Assembly (NCBI RefSeq): GCF_903853455.1 | Contig: NZ_CAINTR010000109.1 | Location: 1 to 49,990, forward strand | Direction of reading: 5' to 3' | From: an uncultured Magnetospirillum sp. | GTDB taxonomy: Bacteria > Pseudomonadota > Alphaproteobacteria > Rhodospirillales > Magnetospirillaceae | DNA length: 49,990 nucleotides | Shown: piece after piece, positions 1 to 49,990 of the stretch | Position numbering within the stretch: the first letter of the stretch is position 1 | Layout: each line of letters opens with the position of its first letter | Notes under the pieces: model-generated | The model's input: only the letters and a program-made list of their open reading frames with translations | Databases searched by the model: none | Told to the model about the DNA's origin: nothing | Program-made: the position numbers and the translations under genes

Positions 1-2
1 CT

Positions 3-407
3 CCGGCGCGATTCTTCTACTGCGCCAAGGCCTCCAAGAAAGACCGGGACGAGGGGCTGGACGATCTTCCTTTGCAGGCTGCTGGGACGCTGGACGGGAC
101 GCTGGACGGGACGCTGGACGGGACGCTGGACGGGACGCTGGACGGGACGCTACATGGCGGGCAGGTTCCGCAACGCCGGAACATCCACCCCACCGTCAAG
201 CCGACCGATCTCATGCGCTGGTGCTGCCGCCTTATCACGCCGCCCGGCGGCCTGGTGCTCGACCCATTCACGGGGTCCGGCTCGACAGGCAAGGCCGCGA
301 TCCTCGAGGGATTCCGATTCGTCGGGTGCGAGAAGGAGGCGGAATACGCCGAGATCGCCCGGAAGCGGATCGCGGCGGCCGTGGCTTCGCGCGCCAAGTC
401 TGCGTGA
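3..407 (+). CDS. DNA methyltransferase, C-terminal part (5' end outside window)
   Basis: The frame is open from the window edge, so the start is missing; about 134 residues are visible. The catalytic-fold end of an amino-methyltransferase is seen: an FYCAKAS segment, then HPTVKPTDLMRW, then the S-adenosylmethionine-binding DPFTGSGSTGKAA near the C terminus. This circularly permuted order, with the SAM motif last, is that of beta-class N6-adenine or N4-cytosine methyltransferases. It probably modifies phage DNA against host restriction; target and base are unknown. Between the two conserved parts lie five GTLD repeats plus one GTLH, encoded by a perfect 12-base tandem repeat. The family call is firm, the role inferred. 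Confidence 0.85.
   Translation, partial: PARFFYCAKASKKDRDEGLDDLPLQAAGTLDGTLDGTLDGTLDGTLDGTLHGGQVPQRRNIHPTVKPTDLMRWCCRLITPPGGLVLDPFTGSGSTGKAAILEGFRFVGCEKEAEYAEIARKRIAAAVASRAKSA
84..155 (+). repeat. 12-base tandem repeat, six units, inside the methyltransferase gene
   Basis: The unit GGGACGCTGGAC occurs five times, followed by a sixth, slightly changed unit ending in CTACAT. It is in frame and gives GTLD units. Because the unit is a multiple of three, slippage would change the length of the protein loop without breaking the frame. Confidence 0.95.
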
Positions 408-411
408 CGCA

Positions 412-424
412 TCGCGCATTTTTT
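412..424 (+). promoter_or_regulatory. Leader element A, copy 1 (TCGCGCATTTTTT)
   Basis: TCGCGCATTTTTT follows the methyltransferase stop and lies about 70 bases before the sigma-factor ATG. The same word recurs at 4641-4653 before the primase gene. About 11 bases after the T-run there is TTGACT followed by TCCTCC, resembling a -35 box, and the second copy has a similar TCGACTTTCTCC. No convincing -10 box is seen. It could be a terminator for the gene before, a promoter for the gene after, or both. Confidence 0.45.
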
Positions 425-492
425 CTTCATCACCCATTGACTTCCTCCCAAATCGGCCGAGGTGATCGGTAGGAGAACGGAGGAGGAACGCC

Positions 493-1227
493 ATGCTTAC
501 GGATGAGGAGGTGAACAACCTCCTGGAACAAGCGCAGGAAAGCGAAGACGACGCGCCACGCGTCGCCTTGATCGATGCTTTCAAACCGCTCATCGAGTCC
601 TGTTGCTCGGTGCGGAAGCGTCCGCTTACCTTTCATCGGGACGACGCTCGACAGATCGCCAACATCGCGTTCCTTCGGGCGATCCGGACATACAAGTTCG
701 GAAAGTCCAAGTTCGCGTCCTGGGCCAGGTCGCACATGATCTGGGACCTGTTCGCCGAGGCGAACCGGACCCTGGTCGACCCGTCGAGGACCAAGGGATT
801 CCGCAAAACCATCCGCGACATCAACCTGGCGCGAAGCATCGTCGTCGAATGCGGCGGGAGCCCGAGCGACACCGGAGACATCGCGGCCCTGATCGGCGTC
901 CCGGAGCATGAGCTCCTGGCGATTGTGGCGACGCGGGAGGCCCCCGACGATCTCGTGGATTTCTACGGCGAGGACTACCTCACCGACGGAACCGATCCGG
1001 AGTTCGAAATCACGCGGGAAATGGATCGGAACAAGCTACTCGCGGTCATGCGCGATGTCCTGACCGAACGCGAGCGCGACATCCTTCTCCGCTTCGCGGA
1101 TGGAGTCCCGTTCGCAACGATCGGGCGCGAAATCGGGCTCTCGCGCGAAAGGGTTCGGCAGATCCACGACGAGGCCTTCAACACGGTCCAGTCGGCCATG
1201 GGGTTCAGGAACAGGAGGGCAGCATGA
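493..1227 (+). CDS. Phage-encoded RNA polymerase sigma-70-family factor
   Basis: 244 residues. Region 2 is seen at about 50-95, with the FLRAIRTYKFGKSKFASWAR segment matching the core-binding and -10-reading helices. A region-3-like helix (DIAALIGVPEHELL) is near 137-150. Region 4 runs from LTERERDILL to the helix-turn-helix IGREIGLSRERVRQIH at about 197-235. The start follows a purine-rich AGGAGGAACGCC site. The stop overlaps the next ATG by four bases. Such a factor would direct host RNA polymerase to phage promoters; the repeated GGGACATATATC word is the obvious candidate target, but that link is inference. It is longer and more complete than an ECF factor. Confidence 0.85.
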   Translation: MLTDEEVNNLLEQAQESEDDAPRVALIDAFKPLIESCCSVRKRPLTFHRDDARQIANIAFLRAIRTYKFGKSKFASWARSHMIWDLFAEANRTLVDPSRTKGFRKTIRDINLARSIVVECGGSPSDTGDIAALIGVPEHELLAIVATREAPDDLVDFYGEDYLTDGTDPEFEITREMDRNKLLAVMRDVLTERERDILLRFADGVPFATIGREIGLSRERVRQIHDEAFNTVQSAMGFRNRRAA

Positions 1228-1616
1228 ACATCATCGACCAGGTGGAGCGCGATCTCGATCTCTTCGGCGGCGTCGAGACGTCGCAGATCCGAGAACTCAT
1301 CGCCGACGCGCGCGCCGAGCGCATCCTGTCGGAATACCTCATCGGCCGCTTGGCCGACGAGATCGGATCCGCCGCCGCGCCGGTGGCTCTCGAGGACGAG
1401 GTGATCGACATTCCCCCGACCGCCGGCGAGTGGATCGAGTTCGCCATGGCGCACGCGGCCGCCGCCAACGACCCGCAGACGACGGATTACGCCGAGGGGT
1501 TCCTCTGCGCCGTGTCCGGCGGCCGGTCGTCATACGACACGGCGACCTTCGACTTCCAGCTCGGGTTCGATGCGGCGTGCCTTCTCGGCCTCTATGGAAG
1601 GTGGTCGCAGTCATGA
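1224..1616 (+). CDS. Hypothetical phage protein
   Basis: 130 residues, not recognised. The protein is acidic, with an amphipathic N-terminal half (IDQVERDLDLFGG) and a C-terminal part with aromatic residues (YAEGFLCAVSGG). No membrane segment or signal peptide is seen. Both ends overlap neighbours by four bases (ATGA), so it is translationally coupled to the sigma factor and to the next unknown gene. Co-regulation with the sigma factor is the only hint of its job. Confidence 0.7.
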   Translation: MNIIDQVERDLDLFGGVETSQIRELIADARAERILSEYLIGRLADEIGSAAAPVALEDEVIDIPPTAGEWIEFAMAHAAAANDPQTTDYAEGFLCAVSGGRSSYDTATFDFQLGFDAACLLGLYGRWSQS

Positions 1617-2194
1617 ACGACCTTCCCGAGCCGCACCGAATCGTCGGAGATGTCCGCAAGTTCCGCGACCCGGTGTCCGACCTTATCGCCCTGGCGGTCA
1701 AGGTCGACGACCCCGTCAATCTCGAACGCGACGCCGCCAAGAGGTGCGCGACCATCGCCCGCCTAGCGCGCGCCGTGGCTGCACAGCGCAAGGGGGTCAT
1801 CGGGGACGAGGCCATCGCCGACGGGCTCATGCCGATCTGCATGCTCGTCTACGCGGTGGACTGCTTCGAAAAGGGCGTCTCCATGCAGGAGTGGCGCAAG
1901 GAAGGCCTCGACGCGCTGGCGCGGGCCGAGCGGCGCGCCCCCGTAGTCCACGCCAAGCTGCGCGCATACTTCCACAGGGGGATCGAGGCCGTACATGGAC
2001 TGCGGAACCCGCGCTCCATCAACCCGGCCACCGTGAAGCTTGCGCTGGAGCCACTCATGTCCGGTCTCTGCGACGCGGACCCGGCCTTTGCGTTCCGGAA
2101 CGAGGCGGCAAACCAGATCCTTCCGCGGATTCGCCAGACGCTCGCCGAGATGGAGCCTAAGGACCACACGAATATGGTTCGGAGGATCGTGTGA
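1613..2194 (+). CDS. Hypothetical phage protein
   Basis: 193 residues, not recognised. I chose the ATG at 1613 because it overlaps the previous stop as ATGA; the frame is open much further upstream but without support. The protein is largely helical, with charged stretches (LERDAAKRCATIARLARAV) and no membrane segment. It forms one block with the sigma factor and the genes on either side. Confidence 0.7.
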   Translation: MNDLPEPHRIVGDVRKFRDPVSDLIALAVKVDDPVNLERDAAKRCATIARLARAVAAQRKGVIGDEAIADGLMPICMLVYAVDCFEKGVSMQEWRKEGLDALARAERRAPVVHAKLRAYFHRGIEAVHGLRNPRSINPATVKLALEPLMSGLCDADPAFAFRNEAANQILPRIRQTLAEMEPKDHTNMVRRIV

Positions 2195-2613
2195 TGGAAC
2201 TCGATCCGATCCTCGGCGGGTTCATCCCGCTCTTCAGGTTGCGCGGCCTCATTCTGCGCTCCTACCGAGAGAACGGCGGGGAGTTCAATCTCGTCCGCTC
2301 CGTTCAATCCCAGCGCGGGAAGCTCCATCCGGCGCTCGTCCCGGCATTCGACGAGGCCATGTCGATCATGGCCGTCCACTTTGTTTTCGGCGAGGTGTCG
2401 CACAAGGATCGGGATGAGTCGCAGAAAAAAGCCTGCGAGATCATCGACTCCGCCTGTCATCGGGTCGGAGCCTCCTGCGCCGGAATCTGGACGATGTGGG
2501 AAAGCGAGACGGAAGAGCTCCGCCTGTTCCTGGAAGGGCTTTCCGCCCATGAGCGGATGGATCTTTGCGTCCGGCTCCAGGGTCCGGGACATATATCTCC
2601 AGTCGAACGGTAA
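2194..2613 (+). CDS. Hypothetical phage protein
   Basis: 139 residues from the ATG at 2194, which overlaps the preceding TGA by one base; a GTG one codon earlier is equally possible. Not recognised. Mostly helical, with one Cys pair (CHRVGASC). Its last codons contain the first copy of the repeated GGGACATATATC word, so the promoter-like element of the next block is embedded in this reading frame. Confidence 0.7.
   Translation: MELDPILGGFIPLFRLRGLILRSYRENGGEFNLVRSVQSQRGKLHPALVPAFDEAMSIMAVHFVFGEVSHKDRDESQKKACEIIDSACHRVGASCAGIWTMWESETEELRLFLEGLSAHERMDLCVRLQGPGHISPVER
2586..2600 (+). promoter_or_regulatory. Repeated phage promoter/operator word, copy 1
   Basis: GGGACATATATCTCC, with its first base 40 bases before the ATG at 2626. 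It lies in the 3' end of the preceding gene. The 14 bases GGACATATATCTCC are symmetric except for one C/C pair. GTCCGG before it and CCGGAC at 2619-2624 could form a stem enclosing it and the Shine-Dalgarno sequence. Confidence 0.7.
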
Positions 2614-2625
2614 GGAGGCCGGACG

Positions 2626-2817
2626 ATGTGCGAACCCGATCGACAGCTCAACCGAGCGCTCTTCCTGAAAATCCGTGAGCTGTCCGACCTCGTCGGTGAG
2701 GCCGCAGACACCGGCGCCGAGATCCTCGTCGAGATCTCCGCGTCCGGCGGCGCGATCGTGCGCGAGCACATCGTCATCCGCGACGCCCGCGACATCGAGC
2801 CGCATAGCAACTCGTAA
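2626..2817 (+). CDS. Small hypothetical phage protein
   Basis: 63 residues, first gene after copy 1 of the repeated word, with a TAAGGAGG ribosome site. Not recognised. The sequence alternates helix (LNRALFLKIRELSDLVGEA) and a strand-like acidic C-terminal half (ILVEISASGGAIVREHIVI). Its TAA overlaps the ATG of the next small gene by one base. Confidence 0.65.
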   Translation: MCEPDRQLNRALFLKIRELSDLVGEAADTGAEILVEISASGGAIVREHIVIRDARDIEPHSNS

Positions 2818-2927
2818 TGGCGACCGTCAACGCCCCTGTCGTGCTGGAAGTGATCGCCATCGCGGCAATCTTCGGCGCGCTCGCCTCCATCCCGCTTTTC
2901 CTGAACCGGACGAAGCGGGATGAATGA
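2817..2927 (+). CDS. Minute single-pass membrane protein
   Basis: 36 residues. A hydrophobic segment at about 8-29 (VVLEVIAIAAIFGALASIPLFL) is followed by the basic tail NRTKRDE, predicting one membrane span with the tail in the cytoplasm. It is coupled at both ends: its ATG shares a base with the stop before, and its end overlaps the SGNH-hydrolase start. A role in the envelope together with the hydrolase is possible but not shown. Confidence 0.55.
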   Translation: MATVNAPVVLEVIAIAAIFGALASIPLFLNRTKRDE

Positions 2928-3390
2928 CGTCGGCCCCATCGTCGTCTTCGGGGACAGCCTCGCCGTCGGCGTAGGCCAAGCGCTGGCCGTCCACCATCGC
3001 GTCATCGAGCAGGGGATCGTCGGATGGGGACTGTTCCGAAAGGACGTCCCTCCGCGCCTCGACGCGCTCCGCATGGCTTCCGCCGACGGAAGCGTGGTCC
3101 TGATCTCCGTCGGAACCAACGACACGCCGGGCAGGGACTACGCCGACCGCCTGCGCCGACTGCGCGCGGCCGTGGCGGGGAATGCGCGCGTCGTGTGGCT
3201 TCTTCCCCCGACGTCATGCCGCGGCCACCTGGCCGCCGAGCGCGCCGTTCCCATGATCATCGCATTGGCCGACGAGACCGGCGACCTGGTCATCGACGCC
3301 TCGACCTGCGACCCCAATCTCCGCGCCACCGACGGCGTCCATTACACGCCGCGCGGATACCGCGCGATCGCCGAGGAGGTGGTGCGATGA
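2920..3390 (+). CDS. SGNH/GDSL-family hydrolase
   Basis: 156 residues. The four blocks of the SGNH family are visible: FGDSLAVG with the nucleophile Ser13, a block II Gly in GIVGWGL, SVGTND with Asn67, and DGVHYTPRGY with Asp138 and His141. These enzymes cleave esters of lipids or of acylated glycans. No signal peptide is seen, so an intracellular substrate, or export by another route, must be assumed. Phage versions are known on tail proteins as de-acetylases; here it is a free enzyme in the left block, next to a membrane peptide and a nuclease. Confidence 0.85.
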   Translation: MNDVGPIVVFGDSLAVGVGQALAVHHRVIEQGIVGWGLFRKDVPPRLDALRMASADGSVVLISVGTNDTPGRDYADRLRRLRAAVAGNARVVWLLPPTSCRGHLAAERAVPMIIALADETGDLVIDASTCDPNLRATDGVHYTPRGYRAIAEEVVR

Positions 3391-3590
3391 TTGAGCCACG
3401 CATGTGCCGTCTCCGTGGCCGGATCGTCTTGGTCGATGGCGGCGTCTGCACATGCCCTGACCCGCACCTCGGCGCCGACCTGATGACGACCTGCGACATC
3501 TGCGGATGGCTCAACCACACGAACGACAGCACCGCGCCGCTTTCGGCCCATGAACGGCTGGAGACAGGATGGGTGGAGGCGACGGAATGA
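3387..3590 (+). CDS. Small Cys-rich protein, probable zinc knuckle
   Basis: 67 residues from the ATG that overlaps the previous stop (ATGA). Four Cys in two pairs, CTCPDP and CDIC, about 20 residues apart, resemble a treble-clef or zinc-ribbon site. A further Cys is near the N terminus. Not assigned to a family. It overlaps the following nuclease gene by four bases, so it may act with DNA. Confidence 0.6.
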   Translation: MIEPRMCRLRGRIVLVDGGVCTCPDPHLGADLMTTCDICGWLNHTNDSTAPLSAHERLETGWVEATE

Positions 3591-3943
3591 GCGAGCGCCA
3601 GATCCAGCGCCGCATCCTGCTCGACCTGTCCGACCGAGGCCTCTTCGTATGGCGCAACGAGACCGGCGCCGCGCGGTCCATGGACGGCAAGCGGGTGATC
3701 CGGTTCGGCCTTCCCGGATCGCCGGACATCCTGGGCCTCGCCCCCGGCGGCCGCGCGCTCGGAGTCGAGGTCAAGACCGCCACGGGCAAGCAGCGCCCCG
3801 ACCAGGCCGCATTCCAAAAAGCCTTCGAGGCCGCCGGCGGCCTCTACATCCTCGCCCGATCCCCAGAAGAGGCGATCGCGGCCATTTTCGGGAGTCCCGC
3901 GTCATGCTCGCCGTCGTCTCTTTCTGCGCCCTCGTCGCCGTAA
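3587..3943 (+). CDS. VRR-NUC domain nuclease
   Basis: 118 residues from the ATGA overlap start. The whole protein is one VRR-NUC domain, a minimal PD-(D/E)XK fold: a helical ERQIQRRIL start, then FGLPGSPDILGL with the metal-binding Asp, then GVEVKTATGKQRPDQAAF with the E-x-K pair and the Gln of the family. In phages such stand-alone domains are taken to be structure-specific nucleases acting in recombination or replication. The last 40 bases overlap the protease gene. Confidence 0.85.
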   Translation: MSERQIQRRILLDLSDRGLFVWRNETGAARSMDGKRVIRFGLPGSPDILGLAPGGRALGVEVKTATGKQRPDQAAFQKAFEAAGGLYILARSPEEAIAAIFGSPASCSPSSLSAPSSP

Positions 3944-4632
3944 TCATCGGCATCCACGAAGGCGGACATCTTCTCGCCGCGCGCTGGCTCAAGGTCAATC
4001 CCGAGCAGTTCGCCATCGGCATGGGGCCGGTGCTCTGGCAACGCTACGACAGCCGGGGAATGGCGGTCCAAATCCGTCTTCTCCCCGTCGGCGGATTCGT
4101 CGATATCCCGCCGGAAGTCATGCGCGCCATTCCTCCCCTCGCGCGCGCGTTCCTTTATCTTGCCGGACCTGCGGCAAACCTGATCACCGGTGCCGCGCTC
4201 ATGTTCGCCCTCGGCGTGGCGCACGGCCACGGCGCCGGAGAAACGATCCGGCTCGTCGGCGGCGTAACGGTCGATCTTTTCTCCGGCATGTTCGAGGCCA
4301 TCGGCTCCATCGTGTCATCGGCGCACGCGTCCGATCTCGGCGGCCCGGTCACCGTGGCGAACTTCGCCGCCGACGCCGTGCGCCAGGCGGCCGACACCGG
4401 ATCCGCCAGCCCAATCCTGATCCTGCTCGGAATCGTCTCGATCTCTATCGGGGCGATCAACCTACTCCCAATCCCCATCCTGGACGGAGGCCAGATCTGC
4501 GCGTGCCTGGTGGAGCGCTTCACGGGTCCGTTCCATCCCCGCGTCGAACGCGCCCTCAACGCGATCGGCCTGGTCCTCGTCGGCGGGATCATGCTGGCGG
4601 CCATCTGCTCGGATATTGCCCGCCTGCTGTGA
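3904..4632 (+). CDS. Membrane metalloprotease of the site-2 (M50/RseP-like) family
   Basis: 242 residues. The first membrane helix carries the zinc site HEGGH (HExxH type); then come FAIGMGP and LPVGGFV. A second helix follows (LAGPAANLITGAALMFAL), and a later helix carries NLLPIPILDGGQI with the third ligand Asp. All catalytic elements of a site-2 protease are present, but the PDZ domains of the ~450-residue RseP are absent. Site-2 proteases cut membrane-embedded anti-sigma factors or peptides. The gene lies inside a coupled phage block with a sigma factor nearby; a role in releasing host sigma factors or degrading a membrane defence protein is inference. Confidence 0.85.
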   Translation: MLAVVSFCALVAVIIGIHEGGHLLAARWLKVNPEQFAIGMGPVLWQRYDSRGMAVQIRLLPVGGFVDIPPEVMRAIPPLARAFLYLAGPAANLITGAALMFALGVAHGHGAGETIRLVGGVTVDLFSGMFEAIGSIVSSAHASDLGGPVTVANFAADAVRQAADTGSASPILILLGIVSISIGAINLLPIPILDGGQICACLVERFTGPFHPRVERALNAIGLVLVGGIMLAAICSDIARLL

Positions 4633-4640
4633 GCGATCCG

Positions 4641-4654
4641 TCGCGCATTTTTTT
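4641..4654 (+). promoter_or_regulatory. Leader element A, copy 2 (TCGCGCATTTTTTT)
   Basis: The same word as at 412-424, again after a stop codon and about 100 bases before an ATG. Here CGCGCA and TGCGCG (4642-4659) form a short inverted repeat around the T-run. CTCGACTTTCTCC further on parallels TTGACTTCCTCC in copy 1. Confidence 0.45.
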
Positions 4655-4744
4655 GCGCGTGGTACTCGACTTTCTCCGACTACAGACCCACGTCGTTGAT
4701 GCTGGTGGGTGACGCAACACGCACCGCAACGAAAGGGGACCACC

Positions 4745-6232
4745 ATGAACGCCACAAATCCGACCGACTACATGGACTTCGGCGCCGACGCCGAAGCCGA
4801 AGGCATCGCTACCTCTACCTGGGCCTTTCCGCGCCTGCGAATCGGCTCCGACCAGGAAATCGCGCGCTACGTCCTGGACGAACTCGCCGCCACCCTGGGT
4901 GAAATCGTCATCGACGAGGGAGCCGTGTGGAGCTGGAACGCTACCCACTGGGCCGCCGTCGAGGAGCGCGACCTTCGCGCCAAGATTTCGGCGTGGGATG
5001 GAGCACTCACCCCTGGGAAGAAGGGGACGACCATCAAAATCGGCGCGAACAAGGCGACGTCCATCCTTTCGTGCATCCTTCTCCAGGTGCCCGAATACCA
5101 GCGCCACGGCTTCTTCGCCGCCGCCGCGCGCGGCATCAACTGCGCCTCTGGCTTCGTCCGCATCGACGACACGGGAACGGCGACGGTCGAGCCGCACAGC
5201 CCCGACCACCGCGCACGCCATTGCCTGTCCGGACGCTGGCACCAGACCGTCGATTACCGCCTCGCCATGGGTGGCTCCCTCATCAAGAAGTTCTTGGACG
5301 GCTCCGTCCTTCATCCCCTGGCGTCTCCGAATGGCGACGGGGACGAGAAGGTGGCCCTTCTACAGGAAGTGGCCGGCGTCGCCGCCATGGGACTTGGAAC
5401 CAGGTTCGCCAAGTTCGTCCTTCTCTATGGGCCGAGCGCGGGCAATGGAAAAAGCCAGTTCCTCGACATGCTCCGCGGGCTTCTCCCGCCGTCGGCCGTC
5501 TGCTCCGTAGCCCCGTCCAAGTTCGGAGACGAGAAATACAGCGCGACCATGCAGGGCCGCCTGTTGAACGCGGTCGACGAAATCAAGGGAGGATGGGACG
5601 GAATCGAGGCGGACGACTTCAAGACCGCCATCGACGGCGGCGTCATCACGGCGCGGCGGATTTACCGCGACCCGGTGTCGTTCCGCGCGACGGCCCTCAA
5701 CATCGCCGGCGCGAACGTCCTTCCGTCGTTCAAGGGCGGAATCGACGGCGGCGTGCGCCGCCGAATCATCATCGTTGGGTTCAACCGCTCCATCGCCAAT
5801 CCGGACCGCGAATGCCCCGACCTTGTGGAGCATATCGGAACCCGCATCGCCACCGAGGAGGCCGACCTTCTCCTTTCCTGGGCGATTGAGGGGGCTTGCC
5901 GCATCATCCGCCAGGGAGCCTACACGTCCCCGAAATCCGGCCGCGAAATCGTCGAGGGGTGGGTGCTGGACTCCGACCCCGTCGCCGAGTGGTTCTATGA
6001 GCGGTGCGAGGTCCGGGAGGGTTGCCGCTACAAGGTCCAAGACGTTTATCAAAATTTCTTGGACTGGTGCGACGACCGGAAATCCGTCCTGCGCGACACC
6101 AAGCTCCCGAGGCCGAAGGGATTTGGCGACCGAATCATGGGCCTCAACGGAGCGATTTCGCATGGCCGTTGCGCCACGGCGAGGCTCTATGTCGGGCTCG
6201 TCATCAAGGACCAAAACGGGGCCGTCATCTGA
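4745..6232 (+). CDS. D5/P4-type phage primase-helicase (SF3)
   Basis: 495 residues from the ATG preceded by AAAGGGGACCACC; a GTG 36 bases upstream is less likely. The N-terminal D5-like region covers about 30-210. The SF3 helicase follows, with Walker A GPSAGNGKS at 229-237, an acidic Walker B (LNAVDEI) near 273-280 and a basic sensor region (GGVRRRIIIVGF). The C-terminal part resembles the DNA-binding end of P4 alpha-like proteins. These proteins unwind the origin and start phage or plasmid replication. A strong terminator follows the stop, and an AT-rich repeat region lies directly downstream. Confidence 0.9.
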   Translation: MNATNPTDYMDFGADAEAEGIATSTWAFPRLRIGSDQEIARYVLDELAATLGEIVIDEGAVWSWNATHWAAVEERDLRAKISAWDGALTPGKKGTTIKIGANKATSILSCILLQVPEYQRHGFFAAAARGINCASGFVRIDDTGTATVEPHSPDHRARHCLSGRWHQTVDYRLAMGGSLIKKFLDGSVLHPLASPNGDGDEKVALLQEVAGVAAMGLGTRFAKFVLLYGPSAGNGKSQFLDMLRGLLPPSAVCSVAPSKFGDEKYSATMQGRLLNAVDEIKGGWDGIEADDFKTAIDGGVITARRIYRDPVSFRATALNIAGANVLPSFKGGIDGGVRRRIIIVGFNRSIANPDRECPDLVEHIGTRIATEEADLLLSWAIEGACRIIRQGAYTSPKSGREIVEGWVLDSDPVAEWFYERCEVREGCRYKVQDVYQNFLDWCDDRKSVLRDTKLPRPKGFGDRIMGLNGAISHGRCATARLYVGLVIKDQNGAVI

Positions 6233-6271
6233 CAGAAGCGTCATTCGACCTAACCGACCTTCCGCTCAATG

Positions 6272-6295
6272 GGGCCGCCGATTGGCGGCCCTTTT
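6272..6295 (+). terminator. Intrinsic terminator after the primase gene
   Basis: An 8-base-pair stem GGGCCGCC/GGCGGCCC with loop GATT is followed by TTTT and, after four bases, another TTTT. It closes the left block of genes. Confidence 0.85.
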
Positions 6296-6305
6296 GCCGT
6301 TTTGG

Positions 6306-6517
6306 ATGACAGATCGCCCCGATAATGACGGGAAATGACACTTTGGATTTGGAACCGTCATGCGATTTTATCCAATAAAATCAAGGCTCTATTTCTTCTC
6401 TATGACACAATGACACTTAGATAGAGATAAGAGATAGGAGGGAGAAAAGCGGTATGGCATGCCGGATCGCCATTTGTAGAACTTGTTCAAAACGAAGTGT
6501 CATGTGTCATCTGTCAT
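6306..6517 (+). repeat. ATGACAC repeats in both orientations, candidate replication origin
   Basis: ATGACAC occurs at 6335-6341, 6402-6408 and 6410-6416, with the variant ATGACAG at 6306-6312. The inverse GTGTCAT/CTGTCAT occurs as three contiguous copies at 6497-6517. CTTTGGATT is also repeated (6341 and 6519). The stretch is much richer in A+T than its surroundings and has no gene. Iteron-like repeats beside a D5 primase-helicase gene suggest an origin; this is inference. Confidence 0.55.
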
Positions 6518-6699
6518 TCTTTGGATTCTAAAAAGATAAGACGGAATATTGAAATATATGATTACAAGTTACGCTCGGCCGCGCTCCGCTAGACTGAAAG
6601 GAAAAAAGTTCGTCCAGCCATTGACCAGATTCCGGGCGAATCCCATATAGATGTTGTCCCCGGCGTTCTCCTTTCCGCCACGGACAAACCCAGCGCTGA
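6518..6699. other. Non-coding stretch between candidate origin and terminator
   Basis: AT-rich to about 6570, then mixed. No supported gene. A leftward reading frame here looks protein-like near 6600-6660 but runs through the terminator stem at 6700 and the promoter word at 6742, so I do not call it. Confidence 0.4.
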
Positions 6700-6733
6700 G
6701 GCCCCGGTTCGTTGCGTCGAACCGGGGCCATTC
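6700..6733 (+). terminator. Strong hairpin before the endolysin block
   Basis: A perfect 12-base-pair stem (GGCCCCGGTTCG at 6700-6711 with its complement at 6718-6729) has loop TTGCGT and a T-rich tail (ATTCGTTTGTT). It lies immediately upstream of copy 2 of the repeated word and insulates the next block. Confidence 0.8.
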
Positions 6734-6741
6734 GTTTGTTC

Positions 6742-6756
6742 GGGACATATATCTCC
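6742..6756 (+). promoter_or_regulatory. Repeated phage promoter/operator word, copy 2
   Basis: GGGACATATATCTCC, with its first base 40 bases before the ATG at 6782, exactly the spacing of copy 1. It is followed by TCTTGAACGC, similar to AGTCGAACGG after copy 1. It probably drives the endolysin and head genes. Confidence 0.75.
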
Positions 6757-6781
6757 TCTTGAACGCAAACAGGAGGCGGAC

Positions 6782-7135
6782 ATGGGCATTGCTGGCGGAG
6801 ACTTCGGGGTGGCTGGGCTCGACCCCGACAACGGAATGCCTGACTTCTTCTCCGAGATTCGGAGATCCGAAAGGGAACGTGGAAAGATCGGTCGTCGGGA
6901 CTGGAAGAAGAAAGCCATCCGGGCCGTATGGGGGCTTTCCCCGCTTCGAGATCTCCTCGAATACGTCGACCACTACGCGGTCCATTCCATCGATCTCAAA
7001 AATCCTGGGAGGAACACGCGCCAGCTCCAAGAGCTTGCCGGAATCATGCGCCTGGTCCAGGAGCACGCCAAGGTGCTGGGGGATCGGTTCGATAAGGCCG
7101 CGTCCCTCACGGTCGACGCCGGGAGGCCGGAATGA
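6782..7135 (+). CDS. Hypothetical phage protein upstream of endolysin
   Basis: 117 residues, ATG preceded by CAGGAGG. Not recognised. Hydrophilic and helical, with a basic centre (RRSERERGKIGRRDWKKK) and a C-terminal helical half with heptad character. No signal or membrane segment. It is the first gene after copy 2 of the repeated word and overlaps the endolysin start by four bases. Confidence 0.7.
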   Translation: MGIAGGDFGVAGLDPDNGMPDFFSEIRRSERERGKIGRRDWKKKAIRAVWGLSPLRDLLEYVDHYAVHSIDLKNPGRNTRQLQELAGIMRLVQEHAKVLGDRFDKAASLTVDAGRPE

Positions 7136-7665
7136 GCCCGCTTCAACAATCCATGCTGGATTCCGTCTTCGAGTTCGAAGGCGGCTTTTCCAATGACCCG
7201 AACGATCACGGCGGCGCCACCAACTGGGGGATCACCCATGCGGAGATCTCGCGCTTCCTCGGGCATGACGCCTCGATTGACGAGGTAAAGGCGTTCCCGA
7301 AGGCCGACGCCGAGACGATCTACCTGCGCAACTACCTGGCCGCGCCGAGGATCGACCAGCTCCCGGAAGCCCTCCAGCCAGTCATGTTCGACTGGGGCGT
7401 GAATGCCGGACCCGGCCGCCCCATCAAGACCCTGCAGGGCCTGCTCGGCCTGTCGCAGGACGGCGCGATTGGCCCGGCCACGATCCACGCATCGGCGGCC
7501 GCGTGTTCGACGCCGGCGGCGGCTACCGCTTTGGTGGTCCGCCTCTGCGACGCTCGGGTGGCCTTCTACAACCGCCTCGTCGCCAACGATGCCACGCAGG
7601 GCAAGTTCTTGAAGGGCTGGCTTCGCCGGGCCAATGCGTTCCGCCCCAAGACGGTGGAGGCGTAA
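7132..7665 (+). CDS. Phage endolysin, glycoside hydrolase 108 family
   Basis: 177 residues. The N-terminal domain has the family pattern EGGFSNDPNDHGG-TNWGIT with the predicted catalytic Glu16, followed by the helical DWGVNAGPGRPIKTLQ region and a C-terminal peptidoglycan-binding part (GLSQDGAIGPAT). It is a muramidase-type enzyme that cuts the glycan strand at lysis. No signal peptide is visible, so a holin or another export route is needed. Three minute membrane ORFs follow directly. Confidence 0.9.
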   Translation: MSPLQQSMLDSVFEFEGGFSNDPNDHGGATNWGITHAEISRFLGHDASIDEVKAFPKADAETIYLRNYLAAPRIDQLPEALQPVMFDWGVNAGPGRPIKTLQGLLGLSQDGAIGPATIHASAAACSTPAAATALVVRLCDARVAFYNRLVANDATQGKFLKGWLRRANAFRPKTVEA

Positions 7666-7773
7666 ATGGAACTCATCCTCCAGACCATCGGCTTCATCGT
7701 TTCGGTCCTTGCCGGATGCTTCGTAATCTGGCTGTCGCACAACTCCGACGGCGGAGGGCCTACCCATGCCTGA
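7666..7773 (+). CDS. Minute membrane protein 1 of the lysis group
   Basis: 35 residues, ATG directly after the endolysin TAA. One hydrophobic segment (LILQTIGFIVSVLAGCFVIWL) is followed by a polar tail. Size, one span and position suggest a holin or spanin-like component; no family assignment is possible. Confidence 0.55.
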   Translation: MELILQTIGFIVSVLAGCFVIWLSHNSDGGGPTHA

Positions 7774-7855
7774 GGCCTCCTTCGCCTTCTTCATCGTGAG
7801 CCTTGGCCCATGCGCCTTCCTGCTCCGTGCCGGATTCCGGGATCACCATCAATGA
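7766..7855 (+). CDS. Minute membrane protein 2 of the lysis group
   Basis: 29 residues, overlapping the gene before by eight bases and the next by four. One hydrophobic segment (ASFAFFIVSLGPCAFLL) precedes a basic tail. It could be a real peptide or a coupling ORF for the next gene. Confidence 0.4.
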   Translation: MPEASFAFFIVSLGPCAFLLRAGFRDHHQ

Positions 7856-7950
7856 TCGGGTTCCTGCTTTTGCTCGGCGCTTTCGTCGGGGCGTTCCTGA
7901 TCTACGTCCGCATCGTCTCTGGGTTCATCAACGAGGACCACGACAAATGA
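7852..7950 (+). CDS. Minute membrane protein 3 of the lysis group
   Basis: 32 residues with an N-terminal span (IGFLLLLGAFVGAFLIYV) and a charged tail ending in NEDHDK. ATGA overlaps at both ends. It is probably part of the lysis cassette; holin and anti-holin roles cannot be told apart. Confidence 0.5.
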   Translation: MIGFLLLLGAFVGAFLIYVRIVSGFINEDHDK

Positions 7951-8435
7951 ACGCCATCCCGCGCCACGACACCGACCTCGGCCCGGCCGCCGGCCTCCAG
8001 CATGGCGACGTCGCCCTGGAACAGATCGACACGTCGGCGCCGCGCCAGGTGCGCGCGCGGCGGATGGCACCGTTCGCCCTGGATGGATACCGCGTGCGCC
8101 GCCAGCTCGCCGGCGACGACCACGCCTTGAACGAGCGCCGTTGGGACGCCGGCAACCACCTGCGGAACGACGTGGAATCCTCGGGCCTATCCGCGCGCCT
8201 GTCGGCCCGCTATGCCGAGAGCGTGGGGTCGACGCACGGAACGCCGCAGGACCACATCAACAGCCTTCGGATGGACGCCTATGGCCGCCAGCGCGCCGCG
8301 ATGGATGCCGTTCCCGTCTTCTCGCGCAATGCCGTGTGGTCTGTCTGCATCGACGGCAAGCCGTGCGGTCCGTCGGCGATGGAGGCTCTACGCTCCGGGC
8401 TGGACGCGCTCGTGCGCTACTACGGACTGCGCTGA
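7947..8435 (+). CDS. Phage protein with a DUF6456-like C-terminal end
   Basis: 162 residues from the ATG that overlaps the previous stop. The C-terminal 60 residues (RMDAYGRQRAAMDAVP, then a helix ending LRSGLDALVRYYGLR) resemble DUF6456, a short helical domain found in alphaproteobacterial helix-turn-helix and phage proteins. The N-terminal half is unassigned and basic (RQVRARRMAPFALDGYRVRR). A regulatory or DNA-binding role is possible. It ends before a hairpin at 8492. Confidence 0.55.
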   Translation: MNAIPRHDTDLGPAAGLQHGDVALEQIDTSAPRQVRARRMAPFALDGYRVRRQLAGDDHALNERRWDAGNHLRNDVESSGLSARLSARYAESVGSTHGTPQDHINSLRMDAYGRQRAAMDAVPVFSRNAVWSVCIDGKPCGPSAMEALRSGLDALVRYYGLR

Positions 8436-8728
8436 TCTTTTTTACTGATGGCTCCGCGATCCTTCCGTCGTCTAGCCACTAATACAAGCAGAATCCCCCG
8501 TTGCGCCTGGCGCTCGGGGGATTGCTGTTCGCGCCGCGCCCATGAGTATGGGCCACATCTGCGGCGCGCGCTGAGCGATGGCGGCCTGCGGGCTCCAGGT
8601 CGTTCGCGCGGCCCGGCCCGATGGGGTCGGGCTTTGATTACGGGCTATGCCCGGCGCGTCCCCAGGCTACGGCGGGGGCGGGGTGGCGGCGGCCTCGGTC
8701 GTCGCTCCATCTATTCCAGGAGGCGGTC
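8436..8728. other. Non-coding interval with a hairpin
   Basis: About 290 bases without a supported gene. It contains CCACTAATACA at 8476 and a terminator-like hairpin at 8492-8523. The rest is G+C-rich, and I see nothing further in it. Confidence 0.5.
8492..8523 (+). terminator. Hairpin after the lysis block
   Basis: A perfect 9-base-pair stem AATCCCCCG/CGGGGGATT with a 14-base loop, without a clear T-run. CCACTAATACA lies just upstream, as it does at the hairpin at 28331. Confidence 0.6.
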
Positions 8729-8902
8729 ATGTGGGTGCTTCTGACCGTCATGATCCTGCAAGCCGACGCGCCACCGGTGGTGGCGACGTTGCGTCTTCCC
8801 GATGCGGAAGAGTGCACCGCAATGGGTGAGTTTGTCATTGATAGGATGCGTGAATTGAAACTTCATGGGCGCATCACATGCAAGGAAGAGCGAGAAAGCT
8901 AA
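8729..8902 (+). CDS. Small protein with hydrophobic N terminus
   Basis: 57 residues, ATG preceded by CCAGGAGGCGGTC. A hydrophobic start (MWVLLTVMIL) resembles a short signal peptide, followed by a mature part with two Cys (EECTAMGEF and ITCKEE). Not recognised. It lies alone between the lysis and terminase genes. Confidence 0.6.
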   Translation: MWVLLTVMILQADAPPVVATLRLPDAEECTAMGEFVIDRMRELKLHGRITCKEERES

Positions 8903-9037
8903 CGCTTTCAATGGTTTACGGGTCCCCCCTGACTGAAAAGCTTACACGGGTGCCAGAGGCGTCCGATCTTTTGAGCGTCGAGCCCAAAAATCCCGGAAAC
9001 CCCGAAACGCAAAAATCCTGAAAGCCGCAGGAATCCT

Positions 9038-9589
9038 ATGGCCGACGTTGTTTCACTGCCAGTTTCACAGAACGAGTTTGCGAAACTGATCGGGGTTTCC
9101 AAGGGGACGGTCTCCAAGTGGAAGGCGGCCGGGAAGTTAGTGATGGTTGGAGACCGGGTCGACGCCGACGCTTCACGCGCCCGGCTCGAAGGCCTGGGGG
9201 TGCTCGACCGACCGAAGGGCGATGATATCGACGCGAGGATTGACGCCGCGGCGGCCACTGGCCTCCGCGCCCTCATGGCTTCAGGCCAGCTCCTCGACAA
9301 GGCCGACGCCGAGACCGTCCGGGAAAACTTCGTCGCTCTCAAGCGGAAGTTGGAACTCGAAGTGGCGTCCGGGACGCTCGTCGAGGTGGATCCGCTCCGC
9401 CGGCAACTCTTCACGATGTGGCGCGCGCAACGCGACGCCTGGCAAACGTGGCCCGTCCGCGTTTCGGCAATCATGGCCGACGAACTTGGGATTGAGGAGG
9501 GGCGCCTTCTAGCAGCGCTGGAGCGCCATGTCCGACTTCAACTTTCCGAGCTTTCCGACCGACCTGGTTCGCTACGCGGATCCGATTGA
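9038..9589 (+). CDS. Terminase small subunit, Nu1-like
   Basis: 183 residues. An N-terminal winged helix-turn-helix (SQNEFAKLIGVSKGTVSKWK, about 10-30) is typical of the lambda Nu1 family and binds the packaging site. A helical middle and C-terminal part follows for assembly with the large subunit. It overlaps the large-subunit start by 62 bases. The position, directly before a GpA-type large subunit, supports the call. Confidence 0.85.
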   Translation: MADVVSLPVSQNEFAKLIGVSKGTVSKWKAAGKLVMVGDRVDADASRARLEGLGVLDRPKGDDIDARIDAAAATGLRALMASGQLLDKADAETVRENFVALKRKLELEVASGTLVEVDPLRRQLFTMWRAQRDAWQTWPVRVSAIMADELGIEEGRLLAALERHVRLQLSELSDRPGSLRGSD

Positions 9590-11444
9590 CGTTCTCTCCG
9601 AGGCGTTTTCCGAGGGAATCCGCCCCGATCCTCTGCTGACGGTTTCCGAATGGGCCGACGCGAATCGCGTCCTTTCGTCCAAGGAATCGGAGCCCGGCCG
9701 CTGGCGCACCGCGCGCGCCCCGTTCTTGCGCGAGATTATGGATTGCCTGTCGGTGTCGTCGTCGGTGTCGCGGATCGCCCTGATGAAGGGCGCGCAGCTT
9801 GGCGGCACGGAATGCGGATTGAACTTCGAGGGCTACGTCATCGACGCCGCCCCCGGAACCATCATGCACGTCGTTCCGACGCACGAGGATATCAAGAAGG
9901 TCACCCGCCGGCGCATCACGCCGATGATCGAGGAATGCCCGAGCCTGCGCAAGCGCGTGGCCTCTGGGGACAAGGGACGCACCGACGCCATCGGATATAT
10001 CGAGTTCCCCGGCGGCGAGTTGGTCGTTGTGAACTCCGGGTCCGGCGCCGCGCTCCGCTCCCTGCCGTGCCGCTTCCTATTCCTCGACGAGGTGGACGCC
10101 TATCCAACCGACGTCACGGACGAAGGCGACCCGGTATCTCTGGCCGTCCAGCGCGTTTCCGCGCAGGCCGCCAAGGGCCGGAGCAAGGTGTTCGCCATCT
10201 CGACCCCGACCATCAAGGGCCGGAGCCGGATCGAGGCGGACTACCTTAACGGCGATCAGCGCCAGTATTTCGTCCCGTGCCCCCATTGCGGGGAGTTCCA
10301 AGTCCTGAAATGGGCCGGAGTCCGGTGGGACGACGATGCACCGCAGAAGGCTTGGTATGAATGCGCGCACTGCAAGCAAGCGATCGGCGCGCACCACAAG
10401 ACGGAAATGCTCGACAAGGGCGAATGGAGACCCACCGCCAAGGCGGTCGATCCGAAGTTCCGATCCTACCACATTTCCAGCCTCTACATCCCGACCGGCC
10501 TGGGCCTGTCGTGGGGTGGGCTGGCGATGGAGTGGATCGCCTCGGAAGGGAACATCGAGGCTAGAAAGGCCTTCATCAATACCAAGCTCGCGGAAACGTG
10601 GGAAGAGCGGGGCGAGGCCCCGGAATGGCAACGCCTGTTCGACCGGCGCGAGGACTACCAGTTGGGAACGGCTCCGCTCGGCGTCCTTCTCGTCACCGCC
10701 GGCGTCGATGTGCAGAGGGCTCCGGCCCGCATCGAGTGCAGCGTTTGGGGGTGGGGCCGTGGCAAGGAGTCATGGCTTATCGACCACCAGGTGTTCGCCG
10801 GCGACCCGTTCCTCGACGACGTGTGGAAGCAGCTCGGCGATTACCTCGCCAAGCCGATCACGCACCAAGGCGGCGGGACCATCGGCGTCTCGCGCGTAGC
10901 CGTGGATACAGGCTTTGCGACACATGAGGCCTACGACTGGTGCCGCTCCAAGGGGGAATGGGCCATGGCCGTCGATGGACGGCACGGCGCAAGCCTCCCG
11001 ATCATCTCGTCCGCCAAGGCGGTCGATATCAACCGCAAGGGCAAGGCCGCGCGCGGATCCGTCCTGCTGTGGCCGGTCGGAACGTGGCGCTCCAAGTCCG
11101 AGTTCTATGGCTTGGTCCGGATCGAACGCGAGAACGACGACACCCCGCCGGGGTGGGTCCATCTCCCGAAAGTTGATTCCGAGTTCTGCCAGCAGCTCGT
11201 CGCCGAGCAGTTCATCACCTCGAAGAAGGGGAAGGGGCCGGTCAAGCAGCGATGGGAAAAAGTTAGGGACCGCAACGAGGCCCTCGACTGTCGGATTTAC
11301 GCCCGCGCCGCTCACGCGGCCCTGGGTGGGGACCGCTACACCGAAGCGCAATGGGACGAGCTGGAGCGATTCGTCGCTCGCAGGACCGACGTGCAAACGC
11401 AACAGCCGCGCCAAGGGCGCCGCTCCATTCCAGGTAGGTCCTGA
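9528..11444 (+). CDS. Terminase large subunit, GpA family
   Basis: 638 residues, the usual length for lambda gpA-like packaging motors. The ATPase part has the deviant Walker A KGAQLGGTE at 87-95 and Walker B FLFLDEVDAY near 183-190. A zinc-ribbon-like CPHCGEF/CAHCKQ stretch follows near 253-290. The C-terminal nuclease contains GVDVQ and later acidic residues. It translocates DNA into the prohead and cuts at cos. It is followed two bases later by the gpW homologue. Confidence 0.95.
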   Translation: MSDFNFPSFPTDLVRYADPIDVLSEAFSEGIRPDPLLTVSEWADANRVLSSKESEPGRWRTARAPFLREIMDCLSVSSSVSRIALMKGAQLGGTECGLNFEGYVIDAAPGTIMHVVPTHEDIKKVTRRRITPMIEECPSLRKRVASGDKGRTDAIGYIEFPGGELVVVNSGSGAALRSLPCRFLFLDEVDAYPTDVTDEGDPVSLAVQRVSAQAAKGRSKVFAISTPTIKGRSRIEADYLNGDQRQYFVPCPHCGEFQVLKWAGVRWDDDAPQKAWYECAHCKQAIGAHHKTEMLDKGEWRPTAKAVDPKFRSYHISSLYIPTGLGLSWGGLAMEWIASEGNIEARKAFINTKLAETWEERGEAPEWQRLFDRREDYQLGTAPLGVLLVTAGVDVQRAPARIECSVWGWGRGKESWLIDHQVFAGDPFLDDVWKQLGDYLAKPITHQGGGTIGVSRVAVDTGFATHEAYDWCRSKGEWAMAVDGRHGASLPIISSAKAVDINRKGKAARGSVLLWPVGTWRSKSEFYGLVRIERENDDTPPGWVHLPKVDSEFCQQLVAEQFITSKKGKGPVKQRWEKVRDRNEALDCRIYARAAHAALGGDRYTEAQWDELERFVARRTDVQTQQPRQGRRSIPGRS

Positions 11445-11446
11445 CC

Positions 11447-11665
11447 ATGGCGACGCTCACCGACCTTCAAGCCGAACTCGAGGCCCTGAAATACGCCAAG
11501 CGGTCGGGAATCCAAAGCGTCTCCCACAAGGGCCGCACGGTGACCTACCGATCCATGGATGAACTCGACCGCGCCATCTCCGCCACCGAGGCGGAGATCG
11601 CCAAGTTGTCGGGCGTCCCCATCGTCCGCACCGTCCGCGTCTATGCGTCTGGAAAGGGGCTGTAA
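11447..11665 (+). CDS. gpW-like head-tail joining protein
   Basis: 72 residues, the gpW size. The first helix (LTDLQAELEALKYA), a short hairpin (VSHKGRTVTYRS) and the second helix (MDELDRAISATEAEIAKL) follow the lambda gpW alpha-beta-beta-alpha plan. It plugs the portal after packaging. Its stop overlaps the portal ATG. Confidence 0.8.
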   Translation: MATLTDLQAELEALKYAKRSGIQSVSHKGRTVTYRSMDELDRAISATEAEIAKLSGVPIVRTVRVYASGKGL

Positions 11666-13176
11666 TGACCGACATGCTCCCCGACGGCGTCGACGCCGAA
11701 TCGCTCTTCTCGCCCTTCCGCAATCCCTCGGGACTGGAAGCCGGCGCCCATAGCCGCCGGATGGCGAAGTTCCTTCCGGGCCGTCTGCACATCAACACGC
11801 TGATGATGCAGGCCGGATCGACCATTGCGGCCCGCTGCGAATGGCTTGTCCGCAACAACTCCTATGCTTCCAATGCCTCGGTCGCCTGGGCCGCGCAGAC
11901 GGTGGGAACGGGTATCGCCCCTACCGTCCAGCACGCCGAGCCGGCGCTGAAGGAGGAGATCCAGCAGCTCTGGAACGACTGGGTGGCCGAGTCCGACGCC
12001 GATGGGCTGACGGATTTCTATGGACAGCAGCGCCGCGCCAGCAAGTCGATCTTCGATAGCGGCGAGGCTTTTTTCCGCATCCGCTACCGATTCGCCGAGG
12101 ATGGCCTCGCCGTCCCGATGCAGCTTGAAAGCATCCCATCGAGCCAGTGCCCTCTTTGGTATAACAACGTCCTGACGAACGGCCACATCGTCCGCCAGGG
12201 TGTCGAGTTCGACAAGATCCATCGGCGGGTCGCCTACTGGATGTTCCGCCGGAATCCGACGGATCGAACGGACATGATCGCCGACCCGAACCTCCTGGTC
12301 CGGATTCCGAGCGACCAGATCATCCACATCTTCGACCCCGTCGAGCCCAAACAGGTCCGTGGCGTTCCGAAGCTGGCCCCGGCCGTCGCCAAGTTGTTCC
12401 TGCTGGACGAGTATGACGACGCCGAGCTCGACCGCGCCAAGGTCCAGGCTCTGTTCGTCGGATTCATCAAGAAGCCGACGGCCGACAGCGCCGTTCCGCT
12501 CCCCATCGACCCGTCCTCGATTGATGACATGGGGAACGCCCTGCTGCCGATGGAGCCTGGTGGGCTTCAGGTGCTGTTGCCGGGTGAGGAAATCGACTTC
12601 GCGCAGCCGACCGGCGTCTCCGGCGCCTATGAGGCCTTCCAATATCGGAATCTGCTCGCCATCTCGGCTGCCCTCGGGATTCCCTACCAGGACCTGACGA
12701 ACGACCTTGTCCAGGCGAACTACGGCTCCATGCGGGCCGGAATCATCGCCTTCCGCAGGCGCGTCGAGCAGTTCCAAGACTCGGTCATCGTCCATCAACT
12801 TTGCCGCCGCGTCTGGTCCGCTTGGCTCGACCAGGCCGTCCTTACCGGCGCCCTGACGCTTCCTGGCTATTCTGCCAACCCTCGCCCCTATCGACGGGTC
12901 GAATGGATCCGGCCGCGCTGGGAGTGGGTGGACCCGCTGAAGGACCTTACGGCCGAGAAGTTGGCCGTCGATGCGGGCTTCAAGTCCCGCGGAGACGTCA
13001 TCACGGCGCTCGGCATGGACCCGGCTGAAACGGACGCGAGGATCGCGGCCGATGAGGAGCGCGAGACGCGCCTCGGAATCCGGATCGGGACCGTCAATCC
13101 GGTGCAAGCCGACCCCGCCACCGACCCGGCGGAAGCCGACCCACAACCCGCCAAGCGCCCCGGCGTCGCCCGGTAG
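11665..13176 (+). CDS. Portal protein, lambda gpB family
   Basis: 503 residues. Typical features are an RRMAKFLP start, a VRNNSYASNASVAW stretch, the clip/stem region with DEYDDAELDRAKVQALF, and the conserved end of the core (YGSMRAGIIAFRRRVEQFQD). The C-terminal tail is rich in Pro, Asp and Ala. It forms the dodecameric ring through which DNA passes. It sits between gpW and the protease-scaffold gene, as in lambda. Confidence 0.93.
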   Translation: MTDMLPDGVDAESLFSPFRNPSGLEAGAHSRRMAKFLPGRLHINTLMMQAGSTIAARCEWLVRNNSYASNASVAWAAQTVGTGIAPTVQHAEPALKEEIQQLWNDWVAESDADGLTDFYGQQRRASKSIFDSGEAFFRIRYRFAEDGLAVPMQLESIPSSQCPLWYNNVLTNGHIVRQGVEFDKIHRRVAYWMFRRNPTDRTDMIADPNLLVRIPSDQIIHIFDPVEPKQVRGVPKLAPAVAKLFLLDEYDDAELDRAKVQALFVGFIKKPTADSAVPLPIDPSSIDDMGNALLPMEPGGLQVLLPGEEIDFAQPTGVSGAYEAFQYRNLLAISAALGIPYQDLTNDLVQANYGSMRAGIIAFRRRVEQFQDSVIVHQLCRRVWSAWLDQAVLTGALTLPGYSANPRPYRRVEWIRPRWEWVDPLKDLTAEKLAVDAGFKSRGDVITALGMDPAETDARIAADEERETRLGIRIGTVNPVQADPATDPAEADPQPAKRPGVAR

Positions 13177-13185
13177 GAGTCAAGC

Positions 13186-14757
13186 ATGGACCTTTCGCAC
13201 CTTGCCTCCCGCCTGATCGGCGTCCCGCTGCTGATGGCGCGCCCGCGCCTCGACGCGATCATGTCCGTCCTCGGCCCCCGCCTTTCCGGCGGGGCCTTGG
13301 CGGACGTGTCCTTCGACGGCCTCGGAGAGGATGACACGGACGAGGCCCCGGCCACCGTTCCGAGCGTCTCCCTCATCCGCGTGTATGGATCGCTGGTCCG
13401 CAAGTCCTATGGCCTGAACGCCCTCTGCGGGCTGACGTCCTATGACTCCGTCAAGGCCGACATCAAGGCCGGACTGGATGACCCGAACATCAAGGCAATC
13501 GTGCTGGACATCGACAGCGGCGGCGGCGAAGCCGGAGGCTGCTTCGACCTGGCCGACTTCATCTACGCCGCGCGCCAGGTGAAGCCGATCATCGCCGTTT
13601 CGAACGAATCCGCCTTCTCGGCGGCCTACGCCATCGCCTCGTCTGCCTCGAAGATTTACGTCTCGCGCACCGGCGGCGTCGGCTCCGTCGGCGTCGTCGC
13701 CATGCATGTCGATCAGTCCAAGGCCGATGCGGCCGAGGGAGTGGCCTACCAATACATCTTCGCCGGCGACAAGAAAGTGGACGGAAATCCGCACGCGCCT
13801 CTCTCCGAGGGCGCCGCGTCCGACCTCCAATCCGAGATCGACCGGCTCTACGGGATCTTCTGCGAGACCGTCGCCCGCAACCGCGGCCTTTCGGTCGATG
13901 CGGTCGCCTCCACGCAGGCCGGCCTTTATTTCGGCCCGGCGGCCGTCTCCGCCGGTCTGGCGGACAGCGTCGGAACCCTGGAAGACGCGCTCGCCGAGCT
14001 GGCGGCGCAGCTCACCGCCCCGGTGGCGAATCCCACCGCCAGCAAGCAAGGAAAGAAGCTCATGGCAAGAAAGAAGGTCAAGCTGGAGGCTCCGGCCCCG
14101 GCCGCCGAGGACGCCGTCGTTGAGACTGCCCTCGTCGAGGACGTCGCCGCCGACGCCACGGAAATCAAGGTCGAGGACGCCTCGGACTTCGATTCCGGCG
14201 AGCAGGTCGTGCAGGTCGAGGACGAGCGCATTGCCGTCGCCTCGGTCGAAGGCAACACGCTGATCGTGGCCGAAGATGGCCGCGGGATCGACGACACCGC
14301 TGCGGCGGCCCATCCCGCCGGCTCTGGCGTCCAAGTGATCCCGGAAGGCGCCGCTGGCGCCGATATGGTCCCGACGCAGATGGAGACCCCGGCCCCCGCG
14401 ATCGCCGCCGAGATTGTCGCGGCCGCCGCCGCCGAGAACCTGGCCCCGTCCGATGCCGAGAAGTCCTACATCTCCGCCGTTGCCGAGCTGTGCCAGTTGG
14501 CCGGCGTGAGCAAGGCGGAGGCCTTTGCCTACATCGAGAAGGGCGCGAGCCTGGCCGATGTCCGCAAGTCGCTGCTCGCTACCCGCGCGGCGAAGTCCGA
14601 GGCCGTAAGCCTCGAATCCCATGCCCCTTCGTTCGACGAGCGCGGCGATCTGAATCGCTCGCTCGGCGCGGCGCCCTGGGGTGACGTCCTCGCAAAGGTC
14701 GAGGGCAATAAGCAGGGCGCTTGGGGCGACGTCGCCTCTCGCCTCAACCGGTCTTAA
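13186..14757 (+). CDS. Capsid protease of the S49 family fused to a scaffold
   Basis: 523 residues. The protease part covers about 60-285, with DIDSGGGEAGG, the nucleophile region SAFSAAYAIA (Ser145), GGVGSVGVVAMH and an AGDKK lysine. From about 293 a low-complexity Ala/Glu-rich scaffold follows. Inside it is a repeat-like segment (VEDASDFDSGEQVVQVEDER to HPAGSGVQVI) of a kind more often met in tail and surface proteins. The end is helical. The arrangement is that of lambda C with the nested Nu3. It matures the prohead. Confidence 0.92.
   Translation: MDLSHLASRLIGVPLLMARPRLDAIMSVLGPRLSGGALADVSFDGLGEDDTDEAPATVPSVSLIRVYGSLVRKSYGLNALCGLTSYDSVKADIKAGLDDPNIKAIVLDIDSGGGEAGGCFDLADFIYAARQVKPIIAVSNESAFSAAYAIASSASKIYVSRTGGVGSVGVVAMHVDQSKADAAEGVAYQYIFAGDKKVDGNPHAPLSEGAASDLQSEIDRLYGIFCETVARNRGLSVDAVASTQAGLYFGPAAVSAGLADSVGTLEDALAELAAQLTAPVANPTASKQGKKLMARKKVKLEAPAPAAEDAVVETALVEDVAADATEIKVEDASDFDSGEQVVQVEDERIAVASVEGNTLIVAEDGRGIDDTAAAAHPAGSGVQVIPEGAAGADMVPTQMETPAPAIAAEIVAAAAAENLAPSDAEKSYISAVAELCQLAGVSKAEAFAYIEKGASLADVRKSLLATRAAKSEAVSLESHAPSFDERGDLNRSLGAAPWGDVLAKVEGNKQGAWGDVASRLNRS
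14062..14757 (+). CDS. Predicted nested scaffold protein (Nu3-like internal start)
   Basis: An in-frame ATG at 14062, after the purine-rich AAGGAAAGAAG, begins a 231-residue product with the basic start MARKKVK, exactly where the protease domain ends. In lambda the scaffold Nu3 is made in the same way from within gene C. The internal start is inferred from the ribosome site and domain border. Confidence 0.6.
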   Translation: MARKKVKLEAPAPAAEDAVVETALVEDVAADATEIKVEDASDFDSGEQVVQVEDERIAVASVEGNTLIVAEDGRGIDDTAAAAHPAGSGVQVIPEGAAGADMVPTQMETPAPAIAAEIVAAAAAENLAPSDAEKSYISAVAELCQLAGVSKAEAFAYIEKGASLADVRKSLLATRAAKSEAVSLESHAPSFDERGDLNRSLGAAPWGDVLAKVEGNKQGAWGDVASRLNRS

Positions 14758-14769
14758 GGAGACTAACCA

Positions 14770-15138
14770 ATGACCACTTTCCTCGAAGGCCGGCACACCG
14801 GCGAGTTCCTCATCATGAAGGAAGAGGACGACTATTCCGTTGAGACCGTGACGGTCGCTTCGGGCGCCGGCAAGCTCTCGGCCGGAACCGTTCTCGGCGT
14901 CGTGACGGCGTCTGGCAAGTATGCCGTCTACGCCAATGGCGCGTCCGATGGCACGCAGGCCGCCAAGGCCGTTCTGTATGACAACGTCGACGCCACGTCC
15001 GCGGACGTGTCGGCCGTCGTGGTCGTTCGCCTCGCCGAGGTCAATGCCGCCGAGCTGGTGTGGGACGCTTCCAACAGCGGATCCGACATCACCGCCGGCC
15101 TCGCCGACCTGAAGGCCCTGGGCATCGTCGCCCGCTAA
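14770..15138 (+). CDS. Head decoration protein, lambda gpD family
   Basis: 122 residues. The family pattern is clear: MTTFLEGRHTGEFLI at the start, then GTVLGVVTASGKY, an AKAVLYDNVDA strand and a conserved VRLAEVNAAEL. Trimers bind the expanded capsid surface and stabilise it. It is placed between scaffold and major capsid protein as in lambda. Confidence 0.93.
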   Translation: MTTFLEGRHTGEFLIMKEEDDYSVETVTVASGAGKLSAGTVLGVVTASGKYAVYANGASDGTQAAKAVLYDNVDATSADVSAVVVVRLAEVNAAELVWDASNSGSDITAGLADLKALGIVAR

Positions 15139-15153
15139 CAGTCCATGGTTTGC

Positions 15154-15179
15154 CCTGCGTGAGTGACAGCTCACGCAGG
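15154..15179 (+). other. Hairpin between decoration and major capsid genes
   Basis: A perfect 10-base-pair stem CCTGCGTGAG/CTCACGCAGG has loop TGACAG and no T-run. It could stabilise the 5' end of the capsid message or attenuate it to set the ratio of the two proteins. Confidence 0.7.
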
Positions 15180-15209
15180 CTCCATAGCATCAATCAAGGA
15201 GCATTACCC

Positions 15210-16226
15210 ATGGCTACCATGGACGTCTTCCGTCAGGATCCCTTCTCGCTGGTCGAACTCTCGACTTTCGTTCAGCAGATGTCTTTCCGCCCGACCCTCG
15301 TCGCGTCCCTCGGACTCTACGAGACCCGTTCCCTGCGCACCCGCACCGCGGTGTTCGAGGAATACAAGGGCACGTTGTCGCTCATCCCCTTCACCGAGAT
15401 TGGCGGCGCTGCTTCGCAGAACGCGGCGATCAAGGGCGCGGCCCGCACCTTCCAGACCCACGGAATCCGCAAGCAGGACACCATTTGGGCGTCCGAAGTC
15501 GCCGGCATTCGCGCCCGCGGCACCGAGTCCGAGTTCCGCTCGGTCCAAGACGAGCTTGCCTTGCGCTTCAAGAAGCTCCGCGATGAAGTCGCCCTGACCC
15601 AGGAATACCACCTCCTGAACGGTCTGGCCGGAATCGTGAAGGACGCCGTCTCCGGCACCACGGTCTACGACTACGCGACCGAGTTCGGAATCTCCCGTCC
15701 CGCGTCGATCAACCTCGACCTGCTGAACGCCTCCCCGAAGAAGGGTGCGCTCCGCCAGCTCCTGGCCGACGTCCGCATCTCCGTGGAAGCCGACCTCGGC
15801 GACCTCGGCGGGATCATGCCCGACTTCGAAGTTATCTGCGCCCCCGACCTCTTCACGGCCCTGACCAACCATCCGGAAGTCCGCGACGCCTACCTGGCGA
15901 CGGCGAACGCCCAGTTGCTGTTGGCGAAGCTCCCCGAGGCGTTTTCCTTCGAGGGCTTCACGTTCCGCCGGTATCGCGCCGGTTCGGGCGTCGGCGTCGC
16001 CGCCGGCACCGCTCTGGTGGCCCCGTCGGGCGTCCCCGGCCTCTTCACGATCAACTACTCGCCGATCAACTCGCTCGAGTTCGTGAATACCCCCGGCGAG
16101 CCCGTCTATGCCCGCATCATCCAGGACCTGGACCGTCAGGAGTGGGTGAAGCCGGAAGTCGAGTCCCGGTTCCTGCCGGTTTGCTCGCGTCCGCAGGCCC
16201 TGCGCGTCTTCACGAAGACCGCGTAA
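15210..16226 (+). CDS. Major capsid protein, lambda gpE family
   Basis: 338 residues from the ATG preceded by AAGGAGCATTACCC; the frame is open upstream through the hairpin without use. The sequence has the gpE signature: an N arm, an LRTRTAVFEEYKG strand, IPFTEIGG, an E-loop with AARTFQTHGIRKQDTIWA, and a C-terminal P-domain end (ARIIQDLDRQEWVKPEVESR). It is the HK97-fold shell protein. A terminator with a TTCG loop follows. Confidence 0.95.
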   Translation: MATMDVFRQDPFSLVELSTFVQQMSFRPTLVASLGLYETRSLRTRTAVFEEYKGTLSLIPFTEIGGAASQNAAIKGAARTFQTHGIRKQDTIWASEVAGIRARGTESEFRSVQDELALRFKKLRDEVALTQEYHLLNGLAGIVKDAVSGTTVYDYATEFGISRPASINLDLLNASPKKGALRQLLADVRISVEADLGDLGGIMPDFEVICAPDLFTALTNHPEVRDAYLATANAQLLLAKLPEAFSFEGFTFRRYRAGSGVGVAAGTALVAPSGVPGLFTINYSPINSLEFVNTPGEPVYARIIQDLDRQEWVKPEVESRFLPVCSRPQALRVFTKTA

Positions 16227-16232
16227 TCGAGT

Positions 16233-16262
16233 CGGGGCGGCTTCGGCCGCCCCGTCCTCTTT
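16233..16262 (+). terminator. Intrinsic terminator after the major capsid gene
   Basis: A 9-base-pair stem CGGGGCGGC/GCCGCCCCG with a TTCG tetraloop is followed by TCCTCTTTT. Confidence 0.85.
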
Positions 16263-16288
16263 TCCAAAAACAAAAGCGCGGGTGAAGC

Positions 16289-16546
16289 ATGGCTAACACC
16301 GATTTCCCGAACGACCTGAGCGGCCCGGCCATCGACGCCGTCGCCATCACGCCGTCCGATTCCGCCGACCTCGCCTCGCCTGTTCGTGGGATCTACGTCG
16401 GCACCTCCGGGGACGTCAAGGTCACCCTGATTTCCGGAAATGCCGTCGTTTTGAAGAACCTCGTCGCCGGCGTGGCCCATGGCCTGTTGGTCACCCGCGT
16501 TTGGGCGACCGGAACCTCGGCCGCGAATATCGTCGGAATCATCTGA
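16289..16546 (+). CDS. Spike base protein, resembling the RCAP_Rcc01079 family
   Basis: 85 residues, one small beta domain. TPSDSADLASPVRGIYVGTSGDVKV and LLVTRVWATGTSAANIVGI follow the pattern of the head spike base protein of the Rhodobacter capsulatus gene transfer agent. In that particle it anchors capsid spikes. Its position here, after the capsid gene and before a fibre-like protein, agrees. Confidence 0.75.
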   Translation: MANTDFPNDLSGPAIDAVAITPSDSADLASPVRGIYVGTSGDVKVTLISGNAVVLKNLVAGVAHGLLVTRVWATGTSAANIVGII

Positions 16547-16707
16547 TGAAGCTCGGCATCGGCATCGGGCTCGCTTCGGCGGCCGAGGTCGTTGTGGCCG
16601 TCGTGGCCTTGTCGATCTCCCTCATGTCCGTCGTCTCGTCCTTCCTAAAGGAAGACGGCGGCCACCTTCTTCTCGAATCCGGCGATCGCCTGGACCTGGA
16701 GTTCTGA
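16546..16707 (+). CDS. Small protein with hydrophobic segment and LLLESGD-type tail
   Basis: 53 residues, ATG overlapping the stop before. Residues 5-30 are hydrophobic (AAEVVVAVVALSISLMSVV), and the end is LLLESGDRLDLEF. This ending recurs, in variant form, at the C terminus of the large tail protein ending at 25585. Function unknown; it may be structural. Confidence 0.55.
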   Translation: MKLGIGIGLASAAEVVVAVVALSISLMSVVSSFLKEDGGHLLLESGDRLDLEF

Positions 16708-16708
16708 C

Positions 16709-17641
16709 ATGGCCGACACCAAGATTTCTGCGCTTTCGGCGGCCTCGACGCTCGACGGCAGCGAGCTGCTGCCGGTCGTGCAGGGCGGCTCGACCGTCAA
16801 GGCGACGGCAGCGGCGATCGCCGCCCTTGCCTCTGGCGGCGGCGGCGGAAACGGCCTCCTGGCCGTCGATGCCTCCACGCTTGGGCCATCGGTCTCCGCG
16901 CTCGCCGCAGGGACTCACGCGGCCTATGCCGGGTTCAAGTTCACCGGCGCCGCCGCTGGAATGAGCCTCCCAATCGCCCATGGCGACGTCCGCGGGTATC
17001 TGATCGATGCCTCGGGTATGACCGGGACCTACGCCGTCCTCCATTCCTATGACGGGACGACCCTCGACGATGGATTCCGCGTCACCGCCGGCGACGTCGG
17101 AATCGTCGAGTTCAACGGCGGGGCCTACAAGGTCATCGGTGGGACGTTTGCGTATTATCCGGCCACTCTGGCCTCGACTGGGCCATTTTTCTTCCGCGTC
17201 CGAAAGGACGTAGCGCAACGCCAGACCTCACCGTATCTCGGAGTGGCTACCATCTCGTGGAGCACCGTCGATTTGAACTCGACCGGGCTTGCCGACTCCG
17301 CCCTCTTCTCGACATCGAACAACACCAGGATCGTTGTTCCGAGCGGATCTGGCTATACGAAGGTCCGCCTCCGTTGTTGCCTCGCTCCCGGATACCAATC
17401 CGTTTATTTCTCCAAATGGTTTTTCAAGAATGGCGTAGGCCAGCCATTGGACGGAGCCTACAACCAGTCCGGATATGTCGACGGGAATCTGAACGGTTCC
17501 GCGCTCTTCGAGTGGGAATCCCCGATAATCATGTGCTCCGAGGGGGACTACTTCGAGGCGCAGGTCTACAACCAGAACGGAGGGGGGATCACTCTCTACG
17601 AAGACTGGAACACCTACTTCGAGGCGGAGTTTTACAAATGA
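16709..17641 (+). CDS. Fibre or spike protein
   Basis: 310 residues. The start, DTKISALSAASTLDGSELLPVVQGGSTVKAT in short pieces, is the common attachment module of phage fibres, followed by a Gly-rich linker. The C-terminal half is a beta-rich head domain with many aromatic and Asn residues (YFSKWFFKNGVGQPLDGAYNQ), fitting a receptor- or glycan-binding trimer. Lying after the spike-base protein, it may be a capsid spike rather than a tail fibre. Confidence 0.75.
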   Translation: MADTKISALSAASTLDGSELLPVVQGGSTVKATAAAIAALASGGGGGNGLLAVDASTLGPSVSALAAGTHAAYAGFKFTGAAAGMSLPIAHGDVRGYLIDASGMTGTYAVLHSYDGTTLDDGFRVTAGDVGIVEFNGGAYKVIGGTFAYYPATLASTGPFFFRVRKDVAQRQTSPYLGVATISWSTVDLNSTGLADSALFSTSNNTRIVVPSGSGYTKVRLRCCLAPGYQSVYFSKWFFKNGVGQPLDGAYNQSGYVDGNLNGSALFEWESPIIMCSEGDYFEAQVYNQNGGGITLYEDWNTYFEAEFYK

Positions 17642-17892
17642 CGGCGATCAACCTCCCGATCTATTTCGGCGGATCTCGCGTGGTGTCTTCTTCTGCGGAC
17701 GCCGCCTCGCTGATCAACGCCTATGCGCGGACCTTCATCCTGTCGGCGTCCCTCGGGACCGACGCGGACAAGGCCGCCGCCGCGACGAAGTCCGGAGGAA
17801 TCACCGCCGCCGTCTCCGCCGTCCTGGCGGACACGACGAAGGACGAGGCGGCCAAGATCGCCGCGCTTTCGACCATTGCCGCGGGGATGTGA
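17638..17892 (+). CDS. Small hypothetical structural protein
   Basis: 84 residues, coupled by ATGA to the fibre gene. Ala-rich and helical in its second half (AAVSAVLADTTKDEAAKIAALS); the first part may be a strand pair (INLPIYFGGSRVV). Not recognised. It is probably a connector or chaperone of the fibre, judged only from place. Confidence 0.6.
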   Translation: MTAINLPIYFGGSRVVSSSADAASLINAYARTFILSASLGTDADKAAAATKSGGITAAVSAVLADTTKDEAAKIAALSTIAAGM

Positions 17893-18218
17893 TGGGCCTG
17901 GTCAACTTCGATCGCCTTCTGACTGGTCCGACCTACGCCGTCTTCGGAACCTCGGCCACGCTCACGCTGGACGGGGTCGATTATCCGGTAACGGTCATCG
18001 ACCAGTCCGACGGCGGGGTGAACGCGCTCGCCAGAGGCCAGCAAGTCGCCTTTCTTCCCATGGTGTCCATCGCCGCGGCCTCATGCCCAGTCCCGGACCC
18101 GAGTGGCGCAATCCTTACCCTGTCGGGACGCACATGGGCCGTTCAATCGGCCACCCCCGAGACGGTCGACGGTGAGTTCTCCGGGGATCTTCTCCTCGAA
18201 ATCGCGGAGGCGTCCTAA
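17892..18218 (+). CDS. Head-tail connector-like protein
   Basis: 108 residues from ATG (GTG one codon earlier). A compact beta protein (YAVFGTSATLTLDGVDYPVTVIDQ and LTLSGRTWAVQSATPETVDGEF) like the gpFII-type joining proteins that sit between the gpW plug and the tail. The assignment rests on position before the tail terminator and on fold impression. Confidence 0.6.
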   Translation: MGLVNFDRLLTGPTYAVFGTSATLTLDGVDYPVTVIDQSDGGVNALARGQQVAFLPMVSIAAASCPVPDPSGAILTLSGRTWAVQSATPETVDGEFSGDLLLEIAEAS

Positions 18219-18661
18219 TGTCGAAGCGCGAGGACATCATGGTCGCGCTTGTCGCGGCCGTGTCGTCTGTTCCCGGCGTGATCGCCGTCGAGCGGAACCG
18301 AACCAACGAAATCCCGGAAGGGCACGGACAGCACCCTCGAATCGTCATCTATGACGGCGACGAGTCTGTCGAATCCTACGCCTTGAACCGACCAAACGCT
18401 CCCGCCATCGTCCATATGACCCCCATCGTCGTGGGGCACGTCATGGGCCTTGACGGAACGCTCGGGACCCTGACGAACGCGCTCCTCGCCGCCGTGCAGA
18501 GTGCAATCTTCAACGACTCGACGCTCCAAGGGCTCGCGCAGCCGCGGGGATGCGTCCAGCAAGAGTCCGTCGCCACGGACATCGGCAAGGGGAGGACCGG
18601 CCAGGGGTCGTTCGCCCTGACCCTGTCGATCCTCTACTACTTTGACCCAACCAACCCGTGA
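18218..18661 (+). CDS. Tail terminator-like protein
   Basis: 147 residues. A helical start (REDIMVALVAAVSSVPGV), then strands including PAIVHMTPIVVGHVMG, and a helix-strand end (FALTLSILYYFDPTNP) follow the plan of gpU/gpZ-like tail completion proteins. It is one base coupled to the connector and directly before the tube gene, the usual place. Confidence 0.65.
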   Translation: MSKREDIMVALVAAVSSVPGVIAVERNRTNEIPEGHGQHPRIVIYDGDESVESYALNRPNAPAIVHMTPIVVGHVMGLDGTLGTLTNALLAAVQSAIFNDSTLQGLAQPRGCVQQESVATDIGKGRTGQGSFALTLSILYYFDPTNP

Positions 18662-18668
18662 GGCTCCA

Positions 18669-19202
18669 ATGACCGCTTCTCCGTTGAACTACTCCGTCAT
18701 GAAGGGGATCGTCTCTTGGACGCCCGTCGGCGGCACGCTGATCGACCTCGGCAACTGCGCCAAGGCCACCCTGACCGTCAAGCCGAACTTCCTCGACCAC
18801 TACACGTCCCGTCAGGGGATCAAGGCGAAGGACGCCTCGGTTCCAGTGAGCCTTGAGGCCGAGGTCTCGCTCGAACTCGACGAGATCACCGCGCAGGTCA
18901 TGAGCATGTCGCTGTTCGGCGTCGTTGCCGACCAGGTGACCGGCGACCCCGGCTATGCCGTCGATGGAGCCCTGAAGAAGATCGCCATCCTGTCCGCGTC
19001 GCAGATCCAGGGCTCCCTGAAGATCGTCGGCACGAACACGATCGGCAAGCGCGGCCAGCTCGTGCTCCCGAATGTGATCTTCAAGGCCGGCTCCGCGTTT
19101 GACTTCATCTCCGATGCCGAGTGGTCCAAGGCCACGCTGTCCGGCGAGGCGCTGTTCGACGTGTCCAGCTCCGGCTTTGGAGAGTGGTTCCAGCTGAACT
19201 AA
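18669..19202 (+). CDS. Major tail tube protein
   Basis: 177 residues from the ATG at 18669, with GTGAGGCTCCA before it. The tube pattern is seen: LIDLGNCAKATLTVKPNFLDHYTSR in pieces, then KDASVPVSLEAEVSLELDEIT and later strands ending in GFGEWFQLN. It polymerises as hexamer rings around the tape measure to form a long non-contractile tail; no sheath gene is present, so the phage is a siphovirus. Confidence 0.85.
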   Translation: MTASPLNYSVMKGIVSWTPVGGTLIDLGNCAKATLTVKPNFLDHYTSRQGIKAKDASVPVSLEAEVSLELDEITAQVMSMSLFGVVADQVTGDPGYAVDGALKKIAILSASQIQGSLKIVGTNTIGKRGQLVLPNVIFKAGSAFDFISDAEWSKATLSGEALFDVSSSGFGEWFQLN

Positions 19203-19225
19203 AACCGCACCTGATACGACGATTG

Positions 19226-19262
19226 GAGGCCTGGGACATATATCTGTTCTAGGCCTCTTTTT
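19226..19262 (+). terminator. Terminator whose loop holds the repeated promoter word
   Basis: The stem GAGGCCT/AGGCCTC (19226-19232 with 19251-19257) is followed by TTTTT. The 18-base loop consists of GGGACATATATCTGTTCT, copy 3 of the repeated word. The element therefore could stop the tube transcript and start the next one. Confidence 0.7.
19233..19245 (+). promoter_or_regulatory. Repeated phage promoter/operator word, copy 3
   Basis: GGGACATATATCT, with its first base 47 bases before the ATG at 19280. The right half departs from the palindrome (TGT instead of TCC), while the left half is kept. Confidence 0.7.
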
Positions 19263-19279
19263 CGCTTCAGGAGCACTCC

Positions 19280-19705
19280 ATGAGCCTTCTCGATATTGTC
19301 GGCGCCGCCGCGCCCCGCGTCGTTTCCACCTCCATCGGCGACGTCCCGGTGACCGGGATCTCCGTCCGTGGCCTGGCGATTCTGATGCGCCGTTTCGATG
19401 TCATTCGCACCGCCTTGACCGGCGGCGAGGTACCGGACTTCTCCATCGAGACCCTGGTCGAGCTCGGACCCGATGTGGTCGACGCCATCATTGCCGCCGG
19501 AACCGGATCGCCCGGAGACGCCGCGGCCGAGCAGGTCGCCGGAACCCTCGTCATCGAGGACCAGGTGGCGCTCATCGAGGCTATTGTCTCCGCGACCTTC
19601 CCGAAGGGTCCCAAGAGTTTTTTGGAACGCATCACGGCCATGGCGGGGCAAGCGCACCATCTGCTGCCGTCGTCTCCGCTGCCGGCGGTTTCCTCGGCGG
19701 CGTAA
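19280..19705 (+). CDS. Tail assembly chaperone, short form (gpG-like)
   Basis: 141 residues, the product of normal reading. Helical, with VTGISVRGLAILMRRFDVI and a conserved FPKGPKSFLERITAMAG end. Such proteins coat the tape measure during tail assembly and are made in two forms. The heptamer T TTT TTG lies at 19618-19624 in the phase needed for a -1 shift. Confidence 0.8.
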   Translation: MSLLDIVGAAAPRVVSTSIGDVPVTGISVRGLAILMRRFDVIRTALTGGEVPDFSIETLVELGPDVVDAIIAAGTGSPGDAAAEQVAGTLVIEDQVALIEAIVSATFPKGPKSFLERITAMAGQAHHLLPSSPLPAVSSAA

Positions 19706-19974
19706 AGCCGGAGGAGTTCCGAGCCGGGCCGGCACCTCGGCCCGGTGGCTTTGCCAAGGACCTCTCCGTCGTCGTTGAGACGCTGATCTCGTCCGGGCAT
19801 TCGCTACGCGATGTCCTGGAATACACGCCATCGCAGGCGCTCGCCTTTTCCAAGCTCGCCGGCCGGCGCCGCGCCGAATCCGCCGCCATGGATCTCAAGG
19901 TCGCACGCGTGGCACAGCATGGCGACAAAAACCACGTCGAAGAGACGCTGAAGGCCCTGGAGCGGACACGATGA
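19280..19974 (+). CDS. Tail assembly chaperone, -1 frameshift form (gpGT-like)
   Basis: A slip of -1 at T TTT TTG (19618-19624) leaves frame 0 after about 115 codons and enters a frame open to the TGA at 19972-19974, adding about 116 residues. The added part has a Gly/Ala linker, then VKPEEFRAG and a helical domain (DLSVVVETLISSGHSLRDVLEY, SQALAFSKLAGRRRAES). Without the shift, about 265 bases before the next gene would be unexplained although they encode a clear helical domain. In lambda G/GT the same device sets the ratio of the two forms. Confidence 0.85.
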
Positions 19975-20651
19975 AATGCACGCTCACCATCAAGGGCGAC
20001 GCCGCCTCGATGTTCAAAGCGATGCAGGGGACCATGTCCGCCGCCGCGACCGGAGCCATGAAGGTAGTCGCCGCCGGAGCCAAGGATGACATCCGCCACG
20101 ATGTTGCCTCCGAGTTCAAGAAGACGCCGGCCGCCGGCCGCCGCAACGGACAGAACTTTCTAAAGACGTTCCAAGACCGCGTCTATCCGGACCGCAAGGG
20201 GAAGACCTCGCTAACGCCAGCCGCCCTGATTTTCGGCAAGGCCGCATTCGTCGGGGTATTCGAGGACGGACCTATCGTCATCTCCGGCAGCAAGCGCCTC
20301 GCCATTCCGCTCCCTGCCGCGCGTCGGCTTGGACTGGATCGCGGAAAGCGCGACGACCGGAACACGGCGTCGACCTACGCCAAGGCGTCGCAGACGGACC
20401 GCATCAAGGGGATATTCGGGTGCGATCCGATCGTCTTCCGCAAGGGCTCCAAGGTCTATCTCGGCGTTCCGGCGGCGGCCGCCATCAAAAAGGGGATCAA
20501 GGTCCCCAAGAAGGGGCCGCTCCCCCTGTTCCTGCTTCTCCCGTCCGTGACGGTCCCGAAGAAGCTCCACTTCCAAGAAACCATCGCGCGCTGGGCCGGA
20601 AAACTCCAAGAGGCCTATGACGCCGAAGTCGCCAAAAGGAAGAACCGCTGA
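19971..20651 (+). CDS. Minor tail protein, resembling DUF6441
   Basis: 226 residues, ATG overlapping the stop of the frameshift product. The centre (LIFGKAAFVGVFEDGPIVISGSKRLAIPLP) resembles the DUF6441 group found beside tape measure genes in alphaproteobacterial phages. The C-terminal part is basic and helical. It probably belongs to tail completion or to the tail tip. The family match is from memory of pattern only. Confidence 0.55.
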   Translation: MKCTLTIKGDAASMFKAMQGTMSAAATGAMKVVAAGAKDDIRHDVASEFKKTPAAGRRNGQNFLKTFQDRVYPDRKGKTSLTPAALIFGKAAFVGVFEDGPIVISGSKRLAIPLPAARRLGLDRGKRDDRNTASTYAKASQTDRIKGIFGCDPIVFRKGSKVYLGVPAAAAIKKGIKVPKKGPLPLFLLLPSVTVPKKLHFQETIARWAGKLQEAYDAEVAKRKNR

Positions 20652-23044
20652 TGGGCGCTCCTGGAATCGTCGGCCGCATCTCGGTAGAGGGCGGCCCCGC
20701 AATCCTTCAAACCTTCAAGGCGCTCGGCGATACGGCCCGCGGCGCTTTTTCGCAGATCCAATCCGGCGTCCAGGCGGTCGGAAAGGGGATCTCGGCCATC
20801 GGCCACGCCTTCTCCGGGTCCGGAAAGGACTTCGGCCAGATGAAGGAAAAGGCCGTCTCGGCGGTCTCGGGCACCACCACGGCGCTGAAGGACGGCGCGA
20901 AGGCCGTCACCGCGCAGACGAGGAACATGGCCGCCGATGTCGAGAGCGGCGTCTTCTCCGCGACGGTGAAGCTCAAGGCGCTCGGCCTGGCCGCCAAGGG
21001 GATCGCCCTGGCCTACTCGGCCGCTACCGGCGACGCCGCCAGCGCGGCGAGTGCCGGAGCCAAGGCGACCGGACTGTCGGTCGAACGGTTCCAGCTCCTC
21101 GCATCCGCGGCCAAGCGCAGCGGGATCGACGTCGAGCAATTCACCGAGCTCTACTCCAAGTTCATTGTCGCCGTCGGCAAGGCGAAGTCCGGCGAACAGG
21201 AAAAGCTGGCCGGGTTCAATGCTTTCGGTATTTCGAAGGCCGATCTGGACGCTTCCAGGGACGCGCTCCCGCTCTTCATGAAGGTTGCCGACGCCTATTC
21301 CGGCATGAGCGGGGATCTTACCCGCCGGGCCTACGGATTCGATAAGTTGCTCGGCGACGAAGGGCGAGCCCTAGGCCCCCTTCTCGACAAGGGAAGCGCG
21401 TCGATCAATACGCTCGGGGAGCAGGCGAGGGCGGCCGGGACTGTCGTGTCGCAGGCTACAGTCGATCAGAACAAGAGCTATAAACTTGCGATAGGAAATG
21501 TTGGGGAATACATCGAAGGATTGAAGATCCAACTCGGATCGAAGATCCTTCCTTATCTTTCGGCCTTTGCAGGCCAGGTGTCGCAGGCCGTCGAGAAGAG
21601 CATGGCTCGCTTCGGCGGCGTGCAGACGATCATCAACAAGATCTTCGGCGGTGGACCGGCCGCCAGCTCTGAAATGCAGTCCATGATGGACGATCGCCGT
21701 GCGTGGGCGATGGAGCAGATCAAGTCCGGATATTTTAAGACCAATGCGGAGGCGGACGCCTTCCTGCGTTCCAACTTTGGGTTCGGCCTCGAAAAGGATC
21801 TCCCATCCTGGCTCCAAAAGGGAATCAAGAAGGCGACGGCGGTCTTCAACGACCTCGTCCGAATCCTTACCGGAAGCAAGGAAAAGCGCGAGACCGGGTT
21901 CGGCATTGCTCTCGATGAAATCTACAAGATCGCCAGGACGGCCTTCGACTATATCTCGAAGAAGGGAGCCGAGGTCCGCCACTTCATCGAGGACATCTAC
22001 GACCTCGTCGGCGGAAAGGTAGTCAAGTCCACCGGGACCGAGCGCTTCATCGCCGGCGCCATTTCGACGGCGATCTCGGCGTTCGGCCGAATCAAAGGCT
22101 ACCTTGTCAGCGGGATCTCGTCGCTCTCCAAGGACGTCGGAGCTGCTTGGCATAAGCTCTTCAATGGCGACGGAATCTTTGGGGCCGTCCGCGCGTTCGG
22201 CGAGCCGGCCGGAGATGGCGATGGTCTCAAGGGCTCGAAGGGTGGGGCCGGAATGTCGGCCAATCGCGTTGGCCCCAGTGGCGGAATCCTCGGGGGAATC
22301 GACTCCGCCGCCAAGGGTATCAAGTCCCTATATGAAGAGAACCTCAAGCCGATATTCGAGGGCAATGCGCCGAAGTTCTTTGTCGAACTCCGCTCGTCGA
22401 TTGATGGCTTTTTCGCCAGGGTCGGAGAGGCGTTCCCGGCCATCAACGAGGCCTATACCCGATACCTCCAGCCGATTCTCTACGGCAACTTCTCGACTGC
22501 CGGGAAGAACCTGTTCGGCGATATCGCGTCCGGCGCCGTAAGCGCCAAGACGGCGTTCGAGGACTGGGTGCGCCAGTTCCCCGAGCTGGATCAGGCCTAC
22601 CAGAAATATCTGAAGCCGATGTTGGAAGGGAACTGGAAGCTCGCTTTCGGCAACCTCCTCGACGGCGCCAAGAGCATCGCCACGACGTTCGAGGGCATTG
22701 TCCATTCCGTCATCGAGGCCAAGAAGGCGATCGACGAGTTCATGACATGGACGAAGGAAAACAACTTCGCCACTGGATACCGCTATATCCGGGACCAAGG
22801 AATCGGCTCCGCGCTCAACATGTTCTCATCCAACGATGAGCAGAACGTCAGCCGAGAGCTGGGCAAGTCCGGATTGCCGAACCGCGCCGACGGCGGAAGG
22901 TCTGCTCCTCCGGTCAATATCTACCTCGACGGGGACAAGCATGACCTGTCCAAGCCAGGCGAGGCCGACCGACTCGCTGCGTCCGCCGCAAAGAAGGCGG
23001 CGCGACAGGCGACCCCTGCGGCCTTCTGGCTCATAGGGAGCTAA
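20651..23044 (+). CDS. Tape measure protein
   Basis: 797 residues, the longest helical protein of the tail module. Gly/Ala/Lys-rich at the start (AVGKGISAIGHAFSGSGKDFGQMKEKA) and helical throughout. It holds an internal repeat of the form YxKYLKPMLEGNWKLAFGNL (about 565-585, 605-625 and 655-675). Its length sets tail length; by the usual relation of about 1.5 angstrom per residue the tail would be near 120 nm, an estimate only. It ejects with DNA. Confidence 0.88.
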   Translation: MGAPGIVGRISVEGGPAILQTFKALGDTARGAFSQIQSGVQAVGKGISAIGHAFSGSGKDFGQMKEKAVSAVSGTTTALKDGAKAVTAQTRNMAADVESGVFSATVKLKALGLAAKGIALAYSAATGDAASAASAGAKATGLSVERFQLLASAAKRSGIDVEQFTELYSKFIVAVGKAKSGEQEKLAGFNAFGISKADLDASRDALPLFMKVADAYSGMSGDLTRRAYGFDKLLGDEGRALGPLLDKGSASINTLGEQARAAGTVVSQATVDQNKSYKLAIGNVGEYIEGLKIQLGSKILPYLSAFAGQVSQAVEKSMARFGGVQTIINKIFGGGPAASSEMQSMMDDRRAWAMEQIKSGYFKTNAEADAFLRSNFGFGLEKDLPSWLQKGIKKATAVFNDLVRILTGSKEKRETGFGIALDEIYKIARTAFDYISKKGAEVRHFIEDIYDLVGGKVVKSTGTERFIAGAISTAISAFGRIKGYLVSGISSLSKDVGAAWHKLFNGDGIFGAVRAFGEPAGDGDGLKGSKGGAGMSANRVGPSGGILGGIDSAAKGIKSLYEENLKPIFEGNAPKFFVELRSSIDGFFARVGEAFPAINEAYTRYLQPILYGNFSTAGKNLFGDIASGAVSAKTAFEDWVRQFPELDQAYQKYLKPMLEGNWKLAFGNLLDGAKSIATTFEGIVHSVIEAKKAIDEFMTWTKENNFATGYRYIRDQGIGSALNMFSSNDEQNVSRELGKSGLPNRADGGRSAPPVNIYLDGDKHDLSKPGEADRLAASAAKKAARQATPAAFWLIGS

Positions 23045-23047
23045 CCG

Positions 23048-23542
23048 ATGACCCAAACCATCCTCACCCTCGGATCCATCGCCATTCCGTCCGGCGCCGG
23101 GCGCGGAATCAAGCAGACGCTCGTCTTGGACGGGAACGGCGAGATCCGGCGCGACGTGAATGGGAACCTGGTCGATCTGACCATTCCCGCGCTCCGGAAG
23201 TTCAAGTCGTCCGTGTCGTGCGCCGACCAGTCGGCCCCGTCCATCGCCGGAATCTGGCGCGGTGCCATCCTTACCGTCGGGTGCGCCGTCGAGGTGTCAG
23301 AAGTCGTGGCGACAACTACGCCGACACTGAACCGGACGCCGGTATCTGGATCTATCCGGGCCGCTGGGACCGACGGGACATATATCTCTGTCAGCGGGAC
23401 GACCCTGTCCGCGCTCGATGGGACGGGGCACGCAGTCGTCTTCTATCGGCCGCAGCTCACGATGATGGTCACCGACATCCAGATCCATTCCGACGAATGG
23501 ACCGCCGGCATGGACTGGACAATCGAACTGCAAGAGGTCTAA
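23048..23542 (+). CDS. Tail tip-associated protein, unassigned
   Basis: 164 residues, four bases after the tape measure. Beta-rich (GRGIKQTLVLDGNGEIRRDVNGN; AVVFYRPQLTMMVTDIQIH). Its DGTYISVSG segment is encoded by copy 6 of the repeated word. Probably a distal-tail component by place; the family is not recognised. Confidence 0.6.
   Translation: MTQTILTLGSIAIPSGAGRGIKQTLVLDGNGEIRRDVNGNLVDLTIPALRKFKSSVSCADQSAPSIAGIWRGAILTVGCAVEVSEVVATTTPTLNRTPVSGSIRAAGTDGTYISVSGTTLSALDGTGHAVVFYRPQLTMMVTDIQIHSDEWTAGMDWTIELQEV
23375..23388 (+). promoter_or_regulatory. Repeated phage promoter/operator word, copy 6 (inside a gene)
   Basis: GGGACATATATCTC within the coding sequence, 171 bases before the ATG at 23546. 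The spacing differs from the other five, so it may be an internal promoter for the tail-tip genes or a chance match imposed by the codons for GTYIS. Confidence 0.4.
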
Positions 23543-23545
23543 AAA

Positions 23546-25585
23546 ATGGCGGTCGGGAACCTCTTCTTCGCCTGGGTGACGGACAGCGAGACGTTCAGCG
23601 CGACGACGCATGCGCGCTCCGATCTCCAAGTCCTGCGCTTCGAACGCGACCTCGCCGAGAATGCATTCCCGCTCGCCACCGTCGAAATCAAGAATCCCGG
23701 CTCCGGGCTTCTGGCGATGGGTTTTCCATACACCTCCGCCGGATCCGACGTCATCACGAGCGGACCCCGCGCGTTCATTTCCTACCAGCCGACGCCAGGC
23801 GCTACGGCCGTCCTTCTGTTCGATGGAATCCTGAACGGGTTCCCGCGCGGAATCGGCGGAGAGACGCTTGAGGTCGAGTTCATGGCGCGCCCGCGCGATT
23901 GGCTTGTCCGCCAGCAAAACTTTCTCGACACGCTCAAGGTCGCCCCATATTTCGACCCCGTCCTCGTCGGATCGACATCGCAGAATCGTCCCGAGGAAGT
24001 CCTCGCCGGCTATGGCGCGTTCCTGTGCTGGTCTCCAACGTCCCACGACGTCATCAAGTCCGACATCCTTGCCGGCGCCGCCGGCGTCGTCGATCTGACC
24101 GGAAAGACGCTTCGGGATGGACTGACGGCGACGGTCGGACAGCCCCCGGTCTCGTCCATCTTCCTCACCGTCGAGACGTCATGGACCCAGGTTGGGAGCG
24201 GCGCGGCCGATATCACGTCCAAGATCAAGTCTGCCTTCACCGAGGGGACGCCGAACACGCTCACGCCGACGGCGTTCGAGGGATCGTGGCCGAAACAGGG
24301 CCAGCCGCTTGGTTCCAATAATGGCTATACCGTTTCTAAGACGATGCTCAACCGGGTTGGGGATCTGAACAAGACGTTCTATGCGGATACGCAAGAGATT
24401 TCGGGAATCAACGCCTCGACGCAGCCGACATACGACACGGTCGTTGATGGCTGGGGCGGGGTCGTCAAGGCCAAGGTCCCGAGGGTATGGTATGATTGCC
24501 AGCTCACGCTCGACGCCTCCTATTCACAGGCGCGGACCGAGACCGTCCAGCTCGTCCTTTCGAACGACGTCCAGCCGCTCTCTTCCGGAACGGCCGCCCA
24601 GGAGTCCTTGAGCCTGCGCACGCAGGACATAACTGGGGACCCATCCACGCCGCCATGGCAACCCTCGACGCTCTACACGTCCGGGGAATACGTCTTCACA
24701 GGCGTTTATCGCTACCAATGCACGGCCGACCACACAAGTTCTACCCTGTTTTCGACCGATTTGGCGGCAGGAAAGTGGACCCTGACGACGCTCCTGCGCG
24801 CCCCGATTGGCAACCTCGGAGAGGCCACCTATTTCGGACAGGCCCGTGGGAAGCAGACGATCGAAAACGCCATCATGCGCGCCCGCGCTCGGCTGGCCTC
24901 GTCGGCCCGATGCGTCCAGGTGTCCGCGGACCTTCGCTTCGAGGACGTGGTCGGGATTACGGTCGATCACAGCGCCACGATTGCGGACCCGCGGCTTCCC
25001 GGAGGAACCGCCACTGGAAAGGTGATTCGCGCCGCCGTCGGTCTCGATACCAGCCGCGGCTCCTATGGACAGGTCACCATTGCCTGCTGCATCGGGAATG
25101 GGACGACTCCTGGGATCGGGAGCGAGACGACGCTGACCGACGACGTCGCTTGGACGGTGGCGTCTTCGAGCGTCTATGTCCCAGTCGCGTGCTCTCCGAC
25201 GCTGAGCGTCTCGTCCCTCGTCCAGTCCGTGGAAATAAAGAACCAGGTGTCCGACCAGGTATCGTCTGTCGAGACGGCAAGGCTCGGCGGGACCCTTGCG
25301 ACCGCCTTGGATACCAGCCAGTCATGGACAGGTCTTCCTTGGACGACGGCGACGGCCGAGCAAGCCCTTGCCGCAGTTCCGACGCAGATCATGTTCAAGC
25401 TCAAATCCCTAGCGGCCTATCCGATGCTCTATGGGCGCTGGACGCTTTCATCGACGAACGGGTTCCCGGCTCCGAATGGGATCGACCTTGCCGCGGCCAG
25501 CAACAGCCCGACCAACCACATCCTGCTCGAATCGGGATCGATCCTGCTCGACGAGGCCGGCCAAGACCTGACGAAGGAGTCCTGA
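23546..25585 (+). CDS. Large tail tip (central hub-like) protein
   Basis: 679 residues. The start (DLQVLRFERDLAENAFPLATVEIKNP) and an early barrel-like domain (LLFDGILNGFPRGIGGETLEVEFMARPRDW) resemble hub proteins that close the tail tube. A middle domain has TAAQESLSLRTQDITGD. The C-terminal end is HILLESGSILLDEAGQDL. It lies between the distal-tail gene and the 904-residue fibre. It probably forms the tip core. Confidence 0.7.
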   Translation: MAVGNLFFAWVTDSETFSATTHARSDLQVLRFERDLAENAFPLATVEIKNPGSGLLAMGFPYTSAGSDVITSGPRAFISYQPTPGATAVLLFDGILNGFPRGIGGETLEVEFMARPRDWLVRQQNFLDTLKVAPYFDPVLVGSTSQNRPEEVLAGYGAFLCWSPTSHDVIKSDILAGAAGVVDLTGKTLRDGLTATVGQPPVSSIFLTVETSWTQVGSGAADITSKIKSAFTEGTPNTLTPTAFEGSWPKQGQPLGSNNGYTVSKTMLNRVGDLNKTFYADTQEISGINASTQPTYDTVVDGWGGVVKAKVPRVWYDCQLTLDASYSQARTETVQLVLSNDVQPLSSGTAAQESLSLRTQDITGDPSTPPWQPSTLYTSGEYVFTGVYRYQCTADHTSSTLFSTDLAAGKWTLTTLLRAPIGNLGEATYFGQARGKQTIENAIMRARARLASSARCVQVSADLRFEDVVGITVDHSATIADPRLPGGTATGKVIRAAVGLDTSRGSYGQVTIACCIGNGTTPGIGSETTLTDDVAWTVASSSVYVPVACSPTLSVSSLVQSVEIKNQVSDQVSSVETARLGGTLATALDTSQSWTGLPWTTATAEQALAAVPTQIMFKLKSLAAYPMLYGRWTLSSTNGFPAPNGIDLAAASNSPTNHILLESGSILLDEAGQDLTKES

Positions 25586-25586
25586 C

Positions 25587-28301
25587 GTGGAGTTCATCCG
25601 CCGCTTCCAGACACCGAACAGCGACCCCGGATACCTCGCCCCTCCGACGAGCGGGGTGGCGCAGGGCGATCCGAACGTCACGCCGTCCGGCCCGGCCGCG
25701 GTAAATCCGAAGGCGTCCCTTCTCGGCCATACCGACGAGGCACAATGCATCCGCTGGCGCCCCGAGCTCCGAGGATGGTCCGAGACGCTCGCCCAATCCG
25801 GTGCTGCCCTGGACACCGCGAAGTTCAACCACTTTGTCGTTGCTGGCGGCTCCCTGACGATCCCCGGACCCCCGGCGGTCCCGACCGTGCAGGTTCCCGA
25901 GGGGGCTCCGGTTCGCCAGCGCACGCAGCGGATCACGGTCGCCGCCCTTGGCGCTGTCACCTGGCCGTCCAATGTCCGCTTCGGTGCTCGCCTCGAACTG
26001 GTCTCCGGGACCCCGACGATGGTCTCGACGGCGCCCGCCTTTACCGGCCCCTGCGACGTCTTCGATCTCGTCTATTACGAGTCGATGGCGACGTGGTTCG
26101 TGGTCGGAATGGTGCTCGGCGTGACTCCGGTCCAAGAGAACACAAACCCGGCCACCAAGGTTACCGAGAACCCGAATAGCACAAACAGCACGAACAGCAA
26201 GTTCAACACCTTCATGCCAAACCGGATTCAGGACAACCTGACCGGGACATACGATACGGCCTACCAGAAACGCCCGACCTATCCGGCCGGCGGTCTTGGA
26301 GATGGGGTTCTGTTCCTGCTTGGGAACGGAACCATGAGCCTTACGTCGGCCGATTCCGGGTATTCGTGGCACGAATGCGTCACCCCATTTACGGCCGGTG
26401 CGAGCCTGGCGGCCTATAAGAAGACCATCCTCGTCGGAACGAGCGGCCTCGGGTCCGATTCGACGCTTTGGTATTCGACTATCGGCGGATCCTATTTCTC
26501 GTCGCTTATGACATCGACCTCGCTGGGGCATCCCGGCGCCGCGGTGAACGACGTCCGCCTCTTCCCGAACGCCACCAATCCTGACGGACTTACGACGGTC
26601 AATGGGATGTCGGCCGCCGCTGGCGCGTCCGGCCTCGCCATGGTGGCAGGGAAGAGCTACTCGACCGGCATGACGTCGAACCTGCTGTCGGTCGGCATGG
26701 TCCCGGCGCTCGGCGCCTATTCCAACACGCCGGCCGGAATGTCGTCCTCAGCTTGGACCCTGACGAACAACGGCGTCGACGTGAATCACATCGACACCCT
26801 GAACGGCGGAGCCATCGGGAACCTTACCTCGACCCTGAAGTGGAAGTTCCACTATGACGACGCACAGCCGGCCGGCGCCATCGCGGAATCCCTCACCGTC
26901 GAGCTGGCAATCTATCCGGACGGCCTGACGACGGCCCCGGCCGTGAAATACAGCGGGACGGTCAGCGCCTCCACGACGGGGACGATGAAATTCGACACGA
27001 CGGGACACCTTCTCTCCACATTCACGGTCCCCCTGACCTATGCGACGAGCGGGACGCTCACCCCTGGGGCGGCAAACGCCACCCTCGGAAGCGATACGGC
27101 GATCACTCCCGGATTCACGCTCGGCTTCGTCTCCTTGCCGTTCCAACTCTCCGGGATTACGACATCGACGCTCACCAAGGTCTATTCGATACCGACGGGG
27201 CAAACCCCAGGATCGGATTATGCCTTCCGCCTCGACCTTGCCTCGGCCGATTACGGCCTCTGGACGATCTCTCCGCAGGCCGGGAACAACCTCTCCGCCG
27301 TCCTAACTGGAATGGGCTCCGGCCTGACCTACTCGACGTCGCTGGAGGTCTATTACGCATTCGACACCACGGCCGGCGCCACCGGAGTCGGGTTCTGGGT
27401 CCGCATCAAAACCACCGCCAGCAACGGGGCCTGGGTGTCCTGGTATGGATCGCTCGACAACCCTACCGGATATATCGGACCGAACACGGCGCTGTCCTTG
27501 CTCCCCATCGTGATCCCGATGTCCTACGAATCCGGTAGCGGTCTCGGAACGGCCCCGGCTGGAGGCTTCAACATCACGATCCCGACCGGGTGGAAGTTCA
27601 ACGTCTCAAACGGCAACCGCACGGACGGGACGGACTGGCTTGGGGACGGCGGACCCAAGAACCCGTGGAATCACCAAACGGGCCTCTCCGTCGCCATCAA
27701 CTCCGCCTCATTCGTCACATCGGACGGGACCGGGACCGAGACGCCGACCTTCGCATGGTCCGGTCCGCTCATCGGCAAGTCTCCGGCATTCGTCGACGCT
27801 ACCGGCCACGTCAAGGTCATGGGCGGGGTATCGACCTGGTATTCCTCGATGCTTCCGGGAAGCCCGACCGACACGACCTTCATCACGGCGCCGTCGTTCA
27901 TCCTGGCTTGCTCGACCGGAAAAATCTTCCGCTCGACGAATGGGACGTCCTGGACCGACGTGACGCCTTCCGGGTTCTCCGGGAAGCTCGCCGGCGAGTG
28001 GTCCATCGGGCGCTCCACCATCATCGGGATCACCGGTGGGAAGATCTGGACGTCGGTCAATGGGACGTCTTGGTCCTCCACCACGCCTCCGGTTCTCTCC
28101 GGCGTCGATGCCACCGGGATCACGACCGGAACCGGGATGAGGGCCTTCTGTGTCCGCAAGGGAACCCTCGATATATTCTGGTCCGACGACCTGGTGAACT
28201 GGTATGTCGCCATCCGCGGGAACAACGGCGGCGGCTCGTCGGCGCTTCCTGACGGGGTGACGCCGATCGTCGTCTCGTCGGTCGATTTGAAGGCCTCCTA
28301 A
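25587..28301 (+). CDS. Tail fibre / host-recognition protein
   Basis: 904 residues, GTG start after AAGGAGTCCTGAC. The N-terminal 200 residues probably attach to the tip. The rest is beta-rich, with many Thr, Ser and Gly. Near 245-265 (SADSGYSWHE) and twice near 775-835 (GKIFRSTNGTSWTDV, GKIWTSVNGTSWSS) there are Asp-box-like turns as in beta-propellers of the sialidase type. No catalytic site is seen. It is the last gene of the tail block and the probable receptor-binding protein. Confidence 0.75.
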   Translation: MEFIRRFQTPNSDPGYLAPPTSGVAQGDPNVTPSGPAAVNPKASLLGHTDEAQCIRWRPELRGWSETLAQSGAALDTAKFNHFVVAGGSLTIPGPPAVPTVQVPEGAPVRQRTQRITVAALGAVTWPSNVRFGARLELVSGTPTMVSTAPAFTGPCDVFDLVYYESMATWFVVGMVLGVTPVQENTNPATKVTENPNSTNSTNSKFNTFMPNRIQDNLTGTYDTAYQKRPTYPAGGLGDGVLFLLGNGTMSLTSADSGYSWHECVTPFTAGASLAAYKKTILVGTSGLGSDSTLWYSTIGGSYFSSLMTSTSLGHPGAAVNDVRLFPNATNPDGLTTVNGMSAAAGASGLAMVAGKSYSTGMTSNLLSVGMVPALGAYSNTPAGMSSSAWTLTNNGVDVNHIDTLNGGAIGNLTSTLKWKFHYDDAQPAGAIAESLTVELAIYPDGLTTAPAVKYSGTVSASTTGTMKFDTTGHLLSTFTVPLTYATSGTLTPGAANATLGSDTAITPGFTLGFVSLPFQLSGITTSTLTKVYSIPTGQTPGSDYAFRLDLASADYGLWTISPQAGNNLSAVLTGMGSGLTYSTSLEVYYAFDTTAGATGVGFWVRIKTTASNGAWVSWYGSLDNPTGYIGPNTALSLLPIVIPMSYESGSGLGTAPAGGFNITIPTGWKFNVSNGNRTDGTDWLGDGGPKNPWNHQTGLSVAINSASFVTSDGTGTETPTFAWSGPLIGKSPAFVDATGHVKVMGGVSTWYSSMLPGSPTDTTFITAPSFILACSTGKIFRSTNGTSWTDVTPSGFSGKLAGEWSIGRSTIIGITGGKIWTSVNGTSWSSTTPPVLSGVDATGITTGTGMRAFCVRKGTLDIFWSDDLVNWYVAIRGNNGGGSSALPDGVTPIVVSSVDLKAS

Positions 28302-28330
28302 CCGCGATCTTCCAAGGAAAACACCACTAA

Positions 28331-28356
28331 TACAGAGGGCGGTATCGTCCTCTGTA
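28331..28356 (+). terminator. Hairpin after the tail block
   Basis: An 11-base-pair stem TACAGAGGGCG/CGTCCTCTGTA (one G-U pair) with a four-base loop is followed by ATCCTTCCCCC. CCACTAATACA (28324-28334) overlaps its left arm, as the same word precedes the hairpin at 8492. Confidence 0.65.
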
Positions 28357-28387
28357 ATCCTTCCCCCATGCCTACAGGACCCAAGAA

Positions 28388-28729
28388 ATGGACCTCAACG
28401 GAACCGAAGCCGTCTTTAAGATTTTGGGCGGCCTCTTCACAGGTCTTGCCGTCATCGGCGGAGTCCTATGGAAGATCATCCTGTCCGGATTCAAGGCGGA
28501 GATCGCCCAACATGAAGAGCGCGAGAATGCCGGAATCAAGGCTCTCGCGGAAAAGATCGATGCGAAGGTTGGCGACCTTGACGATAAGGTGGTTAGCCTG
28601 CGCCTCGAAGTCACCAAGGACTACGCGCCCAAGTCCTCGCTCGAAGAAGTCGGAAAGCGCTTTGACGATCGCATGAGGCATATCGACGACAAGCTCGATC
28701 GAATCTTGGAACTCCTTGTCCGGCGCTGA
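28388..28729 (+). CDS. Membrane-anchored coiled-coil protein
   Basis: 113 residues. One membrane span at about 12-33 (ILGGLFTGLAVIGGVLWKIIL) is followed by a heptad-rich coiled coil to the end (KALAEKIDAKVGDLDDKVVSLRLEV, RHIDDKLDRILELLV). This build is shared by some holins, by superinfection-exclusion proteins and by small phage membrane proteins of unknown role. It lies alone between the tail block and copy 4 of the repeated word. Confidence 0.65.
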   Translation: MDLNGTEAVFKILGGLFTGLAVIGGVLWKIILSGFKAEIAQHEERENAGIKALAEKIDAKVGDLDDKVVSLRLEVTKDYAPKSSLEEVGKRFDDRMRHIDDKLDRILELLVRR

Positions 28730-28739
28730 TCGGACGTTC

Positions 28740-28755
28740 GGGACATATATCTCCC
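28740..28755 (+). promoter_or_regulatory. Repeated phage promoter/operator word, copy 4
   Basis: GGGACATATATCTCCC, with its first base 46 bases before the GTG at 28786, followed by CCTTGAGA as copy 2 is by TCTTGAAC. It would drive the block 28786-31848. Confidence 0.75.
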
Positions 28756-28785
28756 CCTTGAGAAAACAGCCTTGGGGGCGACGCG

Positions 28786-29826
28786 GTGAGCGACAAATAC
28801 GCCAGAGCACGGGAACTTTTGGAAGCGCACGGATCCGTCCGCGCCGCCTCTCGTGAGTCAGGCATCGCCCGCCGCACCCTTCGGGACTGGCTCTCGAGCA
28901 GTCCTGGGAGGGGCGACACCATGAACATCGATCTGACGGGGGCCATGGGCCTCGACATCATGATCTCCCGAATGGGGGACATCATCGACGCCAAGCTCGC
29001 CGAGCGCTTCGGCCCGGCCGGAACGCCGCCGAAGGCCAAGCGCCGGATCAAGCCGGCCACGACGCACGACAACAGCCGCGTCCTCGTCGTCCCCGATCTC
29101 CACGTCCCCTATAACCACCCCGACGCATTTTCTTTCCTGGTGGCCGTCCGCGATTGGCTGAAGCCGACGCGGGTCATCTGCACCGGCGACGAGGTGGACA
29201 ACCACGCCATGTCGTTCCACACGTCCGACCCGGACCTCGACAGCGCCGGGCCGGAGCTGGAGAAATCCCGCGCCGGGATGGCCGAGCTGGAACGGCACTT
29301 CAAGCAGCTCGACTTGGTGACTTCGAACCACGGATCACTCTCCCGCCGCAAGGCGTATGAGCACGGAATTCCCGAGCGCCTGATCACCCACTACCGCCAT
29401 ACGCTTTTCGGCGAGACCGAGGACGACGGCACCGTGGAATACCCAGAGGATCGCGGCGCCGGCTGGTGGTGGCACGACGAACTCGTGATCGACCTGCCCG
29501 ACGGCCGCCACGCGGTCATGCGGCACACCTGGGGCGCAAACCTTAAGCTGATGGCGCAGAGGAACGGCTGTTGCCTCATCCAGGGCCACCACCACGGCCT
29601 CTTGGACGTCCAGCACGCGCAGCTCGCCCGCCAACGGATTTGGTCGCTCACTGCCGGATGCTTGGTCGATCCGGAATGCCCGGCCATGGCCTACGGACGC
29701 GGAAACGCGGTCCAGCCCATGATTGGATGCGCGGCGATCATTGACTCCGAGCCTTGCGCGATCCCCATGCCCCTCGACCGGCGCGGACGCTGGACGGGAC
29801 GGCTTCCTGTTGTCCCGACTGCGTGA
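28786..29826 (+). CDS. Helix-turn-helix fused to a metallophosphoesterase
   Basis: 346 residues, GTG start after GGGGGCGACGCG. Residues 5-36 form a transposase- or Fis-like HTH (ARELLEAHGSVRAASRESGIARRTLRDWL in parts). From 97 a calcineurin-type metallophosphoesterase follows, with D104-L-H106, G134-D135 to D138, N181-H182 and the late GHHH near 267-270, so both metal sites appear intact. Substrates of this family range from phosphoproteins to nucleic acids and nucleotides. The link to a DNA-binding head suggests action on DNA, which is inference. Confidence 0.8.
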   Translation: MSDKYARARELLEAHGSVRAASRESGIARRTLRDWLSSSPGRGDTMNIDLTGAMGLDIMISRMGDIIDAKLAERFGPAGTPPKAKRRIKPATTHDNSRVLVVPDLHVPYNHPDAFSFLVAVRDWLKPTRVICTGDEVDNHAMSFHTSDPDLDSAGPELEKSRAGMAELERHFKQLDLVTSNHGSLSRRKAYEHGIPERLITHYRHTLFGETEDDGTVEYPEDRGAGWWWHDELVIDLPDGRHAVMRHTWGANLKLMAQRNGCCLIQGHHHGLLDVQHAQLARQRIWSLTAGCLVDPECPAMAYGRGNAVQPMIGCAAIIDSEPCAIPMPLDRRGRWTGRLPVVPTA

Positions 29827-29836
29827 GGAATCACCC

Positions 29837-30334
29837 ATGAGCGCCGAAATAACCCTGCGATTCGTCTCCAGCCACAAGTCCTCGCTCATGGGCCGCGCCA
29901 TCGACTGGTTCACGCAGGGCCGCGTCGGCCATGTCGACGCCGTCCTTCCAGACGGCTCCCTGCTCGGGTCCCAGGCGACGGAATACGGAGAGATCCCTGC
30001 CGGAGTCCAAATCCGTCCGGCCAACTACTGGGATTTCGACCGGGTCTATTTGGTCCGGATCCCGGTATCGGAAGCGCAGCTCGCCGGCTGGAACGGCTTC
30101 ATGCAGCGCCAGATCGAGAAGCCCTACGACTACGCTGCCATCGCCGCATTCCCGGTCCAGCGCGACTGGAGGAACGACGACGCATGGTTCTGCTCCGAAC
30201 TCCAAGCCGCCGCCTTGGAGGAGATCGGCTTCTGGCCGTATCCGCTCGCGGCGCCCGTCAACAAGATCACCCCACAAGCCCTGCTCCTGTTGTGCAGCGC
30301 CTCGGGCGTGGTCGAAGCCGTCAAGGAAGACTGA
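29837..30334 (+). CDS. Permuted NlpC/P60-like (YiiX-type) peptidase
   Basis: 165 residues from the ATG at 29837. The permuted order of the family is seen: an early His in GHVDAVLPDGS (His32) and a late Cys in DAWFCSELQAAALEEIG (about 118). A tryptophan-rich helix lies between. Phage members act as amidases or endopeptidases on cell-wall peptides or as lipoprotein-modifying enzymes. No signal peptide is seen. Its neighbours are a membrane protein and two lipoproteins. Confidence 0.75.
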   Translation: MSAEITLRFVSSHKSSLMGRAIDWFTQGRVGHVDAVLPDGSLLGSQATEYGEIPAGVQIRPANYWDFDRVYLVRIPVSEAQLAGWNGFMQRQIEKPYDYAAIAAFPVQRDWRNDDAWFCSELQAAALEEIGFWPYPLAAPVNKITPQALLLLCSASGVVEAVKED

Positions 30335-30336
30335 AC

Positions 30337-30642
30337 ATGGACCTGACCAACCTCCCCGCGCTGTGGGCCGAAGCCTGGCCTGTCATCGCCGCCGTCACCG
30401 CCGGCGCCTCGGCGCTCGACGCCATCCTCCCGCAACCGGCCCCCGGCTCGCATTGGCTGATCGCCCGCAAGGTGCTGTCCTTCGTCGCCATCAACGTCGG
30501 CCATGCCAGCAACGGCGCGCAGCCATCGTTTTTGACCTGGATCGCGCGCGTCGCCGGACCCGTCCTGGCCGCGCAGGCCGCGGCGCAGGCCGCCGCCGTT
30601 CCGGCCCCGGCGCCGACCCCCGCCAACCCCCCGTCCGCGTAA
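30337..30642 (+). CDS. Small membrane-associated protein, possibly holin-like
   Basis: 101 residues. Two to three moderately hydrophobic stretches (AWPVIAAVTAGASALDAIL, WIARVAGPVLAAQAAAQAAAV) flank a polar middle (WLIARKVLSFVAINVGHASNGAQP). The end is Pro/Ala-rich. The build fits a phage holin or an envelope peptide; not assigned. It sits two bases behind the peptidase gene. Confidence 0.55.
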   Translation: MDLTNLPALWAEAWPVIAAVTAGASALDAILPQPAPGSHWLIARKVLSFVAINVGHASNGAQPSFLTWIARVAGPVLAAQAAAQAAAVPAPAPTPANPPSA

Positions 30643-30653
30643 GGAACCCCACC

Positions 30654-31040
30654 ATGAAGAAGATCCTCGTCGCCTCCGCCTTCGTCCTCGCGCTGTCGGC
30701 CTGCTCCTCCACCACCTCGTCCGACGTCCAGAAGGTTGTCACGCAGGCGAACGAGAACGTCGCCGCTGTGTCCTCCAACCTTCCGTCCGCGTGCCTGGCT
30801 CTCGCCGCTCTCCATGACGCCTTCACCGTCGCCGCGGCGTTCTCGCCCGACGTCGCCGCGCAAGCCTCCACCGAGGCGGCCGTCTATGACGGTCTGACGA
30901 ACGGCGCCGGACCCTGTTCCCCGTCCACTCTGGCGAATCCGCCGGCCAACGTCGCGTCCCTTGTGGCCGACGTCGTGAAGGCCTCCCTGGGTGTCCAAGC
31001 GGCGCTGAAGCCCGCCGCCGCCGCCGCGGCGTCGAAGTAA
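30654..31040 (+). CDS. Phage lipoprotein 1
   Basis: 128 residues with a clear lipoprotein signal: MKKILVASAFVLALSAC, with the lipobox LSAC at 14-17. The mature part is Ala/Ser/Val-rich with two further Cys (SACLALA and GPCSPS). Its TAA overlaps the ATG of the second lipoprotein gene. Possible roles are an outer spanin or blocking of superinfection; nothing in the sequence decides. Confidence 0.75.
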   Translation: MKKILVASAFVLALSACSSTTSSDVQKVVTQANENVAAVSSNLPSACLALAALHDAFTVAAAFSPDVAAQASTEAAVYDGLTNGAGPCSPSTLANPPANVASLVADVVKASLGVQAALKPAAAAAASK

Positions 31041-31363
31041 TGAAGCGCCTAGCCGCCGTCGCCGCCGTCTTCCTCCTGTCGGGGTGCGCTGCCGTCCCGA
31101 TGGTGGCTGGCGGCGCGGTGGCTGGGTATTTCGCCGCCGCCCAAACCATCAACCATGACATCGACCTCGCCAACACCGCCGCGCAACCGCTCTTCCGGGC
31201 GATCTGCGCGGTGGAGGTGACCAAGCCGCATTCCGACAAGGTGAAGACCGCCATCGCCGTGGTCTGCGCCGATCTCCCGTCCCTTGAATCGCTCGCCGGC
31301 CGGCTACGCCTCGCCGTTGAGGTCGCGGTTCTCATCGAGGCCGAGGAGGCCGCAAGCAAGTGA
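31040..31363 (+). CDS. Phage lipoprotein 2
   Basis: 107 residues: MKRLAAVAAVFLLSGCAAV with lipobox LSGC at 13-16, a Gly/Ala hydrophobic patch (VAGGAVAGYFAAAQT) and a helical end with two Cys. It overlaps lipoprotein 1 by one base and the sigma-like gene by four. Two lipoproteins in tandem behind a wall peptidase suggest an envelope-modifying or exclusion group. Confidence 0.75.
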   Translation: MKRLAAVAAVFLLSGCAAVPMVAGGAVAGYFAAAQTINHDIDLANTAAQPLFRAICAVEVTKPHSDKVKTAIAVVCADLPSLESLAGRLRLAVEVAVLIEAEEAASK

Positions 31364-31848
31364 GCATCAATCCGGCGGCACACATCGGGCTCGTCCATGC
31401 CTTCCTGAAGAAGATCGGAGCGCGCGACCGGTGCCGGAAGGCCCGGTTCGACTACGACGATCTCGTCCAGGAATGCCTTCTCGAAATCTGCAAATCCGCC
31501 GCGAAAAATCCGACCTTTTCATGCGACGAGTCGACCTACGTCTGGGCGATCGTTGAACGGACCGCCTGGAATGTCCTGGTCTGCGAGGACAAGCGGTCGA
31601 GGACCGAGATCCAGTCTTCCAGCCCGTGGGACGTCGAGGACGCCGACGAGGACCGGAGACGCGAGGTAGCCGAGGAAGTCGAGGACCTGCTCACGAAACT
31701 GGATGCGCGCGCCCTGGACGTCGTCCTGTCCTATTATGGAATCGGGCGCAAGGAAGAAGCCGTGCCAGCGATTGCGGCACGGCTTGGTCTTTCCGTTCGG
31801 CGCGTTCATGAGCTGCTGGCCCATGCCCGCGCAGTCCTGCGGGCCTAA
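31360..31848 (+). CDS. Second sigma-70-like factor (ECF-sized)
   Basis: 162 residues, GTG start overlapping the stop before (GTGA). Region 2 is seen near 26-75 (FDYDDLVQECLLEICKSAAKN, then TYVWAIVERTAWNVL). Region 4 is near 110-160 (LLTKLDARALDVVLSYYGIG, then the helix-turn-helix IAARLGLSVRRVHELLAHAR). The linker is short and acidic, as in ECF factors. It is the last gene behind copy 4 of the repeated word, so it may be made late, in a relay with the first sigma factor. Confidence 0.75.
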   Translation: MSINPAAHIGLVHAFLKKIGARDRCRKARFDYDDLVQECLLEICKSAAKNPTFSCDESTYVWAIVERTAWNVLVCEDKRSRTEIQSSSPWDVEDADEDRRREVAEEVEDLLTKLDARALDVVLSYYGIGRKEEAVPAIAARLGLSVRRVHELLAHARAVLRA

Positions 31849-32009
31849 AAGATCGGGATGGCCGAAACCAGCTCCTCGGGCGTGACGAGGTAGCCCTCGC
31901 CGGTGTCGAGGTCGGAGACGATCTCCATTCCGTCCTCGTATGAGCCGTAGAAAATGACGTCGCGCTCGGTGCCGTCGTCGAGGGTGATTCGGTAGATTGA
32001 TTTGGCCAT
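31845..32009 (-). CDS. Small acidic protein, leftward
   Basis: 54 residues from an ATG with GGAGGACGAC before it, the same leader as the relaxase gene at 33038. The sequence is a small beta protein with strands SIYRITLDDGTERDVIFYG and GEGYLVTPEELV, rich in Asp and Glu. Its TAG overlaps the end of the sigma-like gene tail to tail. It could be an inhibitor of that factor, but there is no evidence beyond place and charge. Confidence 0.6.
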   Translation of the reverse strand: MAKSIYRITLDDGTERDVIFYGSYEDGMEIVSDLDTGEGYLVTPEELVSAIPIF

Positions 32010-32026
32010 GTCGTCCTCCATCGGTG

Positions 32027-32054
32027 AAGCCGGCGCATAAGCGCCGGCTTTTTC
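32027..32054 (+). terminator. Hairpin terminator between small gene and 228-residue gene
   Basis: A perfect 10-base-pair stem AAGCCGGCGC/GCGCCGGCTT has loop ATAA. The T-run lies on the + side, so it best stops rightward transcripts coming from the sigma-like gene. Confidence 0.75.
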
Positions 32055-32058
32055 TGCT

Positions 32059-32745
32059 TCAGCGGGCCGCCGCGGCGGAGCGCTCGGATCGGTCGGCCAT
32101 GTGGATGACGTTCTCCGTCCAGCGGCCGGCATCGATCATCAGGCGCTCCTCGGGGAAGAGGCTGGCGGCCAGCTCGCGGACGTGGGCTCGGGCGCACAGC
32201 TCGGAATGGACCCGGATTCCCTGGCGAGCCTGGTGGCGGGAGCGCAGGAGTTCGATGGCCTTGAGGACATGCTCCCGGCGGCGGTCGATGATGGACGGCG
32301 AGTTCATGGGTCGGAAGATGTCGCGCAGGCCAAGGGCGAATCGGTCGGCGCGGGTTTGCGGGTTGGCGAGGAAGTCGGCCACCTTCTGCTCCGACCATCC
32401 CTTGTCCATGAGCGCGTCGGCCGCGGCGAAGATCGTGTCCCCGCTCTGCGTGAAGACCTCGGCCATACGGCCAATGAGGCGGCGTTCCGCGAGGACGGTC
32501 GGCTCGTCGTCCAGGAGATTGACATGCGCGGCCTGGCGGCGGATGGCATCGGCCTCCTCGCGCATCCGGCGAAGGACGGCGACCAGGCCCACGGCGCGCT
32601 CGCGGCGCGCGGTGGCGTCCATGGTGTCGCGCTGGGCCACGTAGCGGTCCAAGGCGATCATCTGGTCTTGGACTTCGCCGGCGTGCTCGATGTGCTGCTG
32701 GCCGAGGGAACGGATGAAGCGGGTCCCGAAGGTCTGGTTGGTCAT
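32059..32745 (-). CDS. Hypothetical helical protein, leftward
   Basis: 228 residues from the ATG with AACAGGAGACGAAC before it; the frame extends upstream without a ribosome site. All helical and rich in Arg, Ala and Glu (ARRERAVGLVAVLRRMREEADAIRRQ), without membrane segments. Not recognised. It runs against the direction of the phage blocks and shares its 290-base upstream interval with the relaxase gene. Confidence 0.6.
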   Translation of the reverse strand: MTNQTFGTRFIRSLGQQHIEHAGEVQDQMIALDRYVAQRDTMDATARRERAVGLVAVLRRMREEADAIRRQAAHVNLLDDEPTVLAERRLIGRMAEVFTQSGDTIFAAADALMDKGWSEQKVADFLANPQTRADRFALGLRDIFRPMNSPSIIDRRREHVLKAIELLRSRHQARQGIRVHSELCARAHVRELAASLFPEERLMIDAGRWTENVIHMADRSERSAAAAR

Positions 32746-33037
32746 GTTCGTCTCCTGTTGGTGGCGAGGCCTCCCAGCCTCAACACCGACATGGAGCACG
32801 CCAAATCGAAGTCTAGTCTTGCGCGGCGGTTTTTGTTGTGTAGACCTATATAATCCGGCCTTCATTCAACGAAAACAACGAGATACCAAAGAAACCACAG
32901 CCACCCCGCAGCGGTAGCCACAGCGGAGGCACAGCATCAACAACAGCACGATCAGGATTCCGTCTCGAATGTCTCTAAATGTGCTCATGGGACATATATC
33001 CATAGTAAGTCGTAAGGGGTTTTTCTTGGAGGACGAC
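32746..33037. other. Divergent intergenic interval before the relaxase gene
   Basis: About 290 bases between oppositely directed genes, richer in A+T than the neighbours. It holds TATAAT at 32849-32854 and copy 5 of the repeated word at 32989. Relaxase genes often have their transfer origin upstream, so oriT could lie here; I see no clear inverted repeat to place it. Confidence 0.35.
32989..33002 (+). promoter_or_regulatory. Repeated phage promoter/operator word, copy 5
   Basis: GGGACATATATCCA, with its first base 49 bases before the ATG at 33038. ATGG and CCAT flank the core as a short inverted repeat. The right half differs from the palindrome. Confidence 0.65.
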
Positions 33038-33889
33038 ATGGACAACGCCACGATGGTCCGAATCGAACGGAGATCGGCTTCCGAGGTGTCCGCGTTCGGC
33101 CGGCACCTTCGGCGCGAGGGCGACGAGCCGCACGTCGATCCGGGCCGGACCCACCTCAATCATCGAATCGTCGGGACGGCGGACCCGATGTCCGACCTCC
33201 GCTCCATGCGGGAGGCATCCGGAGTCCGTCCGACCCACTGGGGCGGCGGCAAGCCCTGCGACGCCGTCGAGCTCCTATTCACCGCCTCGCCGGCGTGGTT
33301 CCGTCCGAATGGCGAAGGGAAGGGGCGCTGGTGCCCCAAGCGGGTCCGCGCCTTCGCCTCGGCGATGACGGCGTTCCTCGACCGCTTCTTCAATGGCCGG
33401 GTCGTCTCGGCCCGGATCGACCTGGACGAAGAGACCCCGCACGGACACGTCCTCGTCCTTCCATGGGTCGAGCGCGTCACCAAGCTCGGAAAGAAGATCC
33501 GCGAGGTGTCATGGCAAAAGGGAATCGTCCGAGGCCGAGGACGCGGGTCCTTCTCGTGGTGGCAAGACCAATGGGGGCTCGCCGTCGAGCATATCGGCCT
33601 GGTGCGCGGCGAGCGCGGGTCCGAGGCCAAGCACAAGCGTCCGGCGAAATACAAGGCGGAAATGTATTCCGAGCTCTGCGAGGAGAAGGCCAAGGTCGCC
33701 GCATTGGAGGCCGAGATCGCCCTCCTGCGGAAGCGCGAAGCCGAGGCCAAGGCCCGCGCGGCCCTGGCCGCCGAGCGGAGCCGCCAGGACGAGGCCAAGG
33801 ACGCCGAGATCGAAGCGGCCCTGGAGTCGATGGGATTCGCGGAAGGACGGCGCGCCGATCGCCAGCGGGTCAGGGGAGCGGCGGCCTAG
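33038..33889 (+). CDS. MobV/Pre-like relaxase
   Basis: 283 residues from the ATG with TTGGAGGACGAC before it. Motif I-like HLRREG to THLNHRIVG (His23 to Asn41) and the metal-binding motif III-like DLDEETPHGHV (128-138) match the plasmid mobilisation/recombination family MobV, whose usual form is HxDExxPHxH; here the first His is Asp. The C-terminal 80 residues are a coiled coil (EKAKVAALEAEIALLRKREAEAKA). Such enzymes nick oriT and start transfer or rolling-circle events. It stands behind copy 5 of the phage word, so it belongs to the element. Confidence 0.7.
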   Translation: MDNATMVRIERRSASEVSAFGRHLRREGDEPHVDPGRTHLNHRIVGTADPMSDLRSMREASGVRPTHWGGGKPCDAVELLFTASPAWFRPNGEGKGRWCPKRVRAFASAMTAFLDRFFNGRVVSARIDLDEETPHGHVLVLPWVERVTKLGKKIREVSWQKGIVRGRGRGSFSWWQDQWGLAVEHIGLVRGERGSEAKHKRPAKYKAEMYSELCEEKAKVAALEAEIALLRKREAEAKARAALAAERSRQDEAKDAEIEAALESMGFAEGRRADRQRVRGAAA

Positions 33890-33905
33890 TGGCCGCCGCC
33901 CCAGG

Positions 33906-34157
33906 CTAGACCCCATCGATGTGAAGATCGGAGAAATCGCTTTCCCGCCATCTCGCAGTCCAGGAATGCCCAACCATCTCAAGCGCCGAAGGCCAATGCC
34001 GACCGAAGGCCACGGTTAGTTGGCCGGCGAAAAGCAATCGTTCCTCGTCGGACCCATCGCCGTCGAATCGGATGGTAGAGACGATTTCGCCGCCGTCATC
34101 CTCAAGTCCGACTAGGGTCATGGTGCAGGCGGACTCTCGGAGAAAGTTCTTCGACAT
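33906..34157 (-). CDS. Small hypothetical protein, leftward
   Basis: 83 residues from an ATG with GAAGGAAACTGAC before it. A beta-rich acidic protein (TMTLVGLEDDGGEIVSTIRFDGDGSDEERLLFAG) ending in DLHIDGV. No family recognised. It converges with the relaxase gene. It may be the last gene of the phage. Confidence 0.6.
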   Translation of the reverse strand: MSKNFLRESACTMTLVGLEDDGGEIVSTIRFDGDGSDEERLLFAGQLTVAFGRHWPSALEMVGHSWTARWRESDFSDLHIDGV

Positions 34158-34450
34158 GTCAGTTTCCTTCGGTAGTGAACACACCGGCGAAATGCCGGGG
34201 TGGCCGTCAGGCCGAAGGCGACCCGCACCGGGGCCGATTATGCCGAAATGGACGCCGTCCTCAACAACGAATCAAGGATAAGCGCTCCGCCGTCCGGTGA
34301 TTATTGAACCAATCCGGGATAGGGTGGCTTTGACGCGAACGGATCTGGGTTAGGGATGGGGAAGATCGCGCAGGCCGAGGCCGAGCGGATGATCTTGGGG
34401 CTTCCGATCCGTGGATGACGAGCGGATCGGATCCGAAGGTGCCGGGGTGG
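34158..34450. other. Non-coding interval at the right end of the phage region
   Basis: About 290 bases without a supported gene. It contains a GATCGGATCC-like partial palindrome near 34427-34437. I see no clear attachment site. Base composition begins to fall below that of the phage genes. Confidence 0.4.
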
Positions 34451-35005
34451 CTAATAGATTTCCTGACGGATGAGCTGCAATCCCTCGGGAGTGATCGAGG
34501 ACAGGGACAGCTTCCGTATCCGCGACATGGCAATGTCCGCGTCGAGAAACTCATACCTGGGCTTTCCGGCATCCATACCGGCGGCAACCAAGGCACCGAT
34601 GAGGCCGAACGCCGCCCCGACTCCGGGGCCATAGCCATGAGGCTTTATGTAGTAGGTCTTATTTTCGTCAAAGGTCATCAGTTGAGCATCTGACGGGGTG
34701 ATGGTTATGGTCTTGCTTCCTGGAGAGACGTCGAATGCGATAAAGGACGTGTCGTTCACGTTCGATATCCGAACCCGGCCCTTGTCGGTAGTGATGTAGG
34801 CCTCACCCTTAACCTCCTTGTCCCCGTTGTTCGAGAACAGCGGGTTGAGGATATAGACCCGAGCGAATCCAGGCGGAGGCGTCGTCTGGCTCTTGTAGTG
34901 GCTTTCGACGGCGGGCGATGCGGGGGCGACCAGGGGGATCTGGGCGCACCCCGACACCGTTGCCACAACCAAGAGGATGGTGGCGAGGAGATTAAACTTT
35001 CGCAT
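34451..35005 (-). CDS. Lipoprotein, DUF2846-like
   Basis: 184 residues. Signal MRKFNLLATILLVVATVSGC with lipobox VSGC at 17-20. The mature part has the strand pattern of DUF2846-type envelope proteins (ARVYILNPL, SFIAFDVSPGSKTITITP, YYIKPHGYG) and a Gly-rich hydrophobic patch (GAAFGLIGALVAAGM). Lower in G+C than both phage and host genes. It lies behind the barrel gene and could be co-transcribed with it. It may be cargo of the element or a host gene. Confidence 0.7.
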   Translation of the reverse strand: MRKFNLLATILLVVATVSGCAQIPLVAPASPAVESHYKSQTTPPPGFARVYILNPLFSNNGDKEVKGEAYITTDKGRVRISNVNDTSFIAFDVSPGSKTITITPSDAQLMTFDENKTYYIKPHGYGPGVGAAFGLIGALVAAGMDAGKPRYEFLDADIAMSRIRKLSLSSITPEGLQLIRQEIY

Positions 35006-35028
35006 TGGAAACCTCGCCGCCTTGCTGG

Positions 35029-35745
35029 TTAGAACTGGTAGCGCAGTCCGGCCAAAACTTCATGGGCCGTGAAATCACCGGTCATTTGCCCCTTCGAGGC
35101 AGAGGTGACGGTATTTCCAAAATCTACGGACCCGAGATCAAGGTAGCGATATGCGAGATCGGCACTCCAATGGGTATCGATCGCGTAGTTGACACCGGCT
35201 CCAACCGACCAAGCGAAGTTGGTGCGGGAGTTGCTGACGTTCTCGGTAGCCCCGGTCGAGATTACAGTTCCCTTCGTCGAGGTGTTGAGGAACGCGGCAC
35301 CGATACCGGCTCCGACGAACGGGGTGAACTTCGTCCCGGTATCGAAGTCGTAGAAACCATTGACGAGCAACGTCTGCGTGGTGACGCTATTGGTCGATTT
35401 GGACGGGAGGGCGGCGTTCACGAAGTTGGGATTTGGGTTATAGTTGAAGTCGGTGCGGTAGGCGTATTCCACCTCGGCGCGAACTGGCGCTCCCCACTTC
35501 TTGAGGTTCAAGCCGACAGCAGCTCCGAACACGCCGGTCGTATCGGTGCCGCTCGTCTGATTGACGTTGGCTAGGGCGCCAGAGACGTTGCTGGTGTTTT
35601 TGATGCCATCGGCGGTATCGATGGAGGCCCCCATCTTCAGTTCGCCATAAACCGGAATGTTGGCCATTTCATCAGCACGGGCCGTCGTAGCGGCGGCGAT
35701 GATGGCTGTAGTGGCGAAAAGAGCGGCTATTGTGGATTTTTGCAT
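35029..35745 (-). CDS. Outer-membrane beta-barrel protein (OmpA-N/Opa type)
   Basis: 238 residues from the ATG at 35745; a signal peptide ending in ATTARADE is visible. Repeated amphipathic strands (YGELKMGASI, GAAVGLNLKKWG, VRAEVEYAYR, TPFVGAGIGAAFL, AWSVGAGVNYAI, ADLAYRYLDLG) end with the terminal Phe (LAGLRYQF), as needed for barrel insertion. About eight strands. Lower G+C than the neighbours. As a surface protein at a prophage end it may change the cell surface for phage or host benefit; this is inference. Confidence 0.8.
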   Translation of the reverse strand: MQKSTIAALFATTAIIAAATTARADEMANIPVYGELKMGASIDTADGIKNTSNVSGALANVNQTSGTDTTGVFGAAVGLNLKKWGAPVRAEVEYAYRTDFNYNPNPNFVNAALPSKSTNSVTTQTLLVNGFYDFDTGTKFTPFVGAGIGAAFLNTSTKGTVISTGATENVSNSRTNFAWSVGAGVNYAIDTHWSADLAYRYLDLGSVDFGNTVTSASKGQMTGDFTAHEVLAGLRYQF

Positions 35746-35847
35746 TGTGGGTCCCCATTTGATGGAAAAAAATCTTATCCCCTGATTATCATAGGGACGA
35801 TGGGTAGGCAAGACGATGCGGTGCTATTAATGGTGTAGTTGTATGAC

Positions 35848-35863
35848 GTTGCAATTTTGCAAC
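35848..35863. promoter_or_regulatory. Palindrome upstream of the barrel gene
   Basis: GTTGCAATTTTGCAAC has 7-base arms and a two-base centre, about 100 bases before the barrel start on the - strand. It is a possible operator. A second short inverted repeat, CGCGC-TAT-GCGCG, is at 35877-35889. Confidence 0.4.
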
Positions 35864-35900
35864 ACACTACGAAAAGCGCGCTATGCGCGATGGCGTCGTT

Positions 35901-35931
35901 GGAAAACGGAAAAGGCCCCTCGCGGGGCCTT
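35901..35931 (-). terminator. Terminator of the tRNA-Lys transcript
   Basis: On the - strand AAGGCCCC/GGGGCCTT with loop GCGA is followed by TTCCGTTTTCC, 16 bases beyond the tRNA 3' end. Confidence 0.75.
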
Positions 35932-35946
35932 GTCGTTCTTGGAGAA

Positions 35947-36236
35947 TGGTGGGCGCTGTAGGATTCGAACCTACGGCCCGCTGATTACATCCCGCTTCGG
36001 CTTTCGCCGCCGGCCGATCGGCCGTTCGCAGTCTGGACTTTCTCATCGCCGTGCCGCCGAGGCGGTTTAGGCGGGTGCCGTCAAGTCTCTACACCTTCCC
36101 CCTGCGGGGCTTGGCTCGGGATCGGCTCGGCGCGAGGCCAGGGCGTTCCCCGATTTTGACACCTTTTCGTGAGCGGTTTCCCCTCTCACGCTCCCATTAC
36201 AAGAGTCAGCTGCTCTACCAACTGAGCTAAGCGCCC
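35947..36236 (-). tRNA. tRNA-Lys(CTT), split by a group I intron
   Basis: The 5' exon is 36202-36236 and the 3' exon 35947-35987, 76 bases together including an encoded CCA. The acceptor stem GGGCGCT/AGCGCCC, D-arm GCTC/GAGC, T-arm GTAGG-TTCGAAT-CCTAC and, after joining, an anticodon stem GCTGA/TCAGC with loop CTCTTAA are all intact. The anticodon is CTT. GGAGAAT before the 5' end and ATTCTCC after the CCA are complementary and would lengthen the acceptor helix of the precursor. Splice points are inferred from the loop length. Confidence 0.88.
35988..36201 (-). ncRNA. Group I intron, Azoarcus tRNA-Ile (IC3) type
   Basis: 214 bases, no ORF. P1: the exon end CTCT pairs with GGAG after the loop, with the U-G pair at the splice site. 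P2: CGTGAG with CTCACG. Core words shared with the Azoarcus intron as I remember it are AAGGTGTCAAA, CCGAGCCAAGC, GAAGGTGTAGAGACT, GACGGCACCC and AGTCCAGAC. The last base is G. It should self-splice without protein. The size is near that of the Azoarcus ribozyme (about 205). Confidence 0.85.
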
Positions 36237-36340
36237 ATTCTCCAGTCTCGTTTACCACAAACCGATTCCAAATGGAACCGGCTAACTTTTCCAAATGCCA
36301 GCGGAAAGCCTTATTTTCCGCCACTCTTAAATAGCAGTGA

Positions 36341-36383
36341 GCTGATTAAGAGTCAGCTGCTCTACCAACTGAGCTATGCACCC
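36341..36383 (-). pseudogene. Orphan 5' half of a second tRNA-Lys
   Basis: GGGTGCATAGCTCAG at the start, then D-arm, anticodon stem GCTGA/TCAGC and the intronless loop CTCTTAA are complete. The variable region, T-arm and 3' acceptor strand are missing; unrelated sequence follows. A 29-base stretch (36348-36376) is identical to the functional tRNA (36201-36229). The break may mark an old integration or deletion. Confidence 0.8.
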
Positions 36384-36561
36384 TTAGGGTCTGCCGGTCG
36401 GTGACACCTCCCGGCGGAGGGCGGCTTTATATGTCGATATGGGCGGGGGCGCAAGGACAAAATTCGGGGTTGGCCGCGGGGACGCTCGGCCCTTTGCAAG
36501 CGCCGCCGCCGGGGGTAAAACGGCGGGCAAGAAGACAGCCGCCAACAGGGGGGATGCGGAG
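36384..36561. other. Interval before trpB2
   Basis: About 180 bases. It holds the 5' flank of the tRNA fragment on the - strand and the leader of trpB2 on the +. An upstream in-frame ATG at 36439 exists but has no ribosome site. No clear promoter is seen. Confidence 0.4.
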
Positions 36562-37920
36562 ATGACCGAGAGCACCAAATACCTGCTGTCCGAGGATCGT
36601 TTGCCGAAGGCCTGGTACAATCTCAACGCCGATCTGCCGGTGCCGACGCCGCCACCGTTGCATCCCGGCACCGGCCAGCCCATCGGTCCCGACGACCTTG
36701 CTCCCATCTTCCCCATGGCGGTGATCGCCCAGGAGGTCACCACCGAGCGCTGGGTCGAGATTCCCGAGCCGGTGCGCGAGGTTTATCGCCTGTGGCGGCC
36801 GTCGCCGCTGATCCGGGCGCGGCGGTTGGAGCGGGCGCTCGACACTCCCGCCAAGATCTACTTCAAGTATGAAGGCGTCAGCCCGGCCGGCAGCCACAAG
36901 CCCAACACCTCGGTGCCGCAGGCCTTCTACAATCAGCAGGAGGGCGTCAAGCGCCTGGCTACCGAGACCGGCGCCGGCCAGTGGGGGTCTTCCCTGGCCT
37001 TCGCCGGCTCGCTGTTCGGGCTGGAGGTCGAGGTCTTCATGGTGAAGATCTCCTATCAGCAGAAGCCCTATCGCCGTGCCCTGATGGAGACCTACGGCGC
37101 CACCTGTATCGCCAGTCCGTCGCCGCTGACCGCCGCCGGCCGCGCCATCCTGGAAAAAGATCCCGGGTCCAACGGCTCGCTGGGCATCGCCATCTCGGAA
37201 GCGGTGGAGGTCGCCGCGTCGCGTGACGACACCAAATACGCGCTCGGCAGCGTCCTCAACCATGTCTGCCTGCATCAGACGGTGATCGGCGAGGAGGCGA
37301 TGATGCAGATGGAGATGGCCGGCGACCAGCCCGACATCGTCATCGCCTGCACCGGCGGCGGCTCCAACTTCGCCGGTCTGGCCTTTCCCTATATCCGCGA
37401 GAACCTCAAGGGCGCCAAGGTTCGGGTCATCGGGGTCGAGCCGGCCTCGTGCCCGACCCTGACCAAGGGCCTCTACGCCTATGATTTCGGCGACACCGGC
37501 AAGCTGACGCCGCTGGTCAAGATGCACACGCTGGGCGCCACCTTCATGCCGCCGGGCTCCCATGCCGGCGGGCTTCGCTATCACGGCATGGCGCCCATGG
37601 TCAGCCACGTCAAGCAGCAAGGCCTGATGGAGGCGCGCGCCTATCATCAGACCGAGTGCTTCGCCGCCGCCGTCCAGTTCGCCCGCGCCGAGGGCATCGT
37701 GCCGGCGCCGGAATCGTCGCACGCGGTCAAGGCGGCGGTGGACGAGGCGTTGCGCTGCAAGGCCGAGGGGCGGTCGGAGACCATCCTGTTCAACTTGTCG
37801 GGCCATGGCCATTTCGACATGCAGGCCTATACCGACTATTTCGCCGGCAAGCTGAAGGACACCACCTACGACCAGTCGGCCCTGGACGCCGCCCTGGCCG
37901 AATTGCCCCAGGTGGGGTGA
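36562..37920 (+). CDS. trpB2: Tryptophan synthase beta-like protein, TrpB2 class
   Basis: 452 residues from the ATG after GGGGGGATGCGGAG. The PLP-binding Lys113 is in GSHKPNTS, the phosphate loop CTGGGSNFAG is near 265-275, and the end has LFNLSGHGHFD. Length and the inserted N-terminal 60 residues mark the TrpB2 group rather than the canonical TrpB. It condenses indole with serine; TrpB2 proteins often act without TrpA and are thought to salvage indole. It stands alone as the first clear host gene. Colinear with the family, no damage seen. Confidence 0.9.
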   Translation: MTESTKYLLSEDRLPKAWYNLNADLPVPTPPPLHPGTGQPIGPDDLAPIFPMAVIAQEVTTERWVEIPEPVREVYRLWRPSPLIRARRLERALDTPAKIYFKYEGVSPAGSHKPNTSVPQAFYNQQEGVKRLATETGAGQWGSSLAFAGSLFGLEVEVFMVKISYQQKPYRRALMETYGATCIASPSPLTAAGRAILEKDPGSNGSLGIAISEAVEVAASRDDTKYALGSVLNHVCLHQTVIGEEAMMQMEMAGDQPDIVIACTGGGSNFAGLAFPYIRENLKGAKVRVIGVEPASCPTLTKGLYAYDFGDTGKLTPLVKMHTLGATFMPPGSHAGGLRYHGMAPMVSHVKQQGLMEARAYHQTECFAAAVQFARAEGIVPAPESSHAVKAAVDEALRCKAEGRSETILFNLSGHGHFDMQAYTDYFAGKLKDTTYDQSALDAALAELPQVG

Positions 37921-38314
37921 GGGGGCCCTCACCCTCCCACCGCTGCGCGGCGGCTACCTCCCTCTCCCGCAAGCGGGCGAGGGGACATTCATGCCGACGA
38001 GCCTTGGCGAGGAGTTGCGGCCAAGGGCCGGCGCGGCTCGTGCCGCGAGAGCCAAGCCCATCGGAGATGGGCGCCCGGCGCGTGAGGGACACGGAGCGCA
38101 GCGACTATGCCCGTTGAGGGCCGGCGCGGCTCGTGCCGCGAAAGCCAAGCCCATCGGAGATGGGCGCCCGGCGCGTGAGGGACACGGAGCGCAGCGACTA
38201 TGCCCGTTGAGGGCGCGCGGCTCGTGCCGCGAAAGCCAAGCCCATCGGAGATGGGCGCCCGGCGCGTGAGGGACAAAAAAGGTCGGCGGGGTGTTATCCC
38301 CGCCGGCTCCTTCG
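37921..38314. other. Repeat-rich interval between trpB2 and prk
   Basis: About 390 bases without a gene. A common proteobacterial palindromic repeat, CCCTCTCCCGCAAGCGGGC and following, lies at about 37960-37984. After it come nearly three copies of a 93-base unit (38025-38276). Confidence 0.7.
38025..38276. repeat. 93-base tandem repeat, about 2.7 units
   Basis: Units begin at 38025, 38118 and 38211. Each holds GAGCCAAGCCCATCGGAGAT or AAAGCCAAGCCCATCGG, then GGGCGCCCGGCGCGTGAGGG and ACGGAGCGCAGCGACTATGC. The first unit has GAGAGCC where the others have GAAAGCC; the third lacks two bases near its start and its end is cut. Dyads inside it suggest a mobile palindromic element. Confidence 0.9.
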
Positions 38315-39208
38315 TCAGCCCAGGACGGACCGGCGGTCCTCCATGATCCGGCGCAGGATCGGGGTTAGAATCAGTTCCATGGCCAGGCCCATCTTGCCGC
38401 CGGGCACCACGATGGTGTTGCGCCGGCTCATCCACGAATCCTTGAGCATCTGGAGCAGGAAGGGAAAATCGACCCGGAAGCGGTCGGGCTTGCGGAAGCG
38501 GATCACCACCAGGCTTTCGTCGGCGGTGGGGATGTCGCGGGCGATGATGGGGTCCGAGGTATCGACGATGGGGACCCGCTGGAAGTTGATGTCGGTCAGC
38601 TTGAACTGCGGCACGATGTAGTGAACGTAGTCGTGCATGCGGCGCAGGATGGTGTCCATCACCGCTTCCTCGGAATAGCCGCGCTGGCGGGTGTCGCGGT
38701 GGATCTTCTGAATCCATTCCAGGTTGATCACCGGCACCACGCCGATCTTGAGGTCGGCATGCTGGGCGACGTTGACGTCCTTGGTGGCGACGCAGCCGTG
38801 CAGGCCCTCGTAGAACAGACAGTCGGTGTCCTCGGGGATGTCCTCCCACGGGGTGAACTCGCCGGAGCCGATGCCCAGATGGGAGAAGCGGGTGGCTTCC
38901 TCGTCGTTGTGGACATAAAGACGCCGCCGGCCGCGGCCGGTGTCGCCATAGCTGCCGAACAGCTCCTCCAACTCGGCGAACAGATTGGCGTCGGGGCCGA
39001 AATGGCTGAAGGTGCGGCGGCCCTTCTTCTCGGCCTCGGCCATGGCCTTCTTCATGTCGAGGCGGTTATAGCGGTGGAAGCTGTCGCCCTCGACGATGGC
39101 CGGCTTGATGCCTTCGCGCCGGAACATGTGCTCGAACGCTTCCTTGACGGTGCTGGTCCCGGCGCCGGACGAGCCGGTGATGGCGATGATCGGATGCTTC
39201 CTCGACAC
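38315..39208 (-). CDS. prk: Phosphoribulokinase
   Basis: 297 residues, GTG start after GAGAGGCACACC; the longer open frame upstream is the shadow of cbbM. The P-loop GSSGAGTS is at 12-19, followed by EGDSFHRYNR, EGLHGCVATKDVNVAQHADL with the catalytic base region, and KIHRDTRQRGYSEEAV. This is the short octameric bacterial class that phosphorylates ribulose 5-phosphate to the RuBisCO substrate. It lies 68 bases behind cbbM and is probably co-transcribed with it. Confidence 0.95.
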   Translation of the reverse strand: MSRKHPIIAITGSSGAGTSTVKEAFEHMFRREGIKPAIVEGDSFHRYNRLDMKKAMAEAEKKGRRTFSHFGPDANLFAELEELFGSYGDTGRGRRRLYVHNDEEATRFSHLGIGSGEFTPWEDIPEDTDCLFYEGLHGCVATKDVNVAQHADLKIGVVPVINLEWIQKIHRDTRQRGYSEEAVMDTILRRMHDYVHYIVPQFKLTDINFQRVPIVDTSDPIIARDIPTADESLVVIRFRKPDRFRVDFPFLLQMLKDSWMSRRNTIVVPGGKMGLAMELILTPILRRIMEDRRSVLG

Positions 39209-39276
39209 GGTGTGCCTCTCCTCTCTTGCCGGCGAGCGGGCTTGTGGCCGCCCGGTCCCGCCGAAATTCCGCCGGT

Positions 39277-40653
39277 TCAGGCGATGCGCAGTTTTTCCCG
39301 CCAGTTGGGATAGAGCTTGTCGGCATCGGCCGAGAAGGACGCGAAAGCCCCCTTCAATTCGGGATGATCCTTGGCGTAGTCCAGCAGATCGGCTCCTTCG
39401 ACCCAGGCTTGATGCGCTTGACGCAGCGACATGGCGCCGGCCACCGGCCCGTCCTTGTGGCCGAACGCACCGCCACCCGAGGTCTGGATGACGTTGGAAT
39501 GCCCGAGATTGGCAAAGAAGCCGGGCAGCCGCAAGGCGTTCATTCCACCCGAGATGATGGGAGTGCAGGCCTTCATGCCGCACCAGTCCTGGCGGAAATA
39601 CGGTCCCTCGGCGACGTCGCGCTCCAGCATGTAGGCCACCATCTTCTCGGTGGGGTCGCCTTCCATCTTGCCGTAACCCATGGTGCCGGTGTGGATGCCG
39701 CTGGAGCCCAGCAGGCGCGCCATCTTCATGTGGACCAGCACGGTGTAGCCGCGCTTGGACTGGTTGCTGGTGACGGCGCCGTGGCCGGCCCGGTGATAGT
39801 GCAGGAACTGGCCGGGGAAGTTCCGGCGACAGGTGGTGACGGCGGTGGGACCGGCGACGTAGCCGTCGACCAGGAAGGCGACGTGGCCAGCGTTCTCGGC
39901 GAAGGTCTCCAGGATGTAATGGCCGCGCGCCAGCATCTCGGCCGGGTCGTCGGCGGTGATGTTGGCCGAGAACAGCTTGGCCTGGCCGGTCTCGTCCTGG
40001 GCCCGCTTCATGGCGTCGGCCACCCGCCGCATGGTCTCCTTCAGCGGCGCGAACACCTGGTTGCCCTGAGGCTCGTCGTTCTTGATGAAATCGCCGCCCA
40101 GCCAGAACTGGTAGCAGGCATCGGCGAAGGGCTGGGGCCGCAGGCCAAGCTTCGGCTTGATGATGGTGCCGACCACCATGCCGCCATTCTCCTGCGGCCG
40201 CCCCAGCACCCGCCACATATCGGTGATGTTGCAGGCGGGGCCGTCAAACAGTTGCAGGTATTTGGGCGGTACGTAGAAATCGACCATCTTGGCGTATTCC
40301 ACGTCCGACATGCCCTGGTTGTTGCCGATGGTCAGGGTCAGGAAGGACGCGATCATGGCGCGGCCGTCGATGATGTTGCGGTCGAACAGGTCCACCGGAT
40401 AGGCGATCTTCATCAACTCGCGCGGCTCGTCGACCTGGTAGACCAAGGCGTCGACGCCACGGGTGAAGTCGTCGGTGGTGCAGACCTCCACATTGGTGCC
40501 GGTGGAGGACTCGGCGGCGAAATGGGCGGCGGTGGCGAGGTAGCCGTGACCGGATTTCGGCTTCATGCGATAGGCGCACAGCACATGGCGCCCGCCCTCG
40601 ATCAGGCTCTCTTCCGTGAGGCCGAGATTGGCGTATCGCTTGGACTGATCCAT
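39277..40653 (-). CDS. cbbM: Ribulose-bisphosphate carboxylase, form II
   Basis: 458 residues from the ATG at 40653 with AAGGGAGAATTCCGACC before it. Catalytic residues fall at the numbers known from the Rhodospirillum rubrum enzyme: Lys166 in GTIIKPKLG, the carbamylated Lys191 in [10 protein letters not shown] with Asp193 and Glu194, and Asn111. Loop 6 ([12 protein letters not shown]) and [11 protein letters not shown] are intact. The dimeric form II enzyme works at high CO2 and low oxygen, fitting a microaerobic autotroph. Confidence 0.97.
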
Positions 40654-40796
40654 GGTCGGAATTCTCCCTTGATCGAACATTGTCCCGGTTGGGGACGCTT
40701 TTTGGTCGCTGTCGATGACGGTGCCCAATCTGCCTGGATCAAGGCTGCGGGAGAACACCCGTGCGGGGAGTGCCTGAAATTACATGGGTGGAGGAA

Positions 40797-40822
40797 ACCC
40801 CGCCCGCATGAGCGGGGCGGGG
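40797..40822 (-). terminator. Probable terminator of hemN
   Basis: A G+C-rich dyad (CCCCGCC around GCTCAT on the - strand, with GGGCGGGG) is followed by TTTCC. It lies six bases beyond the hemN stop and upstream of the cbbM promoter region. Confidence 0.55.
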
Positions 40823-40828
40823 GTGGGG

Positions 40829-42184
40829 TCAAACCGCCTTGGAGTGGCGCTGCTCTCCCGCCTTGAGATAGCGGTCGAAGGCGGCGCAGACGGCGCGGAC
40901 CAGGGTGCGGCCGTCATGGGTCACGGTGATGCGGTGGCCATCGACCTTGACCAGGCCGTCGGCCTGAAGCGGGGCGAGGCTGGCCAGTTCGGGGCCGAAC
41001 TGGCTGGCGCTGACGCCATGGCGGCCGGCGACGGCGTCCAGGTCGATTTCCAGGTCGCACATCAGGCGTTCGATGATCTCGCGCCGCAGGCGGTCGTCAT
41101 CGGTGATGGCGACCCCGCGCGAGGTGGACAGCTTGCCCTCGGCGATGCTGCGCTGATAGGCGTGGACCTCGCCCTCGTTGACCACATAGCCCTGGGGCAG
41201 CGAACCGATCCCCGAGGCGCCGAAACCGATCAGGGTGGTGGCGCTGTCGGTGGTGTAGCCCTGGAAATTGCGGTGCAGCCGCTTGGTCCTAAGCGCGACG
41301 GCCATGGCGTCGTCGGGAGCGGCGAAATGGTCGAGGCCGATCTGGACATAGCCGTGGGTCTCGGTCAGCAGCTTGCAGCCCTGCTCGTATTGCTGCCAGC
41401 GGGTGTTGGTGTCGGGCAGGGTCTCGTCGGGGATCAGCCGCATGTGCTTCTTCATCCACGGCACATGGGCATAGCCGAACAGCGCCACCCGCCGGGGCGC
41501 GAAGCCCGTGATCGAGGTGTCGATGGTCTTCAGCAACCCATCCAGGGTCTGATGGGGCAGACCGTAGATCAGATCGATATTGACCTCGGGCACGCCGTAT
41601 TGGCGCAGCCAGCCCACCACCCGGTCGGTGACCTCGTAGGGTTGGATGCGGTTGATGGCCTGCTGCACCTTGGGGTCGAGATCCTGCACCCCGATGGAGG
41701 CCCGGGTGACGCCGGCGCCGGCCATGGCCTTGACATAGGCCTCGTCGGCGGTGCGCGGGTCCAGTTCCACCGCCACTTCGGCACCGTCCTTCAGCAGGAA
41801 GCGGCTTTTCAGCAGGTCGATGGTGCGGACGAAATCGTCGGATTTGAGGATGGTCGGGCTGCCGCCGCCGAAATGGATGTGGCGCGCCACCATGCGGTCG
41901 GGCAGGGCCTCGGCCACCAGCTCGATCTCGCGCCACAGCGCTTCCATGTAGGCGGCGACCGGGCCATAGCGCTTGGTGATCTTGGTGTGGCAGCCGCAGA
42001 ACCAGCACATCTCGGCGCAGAAGGCGATGTGGAGGTAGAGCGACAGTTCCAACTTGGGATCAATGCCGCCCAGCCATCCGCCATAGGTTTCGCCGGTCAC
42101 GCCGGGATGGAAATGGGGAGCGGTGGGATAGGAGGTGTAGCGGGGGACCCGAAGGTCGTATTTGGCCGCGAGATCGGGGCGCAT
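40829..42184 (-). CDS. hemN: Oxygen-independent coproporphyrinogen III oxidase
   Basis: 451 residues. The N-terminal RYTSYPTAPHF, the radical-SAM cluster motif C56-x3-C60-x2-C63-x-C65 in FCAEMCWFCGC, FGGGSPTIL and the DLIYGLPHQT segment are all present, as is the C-terminal HemN domain. It decarboxylates coproporphyrinogen III without oxygen, for haem (and tetrapyrrole) synthesis under low oxygen. The length fits the true HemN and not the HemW group. Confidence 0.95.
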   Translation of the reverse strand: MRPDLAAKYDLRVPRYTSYPTAPHFHPGVTGETYGGWLGGIDPKLELSLYLHIAFCAEMCWFCGCHTKITKRYGPVAAYMEALWREIELVAEALPDRMVARHIHFGGGSPTILKSDDFVRTIDLLKSRFLLKDGAEVAVELDPRTADEAYVKAMAGAGVTRASIGVQDLDPKVQQAINRIQPYEVTDRVVGWLRQYGVPEVNIDLIYGLPHQTLDGLLKTIDTSITGFAPRRVALFGYAHVPWMKKHMRLIPDETLPDTNTRWQQYEQGCKLLTETHGYVQIGLDHFAAPDDAMAVALRTKRLHRNFQGYTTDSATTLIGFGASGIGSLPQGYVVNEGEVHAYQRSIAEGKLSTSRGVAITDDDRLRREIIERLMCDLEIDLDAVAGRHGVSASQFGPELASLAPLQADGLVKVDGHRITVTHDGRTLVRAVCAAFDRYLKAGEQRHSKAV

Positions 42185-42253
42185 CGGGATGATCCTGGTA
42201 AAGCCGGGCTGGAACCCTACTCCCGACCGCGAGCGGTTTGCAATGTCGAGATT

Positions 42254-43771
<1,518 letters not shown>

Positions 43772-43788
43772 CTATAACAAAAGTCGGA

Positions 43789-43806
43789 GTGTGAAATACT
43801 TCACAC
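43789..43806 (-). promoter_or_regulatory. Palindrome upstream of the GGDEF-hemerythrin gene
   Basis: GTGTGAA-4-TTCACAC, a 7-4-7 dyad, in an AT-rich interval. On the - strand TATAGT follows about ten bases later (43768-43780), so a bound regulator would cover the -35 zone. Confidence 0.5.
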
Positions 43807-43863
43807 AAGCGGCGGGATAAATAATTCAGCATAAATGTAACGGAATCAACAACGGACGGGGAT

Positions 43864-45265
43864 TTACAGACCGCTTTCGCGGATCACGGCGGCCACGCTC
43901 AGCCGCCAGACCTCGATGGCCGGCGAGGTCGCTTCCGCCTGGATCGCCACCCAGCCGCGCCGCCGATGGGCGATGGCGCCGGATCCCTCGGCGGGTCTGA
44001 GACGCAAGCGGTAGAGGGATTGCTCGGGAATCAGGCGGTGGCCGGCATCCTGGCGGGCGGCGATAGGGCCGCCGTGGGGCGAGGCCAGTTCGACGGCGGC
44101 AAGCTCCTTGGTCGCCGCCCGGTCGATGGTGTCGAGGACCATCTCGATAGCGGGGCCGTCATCCTCGGGGATGAAGCGGGCCCGGGCGCCGGGACGCAGG
44201 CGGTCGAGGGCCGCTTCCGGCACATAGGCCTCGGCCACCATGGTGGCCGGGTCGATCAGCAGGGCCAGCGGCTCATGCTTGGCCAGCCACAGCCCCGGCC
44301 GCAGGGCCGGCAGCACGTCCACCACCATGCCGGCGAAGGGAGTCCGACAGCAGGAAATAGCCGTCGAACCGCATGAAAGGGTTCAGGTTGACCGCCAGGG
44401 TCAGCAGCCAGGTGGAACCGGACAGCAGGAACACCGCCGAGCGCAGGGCGCCGTCCGGCAGCAGGCCCCACAGCACCGACGCCGCCACCGCCAGCATGAT
44501 CTCGGCGGCCATGCCTGCGGCGTCGATGGCCAGACGCTGGCGGCGGTCGGTGAGCTTCCAGGAATCGGTGACGTCGGTCCACAATACCGGCCACATCACC
44601 AGCAGCGCCACCCCCATGGCCGGCACCCGGCAGCCGAAATGCCGCGCGGCGAGGCCGTGGCCGAATTCGTGGGCCACCTTGGCCAGCGACAGGGCGACCG
44701 CGACCATCAGGGCGCCCTCGGCCGAGAAGACGTAGGACATCTCGTGGGTGAACATGTCCCAACGTCGCCCCACCAGGAACAGGCCCAGCGCGCTCAGGGC
44801 GGCCAGGAGGGCGGGGAACCAGGGGCGAAAGGCCCAGCTCACCCAGGGCAGCAGGCGCGCCAGCAGCCGGTCGGGGTTGAGCAGGGTCACCCGCAGGAAC
44901 AGGTAGTTCTTCAACAGCCAGAGATGGGGCGCCAGCCGGGCCTGTGCCACCCGCTGGCCGAGGCGCAGGCTGGAGGTGGGGTCGAGGGGGCGCAGCAACT
45001 CGGCGCGGGCGGCGAAGTCCAGCATGCGGGCCACATCGTCCGCCGATACGCTCAGCGGCGTCTCGGCACGGATCGCGGCGGCCACCGCCTCGGCCTCGCC
45101 CAACGCCCAGCGGGCCAGGATCTCGAACTCGGTCCAGCCCAGCCGGATGAAACGGTGGGCCGCCGGATCGTACAGCGTCCAACTGGGCGTCCCGTCCGGT
45201 GCCGCCGGTCCGGGCAGCAGGCGCAGGTCGTCGCGCAGCGGCGTCAGCGTCACAGGGCCAGCCAT
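43864..45265 (-). pseudogene. M50-type membrane protein of a secretion system, broken by internal deletion
   Basis: From the ATG at 45265 the frame gives 330 residues: a beta-rich cytoplasmic start (WTLYDPAAHRFIRLGWTEFEILARWALG), membrane helices and the zinc motif HEFGH in LAKVAHEFGHGLAARHFG, then FMRFDGYFLLSDS. There the frame goes astray. The end of a HlyD-like domain continues in another frame (PFAGMVVDVLPALRPGLWLAKHEPLALLIDP) to 43864. Family members run unbroken for some 700 residues, so the middle is missing. The join is near 44340. The start overlaps the adaptor gene before it. Confidence 0.75.
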
Positions 45266-46602
45266 TGCCGCACCACCGCCAGCGGCCGCCGCAGCAGCCA
45301 GACCACCAGCGGCCGCCGGGGACCGTAGAGCTTGGCGGTGCCCTTGAGGCCGATGCGCGGCGGCTCGTCCCCTTCGAGTCGGGCGCGGAAACGGTAGGCG
45401 GCCACGCCCTCGGCGGTGACCGCGCTGGAATAGCTGGCGAACACCACCCGGGCGGCCAACGGATGTTCGGGGGAGACGTTGCGGAAGAACTCCACCTCGG
45501 CGCCGGTGTCGAAGGTGACCGCCTCGGCTACCGGCACCTGCATCTCCAGTTCCACCTTGGCGGGATCGGCCACCAGGATGATGCGCTCGCCCACCGAGAC
45601 CGGCTTGCCGATCCAGTCGGCGGGGGAATCGAAGATGGCGATCCCGTCGGTGGGGGCGGTCAGGTCGGAACGCGCCAGCAGGTCCTCGGCATAGGTCAAT
45701 TCGGCCCCCTGCTGCTCGACCTTGGCCCGCAGCAGCGCCAGCTTGCCCTTGGCCTTGTCGTCGGTCATGGCCTGCTGCGACGCCTGGACGAACTCGGCCT
45801 CGGCGATCTCGCGCGCCTTCTGCGCCACCCGCAACCGGGTGCGCAGCTGCCGGGTCTCCAGCGAGGCCAGAATCGTGCCGGCCTTGACCTCGGCATTGGG
45901 CTCGACATGGATGACATCGACCACCCCATCGAACGGGGCGCGGATCTGGGCCGGGTCGATGGCCACCACCTCGGCCGGCACCAGCGCCGATTGGCGGATC
46001 GGCAGCACTGCCAGCACCACCGCCGCCACGGCCAGACCGGCGATCAGCTTGCGCCGTTGCCGGAAGCGTTCGGTCCAAGGTGGCCCGGCAGGGCCGAGAT
46101 GGGTCAGGATCCAGCACTGGGCGTAATGGTCGGCCAACAGGGTCAGCACCTGCCGCTCGCCTTCGCTCCACGGCTCGGGACGGGCGAACAGCAGACCACC
46201 CAGCGGCGCGCCGCCGACCCGCGCCAGGGGGCACCATACCGCGTGGGGCGGCAGCCATTCCTGCCAGTCGCCGGCCAGGTCGGGCGGCAGGTCCTCGGCG
46301 GCGACCAGCCGGGGCTGGTCCCACGGCGGCAAGGCCGACAGATGTCCCAGCAGGCGGCCGAGCCAGCGGACATAGGGGCCGTTGGCTTCCGGTGCCGCCA
46401 CTCCCGACAGCGCTTCCAGCCGCCCGGCGCCGCTGCCTGCGTCGTCGGCGCGCCACAGGGCGGCTTGGCGGTAGGCCAGCACCTGAGCGGTCTCGTTGAC
46501 CATGACGAAGGACAGCTCGGCCCGTCCGGCCTGCCGGGCGCGATGCTCCAGTTGGACCAGCAGTCCGAGGCGATGGGCCTGGGAATCGGCGGTATCGGTC
46601 AT
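45250..46602 (-). CDS. Secretion adaptor (HlyD family) with GAF-like N-terminal domain
   Basis: 450 residues. The first 165 resemble a GAF-like domain (LSFVMVNETAQVLAYRQAALWR; CPLARVGGAPLGGLLFARPEPW). A membrane helix lies near 190-210 (KLIAGLAVAAVVLAVLPI). The periplasmic part has the two half-lipoyl motifs (IRAPFDGVVDVIHVEPNAEV and SDLTAPTDGIAIFD) around a coiled coil, and a beta-barrel domain. It overlaps the genes on both sides by a few bases and links an inner-membrane protein with the TolC-like channel. Confidence 0.8.
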   Translation of the reverse strand: MTDTADSQAHRLGLLVQLEHRARQAGRAELSFVMVNETAQVLAYRQAALWRADDAGSGAGRLEALSGVAAPEANGPYVRWLGRLLGHLSALPPWDQPRLVAAEDLPPDLAGDWQEWLPPHAVWCPLARVGGAPLGGLLFARPEPWSEGERQVLTLLADHYAQCWILTHLGPAGPPWTERFRQRRKLIAGLAVAAVVLAVLPIRQSALVPAEVVAIDPAQIRAPFDGVVDVIHVEPNAEVKAGTILASLETRQLRTRLRVAQKAREIAEAEFVQASQQAMTDDKAKGKLALLRAKVEQQGAELTYAEDLLARSDLTAPTDGIAIFDSPADWIGKPVSVGERIILVADPAKVELEMQVPVAEAVTFDTGAEVEFFRNVSPEHPLAARVVFASYSSAVTAEGVAAYRFRARLEGDEPPRIGLKGTAKLYGPRRPLVVWLLRRPLAVVRQWLAL

Positions 46603-47393
46603 GGCGGCGTCAGTTGGGCCTTGCCGCTCATGCCCGGCAGCAGCTCCGGGGCGGGCTCGACCAGACGGCCATAGACCTTGATGGACTGGCTGACCGCGTC
46701 GACCTTGCCGGACAGGCGGAAAATCTCGGCCTTGTAGCTGTGGCCGGTCTCATCGACGGCGACGGTGAAGCGCAGGCCGGGTTTCAGCCAGGCCAGCCAG
46801 CGCGACGGCACGATCAGTTCCATTTCCAGGTTGCGGTCGTCGAGGATCTCCAGCAGAGGAGCCCCTTCCGACACATGCTGGAACTCGCGCACCATGATGG
46901 CGCCCACCCGGCCGGAGATGGGGGCGAGGATTTGGCACTTGGCCACCATCGCTTGGGCGGCGGCGGCTTCGGCGGTGGCCTCATGGACCTCGGCGGCGGC
47001 GATTTCCAGTTCCAGGGCGCTGTTGGACCCAAGCTGGCGCAGCTTCTCGCTGGTCTCGAGCACCTTCTTCTTCTTGTCGGCGGTCGCCCGCGCTCGCGCC
47101 GCCGCGCCCTCGGCCACGCCGCAATCGAAGCGGGCCAGGACTTGGCCTTCCTTGAAGCGGTCGCCGTCGCGCAGGGGGAAGTGGGCCAGCCGGCCGGTCA
47201 TGCTGGCGCCGATGGTGGTGGCGGTTTTGGCGGTGATCTGGACCCGGATGTCGCGGTCGGCGGCGGTGGGTTCGCCGCCGATCTCCTTGAACGAATCGCG
47301 CCGCGCCGGCGGTTCCGCTTGCGCCGCCGCGGCCAGGATCAGCCCGATGGCGGCGGCGGCGAGCCGCCGCCCCGCCTTCCAGCCATGGATCAC
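46599..47393 (-). CDS. Periplasmic adaptor protein, HlyD/RND type
   Basis: 264 residues with signal peptide (LAAAAIGLILAAAAQAEP). Half-lipoyl motifs (TIGASMTGRLAHFPLRDGDRF and CQILAPISGRVGAIMVRE), a coiled-coil hairpin between them (ARATADKKKKVLETSEKLRQL) and a C-terminal barrel are seen. It overlaps the TolC-like gene and the next adaptor gene by four bases each. One operon with two adaptors suggests one sits on the inner membrane and this one is free or peripheral. Confidence 0.85.
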   Translation of the reverse strand: MIHGWKAGRRLAAAAIGLILAAAAQAEPPARRDSFKEIGGEPTAADRDIRVQITAKTATTIGASMTGRLAHFPLRDGDRFKEGQVLARFDCGVAEGAAARARATADKKKKVLETSEKLRQLGSNSALELEIAAAEVHEATAEAAAAQAMVAKCQILAPISGRVGAIMVREFQHVSEGAPLLEILDDRNLEMELIVPSRWLAWLKPGLRFTVAVDETGHSYKAEIFRLSGKVDAVSQSIKVYGRLVEPAPELLPGMSGKAQLTPP

Positions 47394-49066
47394 CGGGTCG
47401 CCTCCGTCGCGGAGGTGGCAGGACTGTCGGTAAGCGTGGCGTACAACTTGCCGACGAGCGTTCCGAGGCGATTGTCGGGGTCCATGGCGGGGTCCCGGGC
47501 GGCTTCGTCCTTGGCGGCGGGCGCCGCCTGGGTGGACTCGGCGGCGGGCTCGGTGGCGGCGGGGAGGGGCGGCAGTTCGGGCATGCGGCCGGCTTCCCAG
47601 TCGGCGATGGCGTGCTTGACGTCGGCGGTCAGGCTCTTGAGGTCGTTGAGCTCCACCGTCGGGGGGACCAGATCGACGCCCAGCGCGGCGTAGAGATTGC
47701 CCAACGAGGCATGAACCTCGCTGAAGGCGCGGTCACGCTCCAGCTCCGCCGCCGTGGCGTTGAGGAAGCGTCGGATCTTCTCGGCGTCGGATTGGGCGCT
47801 GGCGGTGGCGGCCGAGCCGACCACCTGGGCGATCTTGCGCTGGACATCGTCGATGGCGGTGGCGGTCTGCAGCATCTCGCCGGAGCGCAGCAATTGCTGG
47901 TAGGCGAGGTTGACCTGGGTGAGCACCGCCACCGACAGGGCCAGCCGGCGAACGCGCGACACCTCGACGCCGGCCTCGGCCGCGTCGATGGCCAACGGTC
48001 CCTGATACAGGTTCACCAGATTGTACGACACCCGGACGCCAGCCTCGGCCCAGGTGTTGTTGAACAGGAAGGTGTTGGAATCGTAGTTCAAGCTGGAGAG
48101 CAGGGACACGCCCGGCATCATCTTGACGATTTCCTTGTAGACGTTCTGGCGGTCGATCTGCTCCTGGTAGGCTTCTTCCCGCAGTTCCGGGCGCATGAAC
48201 AAGGCCAGCGATTCGAGCTTGGGCACGTCGGCGCCGCCCATGTTGACCGGAGCCGGGGGCATGGCCTCCTGGGCCAGCCGCAATTCGGCGCTGGGCGGCG
48301 CGTTGATCAGGGCCGCCAGTTGCGACCGGGCCGACATCAGCTCGGTGCGGATGCGCCGCAACTGGCCGATCACCTGCAACATGGTCTGCTGGTATTCCAG
48401 GGCCTGAAGCGGCGGCTGGAGGCTGTCCTTGTTGGCTTGGCGCGAATTCTCCAGCGCCTTCTCGGCGTCGATCAGCACCGGCTCGATGCGCGGCAGCAGG
48501 CGCTGGGCGGTCATGGAGCGCCAGTAGACCGAGCGGGTCTCCTTGACGATGTTGTTGAGGACCTTGCGGCGCCGCTCCACCGCCATCAGGGCGCGGTAGC
48601 CCTGCTGGCGGGCCTGGAAATAGCTGACGCCGGCGTCGAGCAGGTTCCAGGTGAACTGGAGGTCGGCGGTGTAATGCTCGCGCTCGGTGGAATAGGAGCT
48701 TTCCAGCGACTGGGTGTGCGAGCTCATGGCGAACGACGACGAGGCGGCGTCGTTGTCGCGCCAGTTGTAGCCGGCATCGACCGCCAGCTTGGGCAGGATC
48801 TGGGCCCAGGCCAGATCGAACTGGCGAACCTGCAGGCCGACCTCGGATTTGGACAATTGGTTGTCGAAATTGTATTTGAGGGCGCGGGCGATGGCCTCTT
48901 CCAGGGTCAACGCCTCGGGCAGCGGCACGAAGTCGGCGTACAGCGCCTTGTAGTCCTGCTGCGCCCGCAAAAGATGCTCCGCCGGAGTGATGGGGTCGGG
49001 ACGGACCGAACAGGCGGCAAGCGCCGTGGTGGCCAGCAGCAGCGGCAGAATACGATATGCTCTCAT
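47390..49066 (-). CDS. TolC-like outer-membrane channel lipoprotein
   Basis: 558 residues. Signal with lipobox LAAC at 16-19. Two repeats of the outer-membrane efflux fold are seen, with helical stretches (ALTLEEAIARALKYNFDNQL; LAWAQILPKLAVDAGYNW; ALSVAVLTQVNLAYQQLLRSGEML). The C-terminal 80 residues are a Pro/Ala/Glu-rich tail beyond the usual end. It forms the exit duct of the secretion system coded by this operon. Confidence 0.88.
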   Translation of the reverse strand: MRAYRILPLLLATTALAACSVRPDPITPAEHLLRAQQDYKALYADFVPLPEALTLEEAIARALKYNFDNQLSKSEVGLQVRQFDLAWAQILPKLAVDAGYNWRDNDAASSSFAMSSHTQSLESSYSTEREHYTADLQFTWNLLDAGVSYFQARQQGYRALMAVERRRKVLNNIVKETRSVYWRSMTAQRLLPRIEPVLIDAEKALENSRQANKDSLQPPLQALEYQQTMLQVIGQLRRIRTELMSARSQLAALINAPPSAELRLAQEAMPPAPVNMGGADVPKLESLALFMRPELREEAYQEQIDRQNVYKEIVKMMPGVSLLSSLNYDSNTFLFNNTWAEAGVRVSYNLVNLYQGPLAIDAAEAGVEVSRVRRLALSVAVLTQVNLAYQQLLRSGEMLQTATAIDDVQRKIAQVVGSAATASAQSDAEKIRRFLNATAAELERDRAFSEVHASLGNLYAALGVDLVPPTVELNDLKSLTADVKHAIADWEAGRMPELPPLPAATEPAAESTQAAPAAKDEAARDPAMDPDNRLGTLVGKLYATLTDSPATSATEATR

Positions 49067-49103
49067 GTCGGAAACTCTCTTCCCCTCAAAAATCGAACCA
49101 CCC

Positions 49104-49880
<777 letters not shown>

Positions 49881-49881
49881 G

Positions 49882-49990
49882 GGTGGAGCGCGGCTCGGCT
49901 CCGGCGCGGGCGACTACGGCAAGCACCTATTGCGCGGCGAGGGCGCGGCCATCGCGGCCTTCGTGCAGGCCAACCAGCGCGTGCCGCGCC
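49882..49990 (+). other. NKAP-like coding fragment, probably foreign to the contig
   Basis: On the + strand the frame reads GAGDYGKHLLRGEGAAIAAF and then VQANQRVPR to the window end. This matches the conserved start of the C-terminal domain of the eukaryotic splicing/NF-kB-associated protein NKAP, whose usual form is DYG-ALLPGEGAAMAAYV followed by a basic IPRRGE stretch. I know of no bacterial family with this pattern. The most likely cause is a misassembly at the GGC run. Confidence 0.6.

Follow-up and report, generated by a model that had tools for sequence, protein, structure and literature searches.

Temperate phages are known to reach their late genes by antitermination or activator routes. 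The late promoters of phage T4 consist of a single -10-like element read by the phage sigma factor gp55, and the stoperators of mycobacteriophage L5 are oriented, asymmetric repressor sites; both differ in sequence from the element described below. Phage sigma factors of Bacillus are reportedly a topic of published work. In the case of phage phiEco32, the available part of PMC8948821 describes six gp36 promoters with a single element, tAATGTAtA, and starts 6-8 bp downstream, and explains the absent -35 element by the absence of region 4 from gp36. Repeated elements also serve repression: according to the accessible sections of PMC10516654, SPBRE, to which the master repressor MrpR binds, is a 15-bp repeat in promoter regions of SPbeta genes, with ten ChAP-seq peaks. 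Bacillus phage sigma factors are mentioned in an excerpt of PMC10688885. No temperate phage or prophage that uses its own sigma factor for late genes was recognised in the literature searched, which has many journals outside its coverage.

The window analysed here, a stretch of 49,990 nucleotides from an uncultured Magnetospirillum sp., carries a 12-base word, GGGACATATATC, in several copies. The element that hosts them is best explained as a temperate, tailed, lambda-like prophage of ~49 kb, its ends marked by a 41-bp att repeat at a tRNA gene that contains an intron, and most likely continuing on contig C195 (L317), with one integrase gene seen (L317:8653-9870). The features of the window are as follows.

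401..418, + strand: terminator-like hairpin, 7 pairs then TTTTTT, -9.0 kcal/mol, z -2.04, between a methyltransferase gene and sig1
493..1227, + strand: sig1, sigma-70 family sigma factor of 244 aa, rightward, 5' of the first exact copy; proposed as the protein that reads the word
2586..2597, + strand: word copy 1, GGGACATATATC, 40 bases 5' of ATG 2626, in the last codons of gene 2191-2613
6700..6729, + strand: terminator-like hairpin, 12 pairs, -28.5 kcal/mol, z -3.67, ending 12 bases 5' of word copy 2
6742..6753, + strand: word copy 2, 40 bases 5' of ATG 6782, before a block of an unknown gene, then endolysin, terminase and head genes
19225..19258, + strand: terminator-like hairpin, 14 pairs, loop TATATC, -26.3 kcal/mol, z -6.46, containing word copy 3
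19233..19244, + strand: word copy 3, within the terminator-like hairpin, 47 bases 5' of ATG 19280 (tail block)
23375..23386, + strand: word copy 4, in frame within gene 23048-23542, 171 bases 5' of gene 23546
28740..28751, + strand: word copy 5, 46 bases 5' of GTG 28786 (metallophosphoesterase block, which contains the sigma-like sig2)
31360..31848, + strand: sig2, sigma-like gene of ECF size, 162 aa, in the block behind word copy 5
32989..33000, + strand: word copy 6, 49 bases 5' of ATG 33038 (MobV-type relaxase-like gene)
35947..35987, no strand: right attachment repeat, 3' part of a tRNA gene, 38/41 identical to L317:6975-7015

The initial annotation had reported six same-strand copies of GGGACATATATC, five of them 40, 40, 47, 46 and 49 bases before the start of a gene block; all six were recovered at the reported positions on the + strand, and the spacings hold for the starts at 2626, 6782, 19280, 28786 and 33038. 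The T said to follow the 12-base word is present at five copies and missing from one, and the three copies placed at terminators come down to two, one directly after the hairpin at 6700-6729 (word at 6742) and one inside that at 19225-19258 (word at 19233). An order-1 Markov model of the phage part (1-35946) predicts 0.0005 copies of the 12-mer per strand against six observed, and in 200 dinucleotide shuffles the top dispersed same-strand 12-mer reached two copies in 111, three in 87 and four in 2. With gene starts as called in this analysis, five of the six copies sit 38-51 nt 5' of a start (P ~5e-9). At up to two mismatches, all that the window holds besides the six copies is a palindromic self-match and a single site in its host part; at up to three, its 23 sites against 18.9 expected are at chance level. 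As to the starts themselves, GTG 28786 is without a good Shine-Dalgarno sequence, and the frame of 33038 stays open as far upstream as ATG 32969, from which a longer gene would include word copy 6. Placement also separates the word from the Start-Associated Sequences (SAS) of cluster K mycobacteriophages, which in the available part of PMC3203893 are likewise asymmetric 13-bp repeats, mostly in one orientation and linked to gene starts, yet lie directly upstream of them; here five copies stand 40-49 bases from the start codon and one is intragenic.

Counting the word throughout the host genome, as the initial annotation had proposed, gave six exact copies in 5.18 Mb, every one in the window and none outside it. 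Among 54 other genomes of the family, seven contain one exact copy each and none contains more. Besides the six, the own genome has eight one-mismatch sites, none of them in the window, compared with four for a reversed control word; these sites are background. One of the eight, on C195, falls in the phage switch region, beside a repressor-like gene. None of the remaining seven adjoins a window gene: four lie within long open frames (C207, C64, C82 and C11), that on C38 is directly 5' of a start codon with AGGAGG, and that on C167, the same variant as the switch near-copy, has a host ArsR-type gene next to it on the other strand. Because there are eight such sites genome-wide, including the identical variant at C167, less weight is given to the switch near-copy, which, with seven more one-mismatch copies elsewhere, has its location only to support it.

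By its geometry the word is compatible with a -10 element, which would leave leaders of 22-31 nt. With 40 bases to the start codon, and the ribosome site among them, the word could hardly be a -35 element or an upstream activator site. TTGACA-like -35 hexamers at 15-19 bp spacing gave a summed match of 19/42 over seven sites, against a random mean of 20.1, and promoter scans returned no sigma-70-type promoter at the words, which on this count do not qualify as host sigma-70-type promoters. Upstream column conservation left a weak trace only of a second element, its 6-mer block being equalled in 2 of 60 random sets; a T stands ten bases 5' of the word in five of six copies, with a G there in the switch near-copy. 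Such a second element would be expected, because sig1 has a clear region 4 and a missing -35 is explained elsewhere by a missing region 4.

The initial annotation made no mention of phage sigma genes. The product of sig1 matches phrog_351 (1.9e-17), passes TIGR02937 (51.5 bits vs a cut-off of 42.9), matches Pfam Sigma70_r4 (7.4e-11) and, below the cut-off, Sigma70_r2 (6.7e-4), and aligns with solved sigma factors across residues 3-235 (phmmer, 2.9e-6). The product of sig2 matches phrog_1740 (1.9e-7) and stays under the cut-offs of TIGR02937 (39 bits vs 42.9) and of both Pfam region 2 and region 4. Structures predicted without an alignment were poor for both (mean pLDDT 47.9 for sig1 and 53.4 for sig2). 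Single-subunit RNA polymerase (PF00940) was not found in the own genome, a result of no weight, as the control likewise matched in no genome. The hairpin at 401-418 would cut an early transcript before sig1 unless read through; sig1 therefore depends either on read-through or on a separate promoter, and no such promoter was found.

Two traits of a phage-sigma promoter class are found here: the phage encodes a sigma-70 family protein (sig1; sig2 falls short), and a short conserved element without exact copies elsewhere in the host stands before gene blocks. In the portions of PMC4331800 and PMC8948821 at hand, the gp36 middle/late promoters of phiEco32 and the gp47 late promoters of phage 7-11 are alike in being few, well-conserved copies of a short AT-rich element before blocks of a sigma-encoding phage. 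They differ in that the phiEco32 element has another sequence and gp36, as far as that material describes it, shows no homology to region 4, whereas sig1 has one, and in that the 7-11 promoters are described there as bipartite. Assignment to the narrow phiEco32 type was rejected on this account: the single element is present, but sig1 carries region 4 (7.4e-11). The phage studied here also differs from both in being a prophage with an integrase and in that the promoter role of its element is predicted.

Altogether, a phage-specific promoter, as the initial annotation suggested, gains support from exact copies that, within the host genome, are private to this phage, from fixed orientation and spacing, from two terminators and from phage sigma genes; the annotation's remark that no promoter with this sequence had been described agrees with the absence of the string from the literature searched. 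Judged from the sequence, the word probably has promoter function, and it is somewhat likely that a phage sigma factor reads it; that this reader would be sig1 rather than sig2 falls just short of an even chance. The best explanation overall, in which the word forms the -10-type core of promoters served by a sigma factor that the phage encodes, is tentative; it was lowered from even to slightly less than that because of the hairpin before sig1 and the one-mismatch background. In the model that we propose, a phage-specific promoter class would share GGGACATATATC as its conserved core, a -10-type element preceded by GGGAC. The early rightward genes would be silenced in the lysogen by a repressor acting at the divergent switch. 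Upon induction, these genes would yield the phage sigma factor (493-1227), and sig1 would redirect the host RNA polymerase core onto the six exact words, from which the blocks for replication, lysis/head, tail and accessory functions would be transcribed. Transcripts would begin ~7 bases past the word, with a short leader carrying the ribosome site, and the one-mismatch switch copy may let sigma boost the early genes, a feedback that we consider doubtful. At word copy 3, GGGACA forms part of the 5' arm of the hairpin and TATATC its loop; transcription starting 7 bases downstream of the word, at 19251, would begin in the 3' arm (19245-19258), and since such a start leaves out the 5' arm, new transcripts would escape the terminator. 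Most sigma promoters are less rigid than this word, and one copy lies inside a gene; both points count against this explanation. A fuller picture may be drawn, though it is rather unlikely as a whole: a temperate lambda-like phage in which the usual antitermination route to late genes would have given way to a phage-encoded sigma factor and a near-invariant 12-bp element private to the phage, with a self-boosting variant of the element in the switch and one promoter folded into a terminator that cuts upstream read-through while new starts escape.

Other origins and modes of action have to be set against this promoter reading. Apart from the low copy number, nothing favours a repeat arisen by chance or codon usage, which is extremely improbable with six copies where 0.0005 are expected per strand and with intragenic copies in two frames that use rare codons; the genome-wide exact count, the Markov and shuffle statistics and the rare-codon use rule it out. 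Copy 1 uses ATA (2.3% of Ile) and TCT (6.5% of Ser), and copy 4 uses ACA (4.6% of Thr); as these two coding-sequence copies lie in different frames and use rare codons, the word is kept as DNA. It is very unlikely, despite the fixed strand, the two copies at terminators and the part of copy 3 in a stable hairpin, that the word works in RNA, as an antitermination or leader element. Copy 2 comes right after a terminator and 40 bases before its gene, which leaves no room for a separate promoter between them, and the four copies that lie away from terminators show no remarkable RNA folding (z 0.65, -1.56, 1.51 and -0.75). Rfam at gathering threshold gave no match across the whole window.

The main rival, rather unlikely and drawn by analogy with SPBRE and MrpR, is that the word may be an asymmetric site at which a master regulator, a repressor, silences the blocks in the lysogen. 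The near-copy in the switch region beside a repressor-like gene would suit it, as would a rigid 12-mer bound tightly by a single protein, and SPBRE, in the accessible sections of PMC10516654, provides a precedent of a repeated element bound by MrpR, similar in being a short repeat in temperate-phage promoter regions with binding peaks only inside the phage. However, an operator presupposes a promoter that it can block, and unlike at SPBRE no host-type promoter was found at the words, the scanned proteins included none recognisable as a second, MrpR-like one, and phage sigma genes are present; the sole integrase seen (L317:8653-9870) is needed as integrase, and a different dyad, GCGTgatcctACGC, of which there is one exact copy in the switch region, covers the likely promoter of the repressor gene. 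Symmetry is poor as well. The near-palindrome GGACATATATCTCC, whose symmetry the initial annotation saw as arguing for an operator, does have its C/C mismatch, at all seven sites (six copies and the C195 near-copy), and is otherwise complete at three of the seven only, with outer pairs kept at 5, 4, 3 and 1 of 7; with the mismatch fixed, the two-fold symmetry of a repressor operator is not kept across copies and the operator reading from symmetry is weak. It is unlikely, too, that the word serves as promoter or activator element for another factor, be it sig2, an unrecognised early activator (e.g. encoded within 1224-2613) or one of the host's alternative sigma factors. No family match was obtained for three genes behind sig1, sig2 is sigma-like and the hairpin weakens the case for sig1; on the other hand, with a class I/II activator site 40 bases 5' of the start codon, transcripts would begin only beyond the ribosome site, sig2 sits in the block behind word copy 5 and would need an earlier start, and a host sigma would face a genome with no further exact copy, though with one-mismatch sites.

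If the phage-sigma reading holds, the virus would bring its own switch for later genes, by a sigma-cascade path alongside the antitermination and activator routes of temperate phages, and a temperate phage of a high-GC bacterium would offer a predicted sigma/promoter pair with a defined 12-bp element and a defined protein. As the element has no further exact host copy, the pair could then also serve as an orthogonal promoter. If the word is instead bound by a master repressor, the same sites would mark out which genes a new lysogeny regulator controls.

Relatives of sig1 were absent from viral and genome contigs searched with exact 8-residue patterns, which reach close relatives only, and, at 1e-12, from a sample of 296 other genomes of the order, taken out of a larger group; among phage records it matched two records of one Listeria phage at 29% identity. 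For sig2, none was found in phages at 0.01 or in the 296 other genomes at 1e-6, and ten regions around related portal genes held no homologue of either at 1e-4. A second phage with both sigma factor and word was not found among the phages and genomes searched. Queries with the 14-mer GGGACATATATCTC returned 110 viral stretches with one copy each, as with the 12-mer; these are slices of contigs, no contig being seen twice in their list. The word followed by AGGAG and ATG returned 10 viral and 58 genome stretches with one match each, and the stretches found by word query are background. None of the loci collected for comparison, the window's own excluded, has three or more copies within one mismatch. 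Among 11-mers in the ten comparison regions, one region (L325/L326) has two G+C-rich words that each occur in six dispersed copies; scored against expectation, no 12-mer there comes near the word in surprise. Outside the set chosen by head-gene similarity, L245 is the sole locus matching a window gene, the gene for which it was collected. The tail genes are almost without relatives (L200 for four proteins, G046:C10 for one), and the portal has many, at up to ~52% identity.

The six + strand copies of the 12-base word GGGACATATATC described in the initial annotation (copies 1–6, starting at 2586, 6742, 19233, 23375, 28740 and 32989) were all refound, and these six, all inside the window, are the only exact copies in the host genome (5,182,805 bases, 223 contigs). 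Eight more sites of this genome match with one mismatch, none of them in the window, and the reversed control word gives four. Among 54 further genomes from the family, 7 have one exact copy, approximately the rate of a random 12-mer by our arithmetic, and none has more than one. An order-1 Markov model predicts 0.0005 copies per strand for the phage part of the window, and in 200 dinucleotide shuffles the top dispersed same-strand 12-mer reached four copies in 2, three in 87 and two in 111. The window lacks a tail of near-copies: up to two mismatches, it yields the six words, a palindromic self-match and a single site in the host part, and matches at up to three mismatches are at chance level. 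The repeat is real and specific.

Placement is also as annotated, five copies starting 40, 40, 47, 46 and 49 bases upstream of a start codon. Positions 38–51 bases ahead of a start account for 1.5% with 39 chosen starts, giving P ~5e-9 for at least five of six words lying there, although these starts were hand-picked with the finding already known and those at 28786 and 33038 are debatable. Copy 4 is in frame within gene 23048–23542, and copy 1 sits among the final codons of gene 2191–2613, in a different frame; the codons that spell the word in genes are rare in the phage (ATA 2.3% of Ile, TCT 6.5% of Ser, ACA 4.6% of Thr). Because the in-gene copies use rare codons in differing frames, the word is conserved as DNA and not as protein. 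Very probably, it is an element that controls transcription. Two Rhodospirillaceae metagenome genomes carry one word each (L285:1558–1596 and L290:4891–4929), starting 36 bases before the start codon of seemingly the same gene; these single copies are probably due to chance.

PHROGs and Pfam matches identify a tailed, lambda-like phage, with genes for a Holliday junction resolvase/endonuclease, primase/helicase, endolysin and terminase, and for portal, protease, decoration, major head, tail and tape measure proteins. It carries two sigma-like genes, listed here with other features that bear on the word:

493–1227 (+): sig1, 244 aa, above the NCBI sigma-70 superfamily cut-off; region 4 clear, region 2 below cut-off
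31360–31848 (+): sig2, 162 aa, resembling a small ECF-type sigma, below curated cut-offs
33038–33889 (+): MobV/Mob_Pre relaxase-like gene, behind copy 6
401–418 (+): terminator-like hairpin with a six-T run, between the methyltransferase gene and sig1; −9.0 kcal/mol, z −2.04
6700–6729: terminator-like hairpin, with copy 2 directly downstream
19225–19258: terminator-like hairpin enclosing copy 3; 14 pairs, −26.3 kcal/mol, z −6.46

Residues 3–235 of sig1 align with a solved sigma factor (2.9e-6), and two records of one Listeria phage hold a sigma 29% identical to it; no other phage with this sigma was found in the searched phage records, viral and genome contigs and genomes of the order. The sig2 gene lies in the block behind copy 5, and no relatives of it were found in the searched phages or genomes. 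Gene 33038–33889, the last rightward phage gene recognised, falls below the NCBIfam cut-off for MobV and above the Pfam cut-off for Mob_Pre, and is odd in a tailed phage. Downstream of the primase gene, the AT-rich intergenic DNA at 6240–6690 contains several TGACA/TGTCA words in both directions (by eye) and could be an origin or operator cluster.

The window is an entire contig (C109, 49,990 bases). It shares an overlap at its left end with the right-hand end of contig C195, in which 200 bases of the window align at 94% with 188 of C195. A tandem 12-base repeat, GGGACGCTGGAC, lies in the phage DNA methyltransferase gene at both ends (by eye; window 84–150 and 19896–19951 of L317, the C195 locus), with unequal unit numbers. 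The 12 bases missing in the overlap equal one unit (by eye), so the assembly probably broke at this repeat, and from the sequences we infer that C195 adjoins C109. L317, the putative left arm of the prophage, carries integrase, SSB, recombination and anti-restriction genes in a leftward block, together with a helicase gene that runs rightward. Its switch region and surroundings comprise:

L317:16191–16754 (−): repressor-like gene, from a weak match to phrog_5823 (8.4e-4) and its position; no NCBIfam match
L317:16774–16787: dyad GCGTgatcctACGC
L317:16812–16823 (+): near-copy GGCACATATATC, one mismatch to the word, between the repressor-like gene and the rightward genes
L317:16938 onwards, rightward: gene with GTG start at 16938, helicase at 17485, methyltransferase spanning the contig break, then sig1

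The best single reading of the word is a promoter element for a phage sigma, which we hold tentatively, at slightly less than an even chance for all its steps together. Release of the repressor would turn on the early genes and thereby sig1, which would redirect the host core polymerase to the six words and switch on the later blocks; there may be feedback through the near-copy at the switch. By expectation, the left arm should contain 0.007 matches per strand as good as the near-copy. The near-copy is, however, one of the eight one-mismatch sites in the genome, and its location within the switch region and its direction are all that favour it. The same variant also occurs at L339:4751–4762 (C167:8750–8761, −), upstream of an opposite-strand host ArsR-type regulator gene. 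A two-mismatch match at L317:15510, within leftward genes, was left out of the count.

Copies 1 and 2 leave a gap of only 28 bases to the start codon, with the Shine-Dalgarno inside it, so that transcription from a −35 or upstream activator site would start at or past the ribosome site. As a −10-type element with a start about 7 bases past the word, an offset assumed from ordinary sigma-70 geometry, it would give leaders of 22, 22, 29, 28 and 31 bases, and of 153 for copy 4. At the six words and the near-copy, −35-like matches with 15–19 bp spacing add up to 19 of 42, where random sites average 20.1, so these are not host-type promoters with a −35. Conservation beyond the word is weak, a T ten bases upstream recurring at five of six words (G at the near-copy) and an upstream 6-mer block being equalled in 2 of 60 random sets. 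RNA folding is unremarkable at the four copies away from terminators. At copy 3, where GGGACA lies in the 5′ arm of the hairpin and TATATC forms its loop, transcription is predicted to start at 19251, on the opening base of AGGCCTC, a G+C-rich part of the 3′ arm (19245–19258); upstream transcripts would therefore form the terminator, whereas new ones could not. The 401–418 hairpin, equalled in 8 of 200 shuffles, would, if functional, leave sig1 to be made only by read-through or from its own promoter, and a promoter scan found none near it; it may be a gate on sigma synthesis in the cascade or a sign against a simple early-operon model.

In phiEco32, a phage sigma is already known to read one short element on its own (PMC8948821, PMC4331800): tAATGTAtA at six promoters, with starts 6–8 bp downstream (PMC8948821). 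PMC8948821 attributes the missing −35 there to a sigma without region 4, whereas in sig1 that region is present, a point against a simple analogy, and for this reason the word is not filed as phiEco32-type in the narrow sense. We judge as equally good the precedent for the main rival, a repressor site resembling the SPBRE of prophage SPbeta, which, according to PMC10516654, was found by sequence search and years later shown to be bound by the master repressor MrpR. Against this rival, which we consider rather unlikely, the search revealed no promoter besides the word itself that such a repressor could block, and a different dyad, GCGTgatcctACGC, lies in the switch region. That dyad covers the −10 of the only sigma-70-type promoter found in L317:14000–20000, a leftward TTGACA-18-TAGGAT in the switch region that is weak by itself (0.9 expected in shuffles); its exact form occurs once, and the loose form GCGTN6ACGC is matched at two more places (L317:13289 and window 20367). 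The symmetry that had suggested an operator is weak: on either side of the ATATAT axis, all seven sites keep the three inner pairs complementary, and 5, 4, 3 and 1 of them the outer ones, but the pair between is C/C at 7/7, a fixed mismatch unexpected in a symmetric operator.

No phage with several word copies was found in the searched viral and genome contigs and the 54 family genomes. In ten comparison regions that surround related portal genes and come from the same genus, family and order, neither sigma was matched at 1e-4, and the most surprising dispersed 12-mers, taken as the best two per region, had 3–4 copies and log10 values of −4.0 to −10.6 against −22.6 for the word. This joint absence agrees, as a single case, with a sigma–word pair. 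With 11-mers, one of the ten regions has two G+C-rich words in six copies.

The prophage most likely spans about 49 kb between attL and attR, two 41-base stretches identical at 38 positions (L317:6975–7015 and window 35947–35987), the latter forming the 3′ part of a tRNA gene:

35947–36236 (−): split tRNA gene with an insert in the anticodon loop

The insert (36019–36213) matches the group I intron model at 32.4 bits (E 1.8e-6), below the Rfam gathering score of 50, and the att repeat ends at the intron junction on the exon 2 side. ARAGORN run with introns calls tRNA-Thr(cgt), and the exons read by eye give tRNA-Lys(CTT). A decayed tRNA-like copy without the intron lies at 36329–36383 (−; 27.4 bits, just under the Rfam cut-off of 29); its 5′ half nearly matches the neighbouring tRNA gene, and it is perhaps the remnant of another integration.
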